64,000 nucleotides of DNA from Conchocele bisecta (Eukaryota > Mollusca > Bivalvia > Lucinida > Thyasiridae), in contig CM055266.1 in assembly GCA_029237695.1 (NCBI GenBank), positions 11,301,805 through 11,365,804 on the forward strand, given 5' to 3'. Position 1 is the stretch's first letter. Each line of letters starts with the position of its first letter. The translations under genes and the position numbers were made by a program. The notes under the pieces were generated by a model that made no database searches, had not been told where the DNA came from, and was given only the letters and a program-made list of their open reading frames with translations. Shown here one piece after another: positions 1-64,000 of this stretch.

Positions 1-45
1 TAAAATATAAGACAAAAAGTCATGCAATTCCTGACAATAACTGAA

Positions 46-103
46 CGCCGTACGGGATTGCAAGAGTTACCATTCGCAACTACGTAGCCTACGGATGGTT
101 CGG
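46..103. repeat. Fragment related to the palindrome at 57301-57398
   Basis: Shares gattgcaagagttacc, then ttcgcaacta, with the inverted repeat at 57301-57398. Only one arm is clear here; the part up to about 130 (gcagagttcctacccgcaac) looks like a worn second arm. The rest of 1-480 shows no feature. Confidence 0.4.
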
Positions 104-481
104 GAGGTTTGCAGAGTTCCTACCCGCAACTATACAATTATATACCATTTTCATTACAAGTGGTGTGTTATTCAGTTCTTCCAGTTGTATCACAAGGCGT
201 TAGTGTTGTTATTTGGCATAGTAAACTAGGTCCATGCACCTCCCTGTCTTCTTCACCCGTGGATTCATGGCGATTTAGATGCTACATGTTTTCCTTCAAC
301 AACTTTCACATCGTATAACGGATTTTGCGGAACCATGGCGCAGCAAAGTTGCTTGTTATTCCGTTGATTGTAATTGTCCCATATAGTATATGCTGTTTTA
401 AATGTAATTAAGTAGTCCGTGTACGCACAAATACACATGATCTGTTAGTATATTCTTTGTCACAGTTACAACTTTAAGGGT

Positions 482-710
482 TTAACCCTTTCCCTGATAG
501 AAACGACTTTTCACGCCTCTGCAGAAGATGTCTTTTGAAAACATTGTGGGAAAGGGAGAAATTGCTTGTAACAAGCAATTTCTCCTTTTCCCACAATGTT
601 TTCTACTCTATCAGATAATTTAACCATCATTTGAACCAGCATTTGATTCTTTTATTCAGATGTTTTCGATTTGGAAGAGTCGAAATATCGCAAAACAGGG
701 AAAGGGTTAA
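482..710. mobile_element. T1 foldback MITE, TTAA-flanked
   Basis: Bounded by TTAA on both sides, with ends ccctttccctg and cagggaaaggg. The centre (about 555-580) is a perfect palindrome around cttgtaacaag. TTAA targets with CCCT-type ends are typical of piggyBac-derived non-autonomous elements. A second copy lies in the opposite orientation at 41713-41941. No coding capacity. Confidence 0.85.
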
Positions 711-958
711 TACCTGAAATATACATAAGGTGCACACTTGTCGAAGAGACAGTCGAGTCCAATGACCAACAAGGCCCGTTCATATCGTTGACCATTTGTT
801 AAATAAAAGTATACATACCAACTATTGATCATTGCTGGTTGTTATTATTAGTGTGTTTTATTAGTTTGTGTTTTATACACATTTACGTACTTTGTATAGC
901 CTTTGTTACACATGAACGACTACAACATGTACAAGACAAGCTTCTTTTATTATTTCAG

Positions 959-1185
959 ATCTGATGGATCAGACGCGGTTTCCTATTGTCGGACAATTCG
1001 TACACCCGTCACTGATGAGGAACCGGTGTGCCATATGCGGTAAAACGTTTTCCCGCCCGTCCCACCTGGCGATCCACGAGCGGGTGCACACCGGCGACCG
1101 CCCGTTCACGTGCAGCATCTGTGGCAAGGGATTCAACGTGAAGTGCAACCTCAAAACGCACATGTTCACACACCTACAGCAATAG
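959..1185 (+). CDS. ZF exon 1: alternative 3'-terminal exon with a C2H2 finger pair
   Basis: Acceptor tattatttcag ends at 958. The exon opens with AT, the last two bases of a split codon, so the ATG at 964 need not be a translation start. It encodes 74 full residues and ends in TAG. Finger 1 is at about residues 23-43 (CAIC...HERVH) and finger 2 at 51-71 (CSIC...HMFTH), joined by a canonical TGDRPF linker. All eight zinc ligands are present. Recognition helices read RPSHLAI and VKCNLKT, so DNA binding as the C-terminal part of a longer nuclear protein is expected. No donor is needed because the frame stops three residues after finger 2. A T3 foldback element begins 125 bp downstream, probably within the 3' UTR. 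AATAAA occurs at about 1479 and 1700. The upstream constant exon is outside the window. Confidence 0.92.
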
Positions 1186-1309
1186 GAGTATTGTAGGAGA
1201 CACACACAGTAGTACAGATTTGCGTATGGTCTTATACAATTGTATATACATACACTATCTACGTTTATATTGCATAGGCACTTCTCGTAGCGCATAATGC
1301 CTATACAAT

Positions 1310-1548
1310 TTAACTCTTTGCATGCTGGGAAATTTGTGGGCTATAAATAGTTCAAAAATAGCAGATGACAATTTATTATATTTTCTTTTATTTCTCCTTA
1401 TAAATGTCATGAATATGTCTTGGAATTTCATTAGAATTGAGTCTTCAATTCTAATGAAATTTCAAGATATTTACAGAGTAATAAAACGTATACATGTACT
1501 CCTAATTCGTTTGGCGGATATTTTCGCCGCTAGCATGCAAAGAGTTAA
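1310..1548. mobile_element. T3 foldback MITE, TTAA-flanked
   Basis: TTAA, then ctctttgcatgct, at the left and agcatgcaaagag, then TTAA, at the right. Arms pair over most of the element (gtcttggaatttcattagaa against ttctaatgaaatttcaagat). Related copies are at 4182, 12558, 19008 and 33599. Confidence 0.85.
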
Positions 1549-1734
1549 ACGTGTTTGCTAGTACACTGAAGAACCTGTATTGGAAATGCATTAAAACGTA
1601 ACGTTTATCCGGTACGAAAGTGCCTTTAAACATATATTGTAGAATATATGCCACGTGGAACGTCTCGTTTCGTTAACACCACTGTTGTTTATTACTTGCA
1701 ATAAAATACTTGATTGGAAGTTTATATTTGTGGT

Positions 1735-1830
1735 AATGTTTTAATTTTTGTTGCGCCTGCTTGCGGACAGCGCGATATAGTTGGCACATTGGCGTACGTG
1801 TTAAATTTTTCGGTATACTATCAAAGCCTT
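1735..1830 (+). repeat. Dispersed repeat with hairpin head (gttgcgcctgcttgcggacagcgcg)
   Basis: A short GC-rich hairpin followed by agttggcacattggcg and a gttaaatttttcggtata stretch. The same order is seen at 22165-22250, and a related head occurs at 16250, 25850 and 53806. Function unknown. Confidence 0.5.
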
Positions 1831-2013
1831 GGCGGGCACAACATGCAGGCCGCAGCCATCTAGTGTAACAATTAGTCTTGACAATACTGAAACACTGTAG
1901 CTCCAATCTATACAGCTCGTTATGGACCGTCTTATCTCGATCGACAATGCTAACATTTGGATCGAAGTATGTTGTGTTGAAAGGGTTCATCAACAGCGTT
2001 GTGCAAATATGAC

Positions 2014-2414
2014 CAGGGCTCCAGATAAGGAATTAGTAATTGAGTATTTTCACTCCCATCATTTCTGAAGCAATTGGGTATTTCAAAATTGTAATTCGGT
2101 AACTGAAAATCACACTACTGTTTACACATCAACAGACAGCAATTATTGAATAGTTTGCTTCAAAATGAAAACGTGTCTTGGCATTTCATTAGAATTGTCT
2201 CCTTGGAGACAATTCTAATGAAATAGCAAGATTTGTTTTCATGGAAAATAAGAACATTTGCTATATTTGTGGTCTGTTTATTGTTTTCCGCAGCATGATA
2301 AAGGGATCACAAAATTGTTATTGCTTTTTGATACTCGCTACTTCTGATTTCAATTGGGTTTTTGGCAATTTTAATTGGGTATTTAAGCAAATACACAGCT
2401 TATCTGGAGCCCTG
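2014..2414. mobile_element. PalE foldback MITE, full length
   Basis: Starts cagggctccagataag and ends cttatctggagccctg, with a central dyad gtctccttggagac flanked by attctaatgaaat arms. CAGGG-type ends resemble hAT elements, but I could not find a convincing 8-bp target duplication. One of the commonest families in the window. Confidence 0.8.
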
Positions 2415-2568
2415 AAGCACATTAGATTGCCTTTCTGATGGAAGGTGTGAACACAATGTGGGAGACATGAATGGTTTATATACCTCAGTGACTGTCTATA
2501 TATACCTCAGTGACTGTCTATATACCATTATGCTAAATTGCGTAATATAACCATGTATTTCACACTAT

Positions 2569-2613
2569 TTTAATTGGGTATTTAAGCAAATACGCAGCTT
2601 ATCTGGAGCTCTG
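2569..2613. repeat. Solo right end of PalE
   Basis: Only the terminal segment (ttaattgggtatttaagc ... cttatctggagctctg) is present. A 27-bp duplication (tatataccTCAGTGACTGTC type) lies just before it at about 2478-2525. Nothing else is recognised from 2614 to 3115. Confidence 0.6.
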
Positions 2614-3115
2614 ATATGACAGACTCGTCATCATCAGTGGCCAGAGCTTCGCCATAAAAGGGTACATCAGCACACCGTCATGAACAACGATATACGGCCA
2701 AAGTATATTGACTAAAAAATACTTTTTGTATGGTTCTGCAGTGAACTCGTATGCGTCATATTTACTCTCGATTTTCCATCCGTACATCCGTGTGTGGTCA
2801 TGTAAACATTGCAATCTTCTAATGATTTAATGTTCATATGCGTGGTCCTGTATTCCCGGGTGTTCACTTGTTTTACAGACGTTTAATTTAATATTCATCA
2901 ATTTGTAAATGCGGGAGATATGCGTTTAATATTAATTGCTCATTCATACATTATCCCGCTGTTTAACGTGTTTGTTTTTTTAATCAGTCTCGATTATATT
3001 GATGTGCTGTCTTGTCTACCTGCCATAAAATGCCCTTGTCGGGTGCAGACACGCACACACCTGTGAAACTGTCCTGATTCTGTAGCATGTGTGGTGCAAG
3101 AATGTAGGACAAAAC

Positions 3116-3583
3116 CCCCGTGGACATAACCCCTTTCGTATGAAAATGACAACATGGACAAAACCCCCTTCATGATTTGTACAGGGTGGACATAACCCTC
3201 TTCATGATTTTTACAGGGTGGACAAAACCCACTTTATTAATTCCCGGGATGAATAAAATATTTTTTTGTTTTTATTATTATTGACGATATTATTTTACTA
3301 CAATTTAAAAATTTTATAATATACAACAAACAAATATTCATATATTGGCTAATGAAAACATTCAAGTAACAGAACAGAGAAAACAACAGAACAGGGCATA
3401 TACTAATACATGTACCAGGTTTCACAAATTTATTCCAACACATATTGGTTATGTTCACCCTGTAAAAAATATGAAGGGGGTTATGTCCACCCTCTCAAAA
3501 TCATGAAGGGGGTTTTGTCCATGTTGTCATTTCACATGAAGGGGGTTATGTCCAAGGGGGTTTTGTCCAAGGGTGTTTTGTCC
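3116..3583. mobile_element. Inverted-repeat element built of ggacaaaaccccc / ggacataaccccc motifs
   Basis: The left arm (3116-3238) carries repeated ggacaaaaccc and ggacataaccc motifs. The right arm (about 3455-3583) carries the reverse complements gggggttttgtcc and gggggttatgtcc. The middle is AT-rich and non-coding. Confidence 0.7.
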
Positions 3584-3644
3584 GGATACCGTGGTGCAAC
3601 GTCGTTGCATGTGTTTTAAAACATTGATACAAGTGGTAGAGATC

Positions 3645-3890
3645 GGGGGCGCGTTTCACTAAACTTCGTACGACTAAAATGTTCGTAAGTGGAAATTTAG
3701 GATCGTCTGGAAATTTCAATTGATGGATTTACATTTATTGAGCATAGGCTGCATATGCAGCCTATGCTCAATAAATGTAAATCCAACAATTTTTTATTAA
3801 AAAATATTGTTAATGTAAAATTTACAGACTATCATAATTTTGCACTTACGAACATTTTAGTCTTACGAAGTTTAGTGAAACGGCCCCCTG
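3645..3890. mobile_element. PalF foldback MITE
   Basis: Ends ggggcgcgtttcactaaact and agtttagtgaaacggccccc. The centre, gcataggctgcatatgcagc, runs into its own complement. Full or partial copies occur at 9104, 13787, 18136, 20211 and 43706. Confidence 0.85.
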
Positions 3891-4181
3891 GAGTCCTACT
3901 GTCCATTTACCATCACATTGTGCATGTCAGTCCTTTCCCACCCACTATAGCATTCTCACTATGCTTCCGATACATTCATATACTGTCTTTATGATGTTGC
4001 ATTTATGCTAGCATTGCTTTCTATTTTCCAATTTACTGACTGCCTATATTGTGAACCGGTTATCTGGTGAACCGATAGCAATCGTATTTGTAGATAGGTG
4101 ATGGGTGGGTACGCTCATTTTTATATCCACAAATCCATCACTGCTATGACTACGCGGAGTAACACCTTGTGTGAAATGATC

Positions 4182-4428
4182 TTAACTCTTTGCATGCTGA
4201 GAAACTTGTGGGCTATAAATAGTTCAAAAATAGTTGACAAAAATTCCTCATATTTTCTTGTATTTCTCCCCGTAAATATCATGAATATGTCTTGGAATTT
4301 CATTAGAATTGAGTCCTCAGGACTCAATTCTAATGAAATTTCAAGACATATTTTATACCGAGAGAAATAAAATATATACTCATAATTTGTTTGGCGGATG
4401 TTTTCATCGCTAGCATGCAAAGAGTTGA
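4182..4428. mobile_element. T3 foldback MITE
   Basis: TTAA plus ctctttgcatgct at the left. The right end has agcatgcaaagag followed by TTGA, a decayed TTAA. Central dyad gagtcctcaggactc is perfect. Confidence 0.85.
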
Positions 4429-4566
4429 TAGTTGAGGACACAAACTGCTTGAACTGTATGTTATGGTTTCAATGCTGAAAGTATTTTGCAATTTCAATGA
4501 TGCATTTGTGGTACATATGTATTACGGTAGCTATATTTACTGTGTTCTTTTTCATGTGATTCTTTT

Positions 4567-4700
4567 CCCTGCATGTGACATAATTTTGTCCACCTTGTGG
4601 AGACGTTCTGTAGCCGATTTCATCAAAATTGCACCCTGCATGTGACATAATTTTGTCCACCTTGTGGAGACGTTCTGTAGCCGATTTCATCAAAATTGCA
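4567..4700 (+). repeat. 67-bp tandem duplication
   Basis: The segment starting ccctgcatgtgacata at 4567 repeats at 4634 almost without change. The second copy runs into the left end of the PalD element, so the duplication includes the PalD terminus gtagccgatttcatcaaa. Confidence 0.8.
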
Positions 4701-4982
4701 AAGTATACTTATCTAGCAAAGTATACTTTGAGGGAGTAATCATTTATTTTTCCCAAAATGCATTATTTCATATAGAACTAACCACTGCACATATTTGATG
4801 ATTAAACATATGCAGAATTATTATACTGAATTTATTACATTATCACAGCCAAAATGGCTGTGATAATGTAATAAATTCAGTATAATAAAAATTAATAAAT
4901 TTATCCTTAAATTGAAAATTTCTCCCTCAAAGTATTCTTTGCTAGATAAGTATACTTTGCAATGTTGGTGAAATAGGCTACT
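4677..4982. mobile_element. PalD foldback MITE
   Basis: Ends gtagccgatttcatcaaa and ggtgaaataggctac. Sub-terminal repeats of aaagtatacttt. The centre is a long palindrome, gtgataatgtaataaattca with its complement around ccaaaatgg. Confidence 0.85.
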
Positions 4983-5042
4983 GTTGTTGTTAGCTTCAGC
5001 CTGAGACGAAAGGCTGGCCAATGGTTGGTTTCAAGCTATTAT

Positions 5043-5413
5043 CAAGGTGTATGATCACGTGGTACTAACAACAACAACAAGTACCGAGTCCAAGTACGTA
5101 TTCTTGTATAGTGTCCTTATTACGTATCAAACGCGTCTTGTTAAGCTGCATTTGGTGGTCTCTGTATTTTCGCCCAAACTTCTGTCGTTTTTGCAAAGAA
5201 TCGATTTCTGTGTCTCCGACACGGAAATCGATTCTTCGCAAAAACGACATAAGTCTGTGCCAAACTCTCTAGACCACCAAATGCAGCTCATGAAGACGCG
5301 TTTGCTGCGCCATATTTCATCAAAATCCGTTGCGTATTAAGGAAAATATCAAATAATACTTACTTTGGAGTGGGCGGCGTTGTTGTTGTTGTAACCACGT
5401 GATCAAGCACCTT
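5043..5413. mobile_element. PalC foldback MITE
   Basis: Starts caaggtgtatgatcacgtgg and ends ccacgtgatcaagcacctt. Centre gaatcgatttctgtgtctcc / gacacggaaatcgattc. Flanked by ATTAT on both sides if the end bases are c and c. Each arm carries an E-box CACGTG. Confidence 0.85.
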
Positions 5414-5685
5414 CATTATGTACCTAGCATTCAACATAAAGCATTAACTGATGCTGGTAATATTTATTCTCCTGTTCCAACATATGTAGCGTAACCAATG
5501 GGTGTGTAGCATGCCATTTGGTCTATCCAGCAAATTTCAATATGTTATGATGATGATCATTGTTTACAAGTCGAGGCTAGCTGTTTTATTACGGAGATAG
5601 TTTCGTACTTATCGCCCAATGTCATTAACATATTGTACATACATTACACATAACGCTAATACAATATTCATTTCTCAAATTTCAG

Positions 5686-5930
5686 ATTCGTTACTCCACC
5701 AACAAGGTGGGATGCTGGATGGCGCCGCGTTCATAAGTACTGATGGTTACCAAAGTAGAAAGCTAAACCACATGTGTCTCGACTGCGGGAAGTGCTTTGA
5801 TAGATGGTCCCACCTGGAACGGCACCGTAATTCACACCTGGGAATCAAACCGTTTACCTGCAACATATGCAACAGATCATTCACGCAGAAAAATAACATG
5901 AAATGCCACATGATCACTCATCTAAAATAA
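5686..5930 (+). CDS. ZF exon 2: alternative 3'-terminal exon with a C2H2 finger pair
   Basis: Acceptor tttctcaaatttcag ends at 5685. The first two bases, AT, complete a split codon, and 80 full residues follow to TAA. Finger 1 is at about residues 30-50 (CLDC...HRNSH) and finger 2 at 58-78 (CNIC...HMITH). All zinc ligands are intact. The inter-finger linker LGIKPF departs from the usual TGEKPF, which may loosen the relative placement of the fingers. Helices read RWSHLER and QKNNMKC. The 29-residue lead-in has no recognised domain. The open frame extends upstream of the acceptor by chance; the acceptor, the phase shared with nine other exons and the start of protein-like sequence favour 5686 as the true edge. 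A PalC element ends 270 bp upstream and a PalL element begins 170 bp downstream. Confidence 0.92.
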
Positions 5931-6099
5931 CTAAACAGGTACATTCCCAGAACATGTCTTCATGAGATGTCAACATTATGTCACGTGCAGCAACTGATTC
6001 ATCACCATCATGGTAATTCCCTAATTACTGACTTGCACAGGCCGGAGAATTCCCACTGTTTCCGAGCCGAGCCTGATACACTTGGTGTCAACAGGTACC

Positions 6100-6452
6100 A
6101 GAGATCCAGATAAGTTTCGTATCAAAAGAGTATTATACCCCCAGATTTCAAATTCACTGCATATTTTACTTTTACAAGTGTATTATTGATTTTCTTCATT
6201 ATTAAATAGGGAACAAATGATAAAAAATCACTTATTTGAGCTGCAAAAAGCAAACAGTTTGCAGCTCAACTAAGTAAATTTCAACTTTATTACAGTATTT
6301 TCACTACTCAATTTGAAAATCAATACGTATTTCCACATTGGTGGGAGTATTTCGTACTCCCACCTTTGATAACTAGTGCGTATTCTGCTTAAATAAGTGC
6401 GTAAAATACGCCAATATGCCAATATGCCATTATGCACCTTATCTGGAGCTCC
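6100..6452. mobile_element. PalL MITE
   Basis: Ends agatccagataag and cttatctggagct, like PalE, but the interior differs. It has an inner palindrome tgagctgcaaaaagcaaaca / gtttgcagctcaa and agtactcccacc inverted motifs. Other copies at 28242 (partial) and 37844. Confidence 0.75.
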
Positions 6453-6740
6453 GGGTACTATGTCAAAACCCTTGATATCTAAAGGAACTAGCTTGGCATA
6501 TATAATCAAGTAACATTTTATGATATAAAACGCCAAAGTTCAGCGTGGTTTTAGTTCAAACGAACAGTTACGGTTTACAATCACTGCTACGGTAACATTT
6601 GAAGCAAAGCTTGCAGTATACGTTTTTGTATAGTGACATTTTGCGAATTACAAAATGCATTGATGTTTCAACACATTAATCGTGATCCACTGACCCGTTC
6701 AACTGCACCGTAATGCCTGTAGCAGCTAACACATACAGTC

Positions 6741-6880
6741 TTAACCCTTACAATGCTGAATTAATTTGTGTCGTCTGCTGAATATTTGTTATTTTCCATT
6801 TTTCTCATCAAAAACTTGGTTGGACAAAATATGAATTAACAGCAGACGACTATTTTCGGTTCCCGCATTCTAAGGGTTAA
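6741..6880. mobile_element. T2 foldback MITE, internally deleted
   Basis: TTAA-bounded, cccttacaatgctgaatt at the left and gcattctaaggg at the right. At 140 bp it lacks the central dyad seen in full T2 copies of about 215-250 bp. Confidence 0.8.
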
Positions 6881-6894
6881 ACTAGGAACGCGGG

Positions 6895-7090
6895 TAACCG
6901 TAAATTGTCTTCTGCTGTCGATTTATGTTTTGTTTCTTTCTCAATAGAAACATGATTTGACAACCCTTGAGAATCATTTCCCTTGGAAATGATTCGAAAG
7001 TGTTGTCAAAACATGGTTTTGATGAGAAAAATGGAAAATAAAAAATAAACAGCAGACGACAAATTTTAATTCAGCATCGTAAGGATTAGT
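6895..7090. mobile_element. T2 copy with worn ends
   Basis: Contains the T2 centre (aatcatttcccttggaaatg) and the cagcagacgac sub-terminal motif. The left end is degraded and the right end reads gcatcgtaaggattag instead of gtaagggttaa. Confidence 0.65.
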
Positions 7091-7242
7091 GTGTGTTTTA
7101 CGAGTTTTAACATATCCAGCAACTATGTGTACACACGAGCTCAATCTACATTGCAAGTGTTTTATTACATGTGTACCTTTTTCTGTCCTGCGCTCCATAG
7201 TTATCGCCGAACAAGTGTATGTTCGTACATCAATCACTGTCA

Positions 7243-7634
7243 TGCTCCAGATAAGCTGCGTATTTGCTTAAATACCCAATTAAAATTGTGCCAAAAACCC
7301 AATTGAAATCGGAAGTCGTGAGTATCAAAAAGCTATACAAAAATTATGGTACCTTTATCATGCTGCGGAAAACAATACCCGGTACAGACCAAAATTATAG
7401 CATATATTTCTTATTTTCCATGAAAATACATCTTGGTATTTCATTAGAATTGTCTCCAAGGAGACAATTCTAATGAAATGCCAAGATATGTTTTCATTTT
7501 TAAGCAAATTATTCAATAATTTCTGTCTGTTTGTGTGTAAACAGTAGTGATTATATTTTACCCAATTAAAATTTTGAAATTCAGAAATGATGGAGTGACA
7601 ATACTCAATTACTAATTCCTTATCTGGAGCCCTG
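7243..7634. mobile_element. PalE foldback MITE, reversed relative to the 2014 copy
   Basis: Starts gctccagataagctgcgta and ends ccttatctggagccctg. Central dyad gtctccaaggagac. Confidence 0.8.
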
Positions 7635-7705
7635 ACTGTTATACGGTCACTTACATTTATTTGTGATGTGTGTTTCTTATAGGGAGGACGGTAAATGGGC
7701 AGAAA

Positions 7706-7970
7706 TGGTAGTTTCATACACAGGTTGAAGTAACGGTCTATAAATTTATTAAATATGGCTAAAAGCATCAATAATTGAAAACAAAAAAAAGCTATCAATT
7801 TTTTTTACTCCCTCTATATAAACTCTCCCTCTATATAGACTCTCCATATAGGAGGGAGTGAAAACAAATGTTTAGCTTCTTTTTTTTTTTTCCGTTTATC
7901 GATGCTTTTAGGAATATTTAATGTATTTATAGACCTCGGTCCGTTACTTCAACCTGTGGTTTCATATTGT
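7706..7970. repeat. Single-copy imperfect palindrome
   Basis: Left arm gtttcatacacaggttgaag pairs with cttcaacctgtggtttcata. The middle holds short repeats of ctccctctatata. Probably another foldback element; no second copy was noticed. Confidence 0.6.
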
Positions 7971-7989
7971 GCTGTACAACTGTAGAATT

Positions 7990-9100
7990 GAAGTACCGGT
8001 ATCCGGTATACTGCAGTGCATTGTGTAATCTGCTAAACAAATTGCTATGAGTGAACGACATTCTCACGCACATGCTCTTCCCTCCTCTGCATTATGCACA
8101 CTGCTTACCGGGCTAATTCTCTTGCATATAAATACATTAAAGGATTTACCCAAGAGGCACATGATGATCGCCGAACACGACTACTAGAACTACCATGAAT
8201 GTATTGCAATGCGTGTAATTGTAAAACTCTGGCTCGTGTGTGGTGCTGATTGTGTTAATAATAACGGCCCACCTCCACATCCCCCTGTAAAAAGACACAT
8301 TCAGACAGAAATTCATTGTGAATATGCATATGTAATATTTGCACCATTTAATGTTATAGTGAAGGAGTGGATGCGGAGGGTACATTTGATAATAATTGCA
8401 AAACAAATAATAACGTTTGACATATTTAGCCGATAACAGTTAAAGAGTATGTTGTCCAAATAACTATTACAAAATAAAGAAGAAAAAACGACAGATTTTA
8501 CCTTGTAAGCTTACCCCCTCTCATATATGCAACTGTTACGAATGTTACAATTTACTCTGAATAGTGTGCGTCAAAGTTGACATCTGGAATTACTATATTA
8601 TGTACAACTCCTAGTTTTACTTTTATATAATGGATTTCGTATTCCGGGACGAGTACTGTTTGAAACTTTATGGATGCCGTATATGTATATTGGGTGCGAC
8701 ATTTGATATTGCTACGGATGAGGCTATTGGCGTTTTATATTCGATAACGCATTCACTGCATACATAATATGCGCTAACCAGTTGTATGCTGCTATTGTCA
8801 CTTGGGGTGGGTTAGGTGTGTACACCATTAGTTGTTGAGTGCATCTCGGTGTCCATTGAATAATTGATTATGGTTATAAAAGACACTCCAGTTTACATAC
8901 ATGGTGTCATTGTTACATGGATCTTTCTTTGAATACACTTTCATTGGCTCACTTCATCGGTGATCATATTTCAATGTTATCCTATGTATGTGTATTTTCA
9001 TAATATTATTCCGATTATCTCGTTTCCAACATTTGTCGCTATTGTCTTTGTATCGTTTCATTAGTGCATTGGATAAAATGATAAAGCTTTAGGGCATACC
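7990..9100. other. No gene or recognised repeat
   Basis: AT-rich intronic DNA. Open frames here are short, lack protein-like composition and overlap on both strands. No splice-acceptor plus finger pattern was seen. Confidence 0.6.
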
Positions 9101-9103
9101 TTA

Positions 9104-9168
9104 ATGGATTTACATTTATTGAGCATAGGCTGCATATGCATCCTATGCTCAATAAATGTTAATCCACT
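9104..9168. repeat. PalF core only
   Basis: tggatttacatttattgagc and its complement around ctgcatatgca. The outer arms found in full PalF copies are missing. Confidence 0.75.
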
Positions 9169-9339
9169 GCCTGTATTAGAAATCGTTCGCTGTCTGACAA
9201 AACCGTAGACTTATTTACTTCGTATAGAGAAAGGGTGCCTATTAGATTTATGGCCGGTCTAGCTTCTGATCAGAAAGCTCACTCGTACCAAATGATAGGG
9301 GCTTATACTGTTCGTTACGTACCCTGAATGAAGTTTCAC

Positions 9340-9600
9340 ATAGTCGCCACCCCGTCTGTCCGTCCGTCCGTCCGTCCGTCTGTCTGGCATTTGCGTTAAC
9401 GTTTTCGGGTACTTACTGTCTCTGTAACCGTATGTCGGACTGACTTGAAAGTTCATATGCCTATTGGTCATCATCCATATTTTCATTCCGTATCCCACTC
9501 ATGCGGACCCTGTGCCCAAGGTCAAAAGTTTTCGAAGTTTGCGTTAAAGTTTTTGAGGGCTACATCCATCAGTGTTGCTGGTTTGTTGTTCAATGTATTG
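9340..9600. repeat. GTCCGTCC-type dispersed repeat
   Basis: Run of cgtccgtccgtccgtc followed by text resembling the repeats at 58190-58680 (tatgcctattggtcatcatc, catattttcattccgtatcc, cccaaggtcaaaag). Non-coding in all frames. Confidence 0.6.
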
Positions 9601-9872
9601 TGAGAAATGTGGCTATTGGACGTATGGCCAGTTTAGCTCCTGATCAGACAACACACTCCTACCACATGTTAGGTGCTTACACTGTATGTTAGAAGCAGAT
9701 ATTCCGCTGGCTGTATGGCGAGGATACAATGTAGATCTGGTTGTGGACTGGTCACAAATGACAAATCCAATTTTTGCAGTCACAGTTACATATCTGGAGT
9801 TCTGCAAAGTTGTTGCATTACCACTGTAAAATTACATCATCCACACATTTCCGTGGTAGTTTGTAGTATTTT

Positions 9873-10294
9873 CAAGGTGCATGATCACGTGGTTACAACA
9901 ACAACAATGTCGTCCACTCCAAAGTAAGTATTATTTGATATTTTCCTTAATACATGTATGCAACGGATTTTGATGAAATTTGACGCAGCAAACGCGTCTT
10001 CATGAGCTGCATTTGGTGGTCCAAGGAGTTTGGCACAGACTTATGTCGTTTTTGCGAAGAATCGATCTCCGTGTTAGTAGACACGGAAATCGATTCTTCG
10101 TAAAAACGACAAATGTTTGGGCGAAAATACAGCGACCACCAAATGCAGCTTAACAAGACGCGTTTGATGAGCCATATTTCATAAAAATCTGTTACGTAAT
10201 AAGGACACTATAAAAGAATACGTACTTTGAATCAGATGGATTCTGGAAATTGAAGTACTTGTTGTTGTTGTTGTTAGTACCACATGATCATACA
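9873..10294. mobile_element. PalC foldback MITE
   Basis: Starts caaggtgcatgatcacgtgg and ends ccacatgatcatacacctgg. ATTTT flanks both ends. The right E-box has decayed (CACATG). Confidence 0.8.
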
Positions 10295-10470
10295 CCTGGA
10301 TTTTGTTACTATGTATAACTGCATAGTAGTGTCTCGGTATACAGCGTATCAGCTGAAGGAAACAAGTGCATTTGAAGCAAGTTCCATCATGTGGCAATTT
10401 GTGTATTGGTGTTCGGGGTTATCATTTGGATCATAGCATTCTATGTGTCAAATAGGAAATTCCTACTATT

Positions 10471-10766
10471 TATGCCCCCTATGCGATAGCAAGGGTGGGC
10501 AGATTGCGTTGCTCTTGAGGTTCCGTGTGTCCGTCCGTCCGTATGTCGTGTACCTTTATGTCAAAAAGTTTGTAAGAGTTTCTCCAACATGTAATATCTC
10601 CCAAGTAATGATTGCTTCAATATCTCGACAGTTCATTCACCTGAACATGTATGACGCACTCGCACCATCAATGACATGAACTTGACCTTTTCTGACCTTT
10701 GAAAGGTCATGAAACACTTAGTAGCCAGTTTCTTTCGTCAAAAAGTTTGTAAATCTTTCTCCAATA
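10471..10766 (+). repeat. Dispersed repeat, GTCCGTCC then TTTGTAAGAGTTTCTCC then TGACCTTTT
   Basis: Starts gccccctatgcgatagcaag, followed by a gtccgtccgt run, a tttgtaagagtttctcca segment and gacctttgaaaggtcat. The same family continues after the PalI insertion at 11116-11330 and 11500-11700. Confidence 0.6.
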
Positions 10767-11115
10767 TAGGAATGAATGGCCTTTTTGTGGAATTTATCGG
10801 GGTATAAACTTGGAAAAGTCGCGGGAATACTGGACGAAGGCCGGAAGGCCTCGTCCAGTATTCCCGCGACTTTTCCAAGTTTATATCCCCGATAAATTCC
10901 ACAAAAAGGCCATTCATTCCTTATAATTCCATCATTTGAAATAAATTCATTAAGAAAATGTGTTTATTTTCCGTTTTCTTAAGAATTATTTTAACTTAGC
11001 CTCACGGTTACGGAAAGTAGTTCGGCATGGAGTTTACTGGGATATAAATTTTGGACGGAGACTTGCAACGGACCAATCAAATGTTAGGGAATTGTGTAAA
11101 TATTTTTGTGCTGGA
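10767..11115. mobile_element. PalI element, palindrome plus flank
   Basis: 10767-10922 is an almost perfect palindrome starting aggaatgaatggcc, centred on ggccggaaggcc. The flank at 10930-11115 (ending gtgctggaattat) is found in reverse complement beside the PalI copy at 36791, so the mobile unit is larger than the palindrome. It interrupts a dispersed repeat. Confidence 0.7.
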
Positions 11116-11700
11116 ATTATCATGTAATATCTTCAGGATTGCTTTAATAGTTGGGCACTTCATTCAACTGAACATGTGAGATGCACTCGCACCATCAATG
11201 CCATGATTTTTGACCTTCAAAATGGTGCTGATACACTTAGCCATTTGTTACGTTGAAAAGTTTGTAAGAGTTTCTCCATCGTGTCGTATCTTCAATATCC
11301 GGAGGTTGTGAGTTTAAACTTAGCGATATCAAAAATACTTTCATATTATTTCCATCCCACTGGTCTTTCGGATGAGACTTAAAAAACCAAGGTCTCATCC
11401 TTTAGCTGTTGCTGGCACGTTAAACCCACTCACATTCACTTTTCTGAGCCTTGCCTGATAGATAGAGAAACACGATATTGTGCGAGCCGAGCGTGATAAA
11501 TGTGACATTGTCTGGTATTCTATTTCTCCATCATGCAATATCTTCAATATTACTTGAATGATTGCTTTAATATTTGGACAGTTCATTCACCTGAACATGT
11601 CATGCAATCGCACCACCAATGACATGACCTTGACCTTTGCGACCTTTAAAATGATGCGGAAACACTAACCATTTTCTTACTTCAAACAGGATTTAAGACT
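11116..11700 (+). repeat. Continuation of the dispersed repeat array
   Basis: Repeated phrases: atattacttgaatgattgct, aatatttggacagttcattc, tgaccttgaccttt. Two or three diverged units, non-coding. 11700-12040 shows nothing further apart from the polypyrimidine tract of exon 3. Confidence 0.6.
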
Positions 11701-12042
11701 CTCAAATGACTGAAATTTGCGTAACTTTACAGTTTTAATTTTTTACACACAATCTCTAGTTAGAGTCCAATATGCCACTGGGCATATCCATGTTTTACAA
11801 ACATAATGTCTAGTTGTTGTTTTATGTCAATTAGGTCCGTGATTATAATTCATGAGCACGTTTTTGAAATGTACACTTAATATTAGGCTGTCCGATTGAG
11901 ACTAAGCTGTCTCGACCGATCAAACTTCCTGATTTCCGTTTTCAGAAAGGGGAACATGCTTTTATCATTTTGTAACATCATCCCCTGATTTGGTATGAGT
12001 AGTGTGGTATTTATTTTATACCTGCACATATCTACTTTTCAG

Positions 12043-12281
12043 ATCTTGACACTGGACTGACTGGCGTGCCGTATGCCGAACAACAGGACCAGAGCATAAT
12101 GGGCAGATACACGTGTGAGTATTGCGCGAAGACCTTCCGCTGGCAGTCACACCTGGACCTACACGTGCGAATTCACTCCGGATCTAAACCGTACTCGTGT
12201 ACCGTCTGTGGTCGAGGATTTTCCCAGAAAGGAAGTTTACAGAGGCATATAGTGTGTGTACATAGCATGCTAGCGGAGTAA
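12043..12281 (+). CDS. ZF exon 3: alternative 3'-terminal exon with a C2H2 finger pair
   Basis: Acceptor tctacttttcag ends at 12042. AT completes the split codon and 78 full residues follow to TAA. The frame is open from the acceptor (LDTGLTGVPYAEQQ) and there is no ATG before the fingers except at about residue 19, so an upstream exon must supply the start. Finger 1 is at about residues 24-44 (CEYC...HVRIH); finger 2 at 52-73 (CTVC...HIVCVH) with four residues between its histidines. Linker SGSKPY. Helices read WQSHLDL and QKGSLQR. The W at helix position -1 also occurs in exon 4, its nearest relative in the window. A T3 element starts about 280 bp downstream. Confidence 0.93.
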
Positions 12282-12557
12282 GATTAAACTCCAAAACAGG
12301 TAGTGTATATTATATTACACTACCGAAACAATATTTGTTAAACATATAAACTTTACTCGTTGTCGACTATGAAGAATATGGTGGACTGACTATCAGTAAG
12401 ACCAGCGATTGTGTTTGCCTGTTTCTAAAACTGTTATGCTATATCCATATGTATCGCTGGTATGATATAATATGGGAGAATATGATAGGTTATTTCAATT
12501 ATGTCTGACATGTGCTAACATGTAGTCTGTGTGTTATATAATCGCCGATGATAAATA

Positions 12558-12801
12558 ACTACTCTTTGCATGCTAGCGGCGAAAACATCCGCCAAACGAA
12601 TTAGGAGTATATGTTTTATTTCTCTCTGTAAATATGTCTTGAAATTTCATTAGAATTGAGTCCTCAGGACTCGATTCTAATGAAATTCCAATACATATTC
12701 ATGATATTTACGGTGAGAAATACAAGAAAATATGATGAATTGTCATCTGCTATTTTTGAACTATTTATAGCCCACAAATTTCCCAGCATGCAAAGAGTTA
12801 A
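12558..12801. mobile_element. T3 foldback MITE, inverted relative to the 1310 copy
   Basis: Right end caaagag plus TTAA is intact; the left TTAA is degraded. The two arms differ at the centre (gaattgag against ctcgattc), so one arm has a substitution not copied to the other. Confidence 0.85.
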
Positions 12802-12937
12802 ACTGCACATAACATGTATTGATATAAAATGAGAAATGCTGCTAAATGTTAACTGAACATTGTAATTGCCCTTAATCACTTACATGAACACTTCATACAC
12901 AATTATGATAGGACTATTCATAAACTTTATTTCAAGT

Positions 12938-13500
12938 GGATGACAGGTTGGAGGAGCATGCGATGGGTAATTGTACGAGCGGGATTCTTCCTTACCGGAA
13001 TCCCGACCGGAGATCTGTAGCCTATTTCATCAACATTGCAAAGTATACTTTACTAGCAAAGTATACTTTGAGGGAGAAATTTTCAATTTTTTTTTAAATT
13101 TATTAATTTTTATTATACTGAATTTATTACATTATCACAGCCATTTAATGGCTGTGATAATGTAATAAATTCAGTATAATAATTCTGCATACTTTTAATC
13201 ATGAAATATATGCATTTGTTAGTTCTATATGAAATAATGCATTTCAGGAAAAATAAATGATTACTCCCTCAAAGTATACTTTGCTAGTAAAGTATACTTT
13301 GCAATGTTGATGAAATAGGCTACAGGTTTGGCCTTCACATATATACGTCTTTGGCATTTTTGTATGTGACAGTTGAATCTGTATGTGAGTATTACGATTA
13401 TTCGGAATATTATTACCTTTAGGGGAAGGGGCCAAGTGACTGGTGTGGTATGGACCTGGCACCAGGTCAGGTTATTCTAATTTCAGGAATAAATATACTC
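12938..13500 (+). mobile_element. S element (SINE-like), split by a PalD insertion
   Basis: Head gagcatgcgatgggtaat and gggattcttcc at 12953-13016. The body resumes after the insert with aggtttggccttcacat, aggggaaggggccaagtg and acctggcaccaggtc, ending around ctaatttcaggaataaat. Comparison with the intact head at 17127 (gagacctggtttggcc) locates the break. Confidence 0.75.
13017..13324. mobile_element. PalD foldback MITE nested in an S element
   Basis: Ends gtagcctatttcatcaac and gttgatgaaataggctac. Perfect central palindrome around ccatttaatgg. Both sides are S-element sequence. Confidence 0.88.
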
Positions 13501-13786
13501 ATTCACGATGTAAATATTCTGTTTGTTACAGTATACTAAACAGCGCACGGAGTTGCCATCTCCGCCATTTTATAATGTACAATTGGTCAATTCCACCGCT
13601 TGGATCATTTGAAACAGAACAATATGTCAGAAGAACAAATAACATTTGGTGCAATGCATCCCATACATATGGCAACGGTGTGCTATACATATTATTCCAG
13701 CAGACTATACATTATGCTAGCTGGCTGAGCATTCTCCCATGTCTCCAAATATAAAACTGGCTCTTCAATGTGCAAAATGCCAACCT

Positions 13787-14005
13787 GGGGCCCGTTTCAC
13801 TAAACTTTGTACCACTAAGATGTTCGTACGTGCATATTTAGGATCGTCTGGAAAGTTCAATTGATGGATTTACATGCATGCAGCCTATGCTCAATAATTG
13901 TAAATCCAATAATTGTTTACAAGAAAACATTGATAATGTGAAATTTACAGACTATCATAATTTACGAACATTTTAGTCATACGCAGTTTAGTGAAACGAG
14001 CCCCT
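13787..14005. mobile_element. PalF foldback MITE, centre partly deleted
   Basis: Ends ggggcccgtttcactaaact and gtttagtgaaacgagcccc. The central left arm is shortened (only catgcatgcagcc remains), so the palindrome is lopsided. Confidence 0.8.
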
Positions 14006-14347
14006 GATGCATAGTCTATTAAATGCACACATTGTCGTAGAACAAACATATCTATTGTAACTCGCATAGTAGGCTATTAGATATGAGTGACAGTACGCTC
14101 AGATAGCTGCTCCAGCTCGGTGCGTTTGTCTTTTACTGTTAAACAGCTGTAACCAGGGTCAACACATCCTTCAGAAATTTGTATATACAGTGGAACCTCT
14201 CTAGACCGAACACAAGAAAACATATGTGATATTGTTTTTGATGAGTTTCTTGGTCATTTATCTCGGAGGGGGGGGGATAATGTCCGTTCATGATCGCATA
14301 ACACACAGCTACGGATCGGAATGATCGGAATGATCAAATGCTTGATG

Positions 14348-14421
14348 TACAGTGAAACCTCTCTAAACCGGCCACCCTGGGGACCTCCCAGGGTGTCCGG
14401 TTTAGAGAGGTTTCACTGTAT
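14348..14421. mobile_element. Short palindromic element with TACAGTGAAACCTCTC ends
   Basis: tacagtgaaacctctctaaa and its exact complement surround a short centre of ccaccctggg type. TA at both edges and these ends resemble pogo/Tigger-derived miniature elements. A lone similar end (acagtggaacctctctagac) is at about 14187-14208. Confidence 0.75.
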
Positions 14422-14424
14422 AAG

Positions 14425-15189
14425 TTTTATGAAACCATCCCATAGCACGTCGTTCACCAACGACTTTGGAATATGTTGTACACAGTTTTGTCCATTTGTA
14501 TGTCTGTGTCAAACGCTACAAGAGGTAAAACTGACCGATATCTGGTACATACTATAATGTTTGAGATGGCAATTCAACGCCAAGTATTATTATCTCCTCA
14601 CCGATAGTAACTACATGAGGGGATTCAACTTTTGTCCATGTGCGTATGTGCTTTAGTAACACATTTCATTTCTTAATAACTTGTAAACCACTTGATCATG
14701 TTGATCAATTTTAATAATATTCGGCTTCAGTATTTTTCTTGGGACGGTGCTTTGTTTCCGATACACGTCACATTGAACACCCAATGCCAACGTCACTATT
14801 GACTAAGGACTGACGTTCATTGCATACACCACGTCTCATTCAGCTAAAGTCTCCGAGGACTTCTGTTCATTTTCTTATCAAGATTGTCAACAAAAGTATT
14901 AAACCAGGGATTCCGCTGGCGATCGCCACTTTCGCAATTGGCGATAAAAAATTACAATTTTCGAGAAAATAAATAAAACATTTTTTTGAAGTGGCGATTA
15001 TTTTATTTTCCCCAGTGGAAACCATTGATTAACGTAATGATAACGATGCCCTTGTTCAGTTTAGTGGTGCTTTCTGCTCGTACCCCTGTTATCTGAGTGG
15101 TTAATTACAGTCCGGCATGAACAGTATAGACCCTGATTAGACTGCGCGGATGCGTAGGCTAATCTGGGGATATACTGGTTACAAATGTT
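14425..15189. other. Gene-free stretch with weak dispersed-repeat similarity
   Basis: 14640-14900 contains phrases shared with 22380-22500 and 33180-33260 (acgtcacattgaacaccc, ctgaggactt). The remainder shows no feature. Confidence 0.5.
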
Positions 15190-15451
15190 GAATCCGGTTA
15201 TACCCCTTATGTGAGTATTACGATTATTCATAATCCTATTTTAGGGGAAGGGGCCAAGTGACTTTGGTGTGGTATGGACCTGGCACCAGGTCGGGTTATG
15301 CTAATTTCAGGGCTGAATTATATTTTTTCTCTATTCCATTCTGATTTTGCGATTTCGCCTCCAATGCAGCAGGTTAAAACTGGATCGAACCCTTACATGA
15401 CCTTAGCTGCTGATAGGCCGTTAAGCACCAATAAACAAACAAACAAACAGT
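15190..15451 (+). mobile_element. S element, 5'-truncated
   Basis: Body from aatccggttatacccctta through acctggcaccaggtcggg and ctaatttcagggctgaa, to a tail gccgttaagcaccaataaac followed by (aaac)n. Sense to the ZF exons. Confidence 0.8.
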
Positions 15452-15740
15452 CCGGCATGTATTTTATAATGAGGCTGCTGCATGCCCAGAAACAAAAGAC
15501 GTATGTATATAATTTCATCAGAAGAAAACTATGCCCAAATCCATTTTTGTAATGGCATTTCAGTTGTACTAGTGCCATGTTTATTACAAACATTTCTTCT
15601 CCTAGCTGTGCATTTTGTCATCTTTAATATGCTTGGCACTTTTCATAGGATATTAAAACCGGAACAATAAATGATTCGGGAACGAAACACTGTCCCTATC
15701 AATATGCTTACCGTAAGTTTTAACACTGAGTGATATGTTC

Positions 15741-16036
15741 TGTTGCCGATTTCATCAAAATTGCAAAATTGCAAAGTATACTTTGAGGGAGTAATTATTT
15801 GTTTTCCCCGAAATGCGTTATTTCGTATAGAACTAACGGCTGCATATATTTGATGATTAAAAATATGCAGAATTATTATACTGAATTTATTACATTATCA
15901 CAGCCAAAATGGCTGTGATAATGTAATAAATTCAGTATAATAAAAATTAATAAATTTATCCTTAAATTAAAAATTTCTCCCTCAAAGTATACTTTGCTAG
16001 ATAAGTATACTTTGCAATGTTGGTGAAATATGCTAC
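15741..16036. mobile_element. PalD foldback MITE
   Basis: Ends gttgccgatttcatcaaaa and ggtgaaatatgctac. The left sub-terminal segment is shortened (one aaagtatacttt motif instead of two). Confidence 0.85.
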
Positions 16037-16239
16037 TGGTGTCTGCAACCTGTGATGCATAGTCGTGTACGGGTGAGGATTTGAGTTTGAGTTCGACCCG
16101 ATCCCATGTTTATAACAATGTATAGCACTGTAGCTGCTTTCTTGTAAATGATATGCAATTAAACATGTTTAAACCAATATCGTACTATTTCTTTTCCAAA
16201 ATGTGAATATTTAGCACAGAGTTGTTTGGATATAATCCT

Positions 16240-16510
16240 CATGCCATTTTTGTTGCACCTGCTTTAGCAGAAGGCGCGTCTATAGTCGTCGATTTTTTCG
16301 TCGTCCCCGTGGTCGTCATCCGCGTCGTCAATCTCAAAACAGTTTGTACAAGTTTCTTCATGATATAACATTAATATTACTTTACAGATTGCTTCAATAT
16401 TTGGACACTTGATACATGTGAGCATATGGAACACACTCATACCGCCATTAACATGAACTTGACCGTTCTTAAATAATTATTGGTAGACGTTTGCATTTAA
16501 GTCATTTTCT
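16240..16510 (+). repeat. Dispersed repeat with hairpin head and TTTGTACAAGTTTCTTC body
   Basis: Head gttgcacctgctttagcaga and aggcgcg, then gtcgtc runs, gtttgtacaagtttcttcat, aatatttggacacttgatac and cttgaccgttctta. Same family as 25850-26490 and 53806-54480. Confidence 0.7.
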
Positions 16511-16516
16511 CTACAA

Positions 16517-16808
16517 CCATTGCAAAGTATACTTATCTAGCAATATCAGTATACTTTGAGGGAGTAATCATTTATTTTTCTCGATATGCAGTATTTCATA
16601 TAGAACTAACGATTGCATATATTTGATGATTAAGAGCATGCAGAATTATTATACTTAATTTATTACATTATCACAGCCAAAATGGCTGTGATAATGTAAT
16701 AAATTCAGTATAATAAAAATTTATAAATTTATCCTTAAATTGAAAATGTCTCCCTCAAAGTATTCTTTGCTAGATAAATATACTTTACAACGTTGGTGAA
16801 ATACTACT
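16517..16808. mobile_element. PalD foldback MITE
   Basis: Second PalD within 500 bp of the previous copy, in the same orientation. Ends are worn (ccattgcaaagtatac at the left, gttggtgaaatactac at the right); central palindrome intact around ccaaaatgg. Confidence 0.82.
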
Positions 16809-16861
16809 GATGTCAGATGTGCTTTGCATCGTTTTGTGGTGCTCGTGTAATATGTAGCGGT

Positions 16862-16960
16862 GACAATCAATCGTCCGTCTGTCCGTCCGTCAGTCCGATT
16901 TGTGATTTTACGGTTGGACTCCGTGTCCGTCCGTGTGTCCGTCCGTGGGTCCGGTTCAGA
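16862..16960 (+). repeat. GTCCGTCC-rich segment
   Basis: Interrupted gtccgtctgtccgtccgtca and cgtgtccgtccgtgtgtccg runs. The long open frames over this segment on both strands are a by-product of the period-4 repeat. Confidence 0.65.
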
Positions 16961-17126
16961 AGTTGTCTGGAGTTTATACAATATGTGCCGACTTGCCACA
17001 TGTTCTCGTTATATAGATTCTTGTTGTTTTGGTATATCATATGTAGATATATTTCACACATTAATGCCACTATACATGTGCAATTGTATCCGCACTTGCT
17101 GACTGGTGTTTATTAAGACTAGTACA

Positions 17127-17742
17127 ATGGGTGGCAGGTGGGAGCATGCGATGGGTAATTTAACGATCGGGGTTCATCCTTAGTGGAATTCCGACTGGAG
17201 ACCTGGTTTGGCCCTCACATTCGTCTTTGGCATTTTGTATGTGACAGTTGAATCTGGTTATACCCCTTATGTGAGTATTATGATTACTGGTAATCCTATT
17301 TTAGGGGAAGGGGCAAAGTGATTTTGGTGTGGTATGGACCTGGCACCAGGTCGGGTTATTCTAATTTCAGGGCTGAATATATTTTTTCTTGATTTAAATA
17401 TTCCGTTCTGATTTTGGGATTTTCCCCTCAATGCAGCATGTTAAAACGGGATCGAACCCGTTTGACCGGGCTTACATGACCTCAGCTGTTGGTAGGCCGT
17501 TAACCCTTAGAATGCGGGAACCGAAAATAGTCGTCTGCTGCTGTGTCATATTTTATAAATTCTCTCGGTAAAAACATAATTTGTCAGCACTTTAGAATCA
17601 TATTCATTTCCATTGGAAATGATTCTAAAGTGCTGTCAAACCATATTTTTATAAGAAAAATGGAACATAAAAAATAAACAGCAGACGTCAAATTTTTATT
17701 CAGCATTGTAAGGGTTAAACACCAATAAACAAACAAACAATA
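17127..17742 (+). mobile_element. S element, most complete copy, split by a T2 insertion
   Basis: Head at 17127 (atgggtggcaggtgggagca), possible B-box-like ggggttcatcc, body to gggatcgaacccgtttgacc, and the tail interrupted at gccgTTAA. After the insert the tail resumes as acaccaataaacaaacaaac. Joining the two flanks at a single TTAA recreates the tail seen intact at 23468-23491. Confidence 0.85.
17500..17718. mobile_element. T2 foldback MITE nested in an S-element tail
   Basis: TTAA, cccttagaatgcgggaacc at the left; agcattgtaaggg, TTAA at the right. Central dyad catttccattggaaatg. Filled and empty sites show a TTAA duplication. Confidence 0.92.
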
Positions 17743-18135
17743 AGACTCGTACATTGTGATACACTGACATGCTGTTCTGGAAATGTGATGCATGGACATA
17801 TATGTAATCGTATTTATGTTCACATTTCATCGACACCACTTTACCAGTGTGCAATAGGCTAGCTTCAGTGTCTTCACAAATGCATATAAACATGAAATAT
17901 ATTCCCACGTAATACCGAGTAGCACAATGAACTGGTTATCAGCTATCAGACATACGAAGAGGCAAAGTAACATGCATCTGTAATCAGAGTGTTCAACTCC
18001 AGGAATAGCGGTGCGTCATACACCGGGACAATAACGACATACACAATGTAAAACATATAACCTGTGTGATCATGTTTATAGTGTTTCGGTGGGCACGTTC
18101 ATTGCTGTACACACCTATATGAGGGATATAGAACA

Positions 18136-18377
18136 GGGGGCCGTTTCACTAAACTTCGTACAACTAAAATGTTCGTAAGTGCAAAATTATGTAAAAGTCT
18201 GTAAAATTCACTTTAACAATGTTTTCTTGTAAACAATTGTTGGATTTACATTTATCGAGCATAGGCTGCAGCCTATGCTCGATATATGTAAATCCATCAA
18301 TTGAAATTTCCAGACGATTCTACTAAATTTGCACTTCGAACATTTGAGTCGTACGAAGTTTAGTGAAACGGCCCCCA
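18136..18377. mobile_element. PalF foldback MITE
   Basis: Ends agggggccgtttcactaaac and gtttagtgaaacggcccc. Centre gcataggctgcagcctatgc is a perfect palindrome. 18378-18664 holds nothing recognised. Confidence 0.85.
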
Positions 18378-18664
18378 GGCGTACACTTTACATGGTATAT
18401 TAGTTTGATGCATTGTATGTCATGCATACTATGAATTGTTCCATCGCTTGGAGGATGAGAAATATACGTTTCTTGGCGTTGGGTCCATCCTTAAGGATTC
18501 ATGTGTAACCTCATTGATTCGCACTGGAATTCACACATGGGGGCCAAGTCAAGAGGTGCCCGATCTCGGATGAGAACGCTTTTAGTGTATTTGTTCTTAT
18601 GATCGTGCTGCATTTTCACTGCTTCCCTATTTAGGTCTAGGGTGCAGTCGTGTGTATACGACCA

Positions 18665-18904
18665 GTAGCCAAATTCATCAAAATTGCAAAGTATACTTTT
18701 CTAGCAAAGTATACTTTGAGGGAGTAATCATTTAGTTGTCCCGAAATGAATTAATTCGTACAGAACTAACGACTGCATATATTTGATGATTAAAAGTACC
18801 GGTATGCAGCATTATTATACTGAATTTATTACATTATCACAGCCTAAATGGCTGTGATAATGTAATACATTCAGTATAATAAAAATTAATAAATTTATCC
18901 TTAA
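18665..18904. mobile_element. PalD, right end missing
   Basis: Left end agtagccaaattcatcaaaa and central palindrome present; similarity stops at taaatttatccttaaa. A T3 copy, itself left-truncated, starts 100 bp later. Confidence 0.8.
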
Positions 18905-19007
18905 AGCATTAATCGGTCAATCATTACACATGACGTGATTTGTATATTCATATGTGTTTCGAATCATAAACGGTGTAGGCAGATATGCTTCATTTTCATA
19001 ATACAGC

Positions 19008-19231
19008 AGCGAAAATATCCACCAAACAAATTAGGAGTATATGTTTTATTTCTCTCTGTAAATATGTCTTGGAATTTCATTAGAATCGAGTCCTCAGGAC
19101 TCGATTCTAATGAAATTCCAAGACATATTCATGATATTTACAAGGCGAAATAAAAGAAAATATGATGAATTTTTGTCCGCTAGTTTTGAACTATTTATAG
19201 CCCACAAGTTTCCCAGCATGCAAAGAGTTAA
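19008..19231. mobile_element. T3 foldback MITE, left end lost
   Basis: Begins inside the family at agcgaaaatatccaccaaac; right end gcatgcaaagag plus TTAA intact. The central dyad gaatcgagtcctcaggactc is fully matched on both arms, unlike the 12558 copy. Confidence 0.82.
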
Positions 19232-19441
19232 ATGGCATGATTATTATACAAGGTGTAGTCTTGACTTATAATGCCAGTGAGATATAATGCCAGTGAGATC
19301 TGTGTAAACTTTAAATGTATTTGCTGTTACGAACTATGCTGTCCGTATGTGGTAAGCAATATTGTTACATGGTTTCCGTTGTTTGCACATATGTGCAAAC
19401 AAATAGCGCGTGCTGTTTGCACATGGCTTTAGGCAATGCTC

Positions 19442-19536
19442 ATTCCGGGGCCGCGCGTAATGGAAGTGCCTTCATGACGTCACTACGCGGAAGTGCCTTC
19501 ATGACATTCATGACATTCATGACGTGGCCCCGGAAT
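19442..19536. repeat. GC-rich hairpin with internal duplications
   Basis: Arms attccggggccgcg and cgtggccccggaat enclose two copies of ggaagtgccttcatgac and a run of atgacattc units. Confidence 0.65.
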
Positions 19537-19645
19537 ATGAATACCGAAAATTATCTACGTGAATGGGACAATTTATAAAAGTACTGAAAATACTGAATAT
19601 AATGCTCAAATTACATCAGTTTTTTGTTGGAAATGTAACAATAAC

Positions 19646-19783
19646 GTTTGATCATGTCCGGCCGTGTGCATACGTTTGCTGTGGCCCTCGGGAACTGTTT
19701 GAACCCGCGGCCTGCGGCCTTGGGGTTCAAACAGTTCCCTTTGGCCACAGCAAACGTTTGCACACGGCTGGAAATGATCAAAC
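19646..19783. repeat. Long hairpin 155 bp upstream of the exon 4 acceptor
   Basis: Arm tgatcatgtccggccgtgtg ... gggaactgtttgaaccc pairs with gggttcaaacagttccc ... cacacggctggaaatgatca. Apex gcggcctgcggcc. Probably a MITE, but no second copy was noticed. Confidence 0.7.
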
Positions 19784-19937
19784 CTTATATTAATATATTG
19801 TCCTATTGGTATAGCTGTGCGTCCCTGTCATTTATGCCACAATAGAAATACATTGCGTTATTGTGCCCGTGTTAGAGGAACATTTTCTTTGACTTGGTCT
19901 TGCAATACTGATCTGACATACTTGTTCTCTATTACAG

Positions 19938-20167
19938 CGTACTGCATATCGTTTGACGACTCTATGTACCTGTCGGGACAGTCGGCCGACCAGGAGGACA
20001 AGTCATTCTCCTGTGATACGTGTGGCAAATCGTTTCCATGGAAATCACACCTGGACATGCACCGGCGCATCCATTCTGGCGCCAAGCCATTCGTGTGTGG
20101 TGTGTGTAACAAGGGATTCACCCAGAAAGGCAACATGAAGACACATATGTTCACTCATATGTCATAA
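19938..20167 (+). CDS. ZF exon 4: alternative 3'-terminal exon with a C2H2 finger pair
   Basis: Acceptor tgttctctattacag ends at 19937. The first two bases are CG, so the split codon is NCG; 75 full residues follow to TAA. Finger 1 is at about residues 25-45 (CDTC...HRRIH) and finger 2 at 53-73 (CGVC...HMFTH), linker SGAKPF. Helices read WKSHLDM and QKGNMKT. An acidic stretch (residues 16-20, ADQED) precedes the fingers. The finger sequence is closest to exon 3 (W at helix -1, SHLD) and shares the FTQK.NMK finger 2 with exon 2, consistent with descent of exons 2-4 from one duplicating unit. A damaged PalF copy starts 44 bp after the stop, so the mature 3' UTR probably includes it. Confidence 0.93.
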
Positions 20168-20210
20168 TGTGAACTCTGACCTATTGTCTAACTTGCATTC
20201 AATAATTGAT

Positions 20211-20380
20211 GGGGTCATTTCACTGAACTTCATACGAGTAAAATGTTCGTAAGTGCAAAATTATGATTGTCAATAAATTTCACATTAACAATGTTTACTT
20301 GTAAACAATTATGAGATTTACATTTATTGAACAATTTATGAACATTTTAGTCGTACGAAGTTTAGTGAAACAGCCCCCTG
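20211..20380. mobile_element. PalF, one arm of the centre deleted
   Basis: Ends ggggtcatttcactgaactt and agtttagtgaaacagcccc. The deletion removes most of the central palindrome; outer arms can still pair. Lies immediately after the exon 4 stop. Confidence 0.8.
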
Positions 20381-21079
20381 GTGTATATGAAAATGTGTGC
20401 AATATATTATTAGTAGCGTATGACCTAATAACTTTCACATGCTATAGACGTGTCGCATAATGCATTCATTTTGTTTTAATCGGTATCGGAAGACAGTCAT
20501 ACTTGTCCGTTTTCAATAGAAATGATTTGGAACCTCGAAAACACAGCAGTCACAATTTACAGTCCAGATTTGTTCCTGGTTCCACAAACGAACAATTGCC
20601 TCTCGTTTACACATCGTTGGGACATCGTTTTCGTTTTGATAATTAAAAAGCGATGTTTTAGTTGGTTTGCACGCATCACGTTTAAACGAAGTAAAACATC
20701 TTTTTCTAATTAAAAACGACAAACTATGTCCAAATGATGCATTGAAAGAAAGGACAGGTGTTGACATGTTTTGAAAGCCGGGTATTTAAACGTAGAAGAC
20801 AAACGCACGGTAATCGTTTTATTGCATATTGTTGTACAACATGATCGTTTTACACTGTATTATCCATTCGTTTTCGTTTGTTTCATTTGGGAACCTTGAA
20901 CAAATCTTTGTTGTACATGTCTCGAAACCGTCGTGCTATATAATAATCACGTTCTAAATAAATAATGTTTTCAACCACGCCCGTCAATCCTATATGACCC
21001 AAATGGTGGAATTGGCCAACTATTCTAGTAAAACAAGAACCATGCTTTATGTAAGTCACATGGCACCGGTGTCAACTGT
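20381..21079. other. No gene seen; weak inverted repeat at about 20638-20717
   Basis: taattaaaaagcgatgtttta is partly complementary to gtaaaacatctttttctaat. Otherwise plain AT-rich sequence. Confidence 0.5.
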
Positions 21080-21293
21080 TTAACCCTTAGAATGCGGGAA
21101 CCGAAAATAGGCGTCTGCTGTTAATTCATATTTTGTCTTTTCTCTCAGTAAAAACATGGTTTGGCAGCATTTTAGAATCATTTCCATTGGAAATGCTTCT
21201 AAAGTGCTGCCAAACCAAGTTTTTGATGAGAAAAATGGAAAATAAAAAATATTCAGCAGACGACACAAATTAATTCAGCATTGTAAGGGTTAA
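21080..21293. mobile_element. T2 foldback MITE
   Basis: TTAA on both sides, cccttagaatgcgggaacc at the left and cagcattgtaaggg at the right. Centre catttccattggaaatg. Same orientation as the 17500 copy. Confidence 0.9.
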
Positions 21294-21438
21294 CCTAAAT
21301 CGGTTAGTAGCAATTTGTTATTGTGTTGTAGATTTTTACTCAAATCGTGTAATGCATATAGCGCTAAGTATAAACGTGTAATTTGTGCTGTAAGTCATGA
21401 TAGACATCAGGATAGACATCAGGATAGACATCACACCT

Positions 21439-21720
21439 GTAGCCGATTTCACCATTTATCTAGTAAAGTATACTTAGTATACTTTGAGGGAGAAATTTTC
21501 AATTTAAGGATACATTTATTGAATTTTTATTATACTGAATTTATTACATTATCACAGCCATTTTGGCTGTGATAATGTAATAAATTCAGTATAATAATTC
21601 TGCATACTTGTACTCGTCAAATATATGCAGTCGTTAGTTTTATATGAAATAATGCTTTTCAGGAAAAATAAATGATTTCTCCCTGAAAGTATGCTTTGCA
21701 ATGTTGGTGAAATAGGCTAA
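21439..21720. mobile_element. PalD foldback MITE, left side shortened
   Basis: Ends gtagccgatttcaccattta and ggtgaaataggcta. Perfect centre around ccattttgg. Preceded by three copies of aggatagacatc at about 21400-21432. Confidence 0.82.
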
Positions 21721-22017
21721 TGGTGAACATCCAGGCACATAACAGTACTGTTGTTAATTGTAGTAACCTCACTGTCGTCAGCTAAACGATTAGATCATAA
21801 TGAGACTGTGTACGTGCAAGCTGTTCGTAATATTTTTGCAATGCCGTCCGGTACTTTTTCCACCCAGTGTCTCGCGAGTGTAATGGACATTCAATATTCA
21901 AATCCACTTTCTACGACTGGCACTGACTGTTGTAGTCGGTCTCAATCGATAGGCAAGCTTTTACGTTAGTTTGATTCTATGCAGTTATTATAGTGTCTGA
22001 ATCTATTCACACGGTGC

Positions 22018-22160
22018 ACATATTTACTGTGTAGAATCACAATTATTATGACATATTTACTGTGTAGAATCACAATTATTATGACATATTTACTGTGTAG
22101 AATCACAATTATTATGACATATTTACTGTGTAGAATCACAATTATTATGACATATTTATC
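22018..22160 (+). repeat. 33-bp tandem repeat, about four units
   Basis: Unit catatttactgtgtagaatc + acaattattatga. The units are nearly identical, so the array is recent. It gives a spurious repetitive open frame. Confidence 0.9.
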
Positions 22161-22164
22161 ATAC

Positions 22165-22590
22165 CACTTTTTTGTCGCGCCCGCTTGCAGACAGCGCGAT
22201 AGTCAGCACATTGGCGAGTTTCTTGTTAAAGTTTTTCGGTATATTATCCGTTGTTATATATATTATAATACATATATATATATAATATTATATATTATAT
22301 ATAGCGTTAGTCCCTGTTCGTGCGTGTGTACATACATATGTACGTTAGTACCATCTTTCATTATTCAATAACGTATGAACATCTACACAGATTTTGATAA
22401 TGGGTGGTGCTTTCTTTTGCATACAATCCACGTCTGACCACACAAGGTGAATGTCACTGAGGACTTCTCATCACAGTGTAAGACACATTCGTTAAAGTTT
22501 TTATTTTTATTTTGTTTTTTATTATCAACGATGCCAGCGAGTGAATTAACTTCGTAATAACGTGGCGGTTACCAATAACCTCCGAAGGGA
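22165..22590 (+). repeat. Dispersed repeat with hairpin head, plus AT-only tract
   Basis: Head tttgtcgcgcccgcttgcag + acagcgcg, then gcacattggcgagtttcttg. 22255-22305 is nearly pure A/T (tatatatataatattatata). Later part shares cacgtctgacc, ctgaggactt with 33180-33260. Confidence 0.55.
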
Positions 22591-22625
22591 AGCACATATT
22601 AGACATGTCTTGTTAAATAGTCACA

Positions 22626-22776
22626 CTTTTCATTAAGTGTTCGACCACATGGTCTTTATGAAATAGTTAGAAACTGTATTGGCAGACCTACACTATATCT
22701 GACGTCCATGAACGTCTAATAGGACTGCCAATACAGTTGTAACTATTTTGATAAAGACCATGTGGTCGAAAGTTTA
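22626..22776. repeat. Imperfect palindrome
   Basis: Arm gttcgaccacatggtcttta pairs with taaagaccatgtggtcgaa; inner arms actgtattggcag and ctgccaatacagt. Likely a foldback MITE with no other copy here. Confidence 0.65.
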
Positions 22777-22920
22777 CTAAAAAACCGTTGGTGATTGTGG
22801 CATATTGTTTATGTATTTGTAGTGTTTTGTAACTGCCATTTATATACATAGTTGAACTAGAAATACATTATTCTTTATATTTCTCGTCTTCTTTGTTATC
22901 TTACTATTTATATTATGGCC

Positions 22921-23134
22921 TTAACCCTTACTACGCTGAATTAAACGTTGTCGTCTGCTGGAAATGTTTTATTTTCACTATTTCTCGAGAAAAACCTGGT
23001 TTTGACAGCACATGAGAATCGTCTCCAGTGGAGACGATTCTCATGTGCTGTCAAAACCAGTTTTTTGTTAAGAATTAAAGCAAAAATGAAAAACAGCAGA
23101 CGGCAGTTTCTGTCAACAGCGTAGGAAGGGTTAA
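22921..23134. mobile_element. T2 foldback MITE nested in an S-element fragment
   Basis: TTAA, cccttactacgctgaa at the left; cagcgtaggaaggg, TTAA at the right. The centre gtctccagtggagac differs from the usual T2 centre, yet both arms match each other. The right flank is S-element tail. Confidence 0.88.
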
Positions 23135-23182
23135 ATGACCTTGGCTGCTGATAGGCCGTTAAACTCCAACAAACAAACAAAA
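23135..23182 (+). mobile_element. S-element tail fragment
   Basis: atgaccttggctgctgatag, gccgttaaactccaac, (aaac)n. It follows the T2 insertion; the left flank contributes only gcc before TTAA, matching gccTTAAatgacc in the copy at 29724. Confidence 0.7.
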
Positions 23183-23230
23183 TTTATATTATGTGGTAAT
23201 ATTCTACTCATAGTGATCGACACAGATATA

Positions 23231-23491
23231 TATATATACTTGTATGAGTATTACGATTATTCGTAATCCTATTTTAGGGGAAGGGGCCAAGTCAATTTGG
23301 TGTTGTATGGACCTGGCACCAGGTCGGGTTATTCTAATTTCGGGCTGAATATATTTTTTCTCGATGTAAATATTCCGTTCTGATTTTGGGATTTTCTCCG
23401 TAGTACAGCAGGTTGAAACTGGATCGAACACGTTTTCCAGGCCTTACATGACCATCTGTTGGTAGGCCGTTAAACACCAATAAACAAACAA
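23231..23491 (+). mobile_element. S element, 5'-truncated
   Basis: From gtatgagtattacgattatt to gccgttaaacaccaataaac plus aaacaaag. The acceptor-like ctaatttcag of other copies has lost its AG here (ctaatttcggg). Confidence 0.82.
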
Positions 23492-23577
23492 AGAAATCAT
23501 TGAATTCGAACATGCAATGGCATCTGTAATTACCTGGTTACAACAGTGTATGTTTTCTGATAATGCACTTAATGACA

Positions 23578-23976
23578 GTCTCCAGATAAGGAATTAGTAA
23601 TTGAGTATTGTCACTCCTCCATCATTTCTGAAGCAATTGGGTATTTCAAAATTTTAATTGGGTAAAATATAATCACACTACTGTTTACACATCAACAGAC
23701 AGCAATTATTGAATGGTTTGCTTCGAACTGAAAACATGTCTTGGCATTTCATTAGAATTGTCTCCTTGGAGACTATTCTAATGAAATAACAAGATGTGTT
23801 TTCATGGAAAATAAGAAAAATATGCTATCTGTGGTCTGTTTATTGTTTTCTGCAGCATGATAAAGGTACCACAATTTTTTCATTGCTTTTTGATACTCGC
23901 TATTTTGATTTCATTTGGGTTTTTGACAATTTTAATTGGGTATTTAAGCAGATACACAGCTTATCTGGAGCTCTGT
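23578..23976. mobile_element. PalE foldback MITE
   Basis: Left end tccagataaggaattagta, right end cttatctggagctctg. Central dyad gtctccttggagac with one mismatched arm base (gagactattct). Confidence 0.8.
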
Positions 23977-24116
23977 AATGAGCAAGGCGTCTTCGTCTTC
24001 GGTTGATCACTTCTGGTTCTATTCTGCGGGTTTGACAAGTGACCAAAGCATATGTTTATTTACATTGATTGTGTGACCAGTTTTAGATCGGGGTGCATTC
24101 CGGCAATGGCGTGTAA

Positions 24117-24464
24117 CAGGGCTCCAGATAAGGAATTAGTATTTGAGTATTTTCACTCCATCATTTCTGAAACAATTGGGTATTTCAAAATTTTAATTGG
24201 GTAAAATACATCATCAACAGTTGCAATTATTGAATAGTTTGCTTTGAAATGAAAACATGTCTTGGCATTTCATTAGAATTGTCTCCTTGGAGACAATTCT
24301 ATTGAAATACCAAGATGTGTTTTTTTATGGAAAATAAGAAAAATATGCTATATTTGTGGTCTGTTTATTGTTTTCTGCAGCATGGTAAAGGTACCACAAT
24401 TTTCTTTATTACTTTTTGATACTCGCTACTTTTAATTGTGTATTTAAGCTTATCTGGAGCTCTG
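24117..24464. mobile_element. PalE foldback MITE, shortened right arm
   Basis: Starts cagggctccagataag, ends cttatctggagctctg. Same orientation as the previous copy 140 bp away; the right sub-terminal part has a deletion. Confidence 0.8.
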
Positions 24465-24482
24465 GTGTATCTTACTTTGCTG

Positions 24483-24541
24483 GTGGGTTTTTGTCTCGCC
24501 CGCGAAAGCGGAAAGCGAGACATAGGTTTTGCTTTTCCTGA

Positions 24542-24628
<87 letters not shown>

Positions 24629-24850
24629 GGTGGCGGCATCGGCAGCGGCGTCGTCATTCAATGTTAAGTTTTCGTGTTATGGTCATTACTTCAAAACCTT
24701 ATCAGCTACAGTCATCAAACTTGATACATACCTTTACTATGATATGTAGATGAATATAGGACTATTCTCGGCGGTCAAGGTCAAGGCCCCAGGGTCAAGG
24801 TCAAGGTGGAACAAGACGGAACAAGGCGGAACAAGGCGAGATATTTGATT
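24483..24850 (+). repeat. Dispersed repeat with hairpin head carrying a CGG expansion
   Basis: Head tttttgtctcgcccgcgaaa + gcggaaagcgagac. After the CGG tract it continues with catacctttactatgatatg and repeated ggtcaaggtcaagg and ggaacaagg units. Confidence 0.65.
24549..24640 (+). repeat. CGG trinucleotide repeat
   Basis: About 22 pure CGG units to about 24614, then a tract interrupted by ggt and gca. Preceded by tcgtcgtc, which in related repeats (16290, 25910, 53860) is only a short gtcgtcgtc run; this copy appears expanded. Confidence 0.95.
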
Positions 24851-24852
24851 CC

Positions 24853-25135
24853 GCAAGCCCCGTGCAGGCACCGGGGCGAGATCAACTGATCCTGAGAATA
24901 GTGCTGCAGTAGCCATTGCTTGTCGTAAAAGGCGACTAAACTGGCTTAACGATTGGGTTCATACTTTCCGGAACCCACTATACCGGATTTGGCCTCATGT
25001 ACATTTTTGGCTTTCTTGTATGTGAGAGTTGAGTCGGGCTATGCCCCATATATAAAAGTAAGATTAGTGCTAATCCTATTACTTTTAGGGGATGGGATAA
25101 ATGATGCTGGTGTGGCGAGGGCCTGGCACCAGATA
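24853..25135 (+). mobile_element. S element, variant with gccccgtgcaggcaccgggg head
   Basis: Head hairpin ccccgtgcaggcaccgggg, then agtagccattgcttgtcgta, ggcgactaaactggc, B-box-like gggttcatac, body to gcctggcaccag. Truncated at its 3' side. The same variant is complete at 55457. Confidence 0.82.
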
Positions 25136-25380
25136 ATGGCTTGGTGGAACCACTCTATATCCCGTTTATGAAACATCAACGTGTTGTTACAGTTTGATAT
25201 TTGGTGGAAAATACAAATTTATAATATCGGAAATCTAGAAGAATTGTCGCTCGTATTTCTACATAAGAATTGAATGAGAAATTGTGTTACATTATATTTA
25301 TTGAATATTTCAAACGAGCTTCCGTTTGGTAGGATATTTATGAAACGTGTCTGCCATAATGGATTATGCACCGAACCTCT

Positions 25381-25684
25381 GTAGCCTATTTCATCAACAT
25401 TGCAAAGTATACTTTACTAGCAAAGTATACTTTGAGGGAGTAATCATTTATTTTTCCTGAAATGCATTATTTCATATAGAACTAACAAATGCATATATTT
25501 CATGATTAAAAGTATGCAGAATTATTATACTGAATTTATTACATTATCACAGCCAAATTGGCTGTGATAATGTAATAAATTCAGTATAATAAAAATTAAT
25601 AAATTTATCATTTAATTGAAAATTTCTCCCTCAAAGTATACTTTGCTACTAAAGTATACTTTGCAATGTTGATGAAATAGGCTA
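25381..25684. mobile_element. PalD foldback MITE, best preserved copy
   Basis: Ends gtagcctatttcatcaac and gttgatgaaataggctac are exact complements; both aaagtatacttt pairs are present on both sides. Centre ccaaattgg. Confidence 0.9.
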
Positions 25685-25849
25685 CTGGCAAAGTGAATAA
25701 AATTGCTGACGAGTTTTTTGAATATCATATCAAATGGAAGTGAGTTTGAGATACGGTATACCACATTATCCACCAAAGAGCAGACAACTTGATATCTCGG
25801 TATGTTTCAGTGACACCTTTGATTATGTTAGCTTGTAGTTCGTTACCTT

Positions 25850-26490
25850 GTTTTATTGTCGCACCTGCTTTAGCGGAAGGCGCGACTATAGTCGCCGCTT
25901 TTTCCGTCATCGTCGTCCGAAATGTAAAAAAAGTTTGTACAAGCATCTTCATCATGGTATAACTTAAAATATTACTTGACGGATTGCTTCAATATTTGGA
26001 CACTTGATATATGTGAGCATTTGGAACACACTCATGCCGACATTCACATGACATTGACCTTTTATACATTCACATTTTTGCGGAAACACTTACGGTATGC
26101 CATATTTTTGCGCCAAAATGTTTGTACAAGTTTCTTCATCATCATATAACTTCTAATATTACTTGATGGCTTGCTTCAATGTTTGGTCACTTGATATATG
26201 TGCTAATTCGGAACACCCTCATGCCGTCATTAACATGCCCTTGACCTTTATTACCTTCATATTGTGGAAACACATAGCCATTTATTTTGCGTAAACAAAG
26301 TTTGTACAAGTTTCTTCATCATCGTATAACATTACTATTACTTGATGGATTGCTTCAATATTTGGACACTTGATACATGTAAGCATTTGCACACTCATGC
26401 CGCCATTTTCACCTTCACATGTTTATGTAAAAACAATTTTCAACCTTGACCTTTTTCATGTTTTAAGCATGTAATTCTCTGACGTTTTTT
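25850..26490 (+). repeat. Dispersed repeat, three body units
   Basis: Head ttgtcgcacctgctttagcg + gaaggcgcgac, then units of gtttgtacaagtttcttcat, tatcataacattaatatta-like text, gattgcttcaatatttggac and tgaccttt, repeated at about 25940, 26110 and 26290. Period about 170-180 bp. Confidence 0.75.
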
Positions 26491-26722
26491 TGTGATGCTT
26501 ACTTTAGCACGTGCCCATGATCATGTTACGGTCAAATGCCTCGGCAAGCGCGACACCGCTTCCGTGGCGGAATTTATTTTTATTTTTTACCATAACCTTT
26601 ATTAATTTGATCGTGAAATCTGTAAATATTCTTCAACAAGCCTACTCGCCGGTAGACTTGGCTACCTGCATATCAACATGGTCTACTATTATATATTTTG
26701 TAGTTGTATGCTATTGATATCA

Positions 26723-27102
26723 CAGGGCTCCAGATAAGGAATTAGTAATTGAGTATTGTCACTCCATCATTTCCGAAACAATTGGGTATTTCAAAATTTT
26801 AATTGGCTAAAATAAAATCACACTACTGTTTACACATCAACAGACGGCAATTATTGAATGGTTTGCTTCGAACTGAAAACATGTCTTGGCATTTCATTAG
26901 AATTACCTCCTTGCAAGCATTTCTAATGAAATACCAAGATGTGTTTTCATGGAAAATAAGAAAATATGCTATATTTGTGGTCTGTTTATTGTTTTCTGCA
27001 GCATGATAAAGGTACCACAATTGTTTTATTGCTTTTTGATACTCGCTACTTGGCAATTTTAATTGGGTATTTAAGCAAATACGCAGCTTATCTGGAGCTC
27101 TG
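26723..27102. mobile_element. PalE foldback MITE
   Basis: Starts cagggctccagataag, ends cttatctggagctctg. The central dyad is mutated (acctccttgcaagcatt), the least symmetrical PalE in the window. Confidence 0.8.
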
Positions 27103-27177
27103 TAATATGCGGATTGCACTCGTTATGTATCGTACTATCGGGGTATCCAATCCATGGTTTATGAAAGTGTATATAGA

Positions 27178-27410
27178 GAATAGTAGGTTAGTGCCGTGAA
27201 TTGGAAAACATATCTGGCAAGGCTGCCGTGCACATCCTGTTTCCGTGCCAAATGTTTTTCCCATTCACAGCACTAACCTACTATTCTATTTATCCCGTCA
27301 ACACCTACAAATGGCTTTAAAATGAAACAAAAGAACCTCAGTCACCGCACATATTCATACGCAGTGATTAGGTCGTATTGACAAGATACTGTGTTGACGG
27401 GATAAACATT
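27178..27410. mobile_element. PalJ element, inverted relative to the 32406 copy
   Basis: Two joined inverted repeats: gaatagtaggttagtgccgt ... gcactaacctactattc and tttatcccgtcaacac ... gtgttgacgggataaa. Confidence 0.8.
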
Positions 27411-28026
27411 GTTTCCGCGATATGTCATCAAATACACACATGGTTGTGGTATGTTTTGAATCAGCTTATTAGTGAATGCTTGCTAGTCAAATGTATTTCA
27501 GGGAAATTAAACGTTATGAAGAAACATTGGTTTGATATTTTAATATCTATGTTCCCTGAATGCCAACGCTGAGAAAATATACCTTATAAGTTATGACGTA
27601 TGCGACCACCTGACTGATTGGGATCTACTGTATTCCGTCACTCGTGCATTCTTACTGTCATCAGCTAATGGATTTGACCTTCATGCGACTGTGCAACTAT
27701 GCAGAGTGATCTGGAAGTATATAAGCCATACGATCTGTTCTCAGCCGGCTGCCCGTTTGAAGATGGCCAGTCACATGTTATGCGGAACAATCATTTTCTG
27801 CGCCGTCTCAAAGAAAATCGGACGTATCATGTATTCACCTTGTACGGACAAGCGGGCAAGCTTATGTTAAATAATCTGATGTGTTAAATAATATTGAACC
27901 TATTTTTTCAGCACATGCAAATTGAATTGAATAAGATTACCATTGAGATTCATAATAGAAAATGGAACGTTGTACAGCTAGCTAGGCTAGTACAGGGTTT
28001 CGGAACTGGTATATATAGGTATATTA
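27411..28026. other. No supported gene
   Basis: A 62-codon frame at 27699-27887 follows an acceptor-like actatgcag, but it has no finger motif and the phase does not match the ZF exons. 27655-27705 resembles 21770-21822 (ctgtcatcagctaa and gactgtg motifs), so it is probably an old repeat. Confidence 0.5.
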
Positions 28027-28187
28027 TAGGAATGAATGGCCTTTTTGTGGAATTTATCGGGGATATAAACTTGGAAAAGTCGTGGGAATACTGGACGAGG
28101 CCGTCCGGCCTTCGTCCAGTATTCCCGCGACTTTTCCAAGTTTATACCCCGATAAATTCCACAAAAAGGCCATTCATTCCTATAATA
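28027..28187. mobile_element. PalI palindrome
   Basis: taggaatgaatggccttttt and its complement, centre gaggccgtccggcctt. Opposite orientation to the 10767 copy by the asymmetric ggggatata / ggggtata arms. Confidence 0.85.
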
Positions 28188-28241
28188 CACTCTTTGACAT
28201 AAACATAAACACTATTGTAGTATACTTATGTTGTTTCTACA

Positions 28242-28424
28242 TAGCTCCAGATAAGCTTTGTGTCAAAAACTTACTACACCCCCGGATTCCAAAAGCATTG
28301 CGTATTTTACTTTTACAAATGGATTATTGATTTTGTTCATTACTAAATAGGGAACAAATGATAAAAAAATATAACGAATTTAAAAATTCACTTAATTGAG
28401 CTGCAAAAAGCAAACAGTATTAAG
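28242..28424. mobile_element. PalL, left half only
   Basis: tagctccagataagctttgt to gagctgcaaaaagcaaacag. The right half is missing. Confidence 0.7.
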
Positions 28425-28491
28425 GTAAACATTCATTCAAACATATTCATATACATGTATAAACACATACTTATTATATCACATACACTAA

Positions 28492-28683
28492 CAAGGTGTA
28501 TGATCACGTGGTACTAACAACAACAACAAGTATCGATTCAAAGTATGTATTGTTTTATAGTGTCCTTATTACGTAACGGATTTTGATGAAATATGGCGCA
28601 TCAAACGCGTCTTGTTAAGCTGCATTTTGTGGTCTCTGTATTTTCGGCCAAACTTCTGTCGTTTTTGCGAAGAATCGATTTAA
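28492..28683. mobile_element. PalC, left half only
   Basis: Starts caaggtgtatgatcacgtgg and stops at the central gcgaagaatcgattt, where PalE sequence begins. Confidence 0.8.
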
Positions 28684-28772
28684 GAATCAATTAAAATTTT
28701 GAAATACCCAATTCCTTTCAGAAATGATGGAGTGACAATGCTCAATTACTTATTCCTTATCTGGAGCTCTGA
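28684..28772. mobile_element. PalE, right end only, fused to the PalC half
   Basis: From caattaaaattttgaaatac to ccttatctggagctctg. 28773-29083 holds diverged repeat text (cattttattgtaatt, twice) and gctcaaggtcaaggcc. Confidence 0.75.
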
Positions 28773-29083
28773 ACATTTTATTGTAATTTCTGTTCCCCTT
28801 TATGGAATGCTTTCATACTTGGTTGATATCTACTACCATCATTCTGCACCATTCTGTGCAAAATGCCTTGCCTTTCATTCATCCTAATCTCAGGTTATTC
28901 ACTTGTCAGTTTGTTCTAGTATGTCCGTAACACAAAATAACATTTTATTGTAATTGCGGTTCTCTTCCTGGAATGATCTCATATTAGTTTGATGTCGTAC
29001 TAACATGACACTGCACCATTTCGCACAAACTGCTCACCTATGTATATATGACTCGACTGCTCAAGGTCAAGGCCAAATGACTT

Positions 29084-29606
29084 ACTGTCTGTTTCACGAA
29101 AGCTGCCCAAATTTTACGCCTATATAAACAATTCAAAAACAAGATTTATTTTGATATTAATTAATTAAAGGAAAAATTAAGAATGAGCCTTCTTTTTATT
29201 TCGTGAAATTTGGTCAAATATTGATTTTATTGTGAAAATAAAATTTGCCCATGTTAAATCCCCATAGACATCTTCACGGAGTGAAGATGTCTATGGGGAT
29301 TTAACATGGGGAAATTTTTTTGAATTTTTGAAATACTGGACCGATTTTTAAAATTTAACTTTTGTCAATTTCCAAAATTCTTTGTTTTTTGACTCCTCCC
29401 ACACTTCCTCACCATTTTTCCCCCATGTTAAATTCCCATAGACAAATCAATTTTTCGTAATAAAATCTACATTTGACCGAATTTCACGAAATAAAAAGAA
29501 GGCTCATTCTTAAATTTTCCTTTAATTTAATATTATCGAAAATAATATTGTTTTTGAATTGTCTATATAGCCGTAAAATTTGGGCAGCTTTCGTGAAACA
29601 GACTAT
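29084..29606. mobile_element. PalG foldback element, full length
   Basis: Ends actgtctgtttcacgaaagc and gctttcgtgaaacagact. Sub-terminal gaatgagccttctttttatt pairs with aataaaaagaaggctcattc. Inner gttaaatccccatagacatc inverted repeats. No coding capacity. Confidence 0.85.
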
Positions 29607-29723
29607 AGAAAAATATTTGGTTGTCGGACTGGGCGGCAACCGGGGTTATCTCGTGCTCTAGTTGACTTTACATTTAGATCATATTTTTCCACATAATGTG
29701 GCATACATGATTTAAACATTTGG

Positions 29724-30140
29724 TGGGTGGTTGGTCGGGCGAACGTGACAGTGTAAATTAACGGTAGGGGTTCCTCCTTATAGGAATCGGGATTTGCCTG
29801 GTTTTGCCCTCGGGTACGTTTTTATCTTTGACTCTTTTGTTACCTGGGAGTTGAATTGGGTTATTGCCGATTATAAAAGTAGTAGGATTATTACTGATCC
29901 TACTGCTTTTGGGAGGGGCCAAGTGATTCTGGTGTGGCGAGGATGTGACATCAGATCAGGATTATTCTGATTTCAGGGCTGAATAATAGTTTTTTTATTA
30001 CATGTATAAATATTCAGTTCTGATTTTGGGAAACAAACCCATTTGTACAGGTAATATATGGGATGTAGTACTAAACCCATTGACCCAGCCTTAAATGACC
30101 TTAGCTGTTGATATGCCGTTAAACCCCAACAAACAAATTA
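29724..30140 (+). mobile_element. S element, variant with cgaacgtgac head
   Basis: Head gttggtcgggcgaacgtgac, B-box-like ggggttcctcc, acctgggagttgaattgggt, ttctgatttcagggctgaat, and a tail ccttaaatgaccttagctgt then gccgttaaaccccaac and aaacaaa. Ends 140 bp before exon 5. Confidence 0.85.
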
Positions 30141-30281
30141 AACCACATATGACGTGATTACTGTGCATGTTTCAATAACTGGAATTCTGCGTTTGAATAA
30201 CATTAATGAATACACAAATTTAGACATATACATGTATATGTCTGCTTAATACTGTCATACAGGCTATTTATTTTATTGCAG

Positions 30282-30583
30282 ACACGACGATGTTGAGCTC
30301 CTGGCAACAGTCACAGCACCCCGGTTATACAGCACACATTGAGCCCTCGGTTGCTGTGTCCAGACCATCAACCGCCGTCGCCCCGCCACCACCACGTAAC
30401 CCGTCGCTGGAATGTGATGTGTGCGGCAAACAATTCCTATACCGGTCACGGTTTGAAGAACACTACAGGATTCATTCGGGAGAGAAACCATTCATTTGTA
30501 ATGTTTGTCACCGCGCCTTCTCCAAGAAGATTTCCCTCAAGGCCCATATGTTCACGCAGCACATGCAAATCTTGAAAATCTGA
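30282..30583 (+). CDS. ZF exon 5: alternative 3'-terminal exon with a C2H2 finger pair
   Basis: Acceptor tttattttattgcag ends at 30281. AC completes the split codon (NAC); 99 full residues follow to TGA, the longest of the ten. A lead-in of 43 residues is rich in Ser, Pro and Ala, including APPPPRNP at about residues 33-40. Finger 1 is at about residues 44-64 (CDVC...HYRIH) and finger 2 at 72-93 (CNVC...HMFTQH, four residues between histidines), with the consensus linker SGEKPF. Helices read YRSRFEE and KKISLKA. This is the first exon of the second sequence type, marked by EHYR before the linker. A PalC element begins 13 bp after the stop codon, so any transcript ending here must either polyadenylate at once or carry a long hairpin. 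Confidence 0.93.
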
Positions 30584-30595
30584 ATATCCCAACAT

Positions 30596-30969
30596 CAAGG
30601 TGTATGATCACGTGGTACTAACAACAACAAGTACCGATTCTAAATAACTATTCTTTTATAGTGTCCTTATTACGTAACAGATTTTGATGTAATATGGCGC
30701 ATCAAACGCGTCTTGTTAAGCTGCATTTGGTGGTCTGTTTATTTTCGCCCAAACTTCTGTCGTTTTTGCGAAGACTCGATCTCGATCGATTCTTAGCAAA
30801 AACGACATACGTCTGTGCCAAACTCCCTGGACCACCAAATGCAGCTCATGAAGACGCGTTTGCTGCGCCATATTTCATCAAAATCTGTTGAATATTAAGG
30901 AAAATATCAAATAATACTTACTTTGGAGTGGGCGACGTTGTTGTTGTAACCACGTGATCATGCACCTTG
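30596..30969. mobile_element. PalC foldback MITE directly after the exon 5 stop
   Basis: Starts caaggtgtatgatcacgtgg, ends ccacgtgatcatgcaccttg. The centre is slightly shortened (gactcgatctcgatcgattc). Both E-boxes intact. Confidence 0.88.
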
Positions 30970-31120
30970 AATATGAAGTATTGATTTACATTACATGCGG
31001 TTTATCTGTGCACATCAGCATGTGACTGTGTATATATTGTGTTTTACCTTTATTAAATTCAGCAAAGGTGTACAAACGGCCATCCTAAATGGACACTTTT
31101 TAATAATTAATAAATATATA

Positions 31121-31350
31121 TTGGGTGGTTTGTCAGGCGAACGTGAAGGCGTAAATTAACGGTATGAATTCCTCCTTATAGGAATCACGATTTGCCTGGT
31201 TTGGCCCTCGGGTACGTTTTTATCTCTGGCTCTTTTGTTACCTGGGAGTTGAATTGGGTTATTGCCGATTATAAAAGTAGTAGGATTATTACTGATCCTA
31301 CTGCTTTTGGGAGGGACCAAGTGCTTCTGGTGTGGCGAGGACCTGGCATC
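31121..31350 (+). mobile_element. S element, 3'-truncated
   Basis: gtttgtcaggcgaacgtgaa to gtgtggcgaggacctggcat, close to the 29724 copy, then abruptly joined to a T3 fragment. Confidence 0.8.
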
Positions 31351-31444
31351 TGCTATTTTTTGAACTATTTATAGCCCACAAATTTCCCAGCATGCAAAGA
31401 GTTAAAGGCAGCACTATATTAACTCTCTCTGTAAATATGTCTTA
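31351..31444. mobile_element. T3 fragments
   Basis: T3 right end (ctatttatagcccacaaatt, gcatgcaaagagttaa) and then an inner T3 piece ctctctgtaaatatgtctta. 31445-31713 has no feature. Confidence 0.7.
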
Positions 31445-31713
31445 AGTCGAACTCCTGCAGTGGCTTTTCTATTCCATTTTCAATTACATGTACTCTGTTT
31501 ACTAATAGTACATTTTTTAGTAAGATCTAGTACAAAGTTCTTGGACTTAGATTGAACGAACTAAATTAAAAGCTTACTTAATGTACATAAAGTTTATTTT
31601 CATTTTGTCAAACATGGTTGATGCATGTGTATTTATATTGTACACATTGTCATTTCTAATACATTTATCAGGTATCGAAGGTAGCTGAAACTAGGAACGG
31701 AACTTAAAAATAT

Positions 31714-32090
31714 CAGAGCTCCAGATAAGCTGCGTATTTGCTTAAAAACGCAATTCAAATTGCCAAAAACCAATTGAAATCAGAAGAAGCGAGTATCAAA
31801 AAGCAATGCTGCAGAAAACAATAAACCAACCACAAATATAGCATGTTTTTCTTTATTTTTTTCATGAAACCAAATCTTGGTATTTCATTAGAATTGTCTC
31901 CAAGGAGACAATTCTAATGAAATGCCAAGACATGTTTTCATTTAGAAGCAAACTATTCTACAATTGCGGTCTGCTGATGTGTAAACAGTAGTGTGATTTT
32001 ATTTTACCCAATTAAAATTTTGAAATACCCAATTGTTTCAAAAATATGGAATGATAATACTAAATTACTAATTCCTTATCTGGAGTCCTG
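31714..32090. mobile_element. PalE foldback MITE
   Basis: Starts cagagctccagataag, ends cttatctggagtcctg. Central dyad gtctccaaggagac perfect. 32091-32405 has only a local gctgagctgagctcag inverted motif at about 32215-32250. Confidence 0.82.
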
Positions 32091-32405
32091 GAATATAATC
32101 CCATTTCTGCTAATACCTGTACTACACCACCGCCCAGGCTATTCTTGCCAATAGTTGTCAATTGTTTGCTTTCAGAATGCTTGAATATTGTGACTGGAAG
32201 CAAGTGAATTGATTAGCTGAGCTGAGCTCAGCCTCGAAGCTCAGTCTCAGACAATCAAACTGCTTGATTGCGAGCGGAGATTGCCAATATATGTTCATAA
32301 ATGCTTTCACCTTGGTTAGTTTAACGCAGGCGGCTGTGTATTTATTGTTGTTATGTGCTGGTCTCGGCAGCTGGTGAGACTTGGTCGCGTGTTAGGGAGA
32401 CAATT

Positions 32406-32704
32406 TATATTTATCCCGTCAACACCGTGTGTATGCTGTGAAACACGGTGCCGTGAAACATTTTTGATATCCTGTCAATGCGACCTAATCACTGCGTATG
32501 AATATGTGCGGTGGCGGGGTTATTTTTTTGCATTTTAAGGTCATTTGTAGGTGTTGACGGGATAAATACAATAAATGTAGTAGGTTAGTGCCGTGAATGG
32601 GAAAAATATCTGGCGCGGCACGTAAACGGGATGTGCTCGGCAGAGCCGAGCCCATCCCATTTCCTAAGCCTTGCCAGATATTTTTTTCTCATTTGTATAG
32701 TACT
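32406..32704. mobile_element. PalJ element
   Basis: First module tttatcccgtcaacacc ... ggtgttgacgggataaa (to about 32569), second module gtagtaggttagtgccgtga with a gccgagcccatccc centre and worn right arm. Confidence 0.82.
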
Positions 32705-33104
32705 CGAGGTGTATGATCACGTGGTACTAACAACAAAAACAAGTACCGATTCGAAGTATGTATTCTTTGATAGTGTCCTTATTATGTAACGGATTTTGAT
32801 GAAATATGCCGCATCAAACTCGTCTTGTTAAGCTGCATTTGGTGGTCTCTTTATTTTTGCCCAAACTTCTGTCGTTTTTGCGAAGAATCAATTTCCGTGT
32901 CTCCGACACGGAAATCGATTCTTCGCAAAAACGACATAAGTCTGTGCCAAACTCCCTGGACCACCAAATGCAGCTCATGAAGACGCGTTTGCAGTGCCAT
33001 ATTTCATCAAAATCCGTTGCATATTAAGGAAAATATAAAATAATACTTACTTTGGAGTGGGCGACGTTGTTGTTGTTGTTGTAACCACGTGATCATGCAC
33101 CTTG
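32705..33104. mobile_element. PalC foldback MITE with 8-bp flanking repeat
   Basis: Ends cgaggtgtatgatcacgtgg and ccacgtgatcatgcaccttg. ATAGTACT lies directly on both sides, a likely target duplication. It abuts the PalJ element. 33105-33598 contains diverged dispersed repeat (caaggtcaaggtcactgagg) and nothing else. Confidence 0.85.
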
Positions 33105-33598
33105 ATAGTACTGTTTGTATTAATATTGATGACATAGTTGTAAATGATATACAAATAAAATATGTTATTAAACAAATGTGTATCCGGGGATCGTGCTTTG
33201 TTTTGCATGCACGCCACGTCTGAACACCCAAGGTCAAGGTCACTGAGGACTTGCGTTCCATTCTATTATCCAGGCTGCTAGCGAGGGGATTAGCTTTGTG
33301 ATAACAATTATATTTATTGTTATGTATAGCCCCTCCCCCCTATTGCACTTGTTTGCTGAATAGTAATTCATTATATTAATTCCCTCCCACCTGGATTTTG
33401 ATCATTCTGTCAATGAAATGGCTGGTTTAAGCCAAAGTATGTCTTGATTTTAATTGCATCGCGATTTGTGTGTTGGACCTTCGTACAGACATCTTCAAAT
33501 GTGTCTATAAATAAATATTGGCACATAACTATACACGGTGATACATACTCTCATTATTGAGATTTTTAGTTGTCTGATCTGATTCCTTTTGCTTTTTA

Positions 33599-33849
33599 TT
33601 AACTCTTTACATGCTGGTAAATTTGTGGGCTATAAATAGTTAAAAAATAGCAGATGACAATTCATTATATTTTCTTTTATTTCTCCTTATAAATGTCATG
33701 AATATGTCTTGGAATTTCATTACAATTGTGTCCGGAGGAAGACACAATTCTAATGAAATTCCAAGACATATTTACAGAGAGAAATAAAACCTAATTATGC
33801 TCCTAATTCGTTCGGCGGATATTTTCACTGCTAGCATGCAAAGAGTTAA
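33599..33849. mobile_element. T3 foldback MITE, complete
   Basis: TTAA both sides; ctctttacatgctgg at the left, ctagcatgcaaagag at the right. The centre is altered (gtgtccggaggaagacac) but again symmetrical. Confidence 0.88.
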
Positions 33850-34075
33850 ATTGCCGTTATATTATATGGGGCGCGCTCTATTGTTTGCTGTATTCTCAAG
33901 TATGGCTATGTAATTATTATATCACGTAGGTGAATGGAATACTGAATGGAAGCAGGTAAACATGTTGCCACACTACATAGGCCAGATTGATGAAACTAGT
34001 TGTGCACATATCCAAATATTATTTGTGTAGATATCCTCTTTGTTCCAGGAGTCTGATATAGATAGAGAATGTCTA

Positions 34076-34602
34076 CGGCTTACTTTTATTTCTAAACACA
34101 TATAGGCTTGCATTCTAATTTACTTGATAATTTACTTTTATTTCTAAAAACATGTAGGCTTAGATTCTAATTTACTTGATAATTATGCCACCGGGTTTCG
34201 AAGAAACGGGTGGGTGGCATATATAGTGTTTGGACCGTTCGTCTGTCCGTCTGTCCGTCCGGGCACACATTAGGGTACTTATGTGGCTAGCCCCACAGGG
34301 TTATGGACTTGGTAAAGGATAGGGTTGGTTACAATTAGCCACCTAAAAAATCCTTTTATGTGGCTAAAAATCGTTTTATGTGGCTAATATTTAACATGTG
34401 ATAAACCACATAAGTATAGTACTGTAAAAACGTCCGTCTGTCTGTCCGTCCGTCCGTCACACTTTTCGGTTAACCACTTTGTCGCAGTTTCTCAAATATG
34501 CTGCAGGTGGCATCCGCGTTCGACAGACGCATTTCTTGTTTACTTTTATTTCTAATAAGATTCTAAGCCTATATGTTTTTAGAAATAAAAGCAAATTATC
34601 AA
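34076..34602. mobile_element. Composite repeat with inverted ends upstream of exon 6
   Basis: Two direct copies of a 55-bp unit (cttacttttatttctaaa ... ttctaatttacttgataatt) at 34076-34184. An inverted counterpart (gattctaagcctatatgttt, ttagaaataaaagcaaatta) lies at 34557-34602, ending 17 bp before the acceptor AG. Between them is a hairpin-headed GTCCGTCC repeat (gccaccgggtttcgaagaaa). Confidence 0.7.
34267..34420. mobile_element. Short MITE with acattagggtacttatgtgg ends
   Basis: Left acattagggtacttatgtgg, right ccacataagta followed by a decayed end. A better right end (agccacataagtaccctaat) is in the copy at 57999-58159. Internal atcgttttatgtggctaa repeats. Confidence 0.75.
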
Positions 34603-34619
34603 TTGATATTCCATTCCAG

Positions 34620-34885
34620 GTGACCGGTTCTCCTCATATGGCCAATCCGTCCCTGGTACGTCCAGTAGAATGGCAACGATGGACAGTGTGGATCCGGATG
34701 ATTCCTGTGTCATTGGCCTGCGATACAAGTGCGATGTCTGCGGCAAAATATTGCTGTACAAGTCGAAGTTTGAGGCGCACTATAGACAGCACACCGGCGA
34801 CAGACCGTTTGTTTGCCCGGATTGTGGGCGCTCATTTCGCCAGAAACGCTCCCTCACCAGTCCACGTTCTCATCGTTCATACTAA
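34620..34885 (+). CDS. ZF exon 6: alternative 3'-terminal exon with a frameshifted second finger
   Basis: Acceptor gatattccattccag ends at 34619. GT completes the split codon; the frame as it stands has 87 full residues to TAA at 34883. Finger 1 is at about residues 37-57 (CDVC...HYRQH), though the usual Phe is Leu (GKILLYK). The linker is TGDRPF. Finger 2 starts normally (CPDCGRSFRQKRSLTS, residues 65-80) but then reads PRSHRSY and stops, losing the paired histidines. One base later in frame the sequence reads HVLIVHTKTQHD, exactly the H-x4-H ending seen in exons 3, 5, 7, 8 and 10, with a stop at 34899-34901. The surplus base is within the tcc at 34861-34863. This may be a real inactivating mutation or a consensus error; the sequence is otherwise finger-like and not decayed. 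Confidence 0.85.
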
Positions 34886-34901
34886 GACACAACATGATTA
34901 A
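34857..34901 (+). pseudogene. Frameshift site and displaced end of ZF exon 6
   Basis: Up to 34860 the exon frame is intact. From 34863 the other frame encodes both missing zinc-ligand histidines at the expected spacing. No homopolymer longer than two bases is present at the site. Confidence 0.8.
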
Positions 34902-35078
34902 CTCCTAAATCGTTGATCAATGTGAATGTGCTGTTTCCTGTTTTTATTATCCTTTCTTAAATACATCAGATATTCCAACAAATACAAATGGAGATGATTC
35001 TTTTGTACTAGCAAACGTGTTGTTGGGTAATGATGCAGTTGTGGAAAAGAAATTAAAAAAAACAGTAACAGACGAGAC

Positions 35079-35328
35079 TTAACCCTTAGACCGCTACTCA
35101 CAACAATTATCGTCTGCTGCTGCTTTTATATCTTGCCTTATTTCTCAATTAAAACATGCTTTGACAGCACTTCAGAATCATTTCCAATGGAAATGATTCT
35201 GAAGTGCTGTCAAAGCATGTTGTAAATTATTCTAAAGTCCTATCACAGCATGTTTTTGATGATAAAAATGGAAAATAGAAAATAAACAGCAGACGACAAA
35301 AAAAATAAGATAGCGGTCTTAGGGTTAA
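35079..35328. mobile_element. T2 foldback MITE, agaccgcta end variant
   Basis: TTAA, cccttagaccgctac at the left; gatagcggtcttaggg, TTAA at the right. Centre catttccaatggaaatg. The altered terminal bases match between arms. Similar to 39013, 53924 and 62606. Confidence 0.9.
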
Positions 35329-35410
35329 TTTGTTTCCCGCCTTCGACCGGTCGACAGTAGCGAACACCGTGTCTATGTAAATATCTCTGTCAAGACACAA
35401 TTACATTATT

Positions 35411-35715
35411 ATCCCGTCAACACAGTGCGTATGTGCCGTGAAACACGGTGCCGTGAAACATTTTTGATATCCTGTCAATACGACCTAATCACTGCGTATG
35501 AATATGTGCGGTTGCTGGGGTTATTTTTTTGCATTTTAAAGCCATTTGTATGTGTTGACGGGATAAATAGAATAGTAGGTTAGTGCCGTGAAAGGGAAAA
35601 ATATCTGGTGCGGCACGGAAACGGGATGTGCTCGGCATAGCCTCGCCCATCCCGTTTCCTAAGCCTTGCCAGATATGTCTCCCATTCACGGCACTAACCT
35701 ACTATTCTCTATACG
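35411..35715. mobile_element. PalJ element, complete second module
   Basis: ttatcccgtcaacacagtgc ... gtgttgacgggataaata, then gaatagtaggttagtgccgt ... cacggcactaacctactatt. Confidence 0.87.
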
Positions 35716-35888
35716 GTAACCGTTATGACTATACGAAAGTAAAACGGATACGGTTATTCATACACATTGTATGTCCCAATGTTAATACATATCCCGACCC
35801 TTGCTTGTCGTTGAATGCGGTTTGATAGCAGATGCTTTACATCAGATACCGTACATTTTGTACAGTCGTGTATAAAAACGACTAAAAT

Positions 35889-35932
35889 ATCACCTACAAC
35901 TACACCTACAACTACACCTACAACTACACAAG
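35889..35932 (+). repeat. 12-bp tandem repeat (acctacaactac)
   Basis: About three and a half perfect units, at the left edge of the tandem triplication that follows. Confidence 0.9.
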
Positions 35933-35954
35933 TTGTTTTGCGAATATCACCTAC

Positions 35955-36770
35955 ACCTTGAGCGTAGGTGTCGATTTGACGGCACATGCTTTACATCATG
36001 CACATATTGTACGGAAATGAATAAAAACGACTAGCATATCACCTACAACATGTACACTGTGTTTGTTTTATAATTCCAGCACACAAATATTTACACAATT
36101 CCCTAACATTTGATTGGTTCGTAGCAAGTCTTTGTCCAAAATTTATATCCCAGTAAACTCCCACGCCGATCTACTTTCCATAACCGTGAGGCACAGTTAA
36201 AATAATTCTTAAGTAAATAAACACATTTTCACCTAACTTGTGTATGGTGTCGATTTGACGGACATCTTTATCCTGCACATACCTTGTACGAAATGAATAA
36301 AAACGACTCAGATCACCTACAATGTACACTGTGTTTGTTTTTTATTTAATTCCAGCACACAAATGGTTTACACAATCCCTAACATTTGTTGGTTCGTTTA
36401 GCAAGTCATTAAAATTTATCCCAGTAAACCCCACGCCGTATACTTTCCTAACCGTAGGCACAGTTAAAATAATTCTTGTAATAAAAACACATTTTCACCT
36501 AACCTTGTGCGTAGTGTCGATTTGAGGCACCTTTTACAAACATGTACTATTGTACTGAATAAAAACGATAGCATTTTATCAACCTACCAGTACACTGTGT
36601 TTTTTTAAATTCAGCACATATTTACACAATTCCTAACATTTGATTGGTTCGTAGCAAGTCTTTGTCCAAAATTTATATCCCAGTAAACTCCCACGCCGAT
36701 CTACTTCCATAACGTGAGCACTACTTTAAAATAATCTTAAATTAAATAAACACATTTTCTTGATGAATTT
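35955..36770 (+). repeat. Three tandem copies of a roughly 270-bp unit; the middle copy is degraded
   Basis: Each unit has gtgtcgatttgacgg, gaaatgaataaaaacgac, cacctacaa, acactgtgtttg, attccagcacacaaat and caagtctttgtccaaaattt. Units start near 35965, 36248 and 36512. The second part of the unit is the reverse complement of 10930-11115. The middle copy has many one-base deletions compared with the outer two. Confidence 0.75.
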
Positions 36771-36790
36771 ATTTCAAATGCTGGAATTAT

Positions 36791-36921
36791 AAGGAATGAA
36801 TGGCCTTTTTGTGGAATTTATCGGGGATATAAACTTGGAAAAGTCGTGGGAATACTGGACGAGGCCTTCCGGCCTTCGTCCAGTATTCCCGCGACTTTTC
36901 CAAGTTTCATTCATTCCTATA
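36791..36921. mobile_element. PalI palindrome, right arm deleted
   Basis: aggaatgaatggcctttttg ... gcgacttttccaagtttcat, with about 30 bp of the right arm (cccgataaattccac region) missing. Confidence 0.82.
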
Positions 36922-36999
36922 GTAAATATCACATACGCCTTTTGCAATAACAACGCCTGTGATACGACATAAGTTCTCTATGTTTCATGGGGAGAACTG

Positions 37000-37379
37000 A
37001 GAGCTCCAGATAAGGAATTAGTAATTGAGTATTGTCACTCCATCATTTCTGAAGCAATTGGGTAAAATAAAATCACACGACTGTTTACACATCAACACAC
37101 CGCAATTATTGAATAGTTTGCTTCGAAATGAAAACATGTCTTGGTATTTCATTAGAATTGTCTCCTTGGAGACAATTCTAATGAAATACCAAGACGTGTT
37201 TTCATGGAAAATAAGAAAAATATGCTACATGTGTGGTCGGTTTATTGTTTTCTGCAGCATGATAAAGCTACCACAAATTTGTTAATGCTTTTTGATACTC
37301 ACTACTTCTTATTTCAATTGGGTCTTTGTCAATTTTAATTGGGTATTTAAGCAAATACGCATATTATCTGGGGCCCTGA
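37000..37379. mobile_element. PalE foldback MITE
   Basis: Left gagctccagataaggaatta, right ttatctggggccctg. Central dyad gtctccttggagac perfect. Confidence 0.8.
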
Positions 37380-37843
37380 GAACTTGTGTTGTTCCATCGG
37401 CGTTGTCATCGTTGGCGTGCGCGTGAAACCAAGATGATAATAGTTTTCGGAATTGTTTCATTCATTCATTATGAGATGAACGCAGTTGTCATACGATTAC
37501 AATTATTATAGCTATTATTCTATGGTTCTAAGGTGGAGATATTGCCAAAACTACCACACTGGTTTATCCTAACAGGTAATTTACCATTTAAAGCACACGT
37601 TCTGATGACAATTATGCAACTTTTAACACTGGATATTGATGAAGCCAGCAGCTCTTGGATGTCATAAACCGTTACAATACATTTACAGTGGGGGGAGATG
37701 AATGAACATGTAAAACTAAACACACTTGCAATGTGTATGCCATGTATACACGTTTCAGGGTAGCCGTGTTCTGTGATTATCAAGGATCTCTTGTAACCGC
37801 ATGTGAACCTGTAGTATGTTGTGACGAATGGAATATTGGGATA
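37380..37843. other. No gene or recognised repeat
   Basis: Plain sequence; the open frames here are short and without motifs. Confidence 0.55.
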
Positions 37844-38233
37844 GGGCTCCAGATACGTTTTGTATCTAAAGAGTATTAAATACCCCCAGGTGTCAAATTC
37901 AATGCGTATTTTACTTTTACAAATGTATTATTGATTTTCTTGTTAAATAGGAAACAAATGATAACAAATAAAACACATTTAAAAATTCACTTATTTGAGC
38001 TGCAAAAAGTTTGCGTATTTTACTTTTAAATAGGAAACTTTTTGCAGCTCAAATAAGTGAATTTTTAAATGTGTTTTAAATTTTCAAATTTATTCCAGTA
38101 TTTCCACTACTCACTTGCGTATTTTCACATTGCTGTGAGTGAGTATTTTGTACTCCCACATTTGATAATCGATGTGTATTCTGCTAAGATAATTGCTTAA
38201 AATACGCCAATATGCACCTTATCTGGAGCAGTG
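37844..38233. mobile_element. PalL MITE, full length
   Basis: Left gggctccagatacgttttgt, right accttatctggagc. Inner palindrome attcacttatttgagctgca / tgcagctcaaataagtgaat. Confidence 0.78.
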
Positions 38234-38320
38234 GGAATAGGTTGATATACAGGGTGGTTCCAAATGTATGTCCCACTTTGGGACCTATCTGACAGAAGTA
38301 GATAATGATAATCATTGTAA

Positions 38321-38443
38321 CTTATATATCAGAATGAAATATAATTATTCACCATTTTTTCCAGTATATAATATTCAGGAAATTATATATCGGAATGAAA
38401 TATAATTATTCACCATTTTTTCCAGTATATAATATTCAGGAAA
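38321..38443 (+). repeat. 61-bp tandem duplication
   Basis: Two near-identical copies of a unit containing gaatgaaatataattattca and ccagtatataatattcagg. 38444-39012 shows no feature beyond AT-rich sequence. Confidence 0.9.
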
Positions 38444-39012
38444 AAACGTAGATTATCTACTTTATACATGCATACCCATTTTTTACGTAAAATAGCCTTT
38501 TTTTTAAAGGTACATGTCCACTCATCCGAGACATTTTCTGGCAAAATAAACATTCATTCACCAGTACCCCGTGTATTGATTGGCATGATTATACATTTTT
38601 ATATCAGACGTAAATTTCCACTTTGATATCAGGGGCGATAACCGTGTTTCCTTACAATGTTAATGGACATTACTATTTATTCTCTGTATTTATTTTTTTG
38701 ATGTGCAATGATCATACTTTATAATCTGTAGAAAATATTATGTTTTTCAGGTGACATGTTTAATTAGTATAAATAATTAAAAAATAGCTTGCCTCATTTG
38801 CATATGAAAATAGCATGATACCATCGCGCATCACTATCAGTAAAATACATATTACTAAATGATTATATCTGTATAGCGGGCACTCGGTATTTGTTAGAAC
38901 TGGTGGAATAGTACACAATTAAACACTTATTTCATTCCTATAAAGACCATTTTGTGCATACTGAGTGGGTATGGACCTTTAAAACTTGCATTCCAACAGC
39001 TCACTTCATTTG

Positions 39013-39262
39013 TTAACCCTTAGACCGCTACACACAACAATTGTTGTCTGCTGTTGCTTTTATATGTTGCCTTATTTCTCAATAAAAACATGTTTTGACA
39101 GCACTTCAGAATCATTTCCAATGGAAATGATTCTGAAGTGCTATCAAAGCATGTTGTAAACTATTCTAAAGTGCTGTCAAAGCCTGTTTTTGATGATACA
39201 AATGGAAAATAGAAAATAAACAGCAGACGACAAAAAAAATTAAGATAGCGGTGTAAGGGTAA
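39013..39262. mobile_element. T2 foldback MITE, agaccgcta variant, right TTAA lost
   Basis: TTAA, cccttagaccgctac at the left; gatagcggtgtaagggtaat at the right. Centre catttccaatggaaatg. Confidence 0.87.
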
Positions 39263-39635
39263 TATTGATATGGCAGAGCGCTTAACTTTGACTTAACGAT
39301 GTACATTTGTTCTGTATATTTGTAGTTGTGAGGGCATGTATATATTGTCTCTTTGACACTGGTTGATGATTGTGAATGTAACATCTGGTGAAGATGATGG
39401 AATAATGTCAAATTACTCGGTTGGGCATAAACTTTCATATCAGTATGCACTATGGGTTGTATTTATAATATATAATAAACGACAAATGCTCGTTTTTCAA
39501 ACAGTAGTACCATGTTTGTACATATTGTATTGCATTGGATGGTGTGAACTTCCGTAACGCTGTAGGAATTGGAGTGACACACTATTGCATGTATGCTGTA
39601 TGCTGGAAATGATCTAGCCAAGAAAACAAAAGTTA

Positions 39636-39934
39636 AATTTTGAAAATCGGTCCAGGACTATTGAAATTCTAAACAATTTCCCCATGTTAAATCCCCATAG
39701 ACATATTCACTTTGTGAAAATGTCTATGGGGATTTAACATGAAGATGTCTATGGGGATTTAACATGGGGAAATTGTTTTTTCGCAATAAAATCAATATTT
39801 GACCAAATTTCACGAAATAAAAAGAAGGCTCATTCTTAAATTTTCCTTTAATTTAATATTATCTAAAAAACTATTGTTTTTGAATTGTTTATATGGCCGT
39901 AAAATTTGGGCAGCTTTCGTGAAACAGACTATAG
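39636..39934. mobile_element. PalG, right half with duplicated centre
   Basis: gatttaacatgaagatgtct and gatttaacatggggaaattg, then the right arm aataaaaagaaggctcattc ... ctttcgtgaaacagact. The left terminus is absent. Confidence 0.78.
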
Positions 39935-40059
39935 TTAGTTTTACAATGCATGCTTTTTGTTAACAGCATTATAGTCGGTGATAAACTATATATTGTTTCA
40001 AGTTTAGTAATATATTGCCAATCTCCATAACGTGTACTAATTATATAATTCTGTTACAG

Positions 40060-40295
40060 ATTATATGCCTACCGGCCCACGTGTATCTCGGGATCGTGAC
40101 TCTCAAGGAGCGGTCGGCACCATAATACACTGTGACGTTTGCGGCAAGACATTCGCATTCAAGTCGAAGCTGCTGGAACATTACGTGAAACATACTGGCG
40201 AGAAACCGTACACGTGTACCGTGTGTCATCGGGGTTTCACCCGCAACCGGACCTTGAAGTTCCATATGGTTGCCCAACACGGCCAGTCGTTTTAG
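40060..40295 (+). CDS. ZF exon 7: alternative 3'-terminal exon with a C2H2 finger pair
   Basis: Acceptor taattctgttacag ends at 40059. AT completes the split codon; 77 full residues follow to TAG. Finger 1 is at about residues 24-44 (CDVC...HYVKH) and finger 2 at 52-73 (CTVC...HMVAQH, four residues between histidines), linker TGEKPY, the animal consensus. All zinc ligands intact. Helices read FKSKLLE and RNRTLKF. The lead-in (YMPTGPRVSRDRDSQGAVG) is basic and polar with no known domain. Second sequence type, close to exons 5, 6, 8 and 9. A perfect-arm hairpin lies about 190 bp downstream; no AATAAA is obvious close to the stop. Confidence 0.93.
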
Positions 40296-40481
40296 TGGAA
40301 ATAACTGAGATGACGGCAGAATTGTGGCCGTGGCCGTGGAAGTGCGGCTTAAGCCTTATGTGATTTGTGACCAGTGTAGGAACTGAATACCACACTCCTC
40401 CAGCCTGATAATGATCTTATTGCTTGTTAGAATCATGGCGGGTGTTTCATTGATGGAATGGCGAAACAGTGCAGGTCCTGA

Positions 40482-40548
40482 TATAAAATTGTAGATACAG
40501 ATCAGCCTGTGCATCCGCACAGTCTGATCTGTATCTACAATTTTATAT
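40482..40548. repeat. Hairpin with 24-bp perfect arms
   Basis: tataaaattgtagatacaga + tcag pairs exactly with ctgatctgtatctacaattt + tata; a smaller gtgc/gcac stem caps it. About 190 bp after the exon 7 stop. Confidence 0.85.
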
Positions 40549-41001
40549 TCAGAATCGTTATACGAAATGCTACTTGCTTGCTTGTGATCACAAGAAAGTA
40601 ACACACACTGCGTGCTACTGAGATGTAAATGATAGATTCTTGATATTTCGGAACCGTATCAGACACAGTATGTGAACAGTGATAATAATATACTGTTTAC
40701 AGTGCCTTTCGTTATACTACCTACTCTGTTCGTTATTGGGAAATCCACTGTTGTATAATTTTGCTTGCTGGGATATGGATGAATTGTGACTCCAGATCTG
40801 GATACGGAATATTGAATAGTTGAATAGTTATGCCCACATACATGGACTGTCGAAACAGGCATTCGTCATTCACTCATACGTTCACATACGACCTGATAAT
40901 AGTGACCGTAGTTCTGCTAATTGTGAATGTAAATTATACTTGCCGAAATATACTCGGCACCTGCGTTCTGCAAGACTCGAAGCTAACCCAAAAAGTATAG
41001 T

Positions 41002-41391
41002 CAAGGTGTATGATCACGTGGTACTAACAACAACAACCAGTACTGAAACTTCCAGAACATTCCGATTCGAAGCACGTATTCTTTTATATTGTCCTTATTA
41101 CGTAACGGATTTTGATGAAATATGGCGCATCAAACGCGTCTTGTTAAGCTGCATTTGGTGGTCTCTGTACTTTGGCCCATACTTCTGTCGTTTTTGCAAA
41201 GAATCTATTTCCGTGTCGAACTCCCTGGATGACTAAATGCAGCTCACGAAGACGTGTTTGCTGCACCATATTTCATCAAAATCCGTTTCATATTAAGGAA
41301 AATTTCAAATAATACTTACTTTGGAGTGGGCAAGATTTCATCACTTTCAGCCACTGTTGTTGTTGTTATAACCACGTGATCATGCACCTTG
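41002..41391. mobile_element. PalC foldback MITE, centre deleted
   Basis: Starts caaggtgtatgatcacgtgg, ends ccacgtgatcatgcaccttg. Flanked by ATAGT on both sides. The central palindrome is largely lost (ccgtgtcgaactccctgg). Confidence 0.82.
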
Positions 41392-41712
41392 ATAGTACAC
41401 TTGCCTCAAAACTTACATTGGCTTGTTCTCCTGAAGTGTCTTGTGGCATCGTCTGGAAACGCACTAGTCGAATCTAAAGTGCCCAATTAATCGTTTTCCA
41501 GTATTTGTGTTGAGTATTGTGGGAGATAAAGGCATGCTGTTTTGTACAAGTTGTGTTTTTGTGTGATGCTGTTTTCTATGAGAGACTGAACACCGCTGGT
41601 TGTAGAATTGAAGACTGCTTGCGCAACAGCTGATGGGTTAGGATTTGTTTTGCTGACTCTTTGACATTTTTGGGATGTATGTATATGTCTCTATTGTACC
41701 CAAAAGAAAGCA

Positions 41713-41941
41713 TTAACCCTTTCCCTGTTTTGCGATATTTCGACTCATCCAAATCGAAAACATCTGAATAAAAGAATCAAATGCTGGGTCAAATGATGGT
41801 TAAATTATCTGATAGAGTAGAAAACATTGTGGGAAAAGGAGAAATTGCTTGTTACAAGCAATTTCTCCTTTTCCCACAAGGTTTTCAAAAGACATCTTCT
41901 GCAGAGGCGTCAAAAGTCGTCTCTATCAGGGAAAGGGTTAA
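41713..41941. mobile_element. T1 foldback MITE, inverted relative to the 482 copy
   Basis: TTAA, ccctttccctgttttgcg at the left; ctatcagggaaaggg, TTAA at the right. Centre cttgttacaag. Confidence 0.88.
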
Positions 41942-42184
41942 CACATTTAATGTCTGAGAGTGTACAAAGTACGAACTTGTATAGTGTAACGATTTCGCTT
42001 TTTACGCGATGTCAAGAGTGGCATGATACCACAGGAATTTCCCTAGGATTTTTTAAATGTCGGTCCCAGGACTCCCAACTTTACTATTTTGGGGGTCCCG
42101 GGTGATTTTTAGGGTACCAACTTTCATACATATATTTCATTAAAAGTAATATCAAAATGGTATTGATAGTCCTGAATTATCAGA

Positions 42185-43519
42185 TACCGTATTTAGCCGT
42201 GTATTACGCGCATTTTTTCAGCCCCATTTTTAATCCAGGAGTCGCCCTGCGCGTTATAAGTAGGAACATAAATTTCAAACATTTTTTCGAACTGATTTCT
42301 GCCAGTTTCACGCAAACAAAACAAGCCCGGAAACGGAAATGTCAATTTTTGACAGACGTTTAAATACGCATAGTGTGAAACAAGAGAAAATGAATCAATC
42401 GATATGAATGGGTGCGGTAAGTATAGATTGATGGTAAATTGGTATATTTTGGGATTTAATATAGCCAGGCTCGTAACATAAGAGGCTACGTGTATTAGAG
42501 GAAATTTACGTGTTTTCTGTATTTACGCTGGTGTACCGATCTCATATCGGTGAAATGTTGCCTGTCGGGTATTGTTTGGTTGTACATTTTCAAAGTGACG
42601 TCACACGTCTGCCATTCTGTGAATAATTAATGAGGACAGATCATCTCAATCCCATAAGCGCTTGATGTAAGATTTTAGATGCTAAATCAAGCGTCGCCCC
42701 CATTCAGATCGCATTCGGTAACACTCGGTAATGGTCGTTTTTCGTTGCTAGGTGCCGACTGACTGTGTTACTATTTTTGTAAAGTATTGACAAGTATTCA
42801 CGCATCAATACCTTATGACATGTGCGACCAGCATAGCCCCTGATTCATCTGCGCATACACTGTATGGGGCTATGCTGGAATGTCGTGTATACCTATGTAT
42901 ATTGTTAAACCTAATCAATAAACAGTTAATACACACTATCTGTACCTCCGTATATCCACGGTGGTCCACAGTGTCAATATTTAGCTGGGGGGAATTGTTT
43001 AGGGCCCATTTCTCGTGTGCAGGTCACTAGTAGGGAGTTATTATCGCCTTGGGGAAGAAGTTTACACATGGCTAGCCTGCTGTGTGTTTGCGATTACAGG
43101 TAATTATGTTCTACACGAATGGCAAATATGGTGGAATTATATACAACAAATTTCTTCGTAAGTAGGTTCAATAAGTTTATTACATGCATCATGAATTTTT
43201 ATTAAGCATATTAATGAGTAAATAACAATAAATATAACATACTTTTAGACAATATAAAGTTTAATTTATGCCACAAAGCTGACCTTTGGCGATATTTTTC
43301 TCTTTGAGAGAGCCTAACAGCACACTTCAGCATTGTGGATGTGAACTCGGAATGCAATTTTCTTATACGTGATGGAATTTCCGCCGATTGTTTTATTTTT
43401 TTATTATTATTTTTTTGTTGCGCGCTATAGACGCGAACTATTTTTTTCCCTGATTTTTCCCCAAAAAATATACATGCGCGTTGTACACCAGTGCGCGCAA
43501 TACACGGCTAAATACGGTA
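42185..43519. mobile_element. 1.3-kb element with 28-bp inverted ends and TA flanks
   Basis: Left taccgtatttagccgtgtat + tacgcgca is the reverse complement of tgcgcgcaatacacggctaa + atacggta at the right, with one mismatch. TA edges suggest a Tc1/mariner/pogo-class element. Inside there is a hairpin, gaccagcatagccc ... gggctatgctgg (42829-42881), but no transposase-like frame. Confidence 0.65.
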
Positions 43520-43705
43520 TGTATTGTATAAAGTCACACAGGTTCTCCCAAAAAGTGTAAAAAATGCTGTAAACTTTTGAAAATATATTAATTTGCACTG
43601 CCAGGTTTTGATGGTCCACGGGATGCAGTGCCAGTTGTCAGTGTGGGTCTTCGGCCAATAAAATGCATCAGGGATGCAGAAAACAGGGGTCAGGGAATAT
43701 CCCTG

Positions 43706-43938
43706 GGGTCCGCATCACTAAACTTCGTATGACTAAAATGTTTGTAAGTGCACAATTATGATAGTCTGTAAATTTCGCATTAACAATGTTTTCTTGTAAA
43801 CAGTTGTTGGGTTTACATTTATTGAGTATAGGCTGCATATGCTCAATAAATGTAAACCCATCAATTGAAATTTCAAGACGATACTAAATTTGCACTTACA
43901 AACATTTTAGTCAAACGACGTTTAGTGAAACGGCCCCC
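43706..43938. mobile_element. PalF foldback MITE
   Basis: Ends ggggtccgcatcactaaact and gtttagtgaaacggcccccc. The centre is shortened to gtataggctgcatatgctca. Confidence 0.82.
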
Positions 43939-44190
43939 CAGATATCGTAAGTTGACCAAAACCTACCCACGTATCGGGTATAAACAATCAAGGTGTTGAA
44001 AAAACGAAGGTAAATTTATGTTAAAGGGTTGAAGATTTTAGCATAAATCAGTTTTCATATTACTTCACCTGTAAACAGTGTAAAATAGCATGCGCATTGT
44101 GTTTATTTTTTCACAGAACCACATGCAAAACTTGCTATGGCCTCGTGTAATGTTTACAATTCCTGATTTGTATGTAAATGATGCGATGTG

Positions 44191-45104
44191 CGACACGGGT
44201 GGGTGGCAGGTGGGAGCATGCACTGGGTAATTTAACGATCGACACGGGTGGGTGGCAGGTGGGAGCATACACCGGGTAATTTAATGATCGACACGGGTGG
44301 GTGGCAGGTGGGAGCATGCACTGGGTAATTTAACGATCGACACGGGTGGGTGGCAGGTGGGAGCATGCACCGGGTAAATTAACGATCGACACGGGTGGGT
44401 GGCAGGTGGGAGCATGCACCGGGTAATTTAACGATCGACACGGGTGGGTGGCAGGTGGGAGCATGCACCGGGTAGTTTAACGATCGACACGGGTGGGTGG
44501 CAGGTGGGAGCATGCACTGGGTATAACGTTCGACAGGTGTGGGGTGGCAGGTGGGAGCATGCACGGTAATTAAGATCGACGACGGGTGGGTGGGCAGGTT
44601 TGGTGGCATGCACGGGTAATGAACGGATCGACACGGGGGTGGGTGGCAGGTGGGGAGCATGCACTGGGTAATTTAACGATCGACACGGTGTGGGTGGCAG
44701 GGTTGTGGGAGCATGATGGGTAATTTAACGATCGACACGGGTGAGTGGAGGGGTGGGAGCATGACTGGGTAAGTTTTTTAACGATCCGACACGGGTGGGT
44801 GGCAGGTGGGAGCATGCACTGGGTAATTTAACGATCGACACGGGTGGGTGGCAGGTGGGAGCATGCACTGGGTAATTTAACGATCGACACGGGTGGGTGG
44901 CAGTGGGGGGGTGGGGGGGGGCATGCACCGGGTAATTTAACGACGGGTCAGTGGGGTGGGGACACGGGTGGTGGGAGGGGGTGGCACTTTTTTTTTTTTT
45001 TGGGTGGGGTTTGTTTAACGATCGACACGGGTGGGTGGCAGGGTAATTTAACGATCGACACGGGTGGGTGGCAGGTGGGAGCATGCACTGGGTAATTTAA
45101 CGAT
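44191..45104 (+). repeat. 49-bp minisatellite made of S-element heads, about 18 units
   Basis: Unit: cgacacgggtgggtggcagg + tgggagcatgcactgggtaa + tttaacgat. Outer units are nearly identical; 44521-45030 contains many indels and a poly-T. The last unit runs directly into the body of an S element. Confidence 0.93.
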
Positions 45105-45345
45105 CGGGATTCACCAGAGACCTGGTTTGGTCCTCAGAATCGTATTTGGCATGCTTGTATGTGAGAGTTGATTTTGGTTATACCCCTTATGCGAGTAATA
45201 TGATTATCCACATTCCTATTACTTTTAGGGGAAGGGGCCAAGTGTGATATGGACTATATATTTTTTTTTAATTTGAATACGGGTACAAACCCGTTGACCC
45301 GCCTTTAAATGACCGTAGCCGTTAAACACCATTGAACAAACAAAT
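45105..45345 (+). mobile_element. S element continuing from the 49-bp array
   Basis: gggattcaccagagacctgg, gtatgtgagagttgatt, aggggaaggggccaagtg, then a shortened body and tail agccgttaaacaccattgaa with caaacaaa. Confidence 0.85.
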
Positions 45346-45499
45346 TCGCCGTACATGATGACTACGATAGTTGCATTCCCGGTTAATATTTAATACACAT
45401 TGTACAAACTCGGCATTTACAAACATAGATTGTAAACGAAAATTAAGAGGAATAATGTAATGATAGTACAGTAGCTCTTTTCTGCTCCTTACCTATTTG

Positions 45500-45935
45500 T
45501 ATATACTAATATCGTATACATATCGTAATCGTATAGTATTGGTATATTTAATGAGCATATCGTATGATCATATAATATTGGTATGTTTGTACCGTATCAT
45601 CGTATAGTACAAACGTACTATACAAATATTATGCAAACATACGATATCCGTTCGTATATACGATATATCCGTACGGATATGGTATGAATATACCATAATC
45701 TGGTATGTTTGTACGATACAAACGTACCAGAATTATACACGTACAATACAAACGTACCAGAATTATACACATGTATAAAAATCGTATAAACGTACGATTT
45801 GAATGGTATATCTATACGATATTGGTTGGTATGTACGGTACAAACATACCGTACGTTTATATTATATGTATATCGTATAGAAAACATATCGTATTGGTAT
45901 AGTATACGTATAATATTGGTATAGTACGTATAGTT
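45500..45935. repeat. CGTA-rich cryptically simple sequence
   Basis: Built of short overlapping motifs such as tcgtatagta, atattggtat, acaaacgtac and acgatat, with many small inverted repeats and little higher order. Both strands are open over short stretches. Confidence 0.75.
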
Positions 45936-46510
45936 GACCTGCAGAAAAGCGCTACTGTATGTATATTGTGCTTATTTCATTTGCATGTATTAGCTTAGCA
46001 TATTGTCGTCTCATATTTGTCAGCAATACATGATTTACGCCAGTGAAAAGCAAGACAGTCATACCCGTCATATGTACATGTCTTGGAGCTGCATGTTTCT
46101 GGATATTCCGATTACCCAAGTTCAGGTCGTATCTAGCCGAATGTTTATTATTTATTTTATGTCTGAGGAAATATCATTTACCTGTATTCGACATCTGGGT
46201 GTTTGAGGAAAATGGCGGAAGTTATTCAACTCCACGTAATACTATGATAGATATGCATACATTGTCTTTTGTATATGGCTTATCCTCGTACATTTCCCAC
46301 AATTTAGAATTATTTGCTAGGACCTATACGATACACAAGACAAGTCACACACACATTTCATCTATGTTATCTGATATATAATACCTTTGATTGTTTCATA
46401 TAATCGGAGTCTTTAGTCCTGTTTGTTTCAGCTTATTTTATTTTGCGGACAGATACACTATTTTGTTATGTCATGTATCGTTACATATGAACACTCTTTT
46501 ATGTAAATGT
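45936..46510. other. No supported gene
   Basis: The overlapping 67- and 112-codon frames here have no recognisable motif and no good splice context. The last bases form the exon 8 polypyrimidine tract. Confidence 0.5.
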
Positions 46511-46523
46511 ACTTTTATTACAG

Positions 46524-46771
46524 ATTGGTCGGGCGGATTAGCAGGAGATGCAATGTTAATGATGCCCCCGATAGGAGGGTGTATGGAGCCGAGATACAGG
46601 TGCAAGGTGTGCGGCAGGAGGTTCCTCTACAGCTCCAAACTGCAGGAACATTACCGCAAACACTCGGGAGAGAAACCGTTCTCCTGCGTACTGTGTGGCA
46701 AAACATTCAGCCAGAACTACAACCTGAACCAACACATGCTGAAGGTGCACTCAACCCACGGCTTGGCATAA
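46524..46771 (+). CDS. ZF exon 8: alternative 3'-terminal exon with a C2H2 finger pair
   Basis: Acceptor tacttttattacag ends at 46523. AT completes the split codon; 81 full residues follow to TAA. Finger 1 is at about residues 26-46 (CKVC...HYRKH) and finger 2 at 54-75 (CVLC...HMLKVH), linker SGEKPF, all ligands intact. Helices read YSSKLQE and QNYNLNQ. The lead-in is small-residue and Met-rich (WSGGLAGDAMLMMPP). The frame is open for 45 codons upstream of the acceptor, but that part is low-complexity intron. AATAAA lies 50 bp after the stop (46822), the clearest polyadenylation signal of the array. No repeat intrudes between stop and signal. Confidence 0.94.
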
Positions 46772-46821
46772 AGGTGCGATACAGGGCTGTGAATTGTCCT
46801 CTTTTGGATCTCTTTTTGAAT

Positions 46822-46827
46822 AATAAA
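46822..46827 (+). promoter_or_regulatory. Candidate polyadenylation signal for exon 8
   Basis: AATAAA in ttgaataataaaagaaa, 50 bp after the exon 8 stop, followed by a T-rich stretch (tttctcgattttgttg). Confidence 0.6.
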
Positions 46828-47089
46828 AGAAAATATTTCTCGATTTTGTTGAAACTGCAAGGTGTCAATGTGTTTCCTATTTGTTGGTCAGAGTTTTTAC
46901 TAATTTCCTCTGTTCTCACAATGTGCTGCTCTCACTCCTGTGAACATTTTGTTTTTGTTCCATCACGGAATTCGTGATTCAGTACATGGTAATTATACAC
47001 CTGTATGACATACCCAGTCTGCTGAGGGATATATAGTTTTTGTCTCATCCACGATCCACGATAGTGGAAAGTGAAACACAGCAGTCGTA

Positions 47090-48400
47090 CTGTAATTTCG
47101 GCGTCGGTGTTGGCGTCCTTGGCGTCGTCATCAACAATTTTAAATGTACATTTTGGACGTAGCCAAATTTCCCAATTTCCCATATCTCTTGATCCGTTAG
47201 TCGGATCATTACCAAACTTCATCAATAGCTTCCTCACTTTGGTAGCTATCCATCCAATGTCATTCAGGTGACCAATACCTTCAGTTTGGTGACCATAAAC
47301 TTTGTGGGACGTACATTTTGGACATATTCAAAATTTCGCATATCTCTTTAGACGTTAGTGGGATCATTACCAAACTCAACCAACAGCTTCGTCACATTGA
47401 TATTATCCATTCATTCGGGTGACCTTGACCTTGATATTGGTGATCTTAACTGTTGTGTCACTTATTTTGTACGCACGTCCAAATGTTGAATACCTCCTGA
47501 TCCGTTAATCGGATCATTACCGAACTTCACCAATAGCTTCCTCACATCAATGGCTATCCATCCAGTGTCATTCGGGTGACATTCACATTGTACAAAATTA
47601 TCAACAGAAAGGTTAAGATCATCAATGTGAATGTCACCCGAATGACACTGGATGGATAGCCATTGATGTGAGGAAGCTATTGGTGAAGTTCGGTAATGAT
47701 CCGACTAACGGATCAGGAGGTGAATACCTTTTGATCCGTTAGTCAGGTCCTTGGAAAACTTCACCAATAGCTTCCTCACATCGATGAATATCCACCCAGG
47801 TTCAGGTGAACTTAATGTTGGTGTCAACAATTTTGGATGTACGTCCAAATGTTGAATATCTCCTGGTCCATTAGTCGGCCCCTTGCAAAACTTCATAAAT
47901 AGCTTTGTCACTTTGATGGCTATCCAACCAGTGTCCTGTCAAAAAATGTGGACGTACATCCAAATGTTGAATAATATCTCTTGATCCCTTAGTCGGGTCA
48001 TCTCCAAACTTCATAAACAGCTTCTTCATATTGATAGATATATACCAATGTAGACCATTTGGCTGACCATGACCTTAGTGACCTTCGCCTTGGTGTCAAC
48101 AATTTTGGACATGCGTCCAAATGTTGAATATCTCTTGATCCGTTAGTTATATCATGACCAAACTTCATAAATAGCTTCACATTGATAGCTAGCCATCCAG
48201 TGTCATTCCGGTGACATTGTCCCAGTGAACTTGACTTTCGCATCAATGATTTCGGATGTATGGACAAATATTGAATATCTGCTGATCCGTTAGCGGATCA
48301 TTACTAAACTTCAAATTGAGCTTCCTCGCTTTGACAGCTATCCACACAGTATAATTTGTGTGACCTTGACATTAGTGACCATGACCTCCGTATCAATAAT
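47090..48400. repeat. Diverged tandem repeat, about eight units of 110-180 bp, one inverted
   Basis: Core phrases ccaaatgttgaatatctctt, gatccgttagtcggatcatt, aacttcaccaatagcttcct, ctatccatccagtgtcattc. Units start near 47155, 47335, 47480, 47725, 47847, 47960, 48117 and 48263. 47553-47722 is a palindrome made of one unit and its inverted copy. Confidence 0.82.
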
Positions 48401-48412
48401 ATTTTGGACATA

Positions 48413-51400
48413 TTGTATTGATATACTCCCAAGAAACTATAACGTTGTCTGAATAATAGATTGGTATAGCTATACTCCAGGAAACGATAGCGTTGTCTGA
48501 ATAATAGATTGGTATAGTTATATTCCAAGAAACGATAACGTTGTCTGAATAATAGATTGGTATAGATATACTCCAAGAAATGATAGCGTTGTCTGAATAA
48601 TAGATTGGTATAGCTATACTCCAAGAAACGATAGCATTGTCTAAATAATAGATTGGTATAGTTATACTCCAGGAAACGATGGCGTTGTCTGAATAATAGA
48701 TAGGTATAGTTATATTCCAAGAAACGATAACGTTTTCTGAATAATAGATTGGTATAGCTATACTCCAGGAAACAATAGCATTGTCTGAATAATATATTGG
48801 TATAGATATACTCCCAAGAAACGATAGCATTGTCTGAATAATAGATTGGTATAGTTATACTCCAGGAAACGATGGCGTTGTCTGAATAATAGATTGGTAT
48901 AGTTATATTCCAAGAAACGATAACGTCTGAATAATAGATTGGTATAGCTATACTCCAGGAAACAATAGCATTGTCTGAATAATATATTGGTATAGATATA
49001 CTCCAGGAAACGATAGCGTTGTCTGAATAATATATTGGTATAGATATACTCCAGGAAACGATAACGTTGTCTGAATAATAGATTGGTATAGCTATACTCC
49101 AGGAAACGATAGCATTGTCTGAATAATATATTGGTATAGCTATACTCCAGGAAACGATAGCGTTGTCTGAATAATAGATTGGTATAGCTATGCTCCAAGA
49201 AACCATAGCATTGTCTGAATAATATATTGGTATAGATATACTCCAGGAAACGATAGCGTTGTCTGAATAATAGATTGGTATAGCTATGGTCCAGGAAACG
49301 ATAGCGTTGTCTGAACAATAGATTGGTATAGCTATGCTCCAGGAAACGATAACGTTGTCTGAATAATAGATTGGTATAGCTATACTCCAGGAAACGATAA
49401 CGTTGTCTGAATAATAGATTGGTATAGCTATTCTCCAAGAAACCATAGCATTGTCTGAATAATATATTGGTATATACTCCAGGAAACGATAGCGTTGTCT
49501 GAATAATAGATTGGTATAGCTATACTCCAGGAAACGATAGCGTTGTCTGAATAACAGATTGGTATAGCTATGCTCCAGGAAACGATGGCGTTGTCTGAAT
49601 AATAGATTGGTATAGCTATACTCCAAGAAACGATAGCGTTGTCTGAATAATTGATTGGTATAGCTATGCTCCAGGAGACGATTGCGTTGTCTGAATAATA
49701 GATTGGTATAGCTATGCTCCAGGAAACGATAGTGTTGTCTGAATAATAGATTGGTATAGTTATGCTCCAGGAAACGATAGCGTTGTCTGAATAATAGATT
49801 GGTATAGTTATACTCCAGGAAACGATGGCGTTGTCTGAATAATAGATTGGTATAGTTATACTCCAGGAAACGATGGCGTTGTCTGAATAATAGATTGGTA
49901 TAGTTATAAATTTAAGAAACGATAGCGTTGTCTGAATAATAGATTGGTATAGTTATGCTCCAGGAAACGATGGCATTGTCTGAATAATAGATTGGTATAG
50001 CTATTCTCCAAGAAACGATAGCGTTGTCTGAATAATTGATTGGTATAGCTATGCTCCAGGAAACGATGGCGTTGTCTGAATAATAGATTGGTATAGCTAT
50101 GCTCCAGGAAACGATTGTGTTGTCTGAATAATAGATTGGTATAGTTATGCTCCAGGAAACGATAGCGTTGTCTGAATAATAGATCGGTATGGTTATATTC
50201 CAAGAAACGATAACGTTGTCTGAATAATAGATTGGTATAGCTATGCTCCAGGAAACGATGGCATTGTCTGAATAATAGATTGGTATAGCTATTCTCCAAG
50301 AAACGATAGCGTTGTCTGAATAATTGATTGGTATAGCTATGCTCCAGGAAACGATGGCGTTGTCTGAATAATAGATTGGTATAGCTATGCTCCAGGAAAC
50401 GATTGTGCTTGTCTGAATAATAGATTGGTATAGTTATGCTCCGTGGAAACGGACGATGCGTTGTCTGAATCAATAGATTGGTAGATTTTCAGGAACGATG
50501 CGTTGTCTGATAATAGGATTGGTATCCGTTAATATAAGAAACGATAACGTTGTCTGAATAATAGATTGGTATAGTTATACTCCGGAAACGGAAATGGCAA
50601 TGTTGATAATAGGCATTGTATAAGCTATCTCCAAGAAACGATAGGTTGATTAATTGGATTGGTATAGCTTAGCTCCAAAGGAAACGATGGGTTGTCTGAA
50701 TAATAGAAATGGTATCAGCTATGCTCCAGGAAACGATTGTGTTGTCTGTTAATAATAGTTTTATTGTATAGTTATGCTCCAGGAAACGATAGCATGTCGA
50801 TGAATAACTAGATGGTATAGTTGGTATATTCTAAGAAATCGATAGCGTTAGTCTGAATAATAGATTGGTATAGCTATACTCCAGGAAATTCGATGGCGTT
50901 CGTTCTGAATAATAGATTGGTATGTTATGAACTCTGGAAACGATGGGATAGCGTTCGATGGGTTGTCTGAATAATAGATTGGTAGTAGATGATGCTCAAG
51001 ATTACGGTTAGCGTTGTGTCTGAATAATAGATTGGTTATAGTTATATTCTAAGAAACGTACTTGTCTGATAATAGCTTGGTTATGCTATACCCAGGAAAC
51101 GATGGCGTTGTAATGAATAGATTGGTATAGTTATGCTCCAGGAACGATTGCGTGAATAATGATTGGTATAGTGATGCTCCAGGACGGTAGCGTTGTCTGA
51201 ATAATAGATTGGTATAGTTTATATTCAAGAAACGATAGGTTGTGAATATAGATTGGTATAGTTATATTCTAAGAAACGATAGCGTTGTCTGAATAATAGA
51301 TTGGTATAGTTATATTCTAAGAAACGATAGCGTTGTCTGAATAATAGATTGGTATGTTATTATCTAAGAAACGATAGCGTTGTCTGAATAATAGATTGGT

Positions 51401-51560
51401 ATAGTTATATTCTAAGAAACGATAGCGTTGTCTGAATAATAGATTGGTATAGTTATATTCTAAGAAACGATAGCGTAGTCTGAATAATAGATTGGTATAT
51501 TTATATTCCAAGAAATGATAGCGTTGTCTGAATAATAGATTGGTATAGTTATGCTCCAGA
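48413..51560. repeat. 48-bp minisatellite, about 65 units
   Basis: Unit: ggaaacgatagcgttgtctg + aataatagattggtatagct + atactcca. Main variants are tatgctcc, tatattcc/taag and gatggcg. Because 48 is a multiple of three and lacks stops in two minus-strand frames, it yields frames up to 440 codons with a 16-residue period. 50400-51250 is rich in small indels. Confidence 0.95.
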
Positions 51561-52125
51561 AAATGATTTGTGACTGAATGGTAGACATCATTTATTGTGT
51601 ATAGTTTCTTTAAAATTGTCCTAATCTCTTCCCTTCTGTTACGGCCAGTCTTTTTTTTTTTTTTACATTTGTTTATACTCGTACAAACTTAGAATCTATT
51701 CCTCAATTATTAACACATGTAGTGCATTTCGATAAAATAATGTTAAACCTGCCATGATAAAAAATCTAACCTTTGTTCACAGGTTCTGTTATCTAGTACA
51801 TTGTAACTGAATAATTGCAAATTATGTCTGTTACACATGTACAATTATAATTATATTCCATAACAATTTTGTTAGCATTCCATATTGGTTTGGTAGATAA
51901 CGTTTTTGCTTTCTTTCTTTCTAGATTATTCCGCATTGAGTTTGCGCTTGTATTTTCCGTATCTATTGCCAAATTTCGATGTTGATGTTTACCTGTTATT
52001 CACCACTGCGTATTGCACTCCAATTGGCATCATACTTGATACCAAGGAACGAACCAACAATTAAAATCAGTATATTGCGTTCTACATGGTAATGAAGACT
52101 GTCTACATGTCATGTTAGTATTGCA
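51561..52125. other. No gene or recognised repeat
   Basis: AT-rich sequence with a 15-base T run near 51650. Confidence 0.55.
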
Positions 52126-52361
52126 TTAACCCATTACAGACGGGATACACTTTTAGTAGTATGAACCTTTTGAGAGAAAAATATTCCTATTTTCTTTATA
52201 TACTTTCGAAAGTTTATGTTGTTACCACTCATTTGAACCGTCTCAACGAGACGGTTCAAATGAGTGGTAACAACATATACCTTTATCGATGAATGAACAA
52301 AATAGTGAGATTTTTTCAACAAAAATCATAGTACATGTATCCTTAGGCTGAAATGGGTTAA
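52126..52361. mobile_element. T4 foldback MITE, TTAA-flanked
   Basis: TTAA, cccattacagacggg at the left; ggctgaaatggg, TTAA at the right. Central palindrome catttgaaccgtctcaacga + gacggttcaaatg. Only copy of this end type in the window. Confidence 0.82.
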
Positions 52362-52432
52362 AATAGTCTTGCTTAGCAAACGGGGCACGGCACATAACTA
52401 TACATTGCGTTCTTCCATACCGGTTGTTCACA

Positions 52433-52515
52433 TATTGGATTTTTAAGGAACTAAATGCTGCGGTCGCTAGCGCTCCCTCGCATTGAATTCCTTAAAAATC
52501 GGATATGTGAACAAT
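52433..52515. repeat. Palindrome 56 bp upstream of the exon 9 acceptor
   Basis: gttcacatattggattttta + aggaa pairs with ttccttaaaaatcggatatg + tgaac; apex rich in gctagcgc. Confidence 0.75.
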
Positions 52516-52570
52516 ATACTATAAGACCATTCCACCATTTGTTTCACCATTGTTTATTGTCTCATTGCAG

Positions 52571-52842
52571 ATGCGCTCCACGGTTTCGAAGTTCCACTTC
52601 CGAATACCCTGATGAATGTGTATGGGGCTAATCCGACAACGCTGAATGCTACAGAGAAAGAAATTGGAGCCAAGTTTGTCTGTGGTGAATGTGGCAAACA
52701 ATTCCAGTTCAAGTCGAGATACGAGGATCACTATCGCAAACACACGGGAGCCCAGCCGTTTGTGTGTCAAATATGTGGAAAAGGCTGCTCCCTGAAAAGC
52801 AACCTCACAAAGCATATGTATACGCATATGAACCTTCCATGA
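52571..52842 (+). CDS. ZF exon 9: alternative 3'-terminal exon with a C2H2 finger pair
   Basis: Acceptor attgtctcattgcag ends at 52570. AT completes the split codon; 89 full residues follow to TGA. Finger 1 is at about residues 37-57 (CGEC...HYRKH) and finger 2 at 65-85 (CQIC...HMYTH), linker TGAQPF. Zinc ligands intact. In finger 2 the conserved core Phe is Cys (GKGCSLK), a change shared with exon 10. Helices read FKSRYED and LKSNLTK. The ATG at 52612 is internal to the exon: thirteen codons (ALHGFEVPLPNTL) lie between the acceptor and it in the same frame. An imperfect 64-bp duplication follows at 52936. Confidence 0.93.
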
Positions 52843-52935
52843 TCGTAATGTTAATACGAAGCCGTTTAACAATTTAACAGAAAAACTACATTCAAATGAA
52901 AAAGAAATTATACATGGACGGGAATGTTTATTTTA

Positions 52936-53063
52936 GATGATAATTTCCTTTACAACAAACAAAACATGAAACATAAGACACAGATTTGATAAGACTGTTG
53001 ATGATAATTTCCTTTACAACAAACAAAACATGAAACGTAAGACACAGATTTGCTAAGACTGTT
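52936..53063 (+). repeat. 64-bp tandem duplication after exon 9
   Basis: gatgataatttcctttacaa ... gataagactgtt, repeated once with two or three changes; probably within the exon 9 3' UTR. 53064-53366 shows nothing else. Confidence 0.9.
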
Positions 53064-53366
53064 ATCGAATGTTTTCACTCCGTTAAAGGTAATGTTGACG
53101 GTAATGTAACTCCTGGTCGAAAGTAAAATTCACACAAGTGTTAATGGCACGTATGCTCGCAATGCGCCGTTATGCGCGCTGTGAACCGATGTCGCATGGA
53201 CGCACGGACGCGAAAATCTGCAATGGAATATTTTCTCTGTCTTACCCGTACACCCGTATCATAACCATAATAGAGTTTGTGTGCACAGTCCAACTGTAAC
53301 ACCAAACAAGTGGACACGTACAATGAAGAATGTGCGTTTTTAAATAGTGTGTCTTCTTGCATTTAA

Positions 53367-53766
53367 CAGAGCTCCAGATAAGCTGCGTATTTGCGTAAAT
53401 ACCCAATTAAAATTGCCAAAAACCCAATTGAAATCAGAAGTAGTGAGTATCAAAAAGCAATGAAATGTTTGTGGTACCTTTATCATGCTGCAGAAAAAAT
53501 AAACAGACCACATTTATAGCATATTTTTCTTATTTTCCATGAAAACACATCTTGGTATTTCATTAGAATTGTCTCCAAGGAGACAATTCTAATGAAATAC
53601 CAAGACATGTTTTTATTTCGAAGCAAACTATTCAATAATTGCTGTCTGTTGATGTGTAAACAGTAGTGTGATTTTACTTTACCCAATTAAAATTTTGAAA
53701 TACCCAATTGCTTCAGAAATGATGGAGTGACAATACTCAATTACAAATTCCTTATCTGGAGCTCTG
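53367..53766. mobile_element. PalE foldback MITE
   Basis: Starts cagagctccagataagctgc, ends ccttatctggagctctg. Perfect centre gtctccaaggagac. Confidence 0.83.
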
Positions 53767-53805
53767 TATTATATACTTGCTTAAGGCATTGAGTAAACAA
53801 TTATT

Positions 53806-54480
53806 TTTGTCGCGTCTGCTTTAGCAGAAGCGCGACTATAGTCGCCGCTTTTTCCGTCGTCGTCGTCCGAAATGTTCAAAAGTGTGTACAAGCTTCGTCA
53901 TCATGGTATAACTTTAACCCTTGAACCGCTATCTTATTTTTTTTGTTGTCTGCTGTTTATTTTCTATTTTCCATTTTTATCATCAAAAACATTCTTTAAC
54001 AGCACTTTAGAATAATTTACAACATGCTTTGACAGCACTTCAGAATCATTTCCATTGGAAATGATTCTGAATTAAGTGCTGTCAAACCATGTTTTTATTG
54101 GGAAATAAGGCAAGATATAAAAGCAACAGCAGACGACAATTGTTGTGAGGAGCGGTCTAAGGGTATAATATTACTTGACGGATTGCTTCAATATTTGGAC
54201 ACTTGATACATGTGAGCATTTGGAACACATTCACGCCCCCATGAACATGACTTTTACCTATTGTACCTTCACATTTTTACGGAAATAGTTAGCCATTCTT
54301 TGCGTCCAAAAGTTTGTACAAGTTTCTTCATCATCGTATAACTTTAATATTACTTCATGGATTGCTTCAATATTGGAACACTTGATACATGTAAGCATTT
54401 GGAACACAACATGCCGCCATTAACATGATCTTGACCTTTTTGACCTTGTCATGTTTGTGGAAACACTTTGCCATTTGTTG
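53806..54480 (+). repeat. Dispersed repeat, split by a T2 element
   Basis: Head tttgtcgcgtctgctttagc + agaagcgcgac, tcgtcgtc run, tgtgtacaagcttcgtcatc; interrupted at aactTTAA; resumes atattacttgacggattgct and continues with two further body units. Confidence 0.75.
53924..54165. mobile_element. T2 foldback MITE nested in a dispersed repeat
   Basis: TTAA, cccttgaaccgctatctta at the left; agcggtctaaggg at the right, followed by TATAA rather than TTAA. Centre catttccattggaaatg. The flanks rejoin to match the uninterrupted body at 54335-54365. Confidence 0.87.
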
Positions 54481-54853
54481 TCAAAATGTTTCTTCAACCT
54501 TCCGTGGTGGAATTCTTGTGTTTACACAGATCACTTTTCTCTTGATGAATTTCATAAGCCGGTATAGTGTGAGTGGAAAATAACGTGACAATTTCGAATA
54601 ATTGGGATACAAGCCCCCAGCATCCTGATGGCCTCTGATAGTGACATGATGTAGCGCGCTTGCTTTACAATGCTTATCTGTTTTTCAGACTTATAGGGTT
54701 GAACACGATACTTTGACAATGTTTTCCAACGTACGGATTGGCACAATACAGACAGACAGGTCGATTATGCCAATTACGAAAATCCGTCCGCGAATAAACC
54801 GGTTTGACCAGTTGGATAGTAAACCGTTAGCCCATTGCTGACCTGTATACATG

Positions 54854-55238
54854 AGGGCTCCAGATAAGGAATTAGTAATCGAGTATTGTCACTCCATCAT
54901 TTCTTAAGCAATTGGGTATTTCAAAATTTTAATTCAATGGGTAAATTAAAATCACACTGCTGTTTACACCATCAGCAGACTGCAATTATTGAATAGTTTG
55001 CTTCAAAATGAAAACAAGTCTTGGCATTTCATTAGAATTGTCTCCTTGGAGACAATTCTAATGAAATACCAACATGTGTTTTCTTAGAAATAATATGCTA
55101 TATTTCTGGTCTGTTTATTGTTTTCTGTACTATAAAATTTGTATTGCTTTTTGGTACTCGCTACTTCTGATTTCAATTGGCTTTTTGGCAATTTTAGTTG
55201 GGTATTTACGCAAATACGCAGGTTATCTGGAGCTCTGA
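54854..55238. mobile_element. PalE foldback MITE
   Basis: Left agggctccagataaggaatt, right aggttatctggagctctg. Perfect centre gtctccttggagac. 54481-54853 holds no recognised feature. Confidence 0.8.
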
Positions 55239-55415
55239 TACATAATCGATGCCCATTTGCTGTCTTCAAACATAAGGAAATTGTGTGAATTGTTGTGACA
55301 TAGTATCCATAATTAAATAATAAATTTAGAAATATTTGCAGGTTTGTATAATCTGTTTATCTAACTTAGGGGTGAAAAATTGAAATAATATGCACGAATG
55401 TCTTCAGCATTCACT

Positions 55416-56201
55416 GCAGCCTGTTTCATCAAAATTGTAAAGTATTCTTATCTTGCTGCCCCGTGCAGGCACCGGGGCGGGATCAACTGATCCTGAGAAT
55501 AGTGCTGCAGTAGCCATTGCTTGTCGTAAAAGGCGACTAAACTGGCTTAACGATTGTGTTCATACTTTCCGGAACCCACTATACCGGATTTGGCCCTCAT
55601 GTACATTTTTGGCTTTCTTGTATGTGAGAGTTGAGTCAGGCTATGCCCCATATATAAAAGTAAGATTAGCGCTAATCCTATTACTTTTAGGGGATGGGAT
55701 AAATGATGCTGGTGTGGCAAGGGCCTGGCACCGGATCAGGTTGTTCTAATTTCAGGGCTGAATATATATTTTGATTGTAAATATTGAGTTCTGAAGTTGG
55801 GATTTACCCCCCTCGGACAGGTGGATACGGGACACGACCCCGTTGACCCGTCTGCATGTAGACTCCCTGAGGCTTGTACCTCTATGTCAGAAAAGCAGAC
55901 GTTAAACCCTATTCACTCACTCACTCACTCTTATCTTGCTTAGTACACTTTGAGGGAGAAATTTTTAATTTAAAGATACATTTATTAATTTTTATTATAC
56001 TGAATTTATTCAATTATCACAGCCATTTTTGGCTGTGATAATGTAATAAATTCAGTATAATTCTGCATACTTTTAATCATCAAATATATTCAGTCATTAG
56101 TTCTGTATGAAATAATGCATTTCGGGAAAAATAAATGATTACTCCCTCAAAGTATACTTAGCTAGATAAGTATGCTTAGCAATGTTGGTGAAATCGACTC
56201 C
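55416..56201. mobile_element. PalD foldback MITE, split by an S element
   Basis: Left end gcagcctgtttcatcaaaat to 55456, then the insert, then from 55929 the rest: central palindrome around ccatttttggc and right end ttggtgaaatcgactcc. Confidence 0.83.
55457..55928 (+). mobile_element. S element, complete variant, with 11-bp target duplication
   Basis: tgccccgtgcaggcaccggg head, tRNA-like agtagccattgcttgtcgta / gtgttcatact segment, body, gttctaatttcagggctgaa, ttgacccgtctgcatgtaga, and a (cact)n tail. TCTTATCTTGC occurs at 55446-55456 and 55929-55939, a target-site duplication of the size made by LINE-driven retrotransposition. Confidence 0.9.
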
Positions 56202-57300
56202 TGGTCTCAAATGGTTATACATGTATCTCATAGTATGTCTGATATGTGTAGTACTTGTGGCTACTCAAACGTGGTCTGATGGATGTATTGGTGTAAGATA
56301 AGTATGACACGTTATATGATGGAATTTAGGAGACGTATTGCTTTGCTCTTGATATTCCATAGATTCTTGCATTGATGTTATTATTGGTGGTCGTTGTGTA
56401 AGCCTGTCAATTCAATTTATTAGCGCTTAAGCATAATTTGCTTCTCGCCAAACTTAACATTGCCCTTGGCGATGCGAGAAGAGCAAAGGATATACAAGTG
56501 CTATATTGCAACTATATAAAAATATATATAACATGATAACCTGTGGTTCGCGTTCTGCCCAGTGGAAACCATTCTGTGATTGCACTGATCCATTCATGCG
56601 TCGGCGGATCTGCACCATGACTAGTCGCAGATCATGCCAGATGTAACATTTCCACTGGTAAGACCACAGCTCACTTGTGTATCTATCCATTATGATAATT
56701 TTTAATTATAGTTTATACACTATATTGGAGACTGTCGTGCAGTTCTCCCAGTTTTGACAGCTGTGGTTTTGTGGTGGCAGGCCTGATCTACATGTAGGTC
56801 AGTGTCCCAGCTAGCGAGAGTGCATGATCATTTTAGATATGCTAATTTTGACAATGGAATTATTGGCTAAATTATATAGTTCAGAGGTCGCGGGAGCAGG
56901 GAGTGACATCCGCTGTCCCGGGAATTCAGTTTGCAAGTTGTCTTAATCTGGTTTCATTTTCTGTGGTCATCTAACATGTGTATTTAGTTTTGGTTGCCCA
57001 TCTTCAATAGTACATTGCTTGCACAAGTGATTGTGTCTATATATCCACATGTCTGTATCGACCTTCCCTCAATCTCAAGTTTGTGGGCTGAGCATCGACA
57101 TCTGGTCCGCTCGATTCTAAATGCACCGTCTATGACACCAGATACCGGTATATATTTCTCAATAGAATACAATTTATATATTTCTCAATAGAAATAAAGT
57201 TTCTGACTATCTGTTTGCGGTCTTTGTGGTTTCAAGTGCATGTCTTGTTTTGTCAATGCATTCAGGGGGGGATCCAGCATTTGGGGTACGGGGGGGTTGT
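56202..57300. other. No gene or recognised repeat
   Basis: Open frames of 62-78 codons are present on both strands without motifs. tatatttctcaatagaata is duplicated at about 57150 and 57178. Confidence 0.5.
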
Positions 57301-57398
57301 CTAGTTGCGAAGGTAACTCTTGCAATCTACTCCCGTACCGTCCGTAGCTAGCTACGGACGGTACGGGAGTAATTGCAAGAGTTACCGTTCGCAACTAG
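57301..57398. repeat. Palindrome with cgcaactag ends
   Basis: ctagttgcgaaggtaactct + tgcaat pairs with attgcaagagttaccgttcg + caactag. Centre accgtccgtagctagctacg + gacggt is exact. Related to 46-103. Confidence 0.85.
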
Positions 57399-57761
57399 GG
57401 GGTGTTGTCCTATGTTCGAGCTCTTCAAAATGCACTTTCCTGTGTTTTTACGGCATTTAAATTCAGACTCCAACTGGTGATAAACTGTGATCTATGTAAA
57501 CTCCGTGGCTGAGCGGGTGGTTGCAATACAATATATCACCCAAGTATTGATTTTGACTTCCCGTCGAACAATATCGGATTAAACATATTGTGTGAGAGCA
57601 TTGCAATGTGTGATCAAGTGGCGTGCGACATTGACTTGCGGTCAGTTCCAGTAGGGCAAACATTGACATAAATAACCATGAGCCCTTGTCTCAGACTGTA
57701 CACTGTTAAAATAGTGTTGATTCCGTCACACATTATGATGTTGAGTAAATGCAATTTGTAC

Positions 57762-57918
57762 ATGGCTAGAGCTGCGTATTTGCTTAAATACCCAATTAAA
57801 ATTGTCAAAAACCCAATTGAAATCAGAAGTAGTGAGCATCAAAAGCAATAAAAAATGGTGGTAGCTTTTATCATGCTGCAGAAAGCAATAAACCGACCAC
57901 AAATCTAGCATGTTTTTG
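57762..57918. mobile_element. PalE, one half
   Basis: agagctgcgtatttgcttaa to gaccacaaatctagcatgtt, where similarity ends at the hairpin head of a dispersed repeat. Confidence 0.75.
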
Positions 57919-58780
57919 GTCGAGCCCACTTGCAGAAAGCGAGACAGTGATCACAATGACGTCCGGGTGTCCATCCGTCATGTGCGTCCGTCCGGGCACA
58001 CATTAGGGTACTTATGTGGCTAGCCCCACAGGGTTATGGACTTGTTAAAGGATAGGGTTGGTTATAATTAGCCACCTAAAAAATCGTTTTATGTGGCTAA
58101 AAATCGTTTTATGTGGCTAATATTTAACATGTGATAAGCCACATAAGTACCCTAATGTAAGAACATCCGTCCGTTCGTCCGTCCGAAATCTGCGTTAAAG
58201 TTTTTAAATACCTTATATCTCTGCAGTCCTAAGTTACATTGACTTGAAACCTCATATGCTTATTAGTCATCAGCCATATATTCATGTTGTATCCCACTCA
58301 TGTGACCCCTGTGCCCAAGGTCAAGGTCAAATGACTTAGAAGTTTGCGTTAAATTTTTGTCAAACTTTGTGTTAAAGTTTTCAGATACCTACTATCTCTG
58401 TAACCGTAAGTCAGATTTGCTTGAAACTTTGTATGCTTATTGGGCATCATCCATATTATATTCATTCTGTATCCCACTCATGCGGCCCCTGTGCCCCAAG
58501 GTCAAGGCCAAATGACTTAGAAGTTTGCTTTATTATAACATCTGCGTTAAAGTTTTTAAATACCTTATATCTCCACAATTATTACTCCAATTTACTTCCA
58601 ACTTCCAATACTTCCTTTTCATCATCCACATTTTCATTCCATAGCCTGCTCATGTGGTCCACATGCCCAAGGTCAAATGACTTAAGTTTTTACATACCTT
58701 ATATCTCCACAACACTTACTCCGATTTACTTCAAACTTCAAATAATTCTTTATTATCAACCATATCTCGACATGCGGGCC
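57919..58780 (+). repeat. Dispersed repeat with hairpin head and four body units
   Basis: Head ttggtcgagcccacttgcag + aaagcgag, gtccgtccgg runs, then units of taccttatatctct, attcattctgtatcccactc and cccaaggtcaaggtcaaatg. Confidence 0.7.
57999..58159. mobile_element. Short MITE with acattagggtacttatgtgg ends
   Basis: Both ends intact: acattagggtacttatgtgg at the left and ccacataagtaccctaatgt at the right. The left flank (cgtccgggcac) is the same as for the copy at 34267. Confidence 0.82.
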
Positions 58781-58785
58781 GCGGC

Positions 58786-59817
58786 CATCTTGGTACTTCA
58801 TTAGAATTGTCTCATTTAGAAGTAAACTATTCAATAATTGCTGTCTGCTGATGTGTAGACAGCAGTCAGGGCACGAAAATTCCACTCGTCCGCTCGTATT
58901 GACGAGTGACATTTCCGCTCGGGCGAGTAGAAAATCCATGTCGGTCGTCCGACCGGACGAGTGACAATTTCCAGTCTTGGCTAACAACAATAATCCATCT
59001 GTCACATAATGTGGTTCAACTATGTCATGTAGTAATGATAGTAACATTACCAAATGGTCTGTGAAGTCGTGTTTACGTTGTTCAAAGCAAATGACGTTTT
59101 ATTATTCTAAGGGAGATCACTAACAGTACTAGCTCTGTATGTGTCTATTCTAACGGACACGTCGATGTTGGGGCTAATTTGGTAGCTGGCCGACAAACAG
59201 GTTTGAAGTTTACATTGATTATAAACAACTGCGGGGAGAATGATAAATAATATAACGCATACTATTTTACTATTATTACGGATCTGATTTAGTAGAAAGT
59301 ACTGACAATTGTCCGGAAATCGTTTCGAAAATCAGGTCGGAAATTAGCGCTTTGTGACGAGTTGAGATCGGGCCGAGTTACATTTCTTTAGTTGTGCATG
59401 TCGTGTCGTAATAAATTTTGTAAACCCCGCATTGTCGGAGTCGAGTTATTCGATAATATTCGTGTGTTTCCGTATGAGTCCGTATAATAGACAATGCGAG
59501 TATGAAATATCCCGAAAGTTGCCGAATATTAATGTACGTCGTCTGCAAAAAATAAACAAACATGGCCGACATTAGAAATTTCTTCCAAGGCGGGGGTGAT
59601 CAAGAAAAGAAGGACATATGCAGGACTAGTGATACTTGGCACAGGACGAGTGGAGATTTTTGGGTACTCGTCCTGCGGGACGAGTGAGAAAATTGAAAAT
59701 TTTCGTCCCCTGAGCAGTGTGATTTGATTTTACCCAATTAAAATTTTGAAATACCCAATTGTTTCAGAAATGATGGAGTGACAATACTCAATTACTAATT
59801 CTTTATCTGGAGCACTG
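58786..59817. mobile_element. PalE fragment, split by another element
   Basis: ttggtacttcattagaattg and gtgtagacagcagt before the insert; gtgatttgattttacccaat to ctttatctggagcactg after it. Confidence 0.8.
58866..59712. mobile_element. 0.85-kb element with cagggcacgaaaatt ends, nested in PalE
   Basis: Left cagggcacgaaaattccact, right aattttcgtcccctg. AGCAGT flanks both sides and is present once in uninterrupted PalE-type context. Sub-terminal ctcgtc / gacgag motifs recur (tattgacgagtgac, cggacgagtgac, ggacgagtgag). No transposase-like frame. Confidence 0.75.
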
Positions 59818-59819
59818 CA

Positions 59820-60026
59820 TGGCTGTCGTTGTTTGACACCGCTCACAGCTGTGTTCAACGTAATGCGTGTGTCTCACGACATTACTACAACGCGCCATTA
59901 CATCACCAGACCTATACATGCATTACGTGCATTGGCCCCGAAATGAGCATTGTCTTCAGCCGTAGTCAAACAACACACACTGTATGTTTGAACACGGCTG
60001 TGAGCGGTGTCAAACAACAAGTCATG
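59820..60026. repeat. Inverted repeat, 40-bp arms
   Basis: atggctgtcgttgtttgaca + ccgctcacagctgtgttcaa pairs with ttgaacacggctgtgagcgg + tgtcaaacaacaagtcat. It adjoins the PalE right end. Confidence 0.8.
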
Positions 60027-60062
60027 TAAAAATATGTAATTATAACGTCTAGTGTCGGGTTG

Positions 60063-60274
60063 TTAACCCTTAGCCTGCTGAATGAAATCTTGTCGTCTGC
60101 TGTTTGTTTTATTTTCGATTTTTCTCATCAAAAACATGGTTTGACAGCACTTTAGAATCATTTCCATTGGAAATGATTCTAAAGTGCTGTCGATCCATGT
60201 TTTTATTGAGAAACGGGGCAAAAAATAAAGCAACAGCAGACGACCGTTTTCGCGATCAGCAGGCTAAGGGTTAA
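60063..60274. mobile_element. T2 foldback MITE, agcctgctga end variant
   Basis: TTAA, cccttagcctgctga at the left; tcagcaggctaaggg, TTAA at the right: 15 terminal bases exactly complementary although they differ from other T2 ends. Centre catttccattggaaatg. Confidence 0.92.
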
Positions 60275-60375
60275 CGGGGAGATGTAGAAATACTTACGAA
60301 GGCATTTCCAAGCGTGTGCTGCATACTGTGCCAATATTGTGACCATCCACAACAAGAATGCCTCACAGAACCAGC

Positions 60376-60595
60376 TTAACCCTTACAATGCTGAATTAAA
60401 TTGTGTCGTCTGCTGAATATTTTTTATTTTCCATTTTTCTCATCAAAAACATGGTATGGCAGCACTTTAGAATCATTTACATTGGAAATGATTCTAAAAT
60501 GCTGCCAAACCATGTTTATACTGAGAGAAAAGACAAAATATGAATTAATAGCAGACGTCTATGTCTATTTTCGGTTCCTGCATTCTAAGGGTTAA
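60376..60595. mobile_element. T2 foldback MITE, inverted relative to 17500 and 21080
   Basis: TTAA, cccttacaatgctgaatt at the left; cctgcattctaaggg, TTAA at the right. The second T2 within 320 bp. Confidence 0.9.
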
Positions 60596-60705
60596 GGGAA
60601 TCTTGGTGTAAATGGAACACAACAAATACTCACACATCCCTCTTTTATATAGCAGACTTGTTCTTCACATTTTCATATTTTCAACACAAAGAATACAATT
60701 TGAAG

Positions 60706-60792
60706 TTTCATGTTCATGAAAACACATCTTGGTAGTTCATTAGAATTGTCTCCAAGGAGACAATTCTAATGAAATGCCAAGATATGTTTTAT
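60706..60792. repeat. PalE core only
   Basis: gttcatgaaaacacatcttg, centre gtctccaaggagac, then ccaagatatgttttatgttg. Outer arms missing. 60793-61306 shows no feature. Confidence 0.75.
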
Positions 60793-61306
60793 GTTGTGGA
60801 ACACCTGATGCATTGTGAAACGGTTTGTCGGCAGGCAAGATTAGGCAGACAGCAGCAAATCTTTATTGTCCCACATACTTTATCACCTACACACTGTATG
60901 GCTGATCCCTGCGTTGCTGCCACCCATGCTGGTACTCTGTATGGAAGATCATATAGTATGTGATGGAGGCTATTTATAATTGATCATGAGACATTATAGT
61001 TAGATGTGACTCACCATAACAAAGGTGGCTTATTGATGTGGTGACCGGTGTTGTTAATGATCAACTACCAGTCACACAGCCTGATACAGATCTAATGTTT
61101 TCTTAGTAGACGTAACACATATCTTCCCAAGTCGATAACGTAAACAAAATGTCATTAATCAGACATTGCTTTCAAGTGCAAGAGACATGCATCCTCTTTG
61201 TCATGATGAGTCGCATATAATTATTAATATTACATCGGTTACAGCTCTGACTATTTACTAAAACAATTAATCCAGTAGTTTACAACAATATAACCCGCCC
61301 TGTATT

Positions 61307-61753
61307 AAGGTGCATGATCATGTGGTTAGAACAACAACAGCAATGGCTGAATGTGTTGACAGCGCGCCCACTCCAAAATAAGTATTATTTGATAGTTTCC
61401 TTAATATGCAACGGATTTTAATGAAATATGGCGCAGAAAACGCATCTTCAGGAGCTGTATTTGGTGGTCTCAGGACTTCGGCACATACTTATGTCGTTTT
61501 TGCGATGCATAGATTTCCGGGTCGGTATTGTCAGTAAACACGGAAATCGATTATTCGCAAAAACGACAGAAGTTTGGGCCAAAGTACCGAGATCACCAAA
61601 TCCAGCTTAACAAGATGCGTTTGATGCGCCATATTTCATCAAAATCCGTTACATTATAACGGCACCATGAAGGAATACATACCTTGAATCGGAGGCGCTT
61701 CTGGAAATTTCGGTACTTGTTGTTGTTGTTGTAACCACGTGATCATGCACCTT
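61307..61753. mobile_element. PalC foldback MITE
   Basis: Left aaggtgcatgatcatgtggt, right ccacgtgatcatgcacctt. Left E-box changed to CATGTG. Centre gtcggtattgtcagtaaaca is worn. Ends 85 bp before the exon 10 acceptor. Confidence 0.83.
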
Positions 61754-61839
61754 GTGTATGACACGTAATGTTGCCGGCACTTTCAGAATCCAGTAGTATT
61801 GTTGAACAAAATTAACATCACACCTTTGCTCCGTTTCAG

Positions 61840-62057
61840 GAGTTCTCAGTGCCCCGCTGGAAGGCCACAGCTTGGCGGCCCAGATGGTGTGCTGCAACCA
61901 ATGTCAAAAGGTGTTCTACTGCCGCTCGGCGCTGACGCTGCATGAGAGGACCCACTCGGGCGCCAAGCCGTATTGTTGTGATTTCTGTGGCTTCTCCTGC
62001 TCCCAGAAGGGCAACCTGAAACGACACATCGCCAATATGCACCATGATCAGCTGTAA
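61840..62057 (+). CDS. ZF exon 10: alternative 3'-terminal exon with a C2H2 finger pair
   Basis: Acceptor gctccgtttcag ends at 61839. GA completes the split codon; 71 full residues follow to TAA, the shortest of the ten. Ten codons (VLSAPLEGHS) precede the TTG at 61872, and the frame is continuous from the acceptor. Finger 1 is at about residues 18-38 (CNQC...HERTH) and finger 2 at 46-67 (CDFC...HIANMH), linker SGAKPY. Ligands intact; extra Cys residues sit beside the finger 1 and 2 ligands (VCCNQC, YCCDFC), and the finger 2 core Phe is Cys. Helices read CRSALTL and QKGNLKR. It lacks the EHYR mark of exons 5-9 and is nearer to exons 1-4. A diverged PalD relative begins 61 bp after the stop. 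Confidence 0.92.
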
Positions 62058-62117
62058 CATTGTGTGACATTGTGACACATCTCGTGTTCGCAGATGGAGC
62101 AATTGGAATCGAGACCA

Positions 62118-62479
62118 CTGGCCGATTTCATCAAAACCTCTAAGTGTATTAATCTAGTAATTTTATGCGCATTTTAATATATTTACTATGTTAAATCGTG
62201 TTCTCGATAGAGCCTGTTCCAAGGCATACATTGTTTGGACTGTATGTTATTTGTGTGCCGATAGGCTCCATTTATTGTTATTTGATGAAGCGATATATTT
62301 GCTAATCAGAACAATGTAATCAATACGGTATAGGAATTCTACATAATTTGTATCCTCAAATATAAACGGGCATGTGTTTTATATGAAATAATGCATTCGG
62401 TACATGTACAAATAAATAATTACTTCTCCAAAGTACACATACTTAGTGCACTTAGCAATTATGGTGAACTCGGCTACTG
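62118..62479. mobile_element. Non-palindromic element with PalD-like ends
   Basis: Left ggccgatttcatcaaaacct, right tatggtgaactcggctac; sub-terminal tatgaaataatgcattcgg and aaataaataattact match PalD. The interior lacks the PalD central palindrome. AATAAA at 62411 and 62583 could serve exon 10. Confidence 0.6.
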
Positions 62480-62605
62480 AGTCCTTGACTATAAAACTTT
62501 ATGATCGTGTTCTCCGTTCTCATGCTCTAAAGAGCAGAACTCAAGTTGCGTGCTTTCGCGAAAGTTCTCGGAACATTTTATAAATAAAGGATCCACCATA
62601 CATCT

Positions 62606-62847
62606 TTAACACTTAGACCGCTATCTTATTTTTTTGTCGTCTGCTGTTTATTTTCCATTTTTATCATCAAAAACACGCTTTGACAGCACTTTAGAATAAT
62701 TTACTACATGCTTTAACAGCACTTCAGAATCATTTCCATTGGAAATGATTCTGAAGTGCTGTTAAACCATGTTTTTATTGAGAAATAAGGCAAGATATAA
62801 AAGCAACAGCAGACGACAATTGTTGTGAGTAGCGGTCTATGGGTTAA
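62606..62847. mobile_element. T2 foldback MITE, agaccgcta variant
   Basis: TTAA, cacttagaccgctatctta at the left; gtagcggtctatggg, TTAA at the right. Centre catttccattggaaatg. Confidence 0.88.
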
Positions 62848-63025
62848 ATGTGTGCCACATGTATGTGTGTAGTGATTGGCTTTACAATGGGCAATTAGAA
62901 AGTTGTGCAAGCAGTTGTATATTCCAGCAGCTACTCGTCATTCATGCAAAGTCAAATCAAAAGCGCCACCTCCTTGTGACTGACAAATTAGCACTTCCAT
63001 AAGTGTCTCCATTGTACTTTACCTT

Positions 63026-63464
63026 ACTGTCTGTTTCACGAAAGCTGCCCGAATTTTACGGCACGTAGACAATTCAAAAACAATATTTTTTTTGATAATA
63101 TTAAATTAAAGGAAAATTTAAGAATGAGCAGTCTTTTTATTTTGTGAAATTTGGTAAAATATTGGTTTTATTACGAAAAATTGATTTCTCTTAGTATGGG
63201 AATTTTAACATGGGGGGAAAAAGAGGAAAAGAAGTGTGGGAGGAGTCAAAAAAATGGAAATTGACTCCGAAACCTGAAGATGTCTATGGGGATTTAACAT
63301 GGGGAAATTTTGTTTTCACAATAAAATCAATATTTGACCAAATTTCACGAAATAAAAAGAAGGCTCATTCTTAAATTTTCCTTTAATTTAATATCGAAAA
63401 AAATATGGTTTTTGAATTGTTTATATAGCCGTCAAATTTGGGCAGCTTTCGTGAAACAGACAGT
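63026..63464. mobile_element. PalG foldback element
   Basis: Ends actgtctgtttcacgaaagc and gctttcgtgaaacagaca. Centre rearranged, with only one good gatgtctatggggatttaac. Confidence 0.82.
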
Positions 63465-63495
63465 AGGTTCACTTTGTATCTCATTTATTCAAACA

Positions 63496-63780
63496 CGTTG
63501 GTCGGGCGAACGTGACGGCGTAAATTAACGGTAGGGGTTCCTCTTTATAGGAATCACGATTTGCCTGGTTTGGCCCTCCAATACGTATTTATCTTTGGCT
63601 CTTTTGTTACCTGGGAGTTGAATTGGGTTATTGCCCATTATAAAAGTAGTAAGAGTATTACTGATCCTACTGCTTGCCCAAGTGATTCTGGTGTGGCGAG
63701 GACTGGCACCAGATTATTCTGATTTCAGGGCTGAATATATAGTTTTTTTATTGTAAATATTCTGTTCTGATTTTGGGTTA
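63496..63780 (+). mobile_element. S element, variant with cgaacgtgac head, tail lost
   Basis: ttggtcgggcgaacgtgacg, ggggttcctctttatagg, acctgggagttgaattgggt, ttctgatttcagggctgaat, then ends near attctgttctgattttgggt. Confidence 0.82.
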
Positions 63781-63907
63781 AAATATTGTACCTTTTTAAT
63801 ATTAATAATTTTTAAATTCAATATTGCAAGTCTTGCAATAAAAGTATGTCAATTGCTGTATGTGTTGTTGTATGAACATGTATGCCATTTAGAGCCAGAG
63901 ATGATAT

Positions 63908-63924
63908 TAACCCTTTTAAACCCA
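63908..63924. repeat. Possible left end of another TTAA element
   Basis: ttaacccttttaaaccc has TTAA plus a CCCTT-type end. No matching right end is visible before the window stops. Confidence 0.3.
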
Positions 63925-64000
63925 CTGTAGCAGTAAATTGAAAAACAAATTGTAAACAAAATTGTAAAAAAAAATAAATAATTGTAAACGAAATTGCAAT

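Follow-up and report, generated by a model that had tools for sequence, protein, structure and literature searches.

Drosophila broad, tramtrack and fruitless each carry a few alternative ends, made of C2H2 finger pairs, on one common part. To our knowledge, large alternative-tail transcription-factor loci are an arthropod phenomenon linked to the BTB domain. In lola, a common N-terminal part is joined to one of ∼20 C-terminal ends, 17 of which contain C2H2 fingers (PMC11426971 and PMC1947980), while mod(mdg4) places at least 30 alternative C-termini, mostly of the FLYWCH type, on a common N-terminus with a BTB head, and is trans-spliced (PMC11426971). The same source ties the alternative-tail loci of arthropods to BTB (PMC11426971). 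The literature was searched for a comparable locus in molluscs and no description was found, although this is a weak absence given the thin coverage of subscription journals and preprints. Here, we describe a region of the genome of the bivalve Conchocele bisecta which, from its sequence, is very probably the middle of a single transcription-factor gene whose common exons would be spliced to one of 30 tails. The original prediction of a large factor-diversifying mollusc locus with alternative 3′-terminal finger exons thus gains support from the common exons lying upstream with a matching donor, from the predicted isoform sets of related bivalves, and from short contigs that join head and fingers.

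Thirty terminal exons on one strand

The window (the whole stretch of DNA analysed, 64,000 nucleotides) was expected to contain ten terminal exons on the + strand, and all ten were found, with a usable phase 1 acceptor at each position named. Nine of them encode two C2H2 fingers followed by a stop: 959–1185 (acceptor ttattatttcag/ATCTGA, the slash marking the start of the exon), 5686–5930 (ctcaaatttcag/ATTCGT), 12043–12281 (tctacttttcag/ATCTTG), 19938–20167 (tctctattacag/CGTACT), 30282–30583 (attttattgcag/ACACGA), 40060–40295 (attctgttacag/ATTATA), 46524–46771 (cttttattacag/ATTGGT), 52571–52842 (gtctcattgcag/ATGCGC) and 61840–62057 (gctccgtttcag/GAGTTC). The claim of exactly two fingers per exon therefore stands for these nine but fails for the tenth, 34620–34885 (attccattccag/GTGACC), in which finger 1 is intact while a frame change after both cysteines of finger 2 disrupts that finger; the change may represent an allele, an assembly error or a decaying exon. 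Strong donor patterns were sought within the tail exons and none was found.

A profile built from the ten window pairs was then searched on both strands of 294 kb. It returned 30 strong matches, all on the + strand (E ≤ 5e-12), comprising the ten known exons and 20 new ones, 14 upstream of the window and six downstream, where the array was followed to C2:11465804. The array is thus three times larger than first proposed. The next match, on the – strand at 163151–163429 (E 5e-7), looks like a different gene, and the remainder began at E ∼0.3. When acceptors were ranked with a simple home-made score, the phase of the best one was identical in 29 of the 30 exons (binomial chance 3e-13). The exception was exon 46524, in which the acceptor that fits the phase ranks second, being outscored by one at 46432 that is out of phase; a cruder pyrimidine count gave agreement in 26 of 30. 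Poly(A) signals were not enriched after the stops, occurring within 400 nt in 19 of 30 cases versus 53% at random places.

Common exons, head and linker

The whole locus spans 258 kb (C2:11195977-11454066), and a single set of three common exons lies upstream of all 30 tails. They code for a conserved head (∼85 residues) followed by a linker (∼328 residues), and end at C2:11202137 in a phase 1 donor (TAC A/GTAAGT) that matches the tail acceptors. In the Conchocele bisecta genome the linker exon is 34 kb from the first tail, and the 30 single tail exons cover 218 kb downstream of the common exons. Every tail exon has a lead-in behind its acceptor and closes with a stop, and nearly all of them code for a different pair of fingers. 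The head blocks PGYKVILK and FLGFCLK, the linker block EITGVE and two linker motifs of the form hydrophobic-K-x-E are all present at the locus; at least two of these sumoylation-type motifs were seen in all nine relatives checked.

If the array were instead a row of small two-finger genes, each started independently from a separate promoter, this would agree with exons lying kilobases apart (median distance 5.8 kb) and with the in-frame ATG found within the lead-in of several window exons. Such a family would not be expected to have acceptors all of one phase, a single upstream head with a matching donor, or a head and linker common to the predicted isoforms of relatives, and we therefore consider it very unlikely compared with one gene with alternative tails.

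The common part had been expected to be a BTB exon, an expectation that was not borne out: among 142 scored BTB matches in the genome none lay near C2:11.2 Mb (69 of the 219 first-look candidates being left unscored), and the BTB domain was absent from the four relatives scanned and from 11 heads. When the head was compared with Pfam no match rose above the cut-off, PDB sequence searches yielded only chance-level rows, whether the query was one head or a profile built from 11, and in NCBIfam one head protein had chance-level rows only while another had none. In two AlphaFold runs the confidence for the head was low to middling and its fold was not well resolved, and the 50 structures listed among the 325 Foldseek matches at E ≤ 10 were zinc-finger structures. 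Compared with TTK-type BTB loci, common exons with a phase-matched donor and several finger-bearing terminal exons with a stop were found, whereas the BTB head and an arthropod distribution of the head were not. If the locus had diverged from within the arthropod lola/tramtrack BTB group and truly belonged there, it would show the same layout, with alternative finger exons for the C-terminus behind a shared N-terminal part; nonetheless, given the BTB results above and the report that the TTK-type BTB is not found outside Arthropoda (PMC11426971), such kinship is extremely unlikely.

Predicted isoforms and joined contigs in related bivalves

In predicted proteins of Mercenaria, Ruditapes, Mya and Dreissena (gene predictions, judging by their names) the same head and linker continue to the predicted junction, after which the tails differ. 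The members of 16 out of 17 protein groups were identical up to the point matching the Conchocele bisecta junction and divergent after it, the stretch compared within groups being 120 residues as a consequence of how the groups were made; the 17th showed one earlier A/V difference and was divided at that junction too. The first tail residue was N, S, K, T, R, I or M in all 107 tails (background 42%), as follows from a split codon that begins with A. In addition, three contigs of 1464–1680 bases (P0014, P0053 and P0130) join head, linker, QGY junction and two fingers; by our own reading, these lgn contigs are transcripts. Mercenaria has at least eight head-and-linker sequences, each with several tails. 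The head proteins with a named organism all came from Imparidentia bivalves, among the matches listed (120 of 207 in one search). Database entries for the isoforms bear many unrelated names (sal-like, EVI1-like, myoneurin-like and Krueppel-like), a diversity explained by the shared head and swapped tails of such loci; the many sal-like annotations may reflect the resemblance of tails to SALL finger pairs.

The relatives also bear on whether the finger exons might be spliced consecutively into a long multi-finger protein. Consecutive exons could have the same strand and phase, as these do, and the head protein P0199 has seven fingers, which indicates that related multi-finger genes occur. However, each exon has an in-frame stop, the donor search inside the exons was empty, and 95 of the 107 proteins from relatives contained exactly two fingers after the linker. 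We give this arrangement next to no probability; one tail per mRNA remains the preferred reading.

Three further head loci were detected on C2 of Conchocele bisecta, with their arrays in C2:64.0-64.9 Mb. All 52 finger frames listed near these sister heads had the strand and side that the model predicts, and each of the five stretches inspected was in phase 1 and carried a stop behind its two fingers. The counts for these sister arrays are lower bounds, the same listing showing 14 of the 30 exons of the 30-tail array, query included.

Contact residues and the state of the tails

The tail of the P0053 model aligns with 7y3l, 7y3i, 8a4i and 9ylp at 49–51% identity, and this match in fold and sequence is consistent with the predicted two-finger tails being DNA-binding units. 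Between paralogous tails, the contact residues were 24% identical versus 36% at other finger positions. In nine Mercenaria-Ruditapes ortholog pairs, which had been chosen for high similarity, the contact residues were 88% identical versus 77% at other positions, a difference that on its own is weak (Fisher p 0.07). The ortholog set left out Mya P0150/Mercenaria P0140 and Mercenaria P0065/Ruditapes P0023 (from different groups). In finger 1, some non-contact positions vary as much as the contact positions.

Alternatively, the array might consist mostly of duplicated exons in decay downstream of a functional gene, with few tails in use. This would fit the broken finger in exon 34620, the irregular fingers in the tail exons at –65518 and –34061, and the finding that Conchocele bisecta tails had no clear orthologs among 107 tails sampled from bivalves of the wider clade. 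Yet nearly all 30 tails retain an open frame, the common phase and the zinc ligands, and the Mercenaria-Ruditapes orthologs largely keep their contact residues, making widespread decay unlikely relative to an array of working tails.

A model for the locus

In the model that we favour, each mRNA would contain the common exons plus one tail exon and be polyadenylated behind that tail. With one tail per mRNA, a single gene could produce up to ∼30 proteins having head and linker in common but differing in DNA-binding specificity; thus, as far as the sequence indicates, one locus probably yields dozens of gene regulators. Cis-splicing should be enough to join head and tails, since all exons are on one strand. 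The fingers would diversify at their base-contacting residues and then be held by selection. Because two C2H2 fingers read only about six bases, the head probably serves to multimerise or to bind cofactors, and the linker probably aids the recruitment of repressors through its two conserved sumoylation-type motifs.

It is conceivable, if rather doubtful, that Imparidentia evolved a BTB-independent form of diversification in which a new multimerising head is combined with any of at least 80 DNA-binding tails from four loci in one genome, the heads possibly co-assembling combinatorially and the tails being partly renewed by the capture of transposase-derived DNA-binding domains. Such renewal is what would be predicted of a system that also keeps track of mobile elements.

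Comparison with known systems

Clustered protocadherins also join an array of variable exons to a constant part, but in their case the variable exons precede the constant part, each has its own promoter, and the products are cell-surface proteins, unlike the situation at the bivalve locus. SALL and BCL11A are vertebrate proteins with several fixed finger clusters and no known alternative-tail array. What they would share with the bivalve tails is that a finger pair suffices for DNA binding (7y3l, 7y3i, 8a4i and 9ylp). The bivalve locus would resemble lola in joining a shared front part to alternative C-terminal finger ends. The two differ in the head, which is a BTB domain in lola but short and unrelated in the bivalve, and in the arrangement of the tails: lola is spliced both in cis and in trans, while the 30 bivalve tails all lie on one strand. 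The bivalve genome also contains at least three sister loci. With mod(mdg4) it shares the many alternative C-termini on one front part, but differs in having C2H2 pairs, all on one strand. The broad, tramtrack and fruitless genes are also unlike it, having a BTB head and a handful of ends. Molluscs would thus have the same solution with a different head and on a larger scale, with one verified 30-tail locus and at least 52 candidate tails at three head loci. This provides an independent case for analysing how one terminal exon is chosen among dozens, whether different heads combine, and by what route finger arrays acquire new specificities and retain them. The bivalve locus would work like lola or mod(mdg4), yet is not a member of their group.

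Tail exons extend well beyond the window

Ten finger exons on a single strand had been proposed from the original reading of the window. A six-frame scan recovered all ten on the forward strand, with their acceptors where these had been placed, and no strong donor pattern was detected within these predicted alternative 3′-terminal exons (hereafter tails), as had been noted. Each had been described as having exactly two C2H2 fingers; nine have an intact pair, while at 34620–34885 a frame change breaks the second finger, which may reflect an allele, an assembly error or a decaying exon. Two tandem arrays also lie in the window, one with a 48-base unit (about 65 copies, 48415–51567; long open frames of repetitive sequence run along its minus strand) and one with a 49-base unit (14.5 copies, 44191–44907).

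The additional finger exons anticipated outside the window were sought with a profile made from the ten finger pairs, run on both strands of 294 kb (the window with 130 kb of sequence before it and 100 kb after it, ending at C2:11465804) of the 1.89 Gb Conchocele bisecta genome. This rendered 30 strong matches, all on the plus strand (E ≤ 5e-12), 20 of them new (14 upstream of the window, 6 downstream), spaced 1.9–21.2 kb apart (median 5.8 kb). The weaker matches comprised one minus-strand finger (E 5e-7), all remaining ones starting at E 0.3. That finger lies in a minus-strand C2H2 exon of different build, at C2:11464952–11465233 (window-relative 163148–163429; profile match 163151–163429); the exon probably belongs to a neighbouring gene and likely marks the downstream limit of the locus. 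Minus-strand open-frame pieces also occur among the tails (C2:11400548–11401458 and C2:11429997–11431252; window-relative 98744–99654 and 128193–129448), which resemble LINE endonuclease and reverse transcriptase.

One set of common exons shares its splice phase with the tails

A long open frame at 100 kb upstream of the window has ...AEGY at its end, followed by the donor GGATAC A/GTAAGT. Two further common exons were located using relatives' proteins as queries and then pairing splice sites. Exon 1 (window position −105827 to −105738, ATG at C2:11195977) encodes MSAPDLEVIKEIPGYKVILKAVLKAQIQQL, exon 2 (−103807 to −103651) encodes VEQLAAHTDEESVILTASVSDGTLCHLGSESGKVFLEDHDDIKSQFLGFCLKR, and exon 3 (−100650 to −99667) encodes the linker, about 328 residues that follow the conserved N-terminal head. 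A search of the 294 kb with relatives' proteins revealed no further head; the locus was then delimited as C2:11195977–11454066 (258 kb). According to a simple home-made acceptor-strength score, the best acceptor was in phase 1 in 29 of the 30 tails (chance 3e-13), the phase-1 acceptor of tail 46524 ranking second; a cruder pyrimidine count gave a phase-1 acceptor in 26 of 30. The exon 3 donor is likewise in phase 1, matching the tail acceptors. Poly(A) signals showed no enrichment at the tails.

Head and linker are also present at three further sites, C2:64.27 Mb (minus strand), 64.33 Mb (plus) and 64.65 Mb (plus). A search with one tail listed at least 52 short finger frames near them, 23 on the minus strand below the minus-strand head, and 17 and 12 on the plus strand above the two plus-strand heads, so that all 52 had the predicted strand and side; the figure is a lower bound, since the same search lists just 14 of the 30 exons of the main array. 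Five stretches near these heads (four among the 52 frames, 64202241 outside them) were inspected, and each combines an acceptor in phase 1 with two fingers and a stop. Another 23 head-like stretches without a match to the linker (E ≤ 5e-6, 42–73% identical) are found on C1, C5, C8, C11, C12 and C15 and at C2:148.1 Mb.

Predicted proteins of other bivalves diverge at the same junction

When the linker plus one tail was used as query, 197 proteins matched (120 listed). The best E-values corresponded to vertebrate zinc-finger proteins aligning through their fingers alone (11–22% of the query). Coverage rose to 51–100%, at about 32–42% identity, for predicted proteins of Mercenaria mercenaria, Ruditapes philippinarum, Mya arenaria and Mactra antiquata. 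The head was present in 60 of the 120 listed. A head-only query matched 207 proteins (120 listed), and a repeat over a higher range of protein lengths matched 53 (all listed). Five genera, all of Imparidentia, account for every organism-named protein among the matches listed in these two head searches: Mercenaria, Ruditapes, Mactra, Mya and Dreissena. The searches depend on shared five-residue words, so the restriction to Imparidentia holds for the matches listed.

The 121 head proteins were grouped by identity over the first 60 residues and over the 60 residues ending at the linker motif ITGVE. This placed 108 in 17 groups of at least two (Mercenaria eight, Mya four, Ruditapes three, Dreissena two), 13 singletons being set aside; 107 grouped proteins, mostly gene predictions, were analysed, omitting the contig-derived P0131. 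In 16 groups the members were fully identical as far as ...QGY (or AGY, SGY, QSY, QSF), a stretch of 291 to 396 residues, and then diverged; the 17th, from Mya, has one A/V difference further up and is cut at the same QGY. This divergence point is the position of the Conchocele junction. The first tail residue was N, S, K, T, R, I or M in all 107, whereas these seven make up 42% of tail residues in general; these are the residues possible for a codon starting with A, the last base of the Conchocele common exon, S and R having other codons too. Two fingers were present in 95 tails, three in 4, one in 5 and none in 3.

Three proteins from the source labelled lgn, which we take to be contigs assembled from read archives, join head, linker, QGY junction and two fingers on 1464–1680 bases (P0014, P0053 and P0130). 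In Conchocele, 34 kb separate the linker exon from its nearest tail, so these contigs are most simply read as spliced mRNA. P0046, P0191 and P0192 join the head to two fingers on 1556–2102 bases, with no QGY motif in the region inspected, and may thus represent related genes. In P0126 and P0131 the QGY junction is followed by only a partial finger pair, P0199 has the head and seven fingers, and P0157 reads through the junction in the manner of unspliced sequence.

Properties of head, linker and tails

The head gave no match above cut-off in Pfam and no convincing match among PDB sequences; its structural model, of middling confidence, has helices at 15–37, 60–68 and 70–102. Because the tails have two fingers, and by analogy with BTB, we infer that the head may serve multimerisation. 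The linker contains hydrophobic-K-x-E motifs, which would be predicted sumoylation sites; Conchocele has two of them, and all nine relatives checked have two or three.

Some tails have no C2H2 finger: those of P0179 (Dreissena; DUF3504), P0197 (Mya; DUF3504 by precomputed label) and P0184 (Dreissena; PF03221 and PF04218 by precomputed labels). The latter two families are transposase-type DNA-binding domains. The tail of P0155 has a DDE_Tnp_1-like finger slightly below cut-off. Together, these labels suggest that some tails may be captured mobile-element domains.

Both fingers have standard spacing in 27 of the 30 Conchocele tails, and the contact residues (−1, 2, 3, 6) of these form 27 distinct sets. 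Position 3 is asparagine in finger 2 of 22 of the 27 and variable in finger 1, where some non-contact positions vary as much as contact positions. Paralogous tails were 24% alike at contact positions versus 36% at other finger positions, a pattern seen both in Conchocele (25 tails) and in other bivalves. In nine Mercenaria–Ruditapes ortholog pairs, chosen for similarity, the values were 88% versus 77% (P = 0.07 for the difference alone). Such a pattern would be expected if the tails first diversified and their functions were then conserved.

Comparison with known systems

A literature search, which covered subscription journals and preprints thinly, yielded no published description of such a locus; the relatives' genes are already in public databases as predicted isoforms, many under borrowed names. 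In one source, lola is credited with 20 isoforms, 17 of them with C2H2 fingers, and mod(mdg4) with at least 30, and searches that included Mollusca are stated to have detected TTK-type BTB in no group other than Arthropoda (PMC11426971). A common region and unique C-terminal exons are joined in lola by cis- and trans-splicing, according to another (PMC1947980). The bivalve locus would work like lola, combining a common part with alternative finger ends. The proposed likeness to BTB-type loci with alternative C2H2 ends is supported in the layout but not in the BTB, which was found neither near the locus among 142 BTB matches scored in the genome nor in four relatives scanned or 11 heads; the locus is therefore not a member of the lola-type BTB group.
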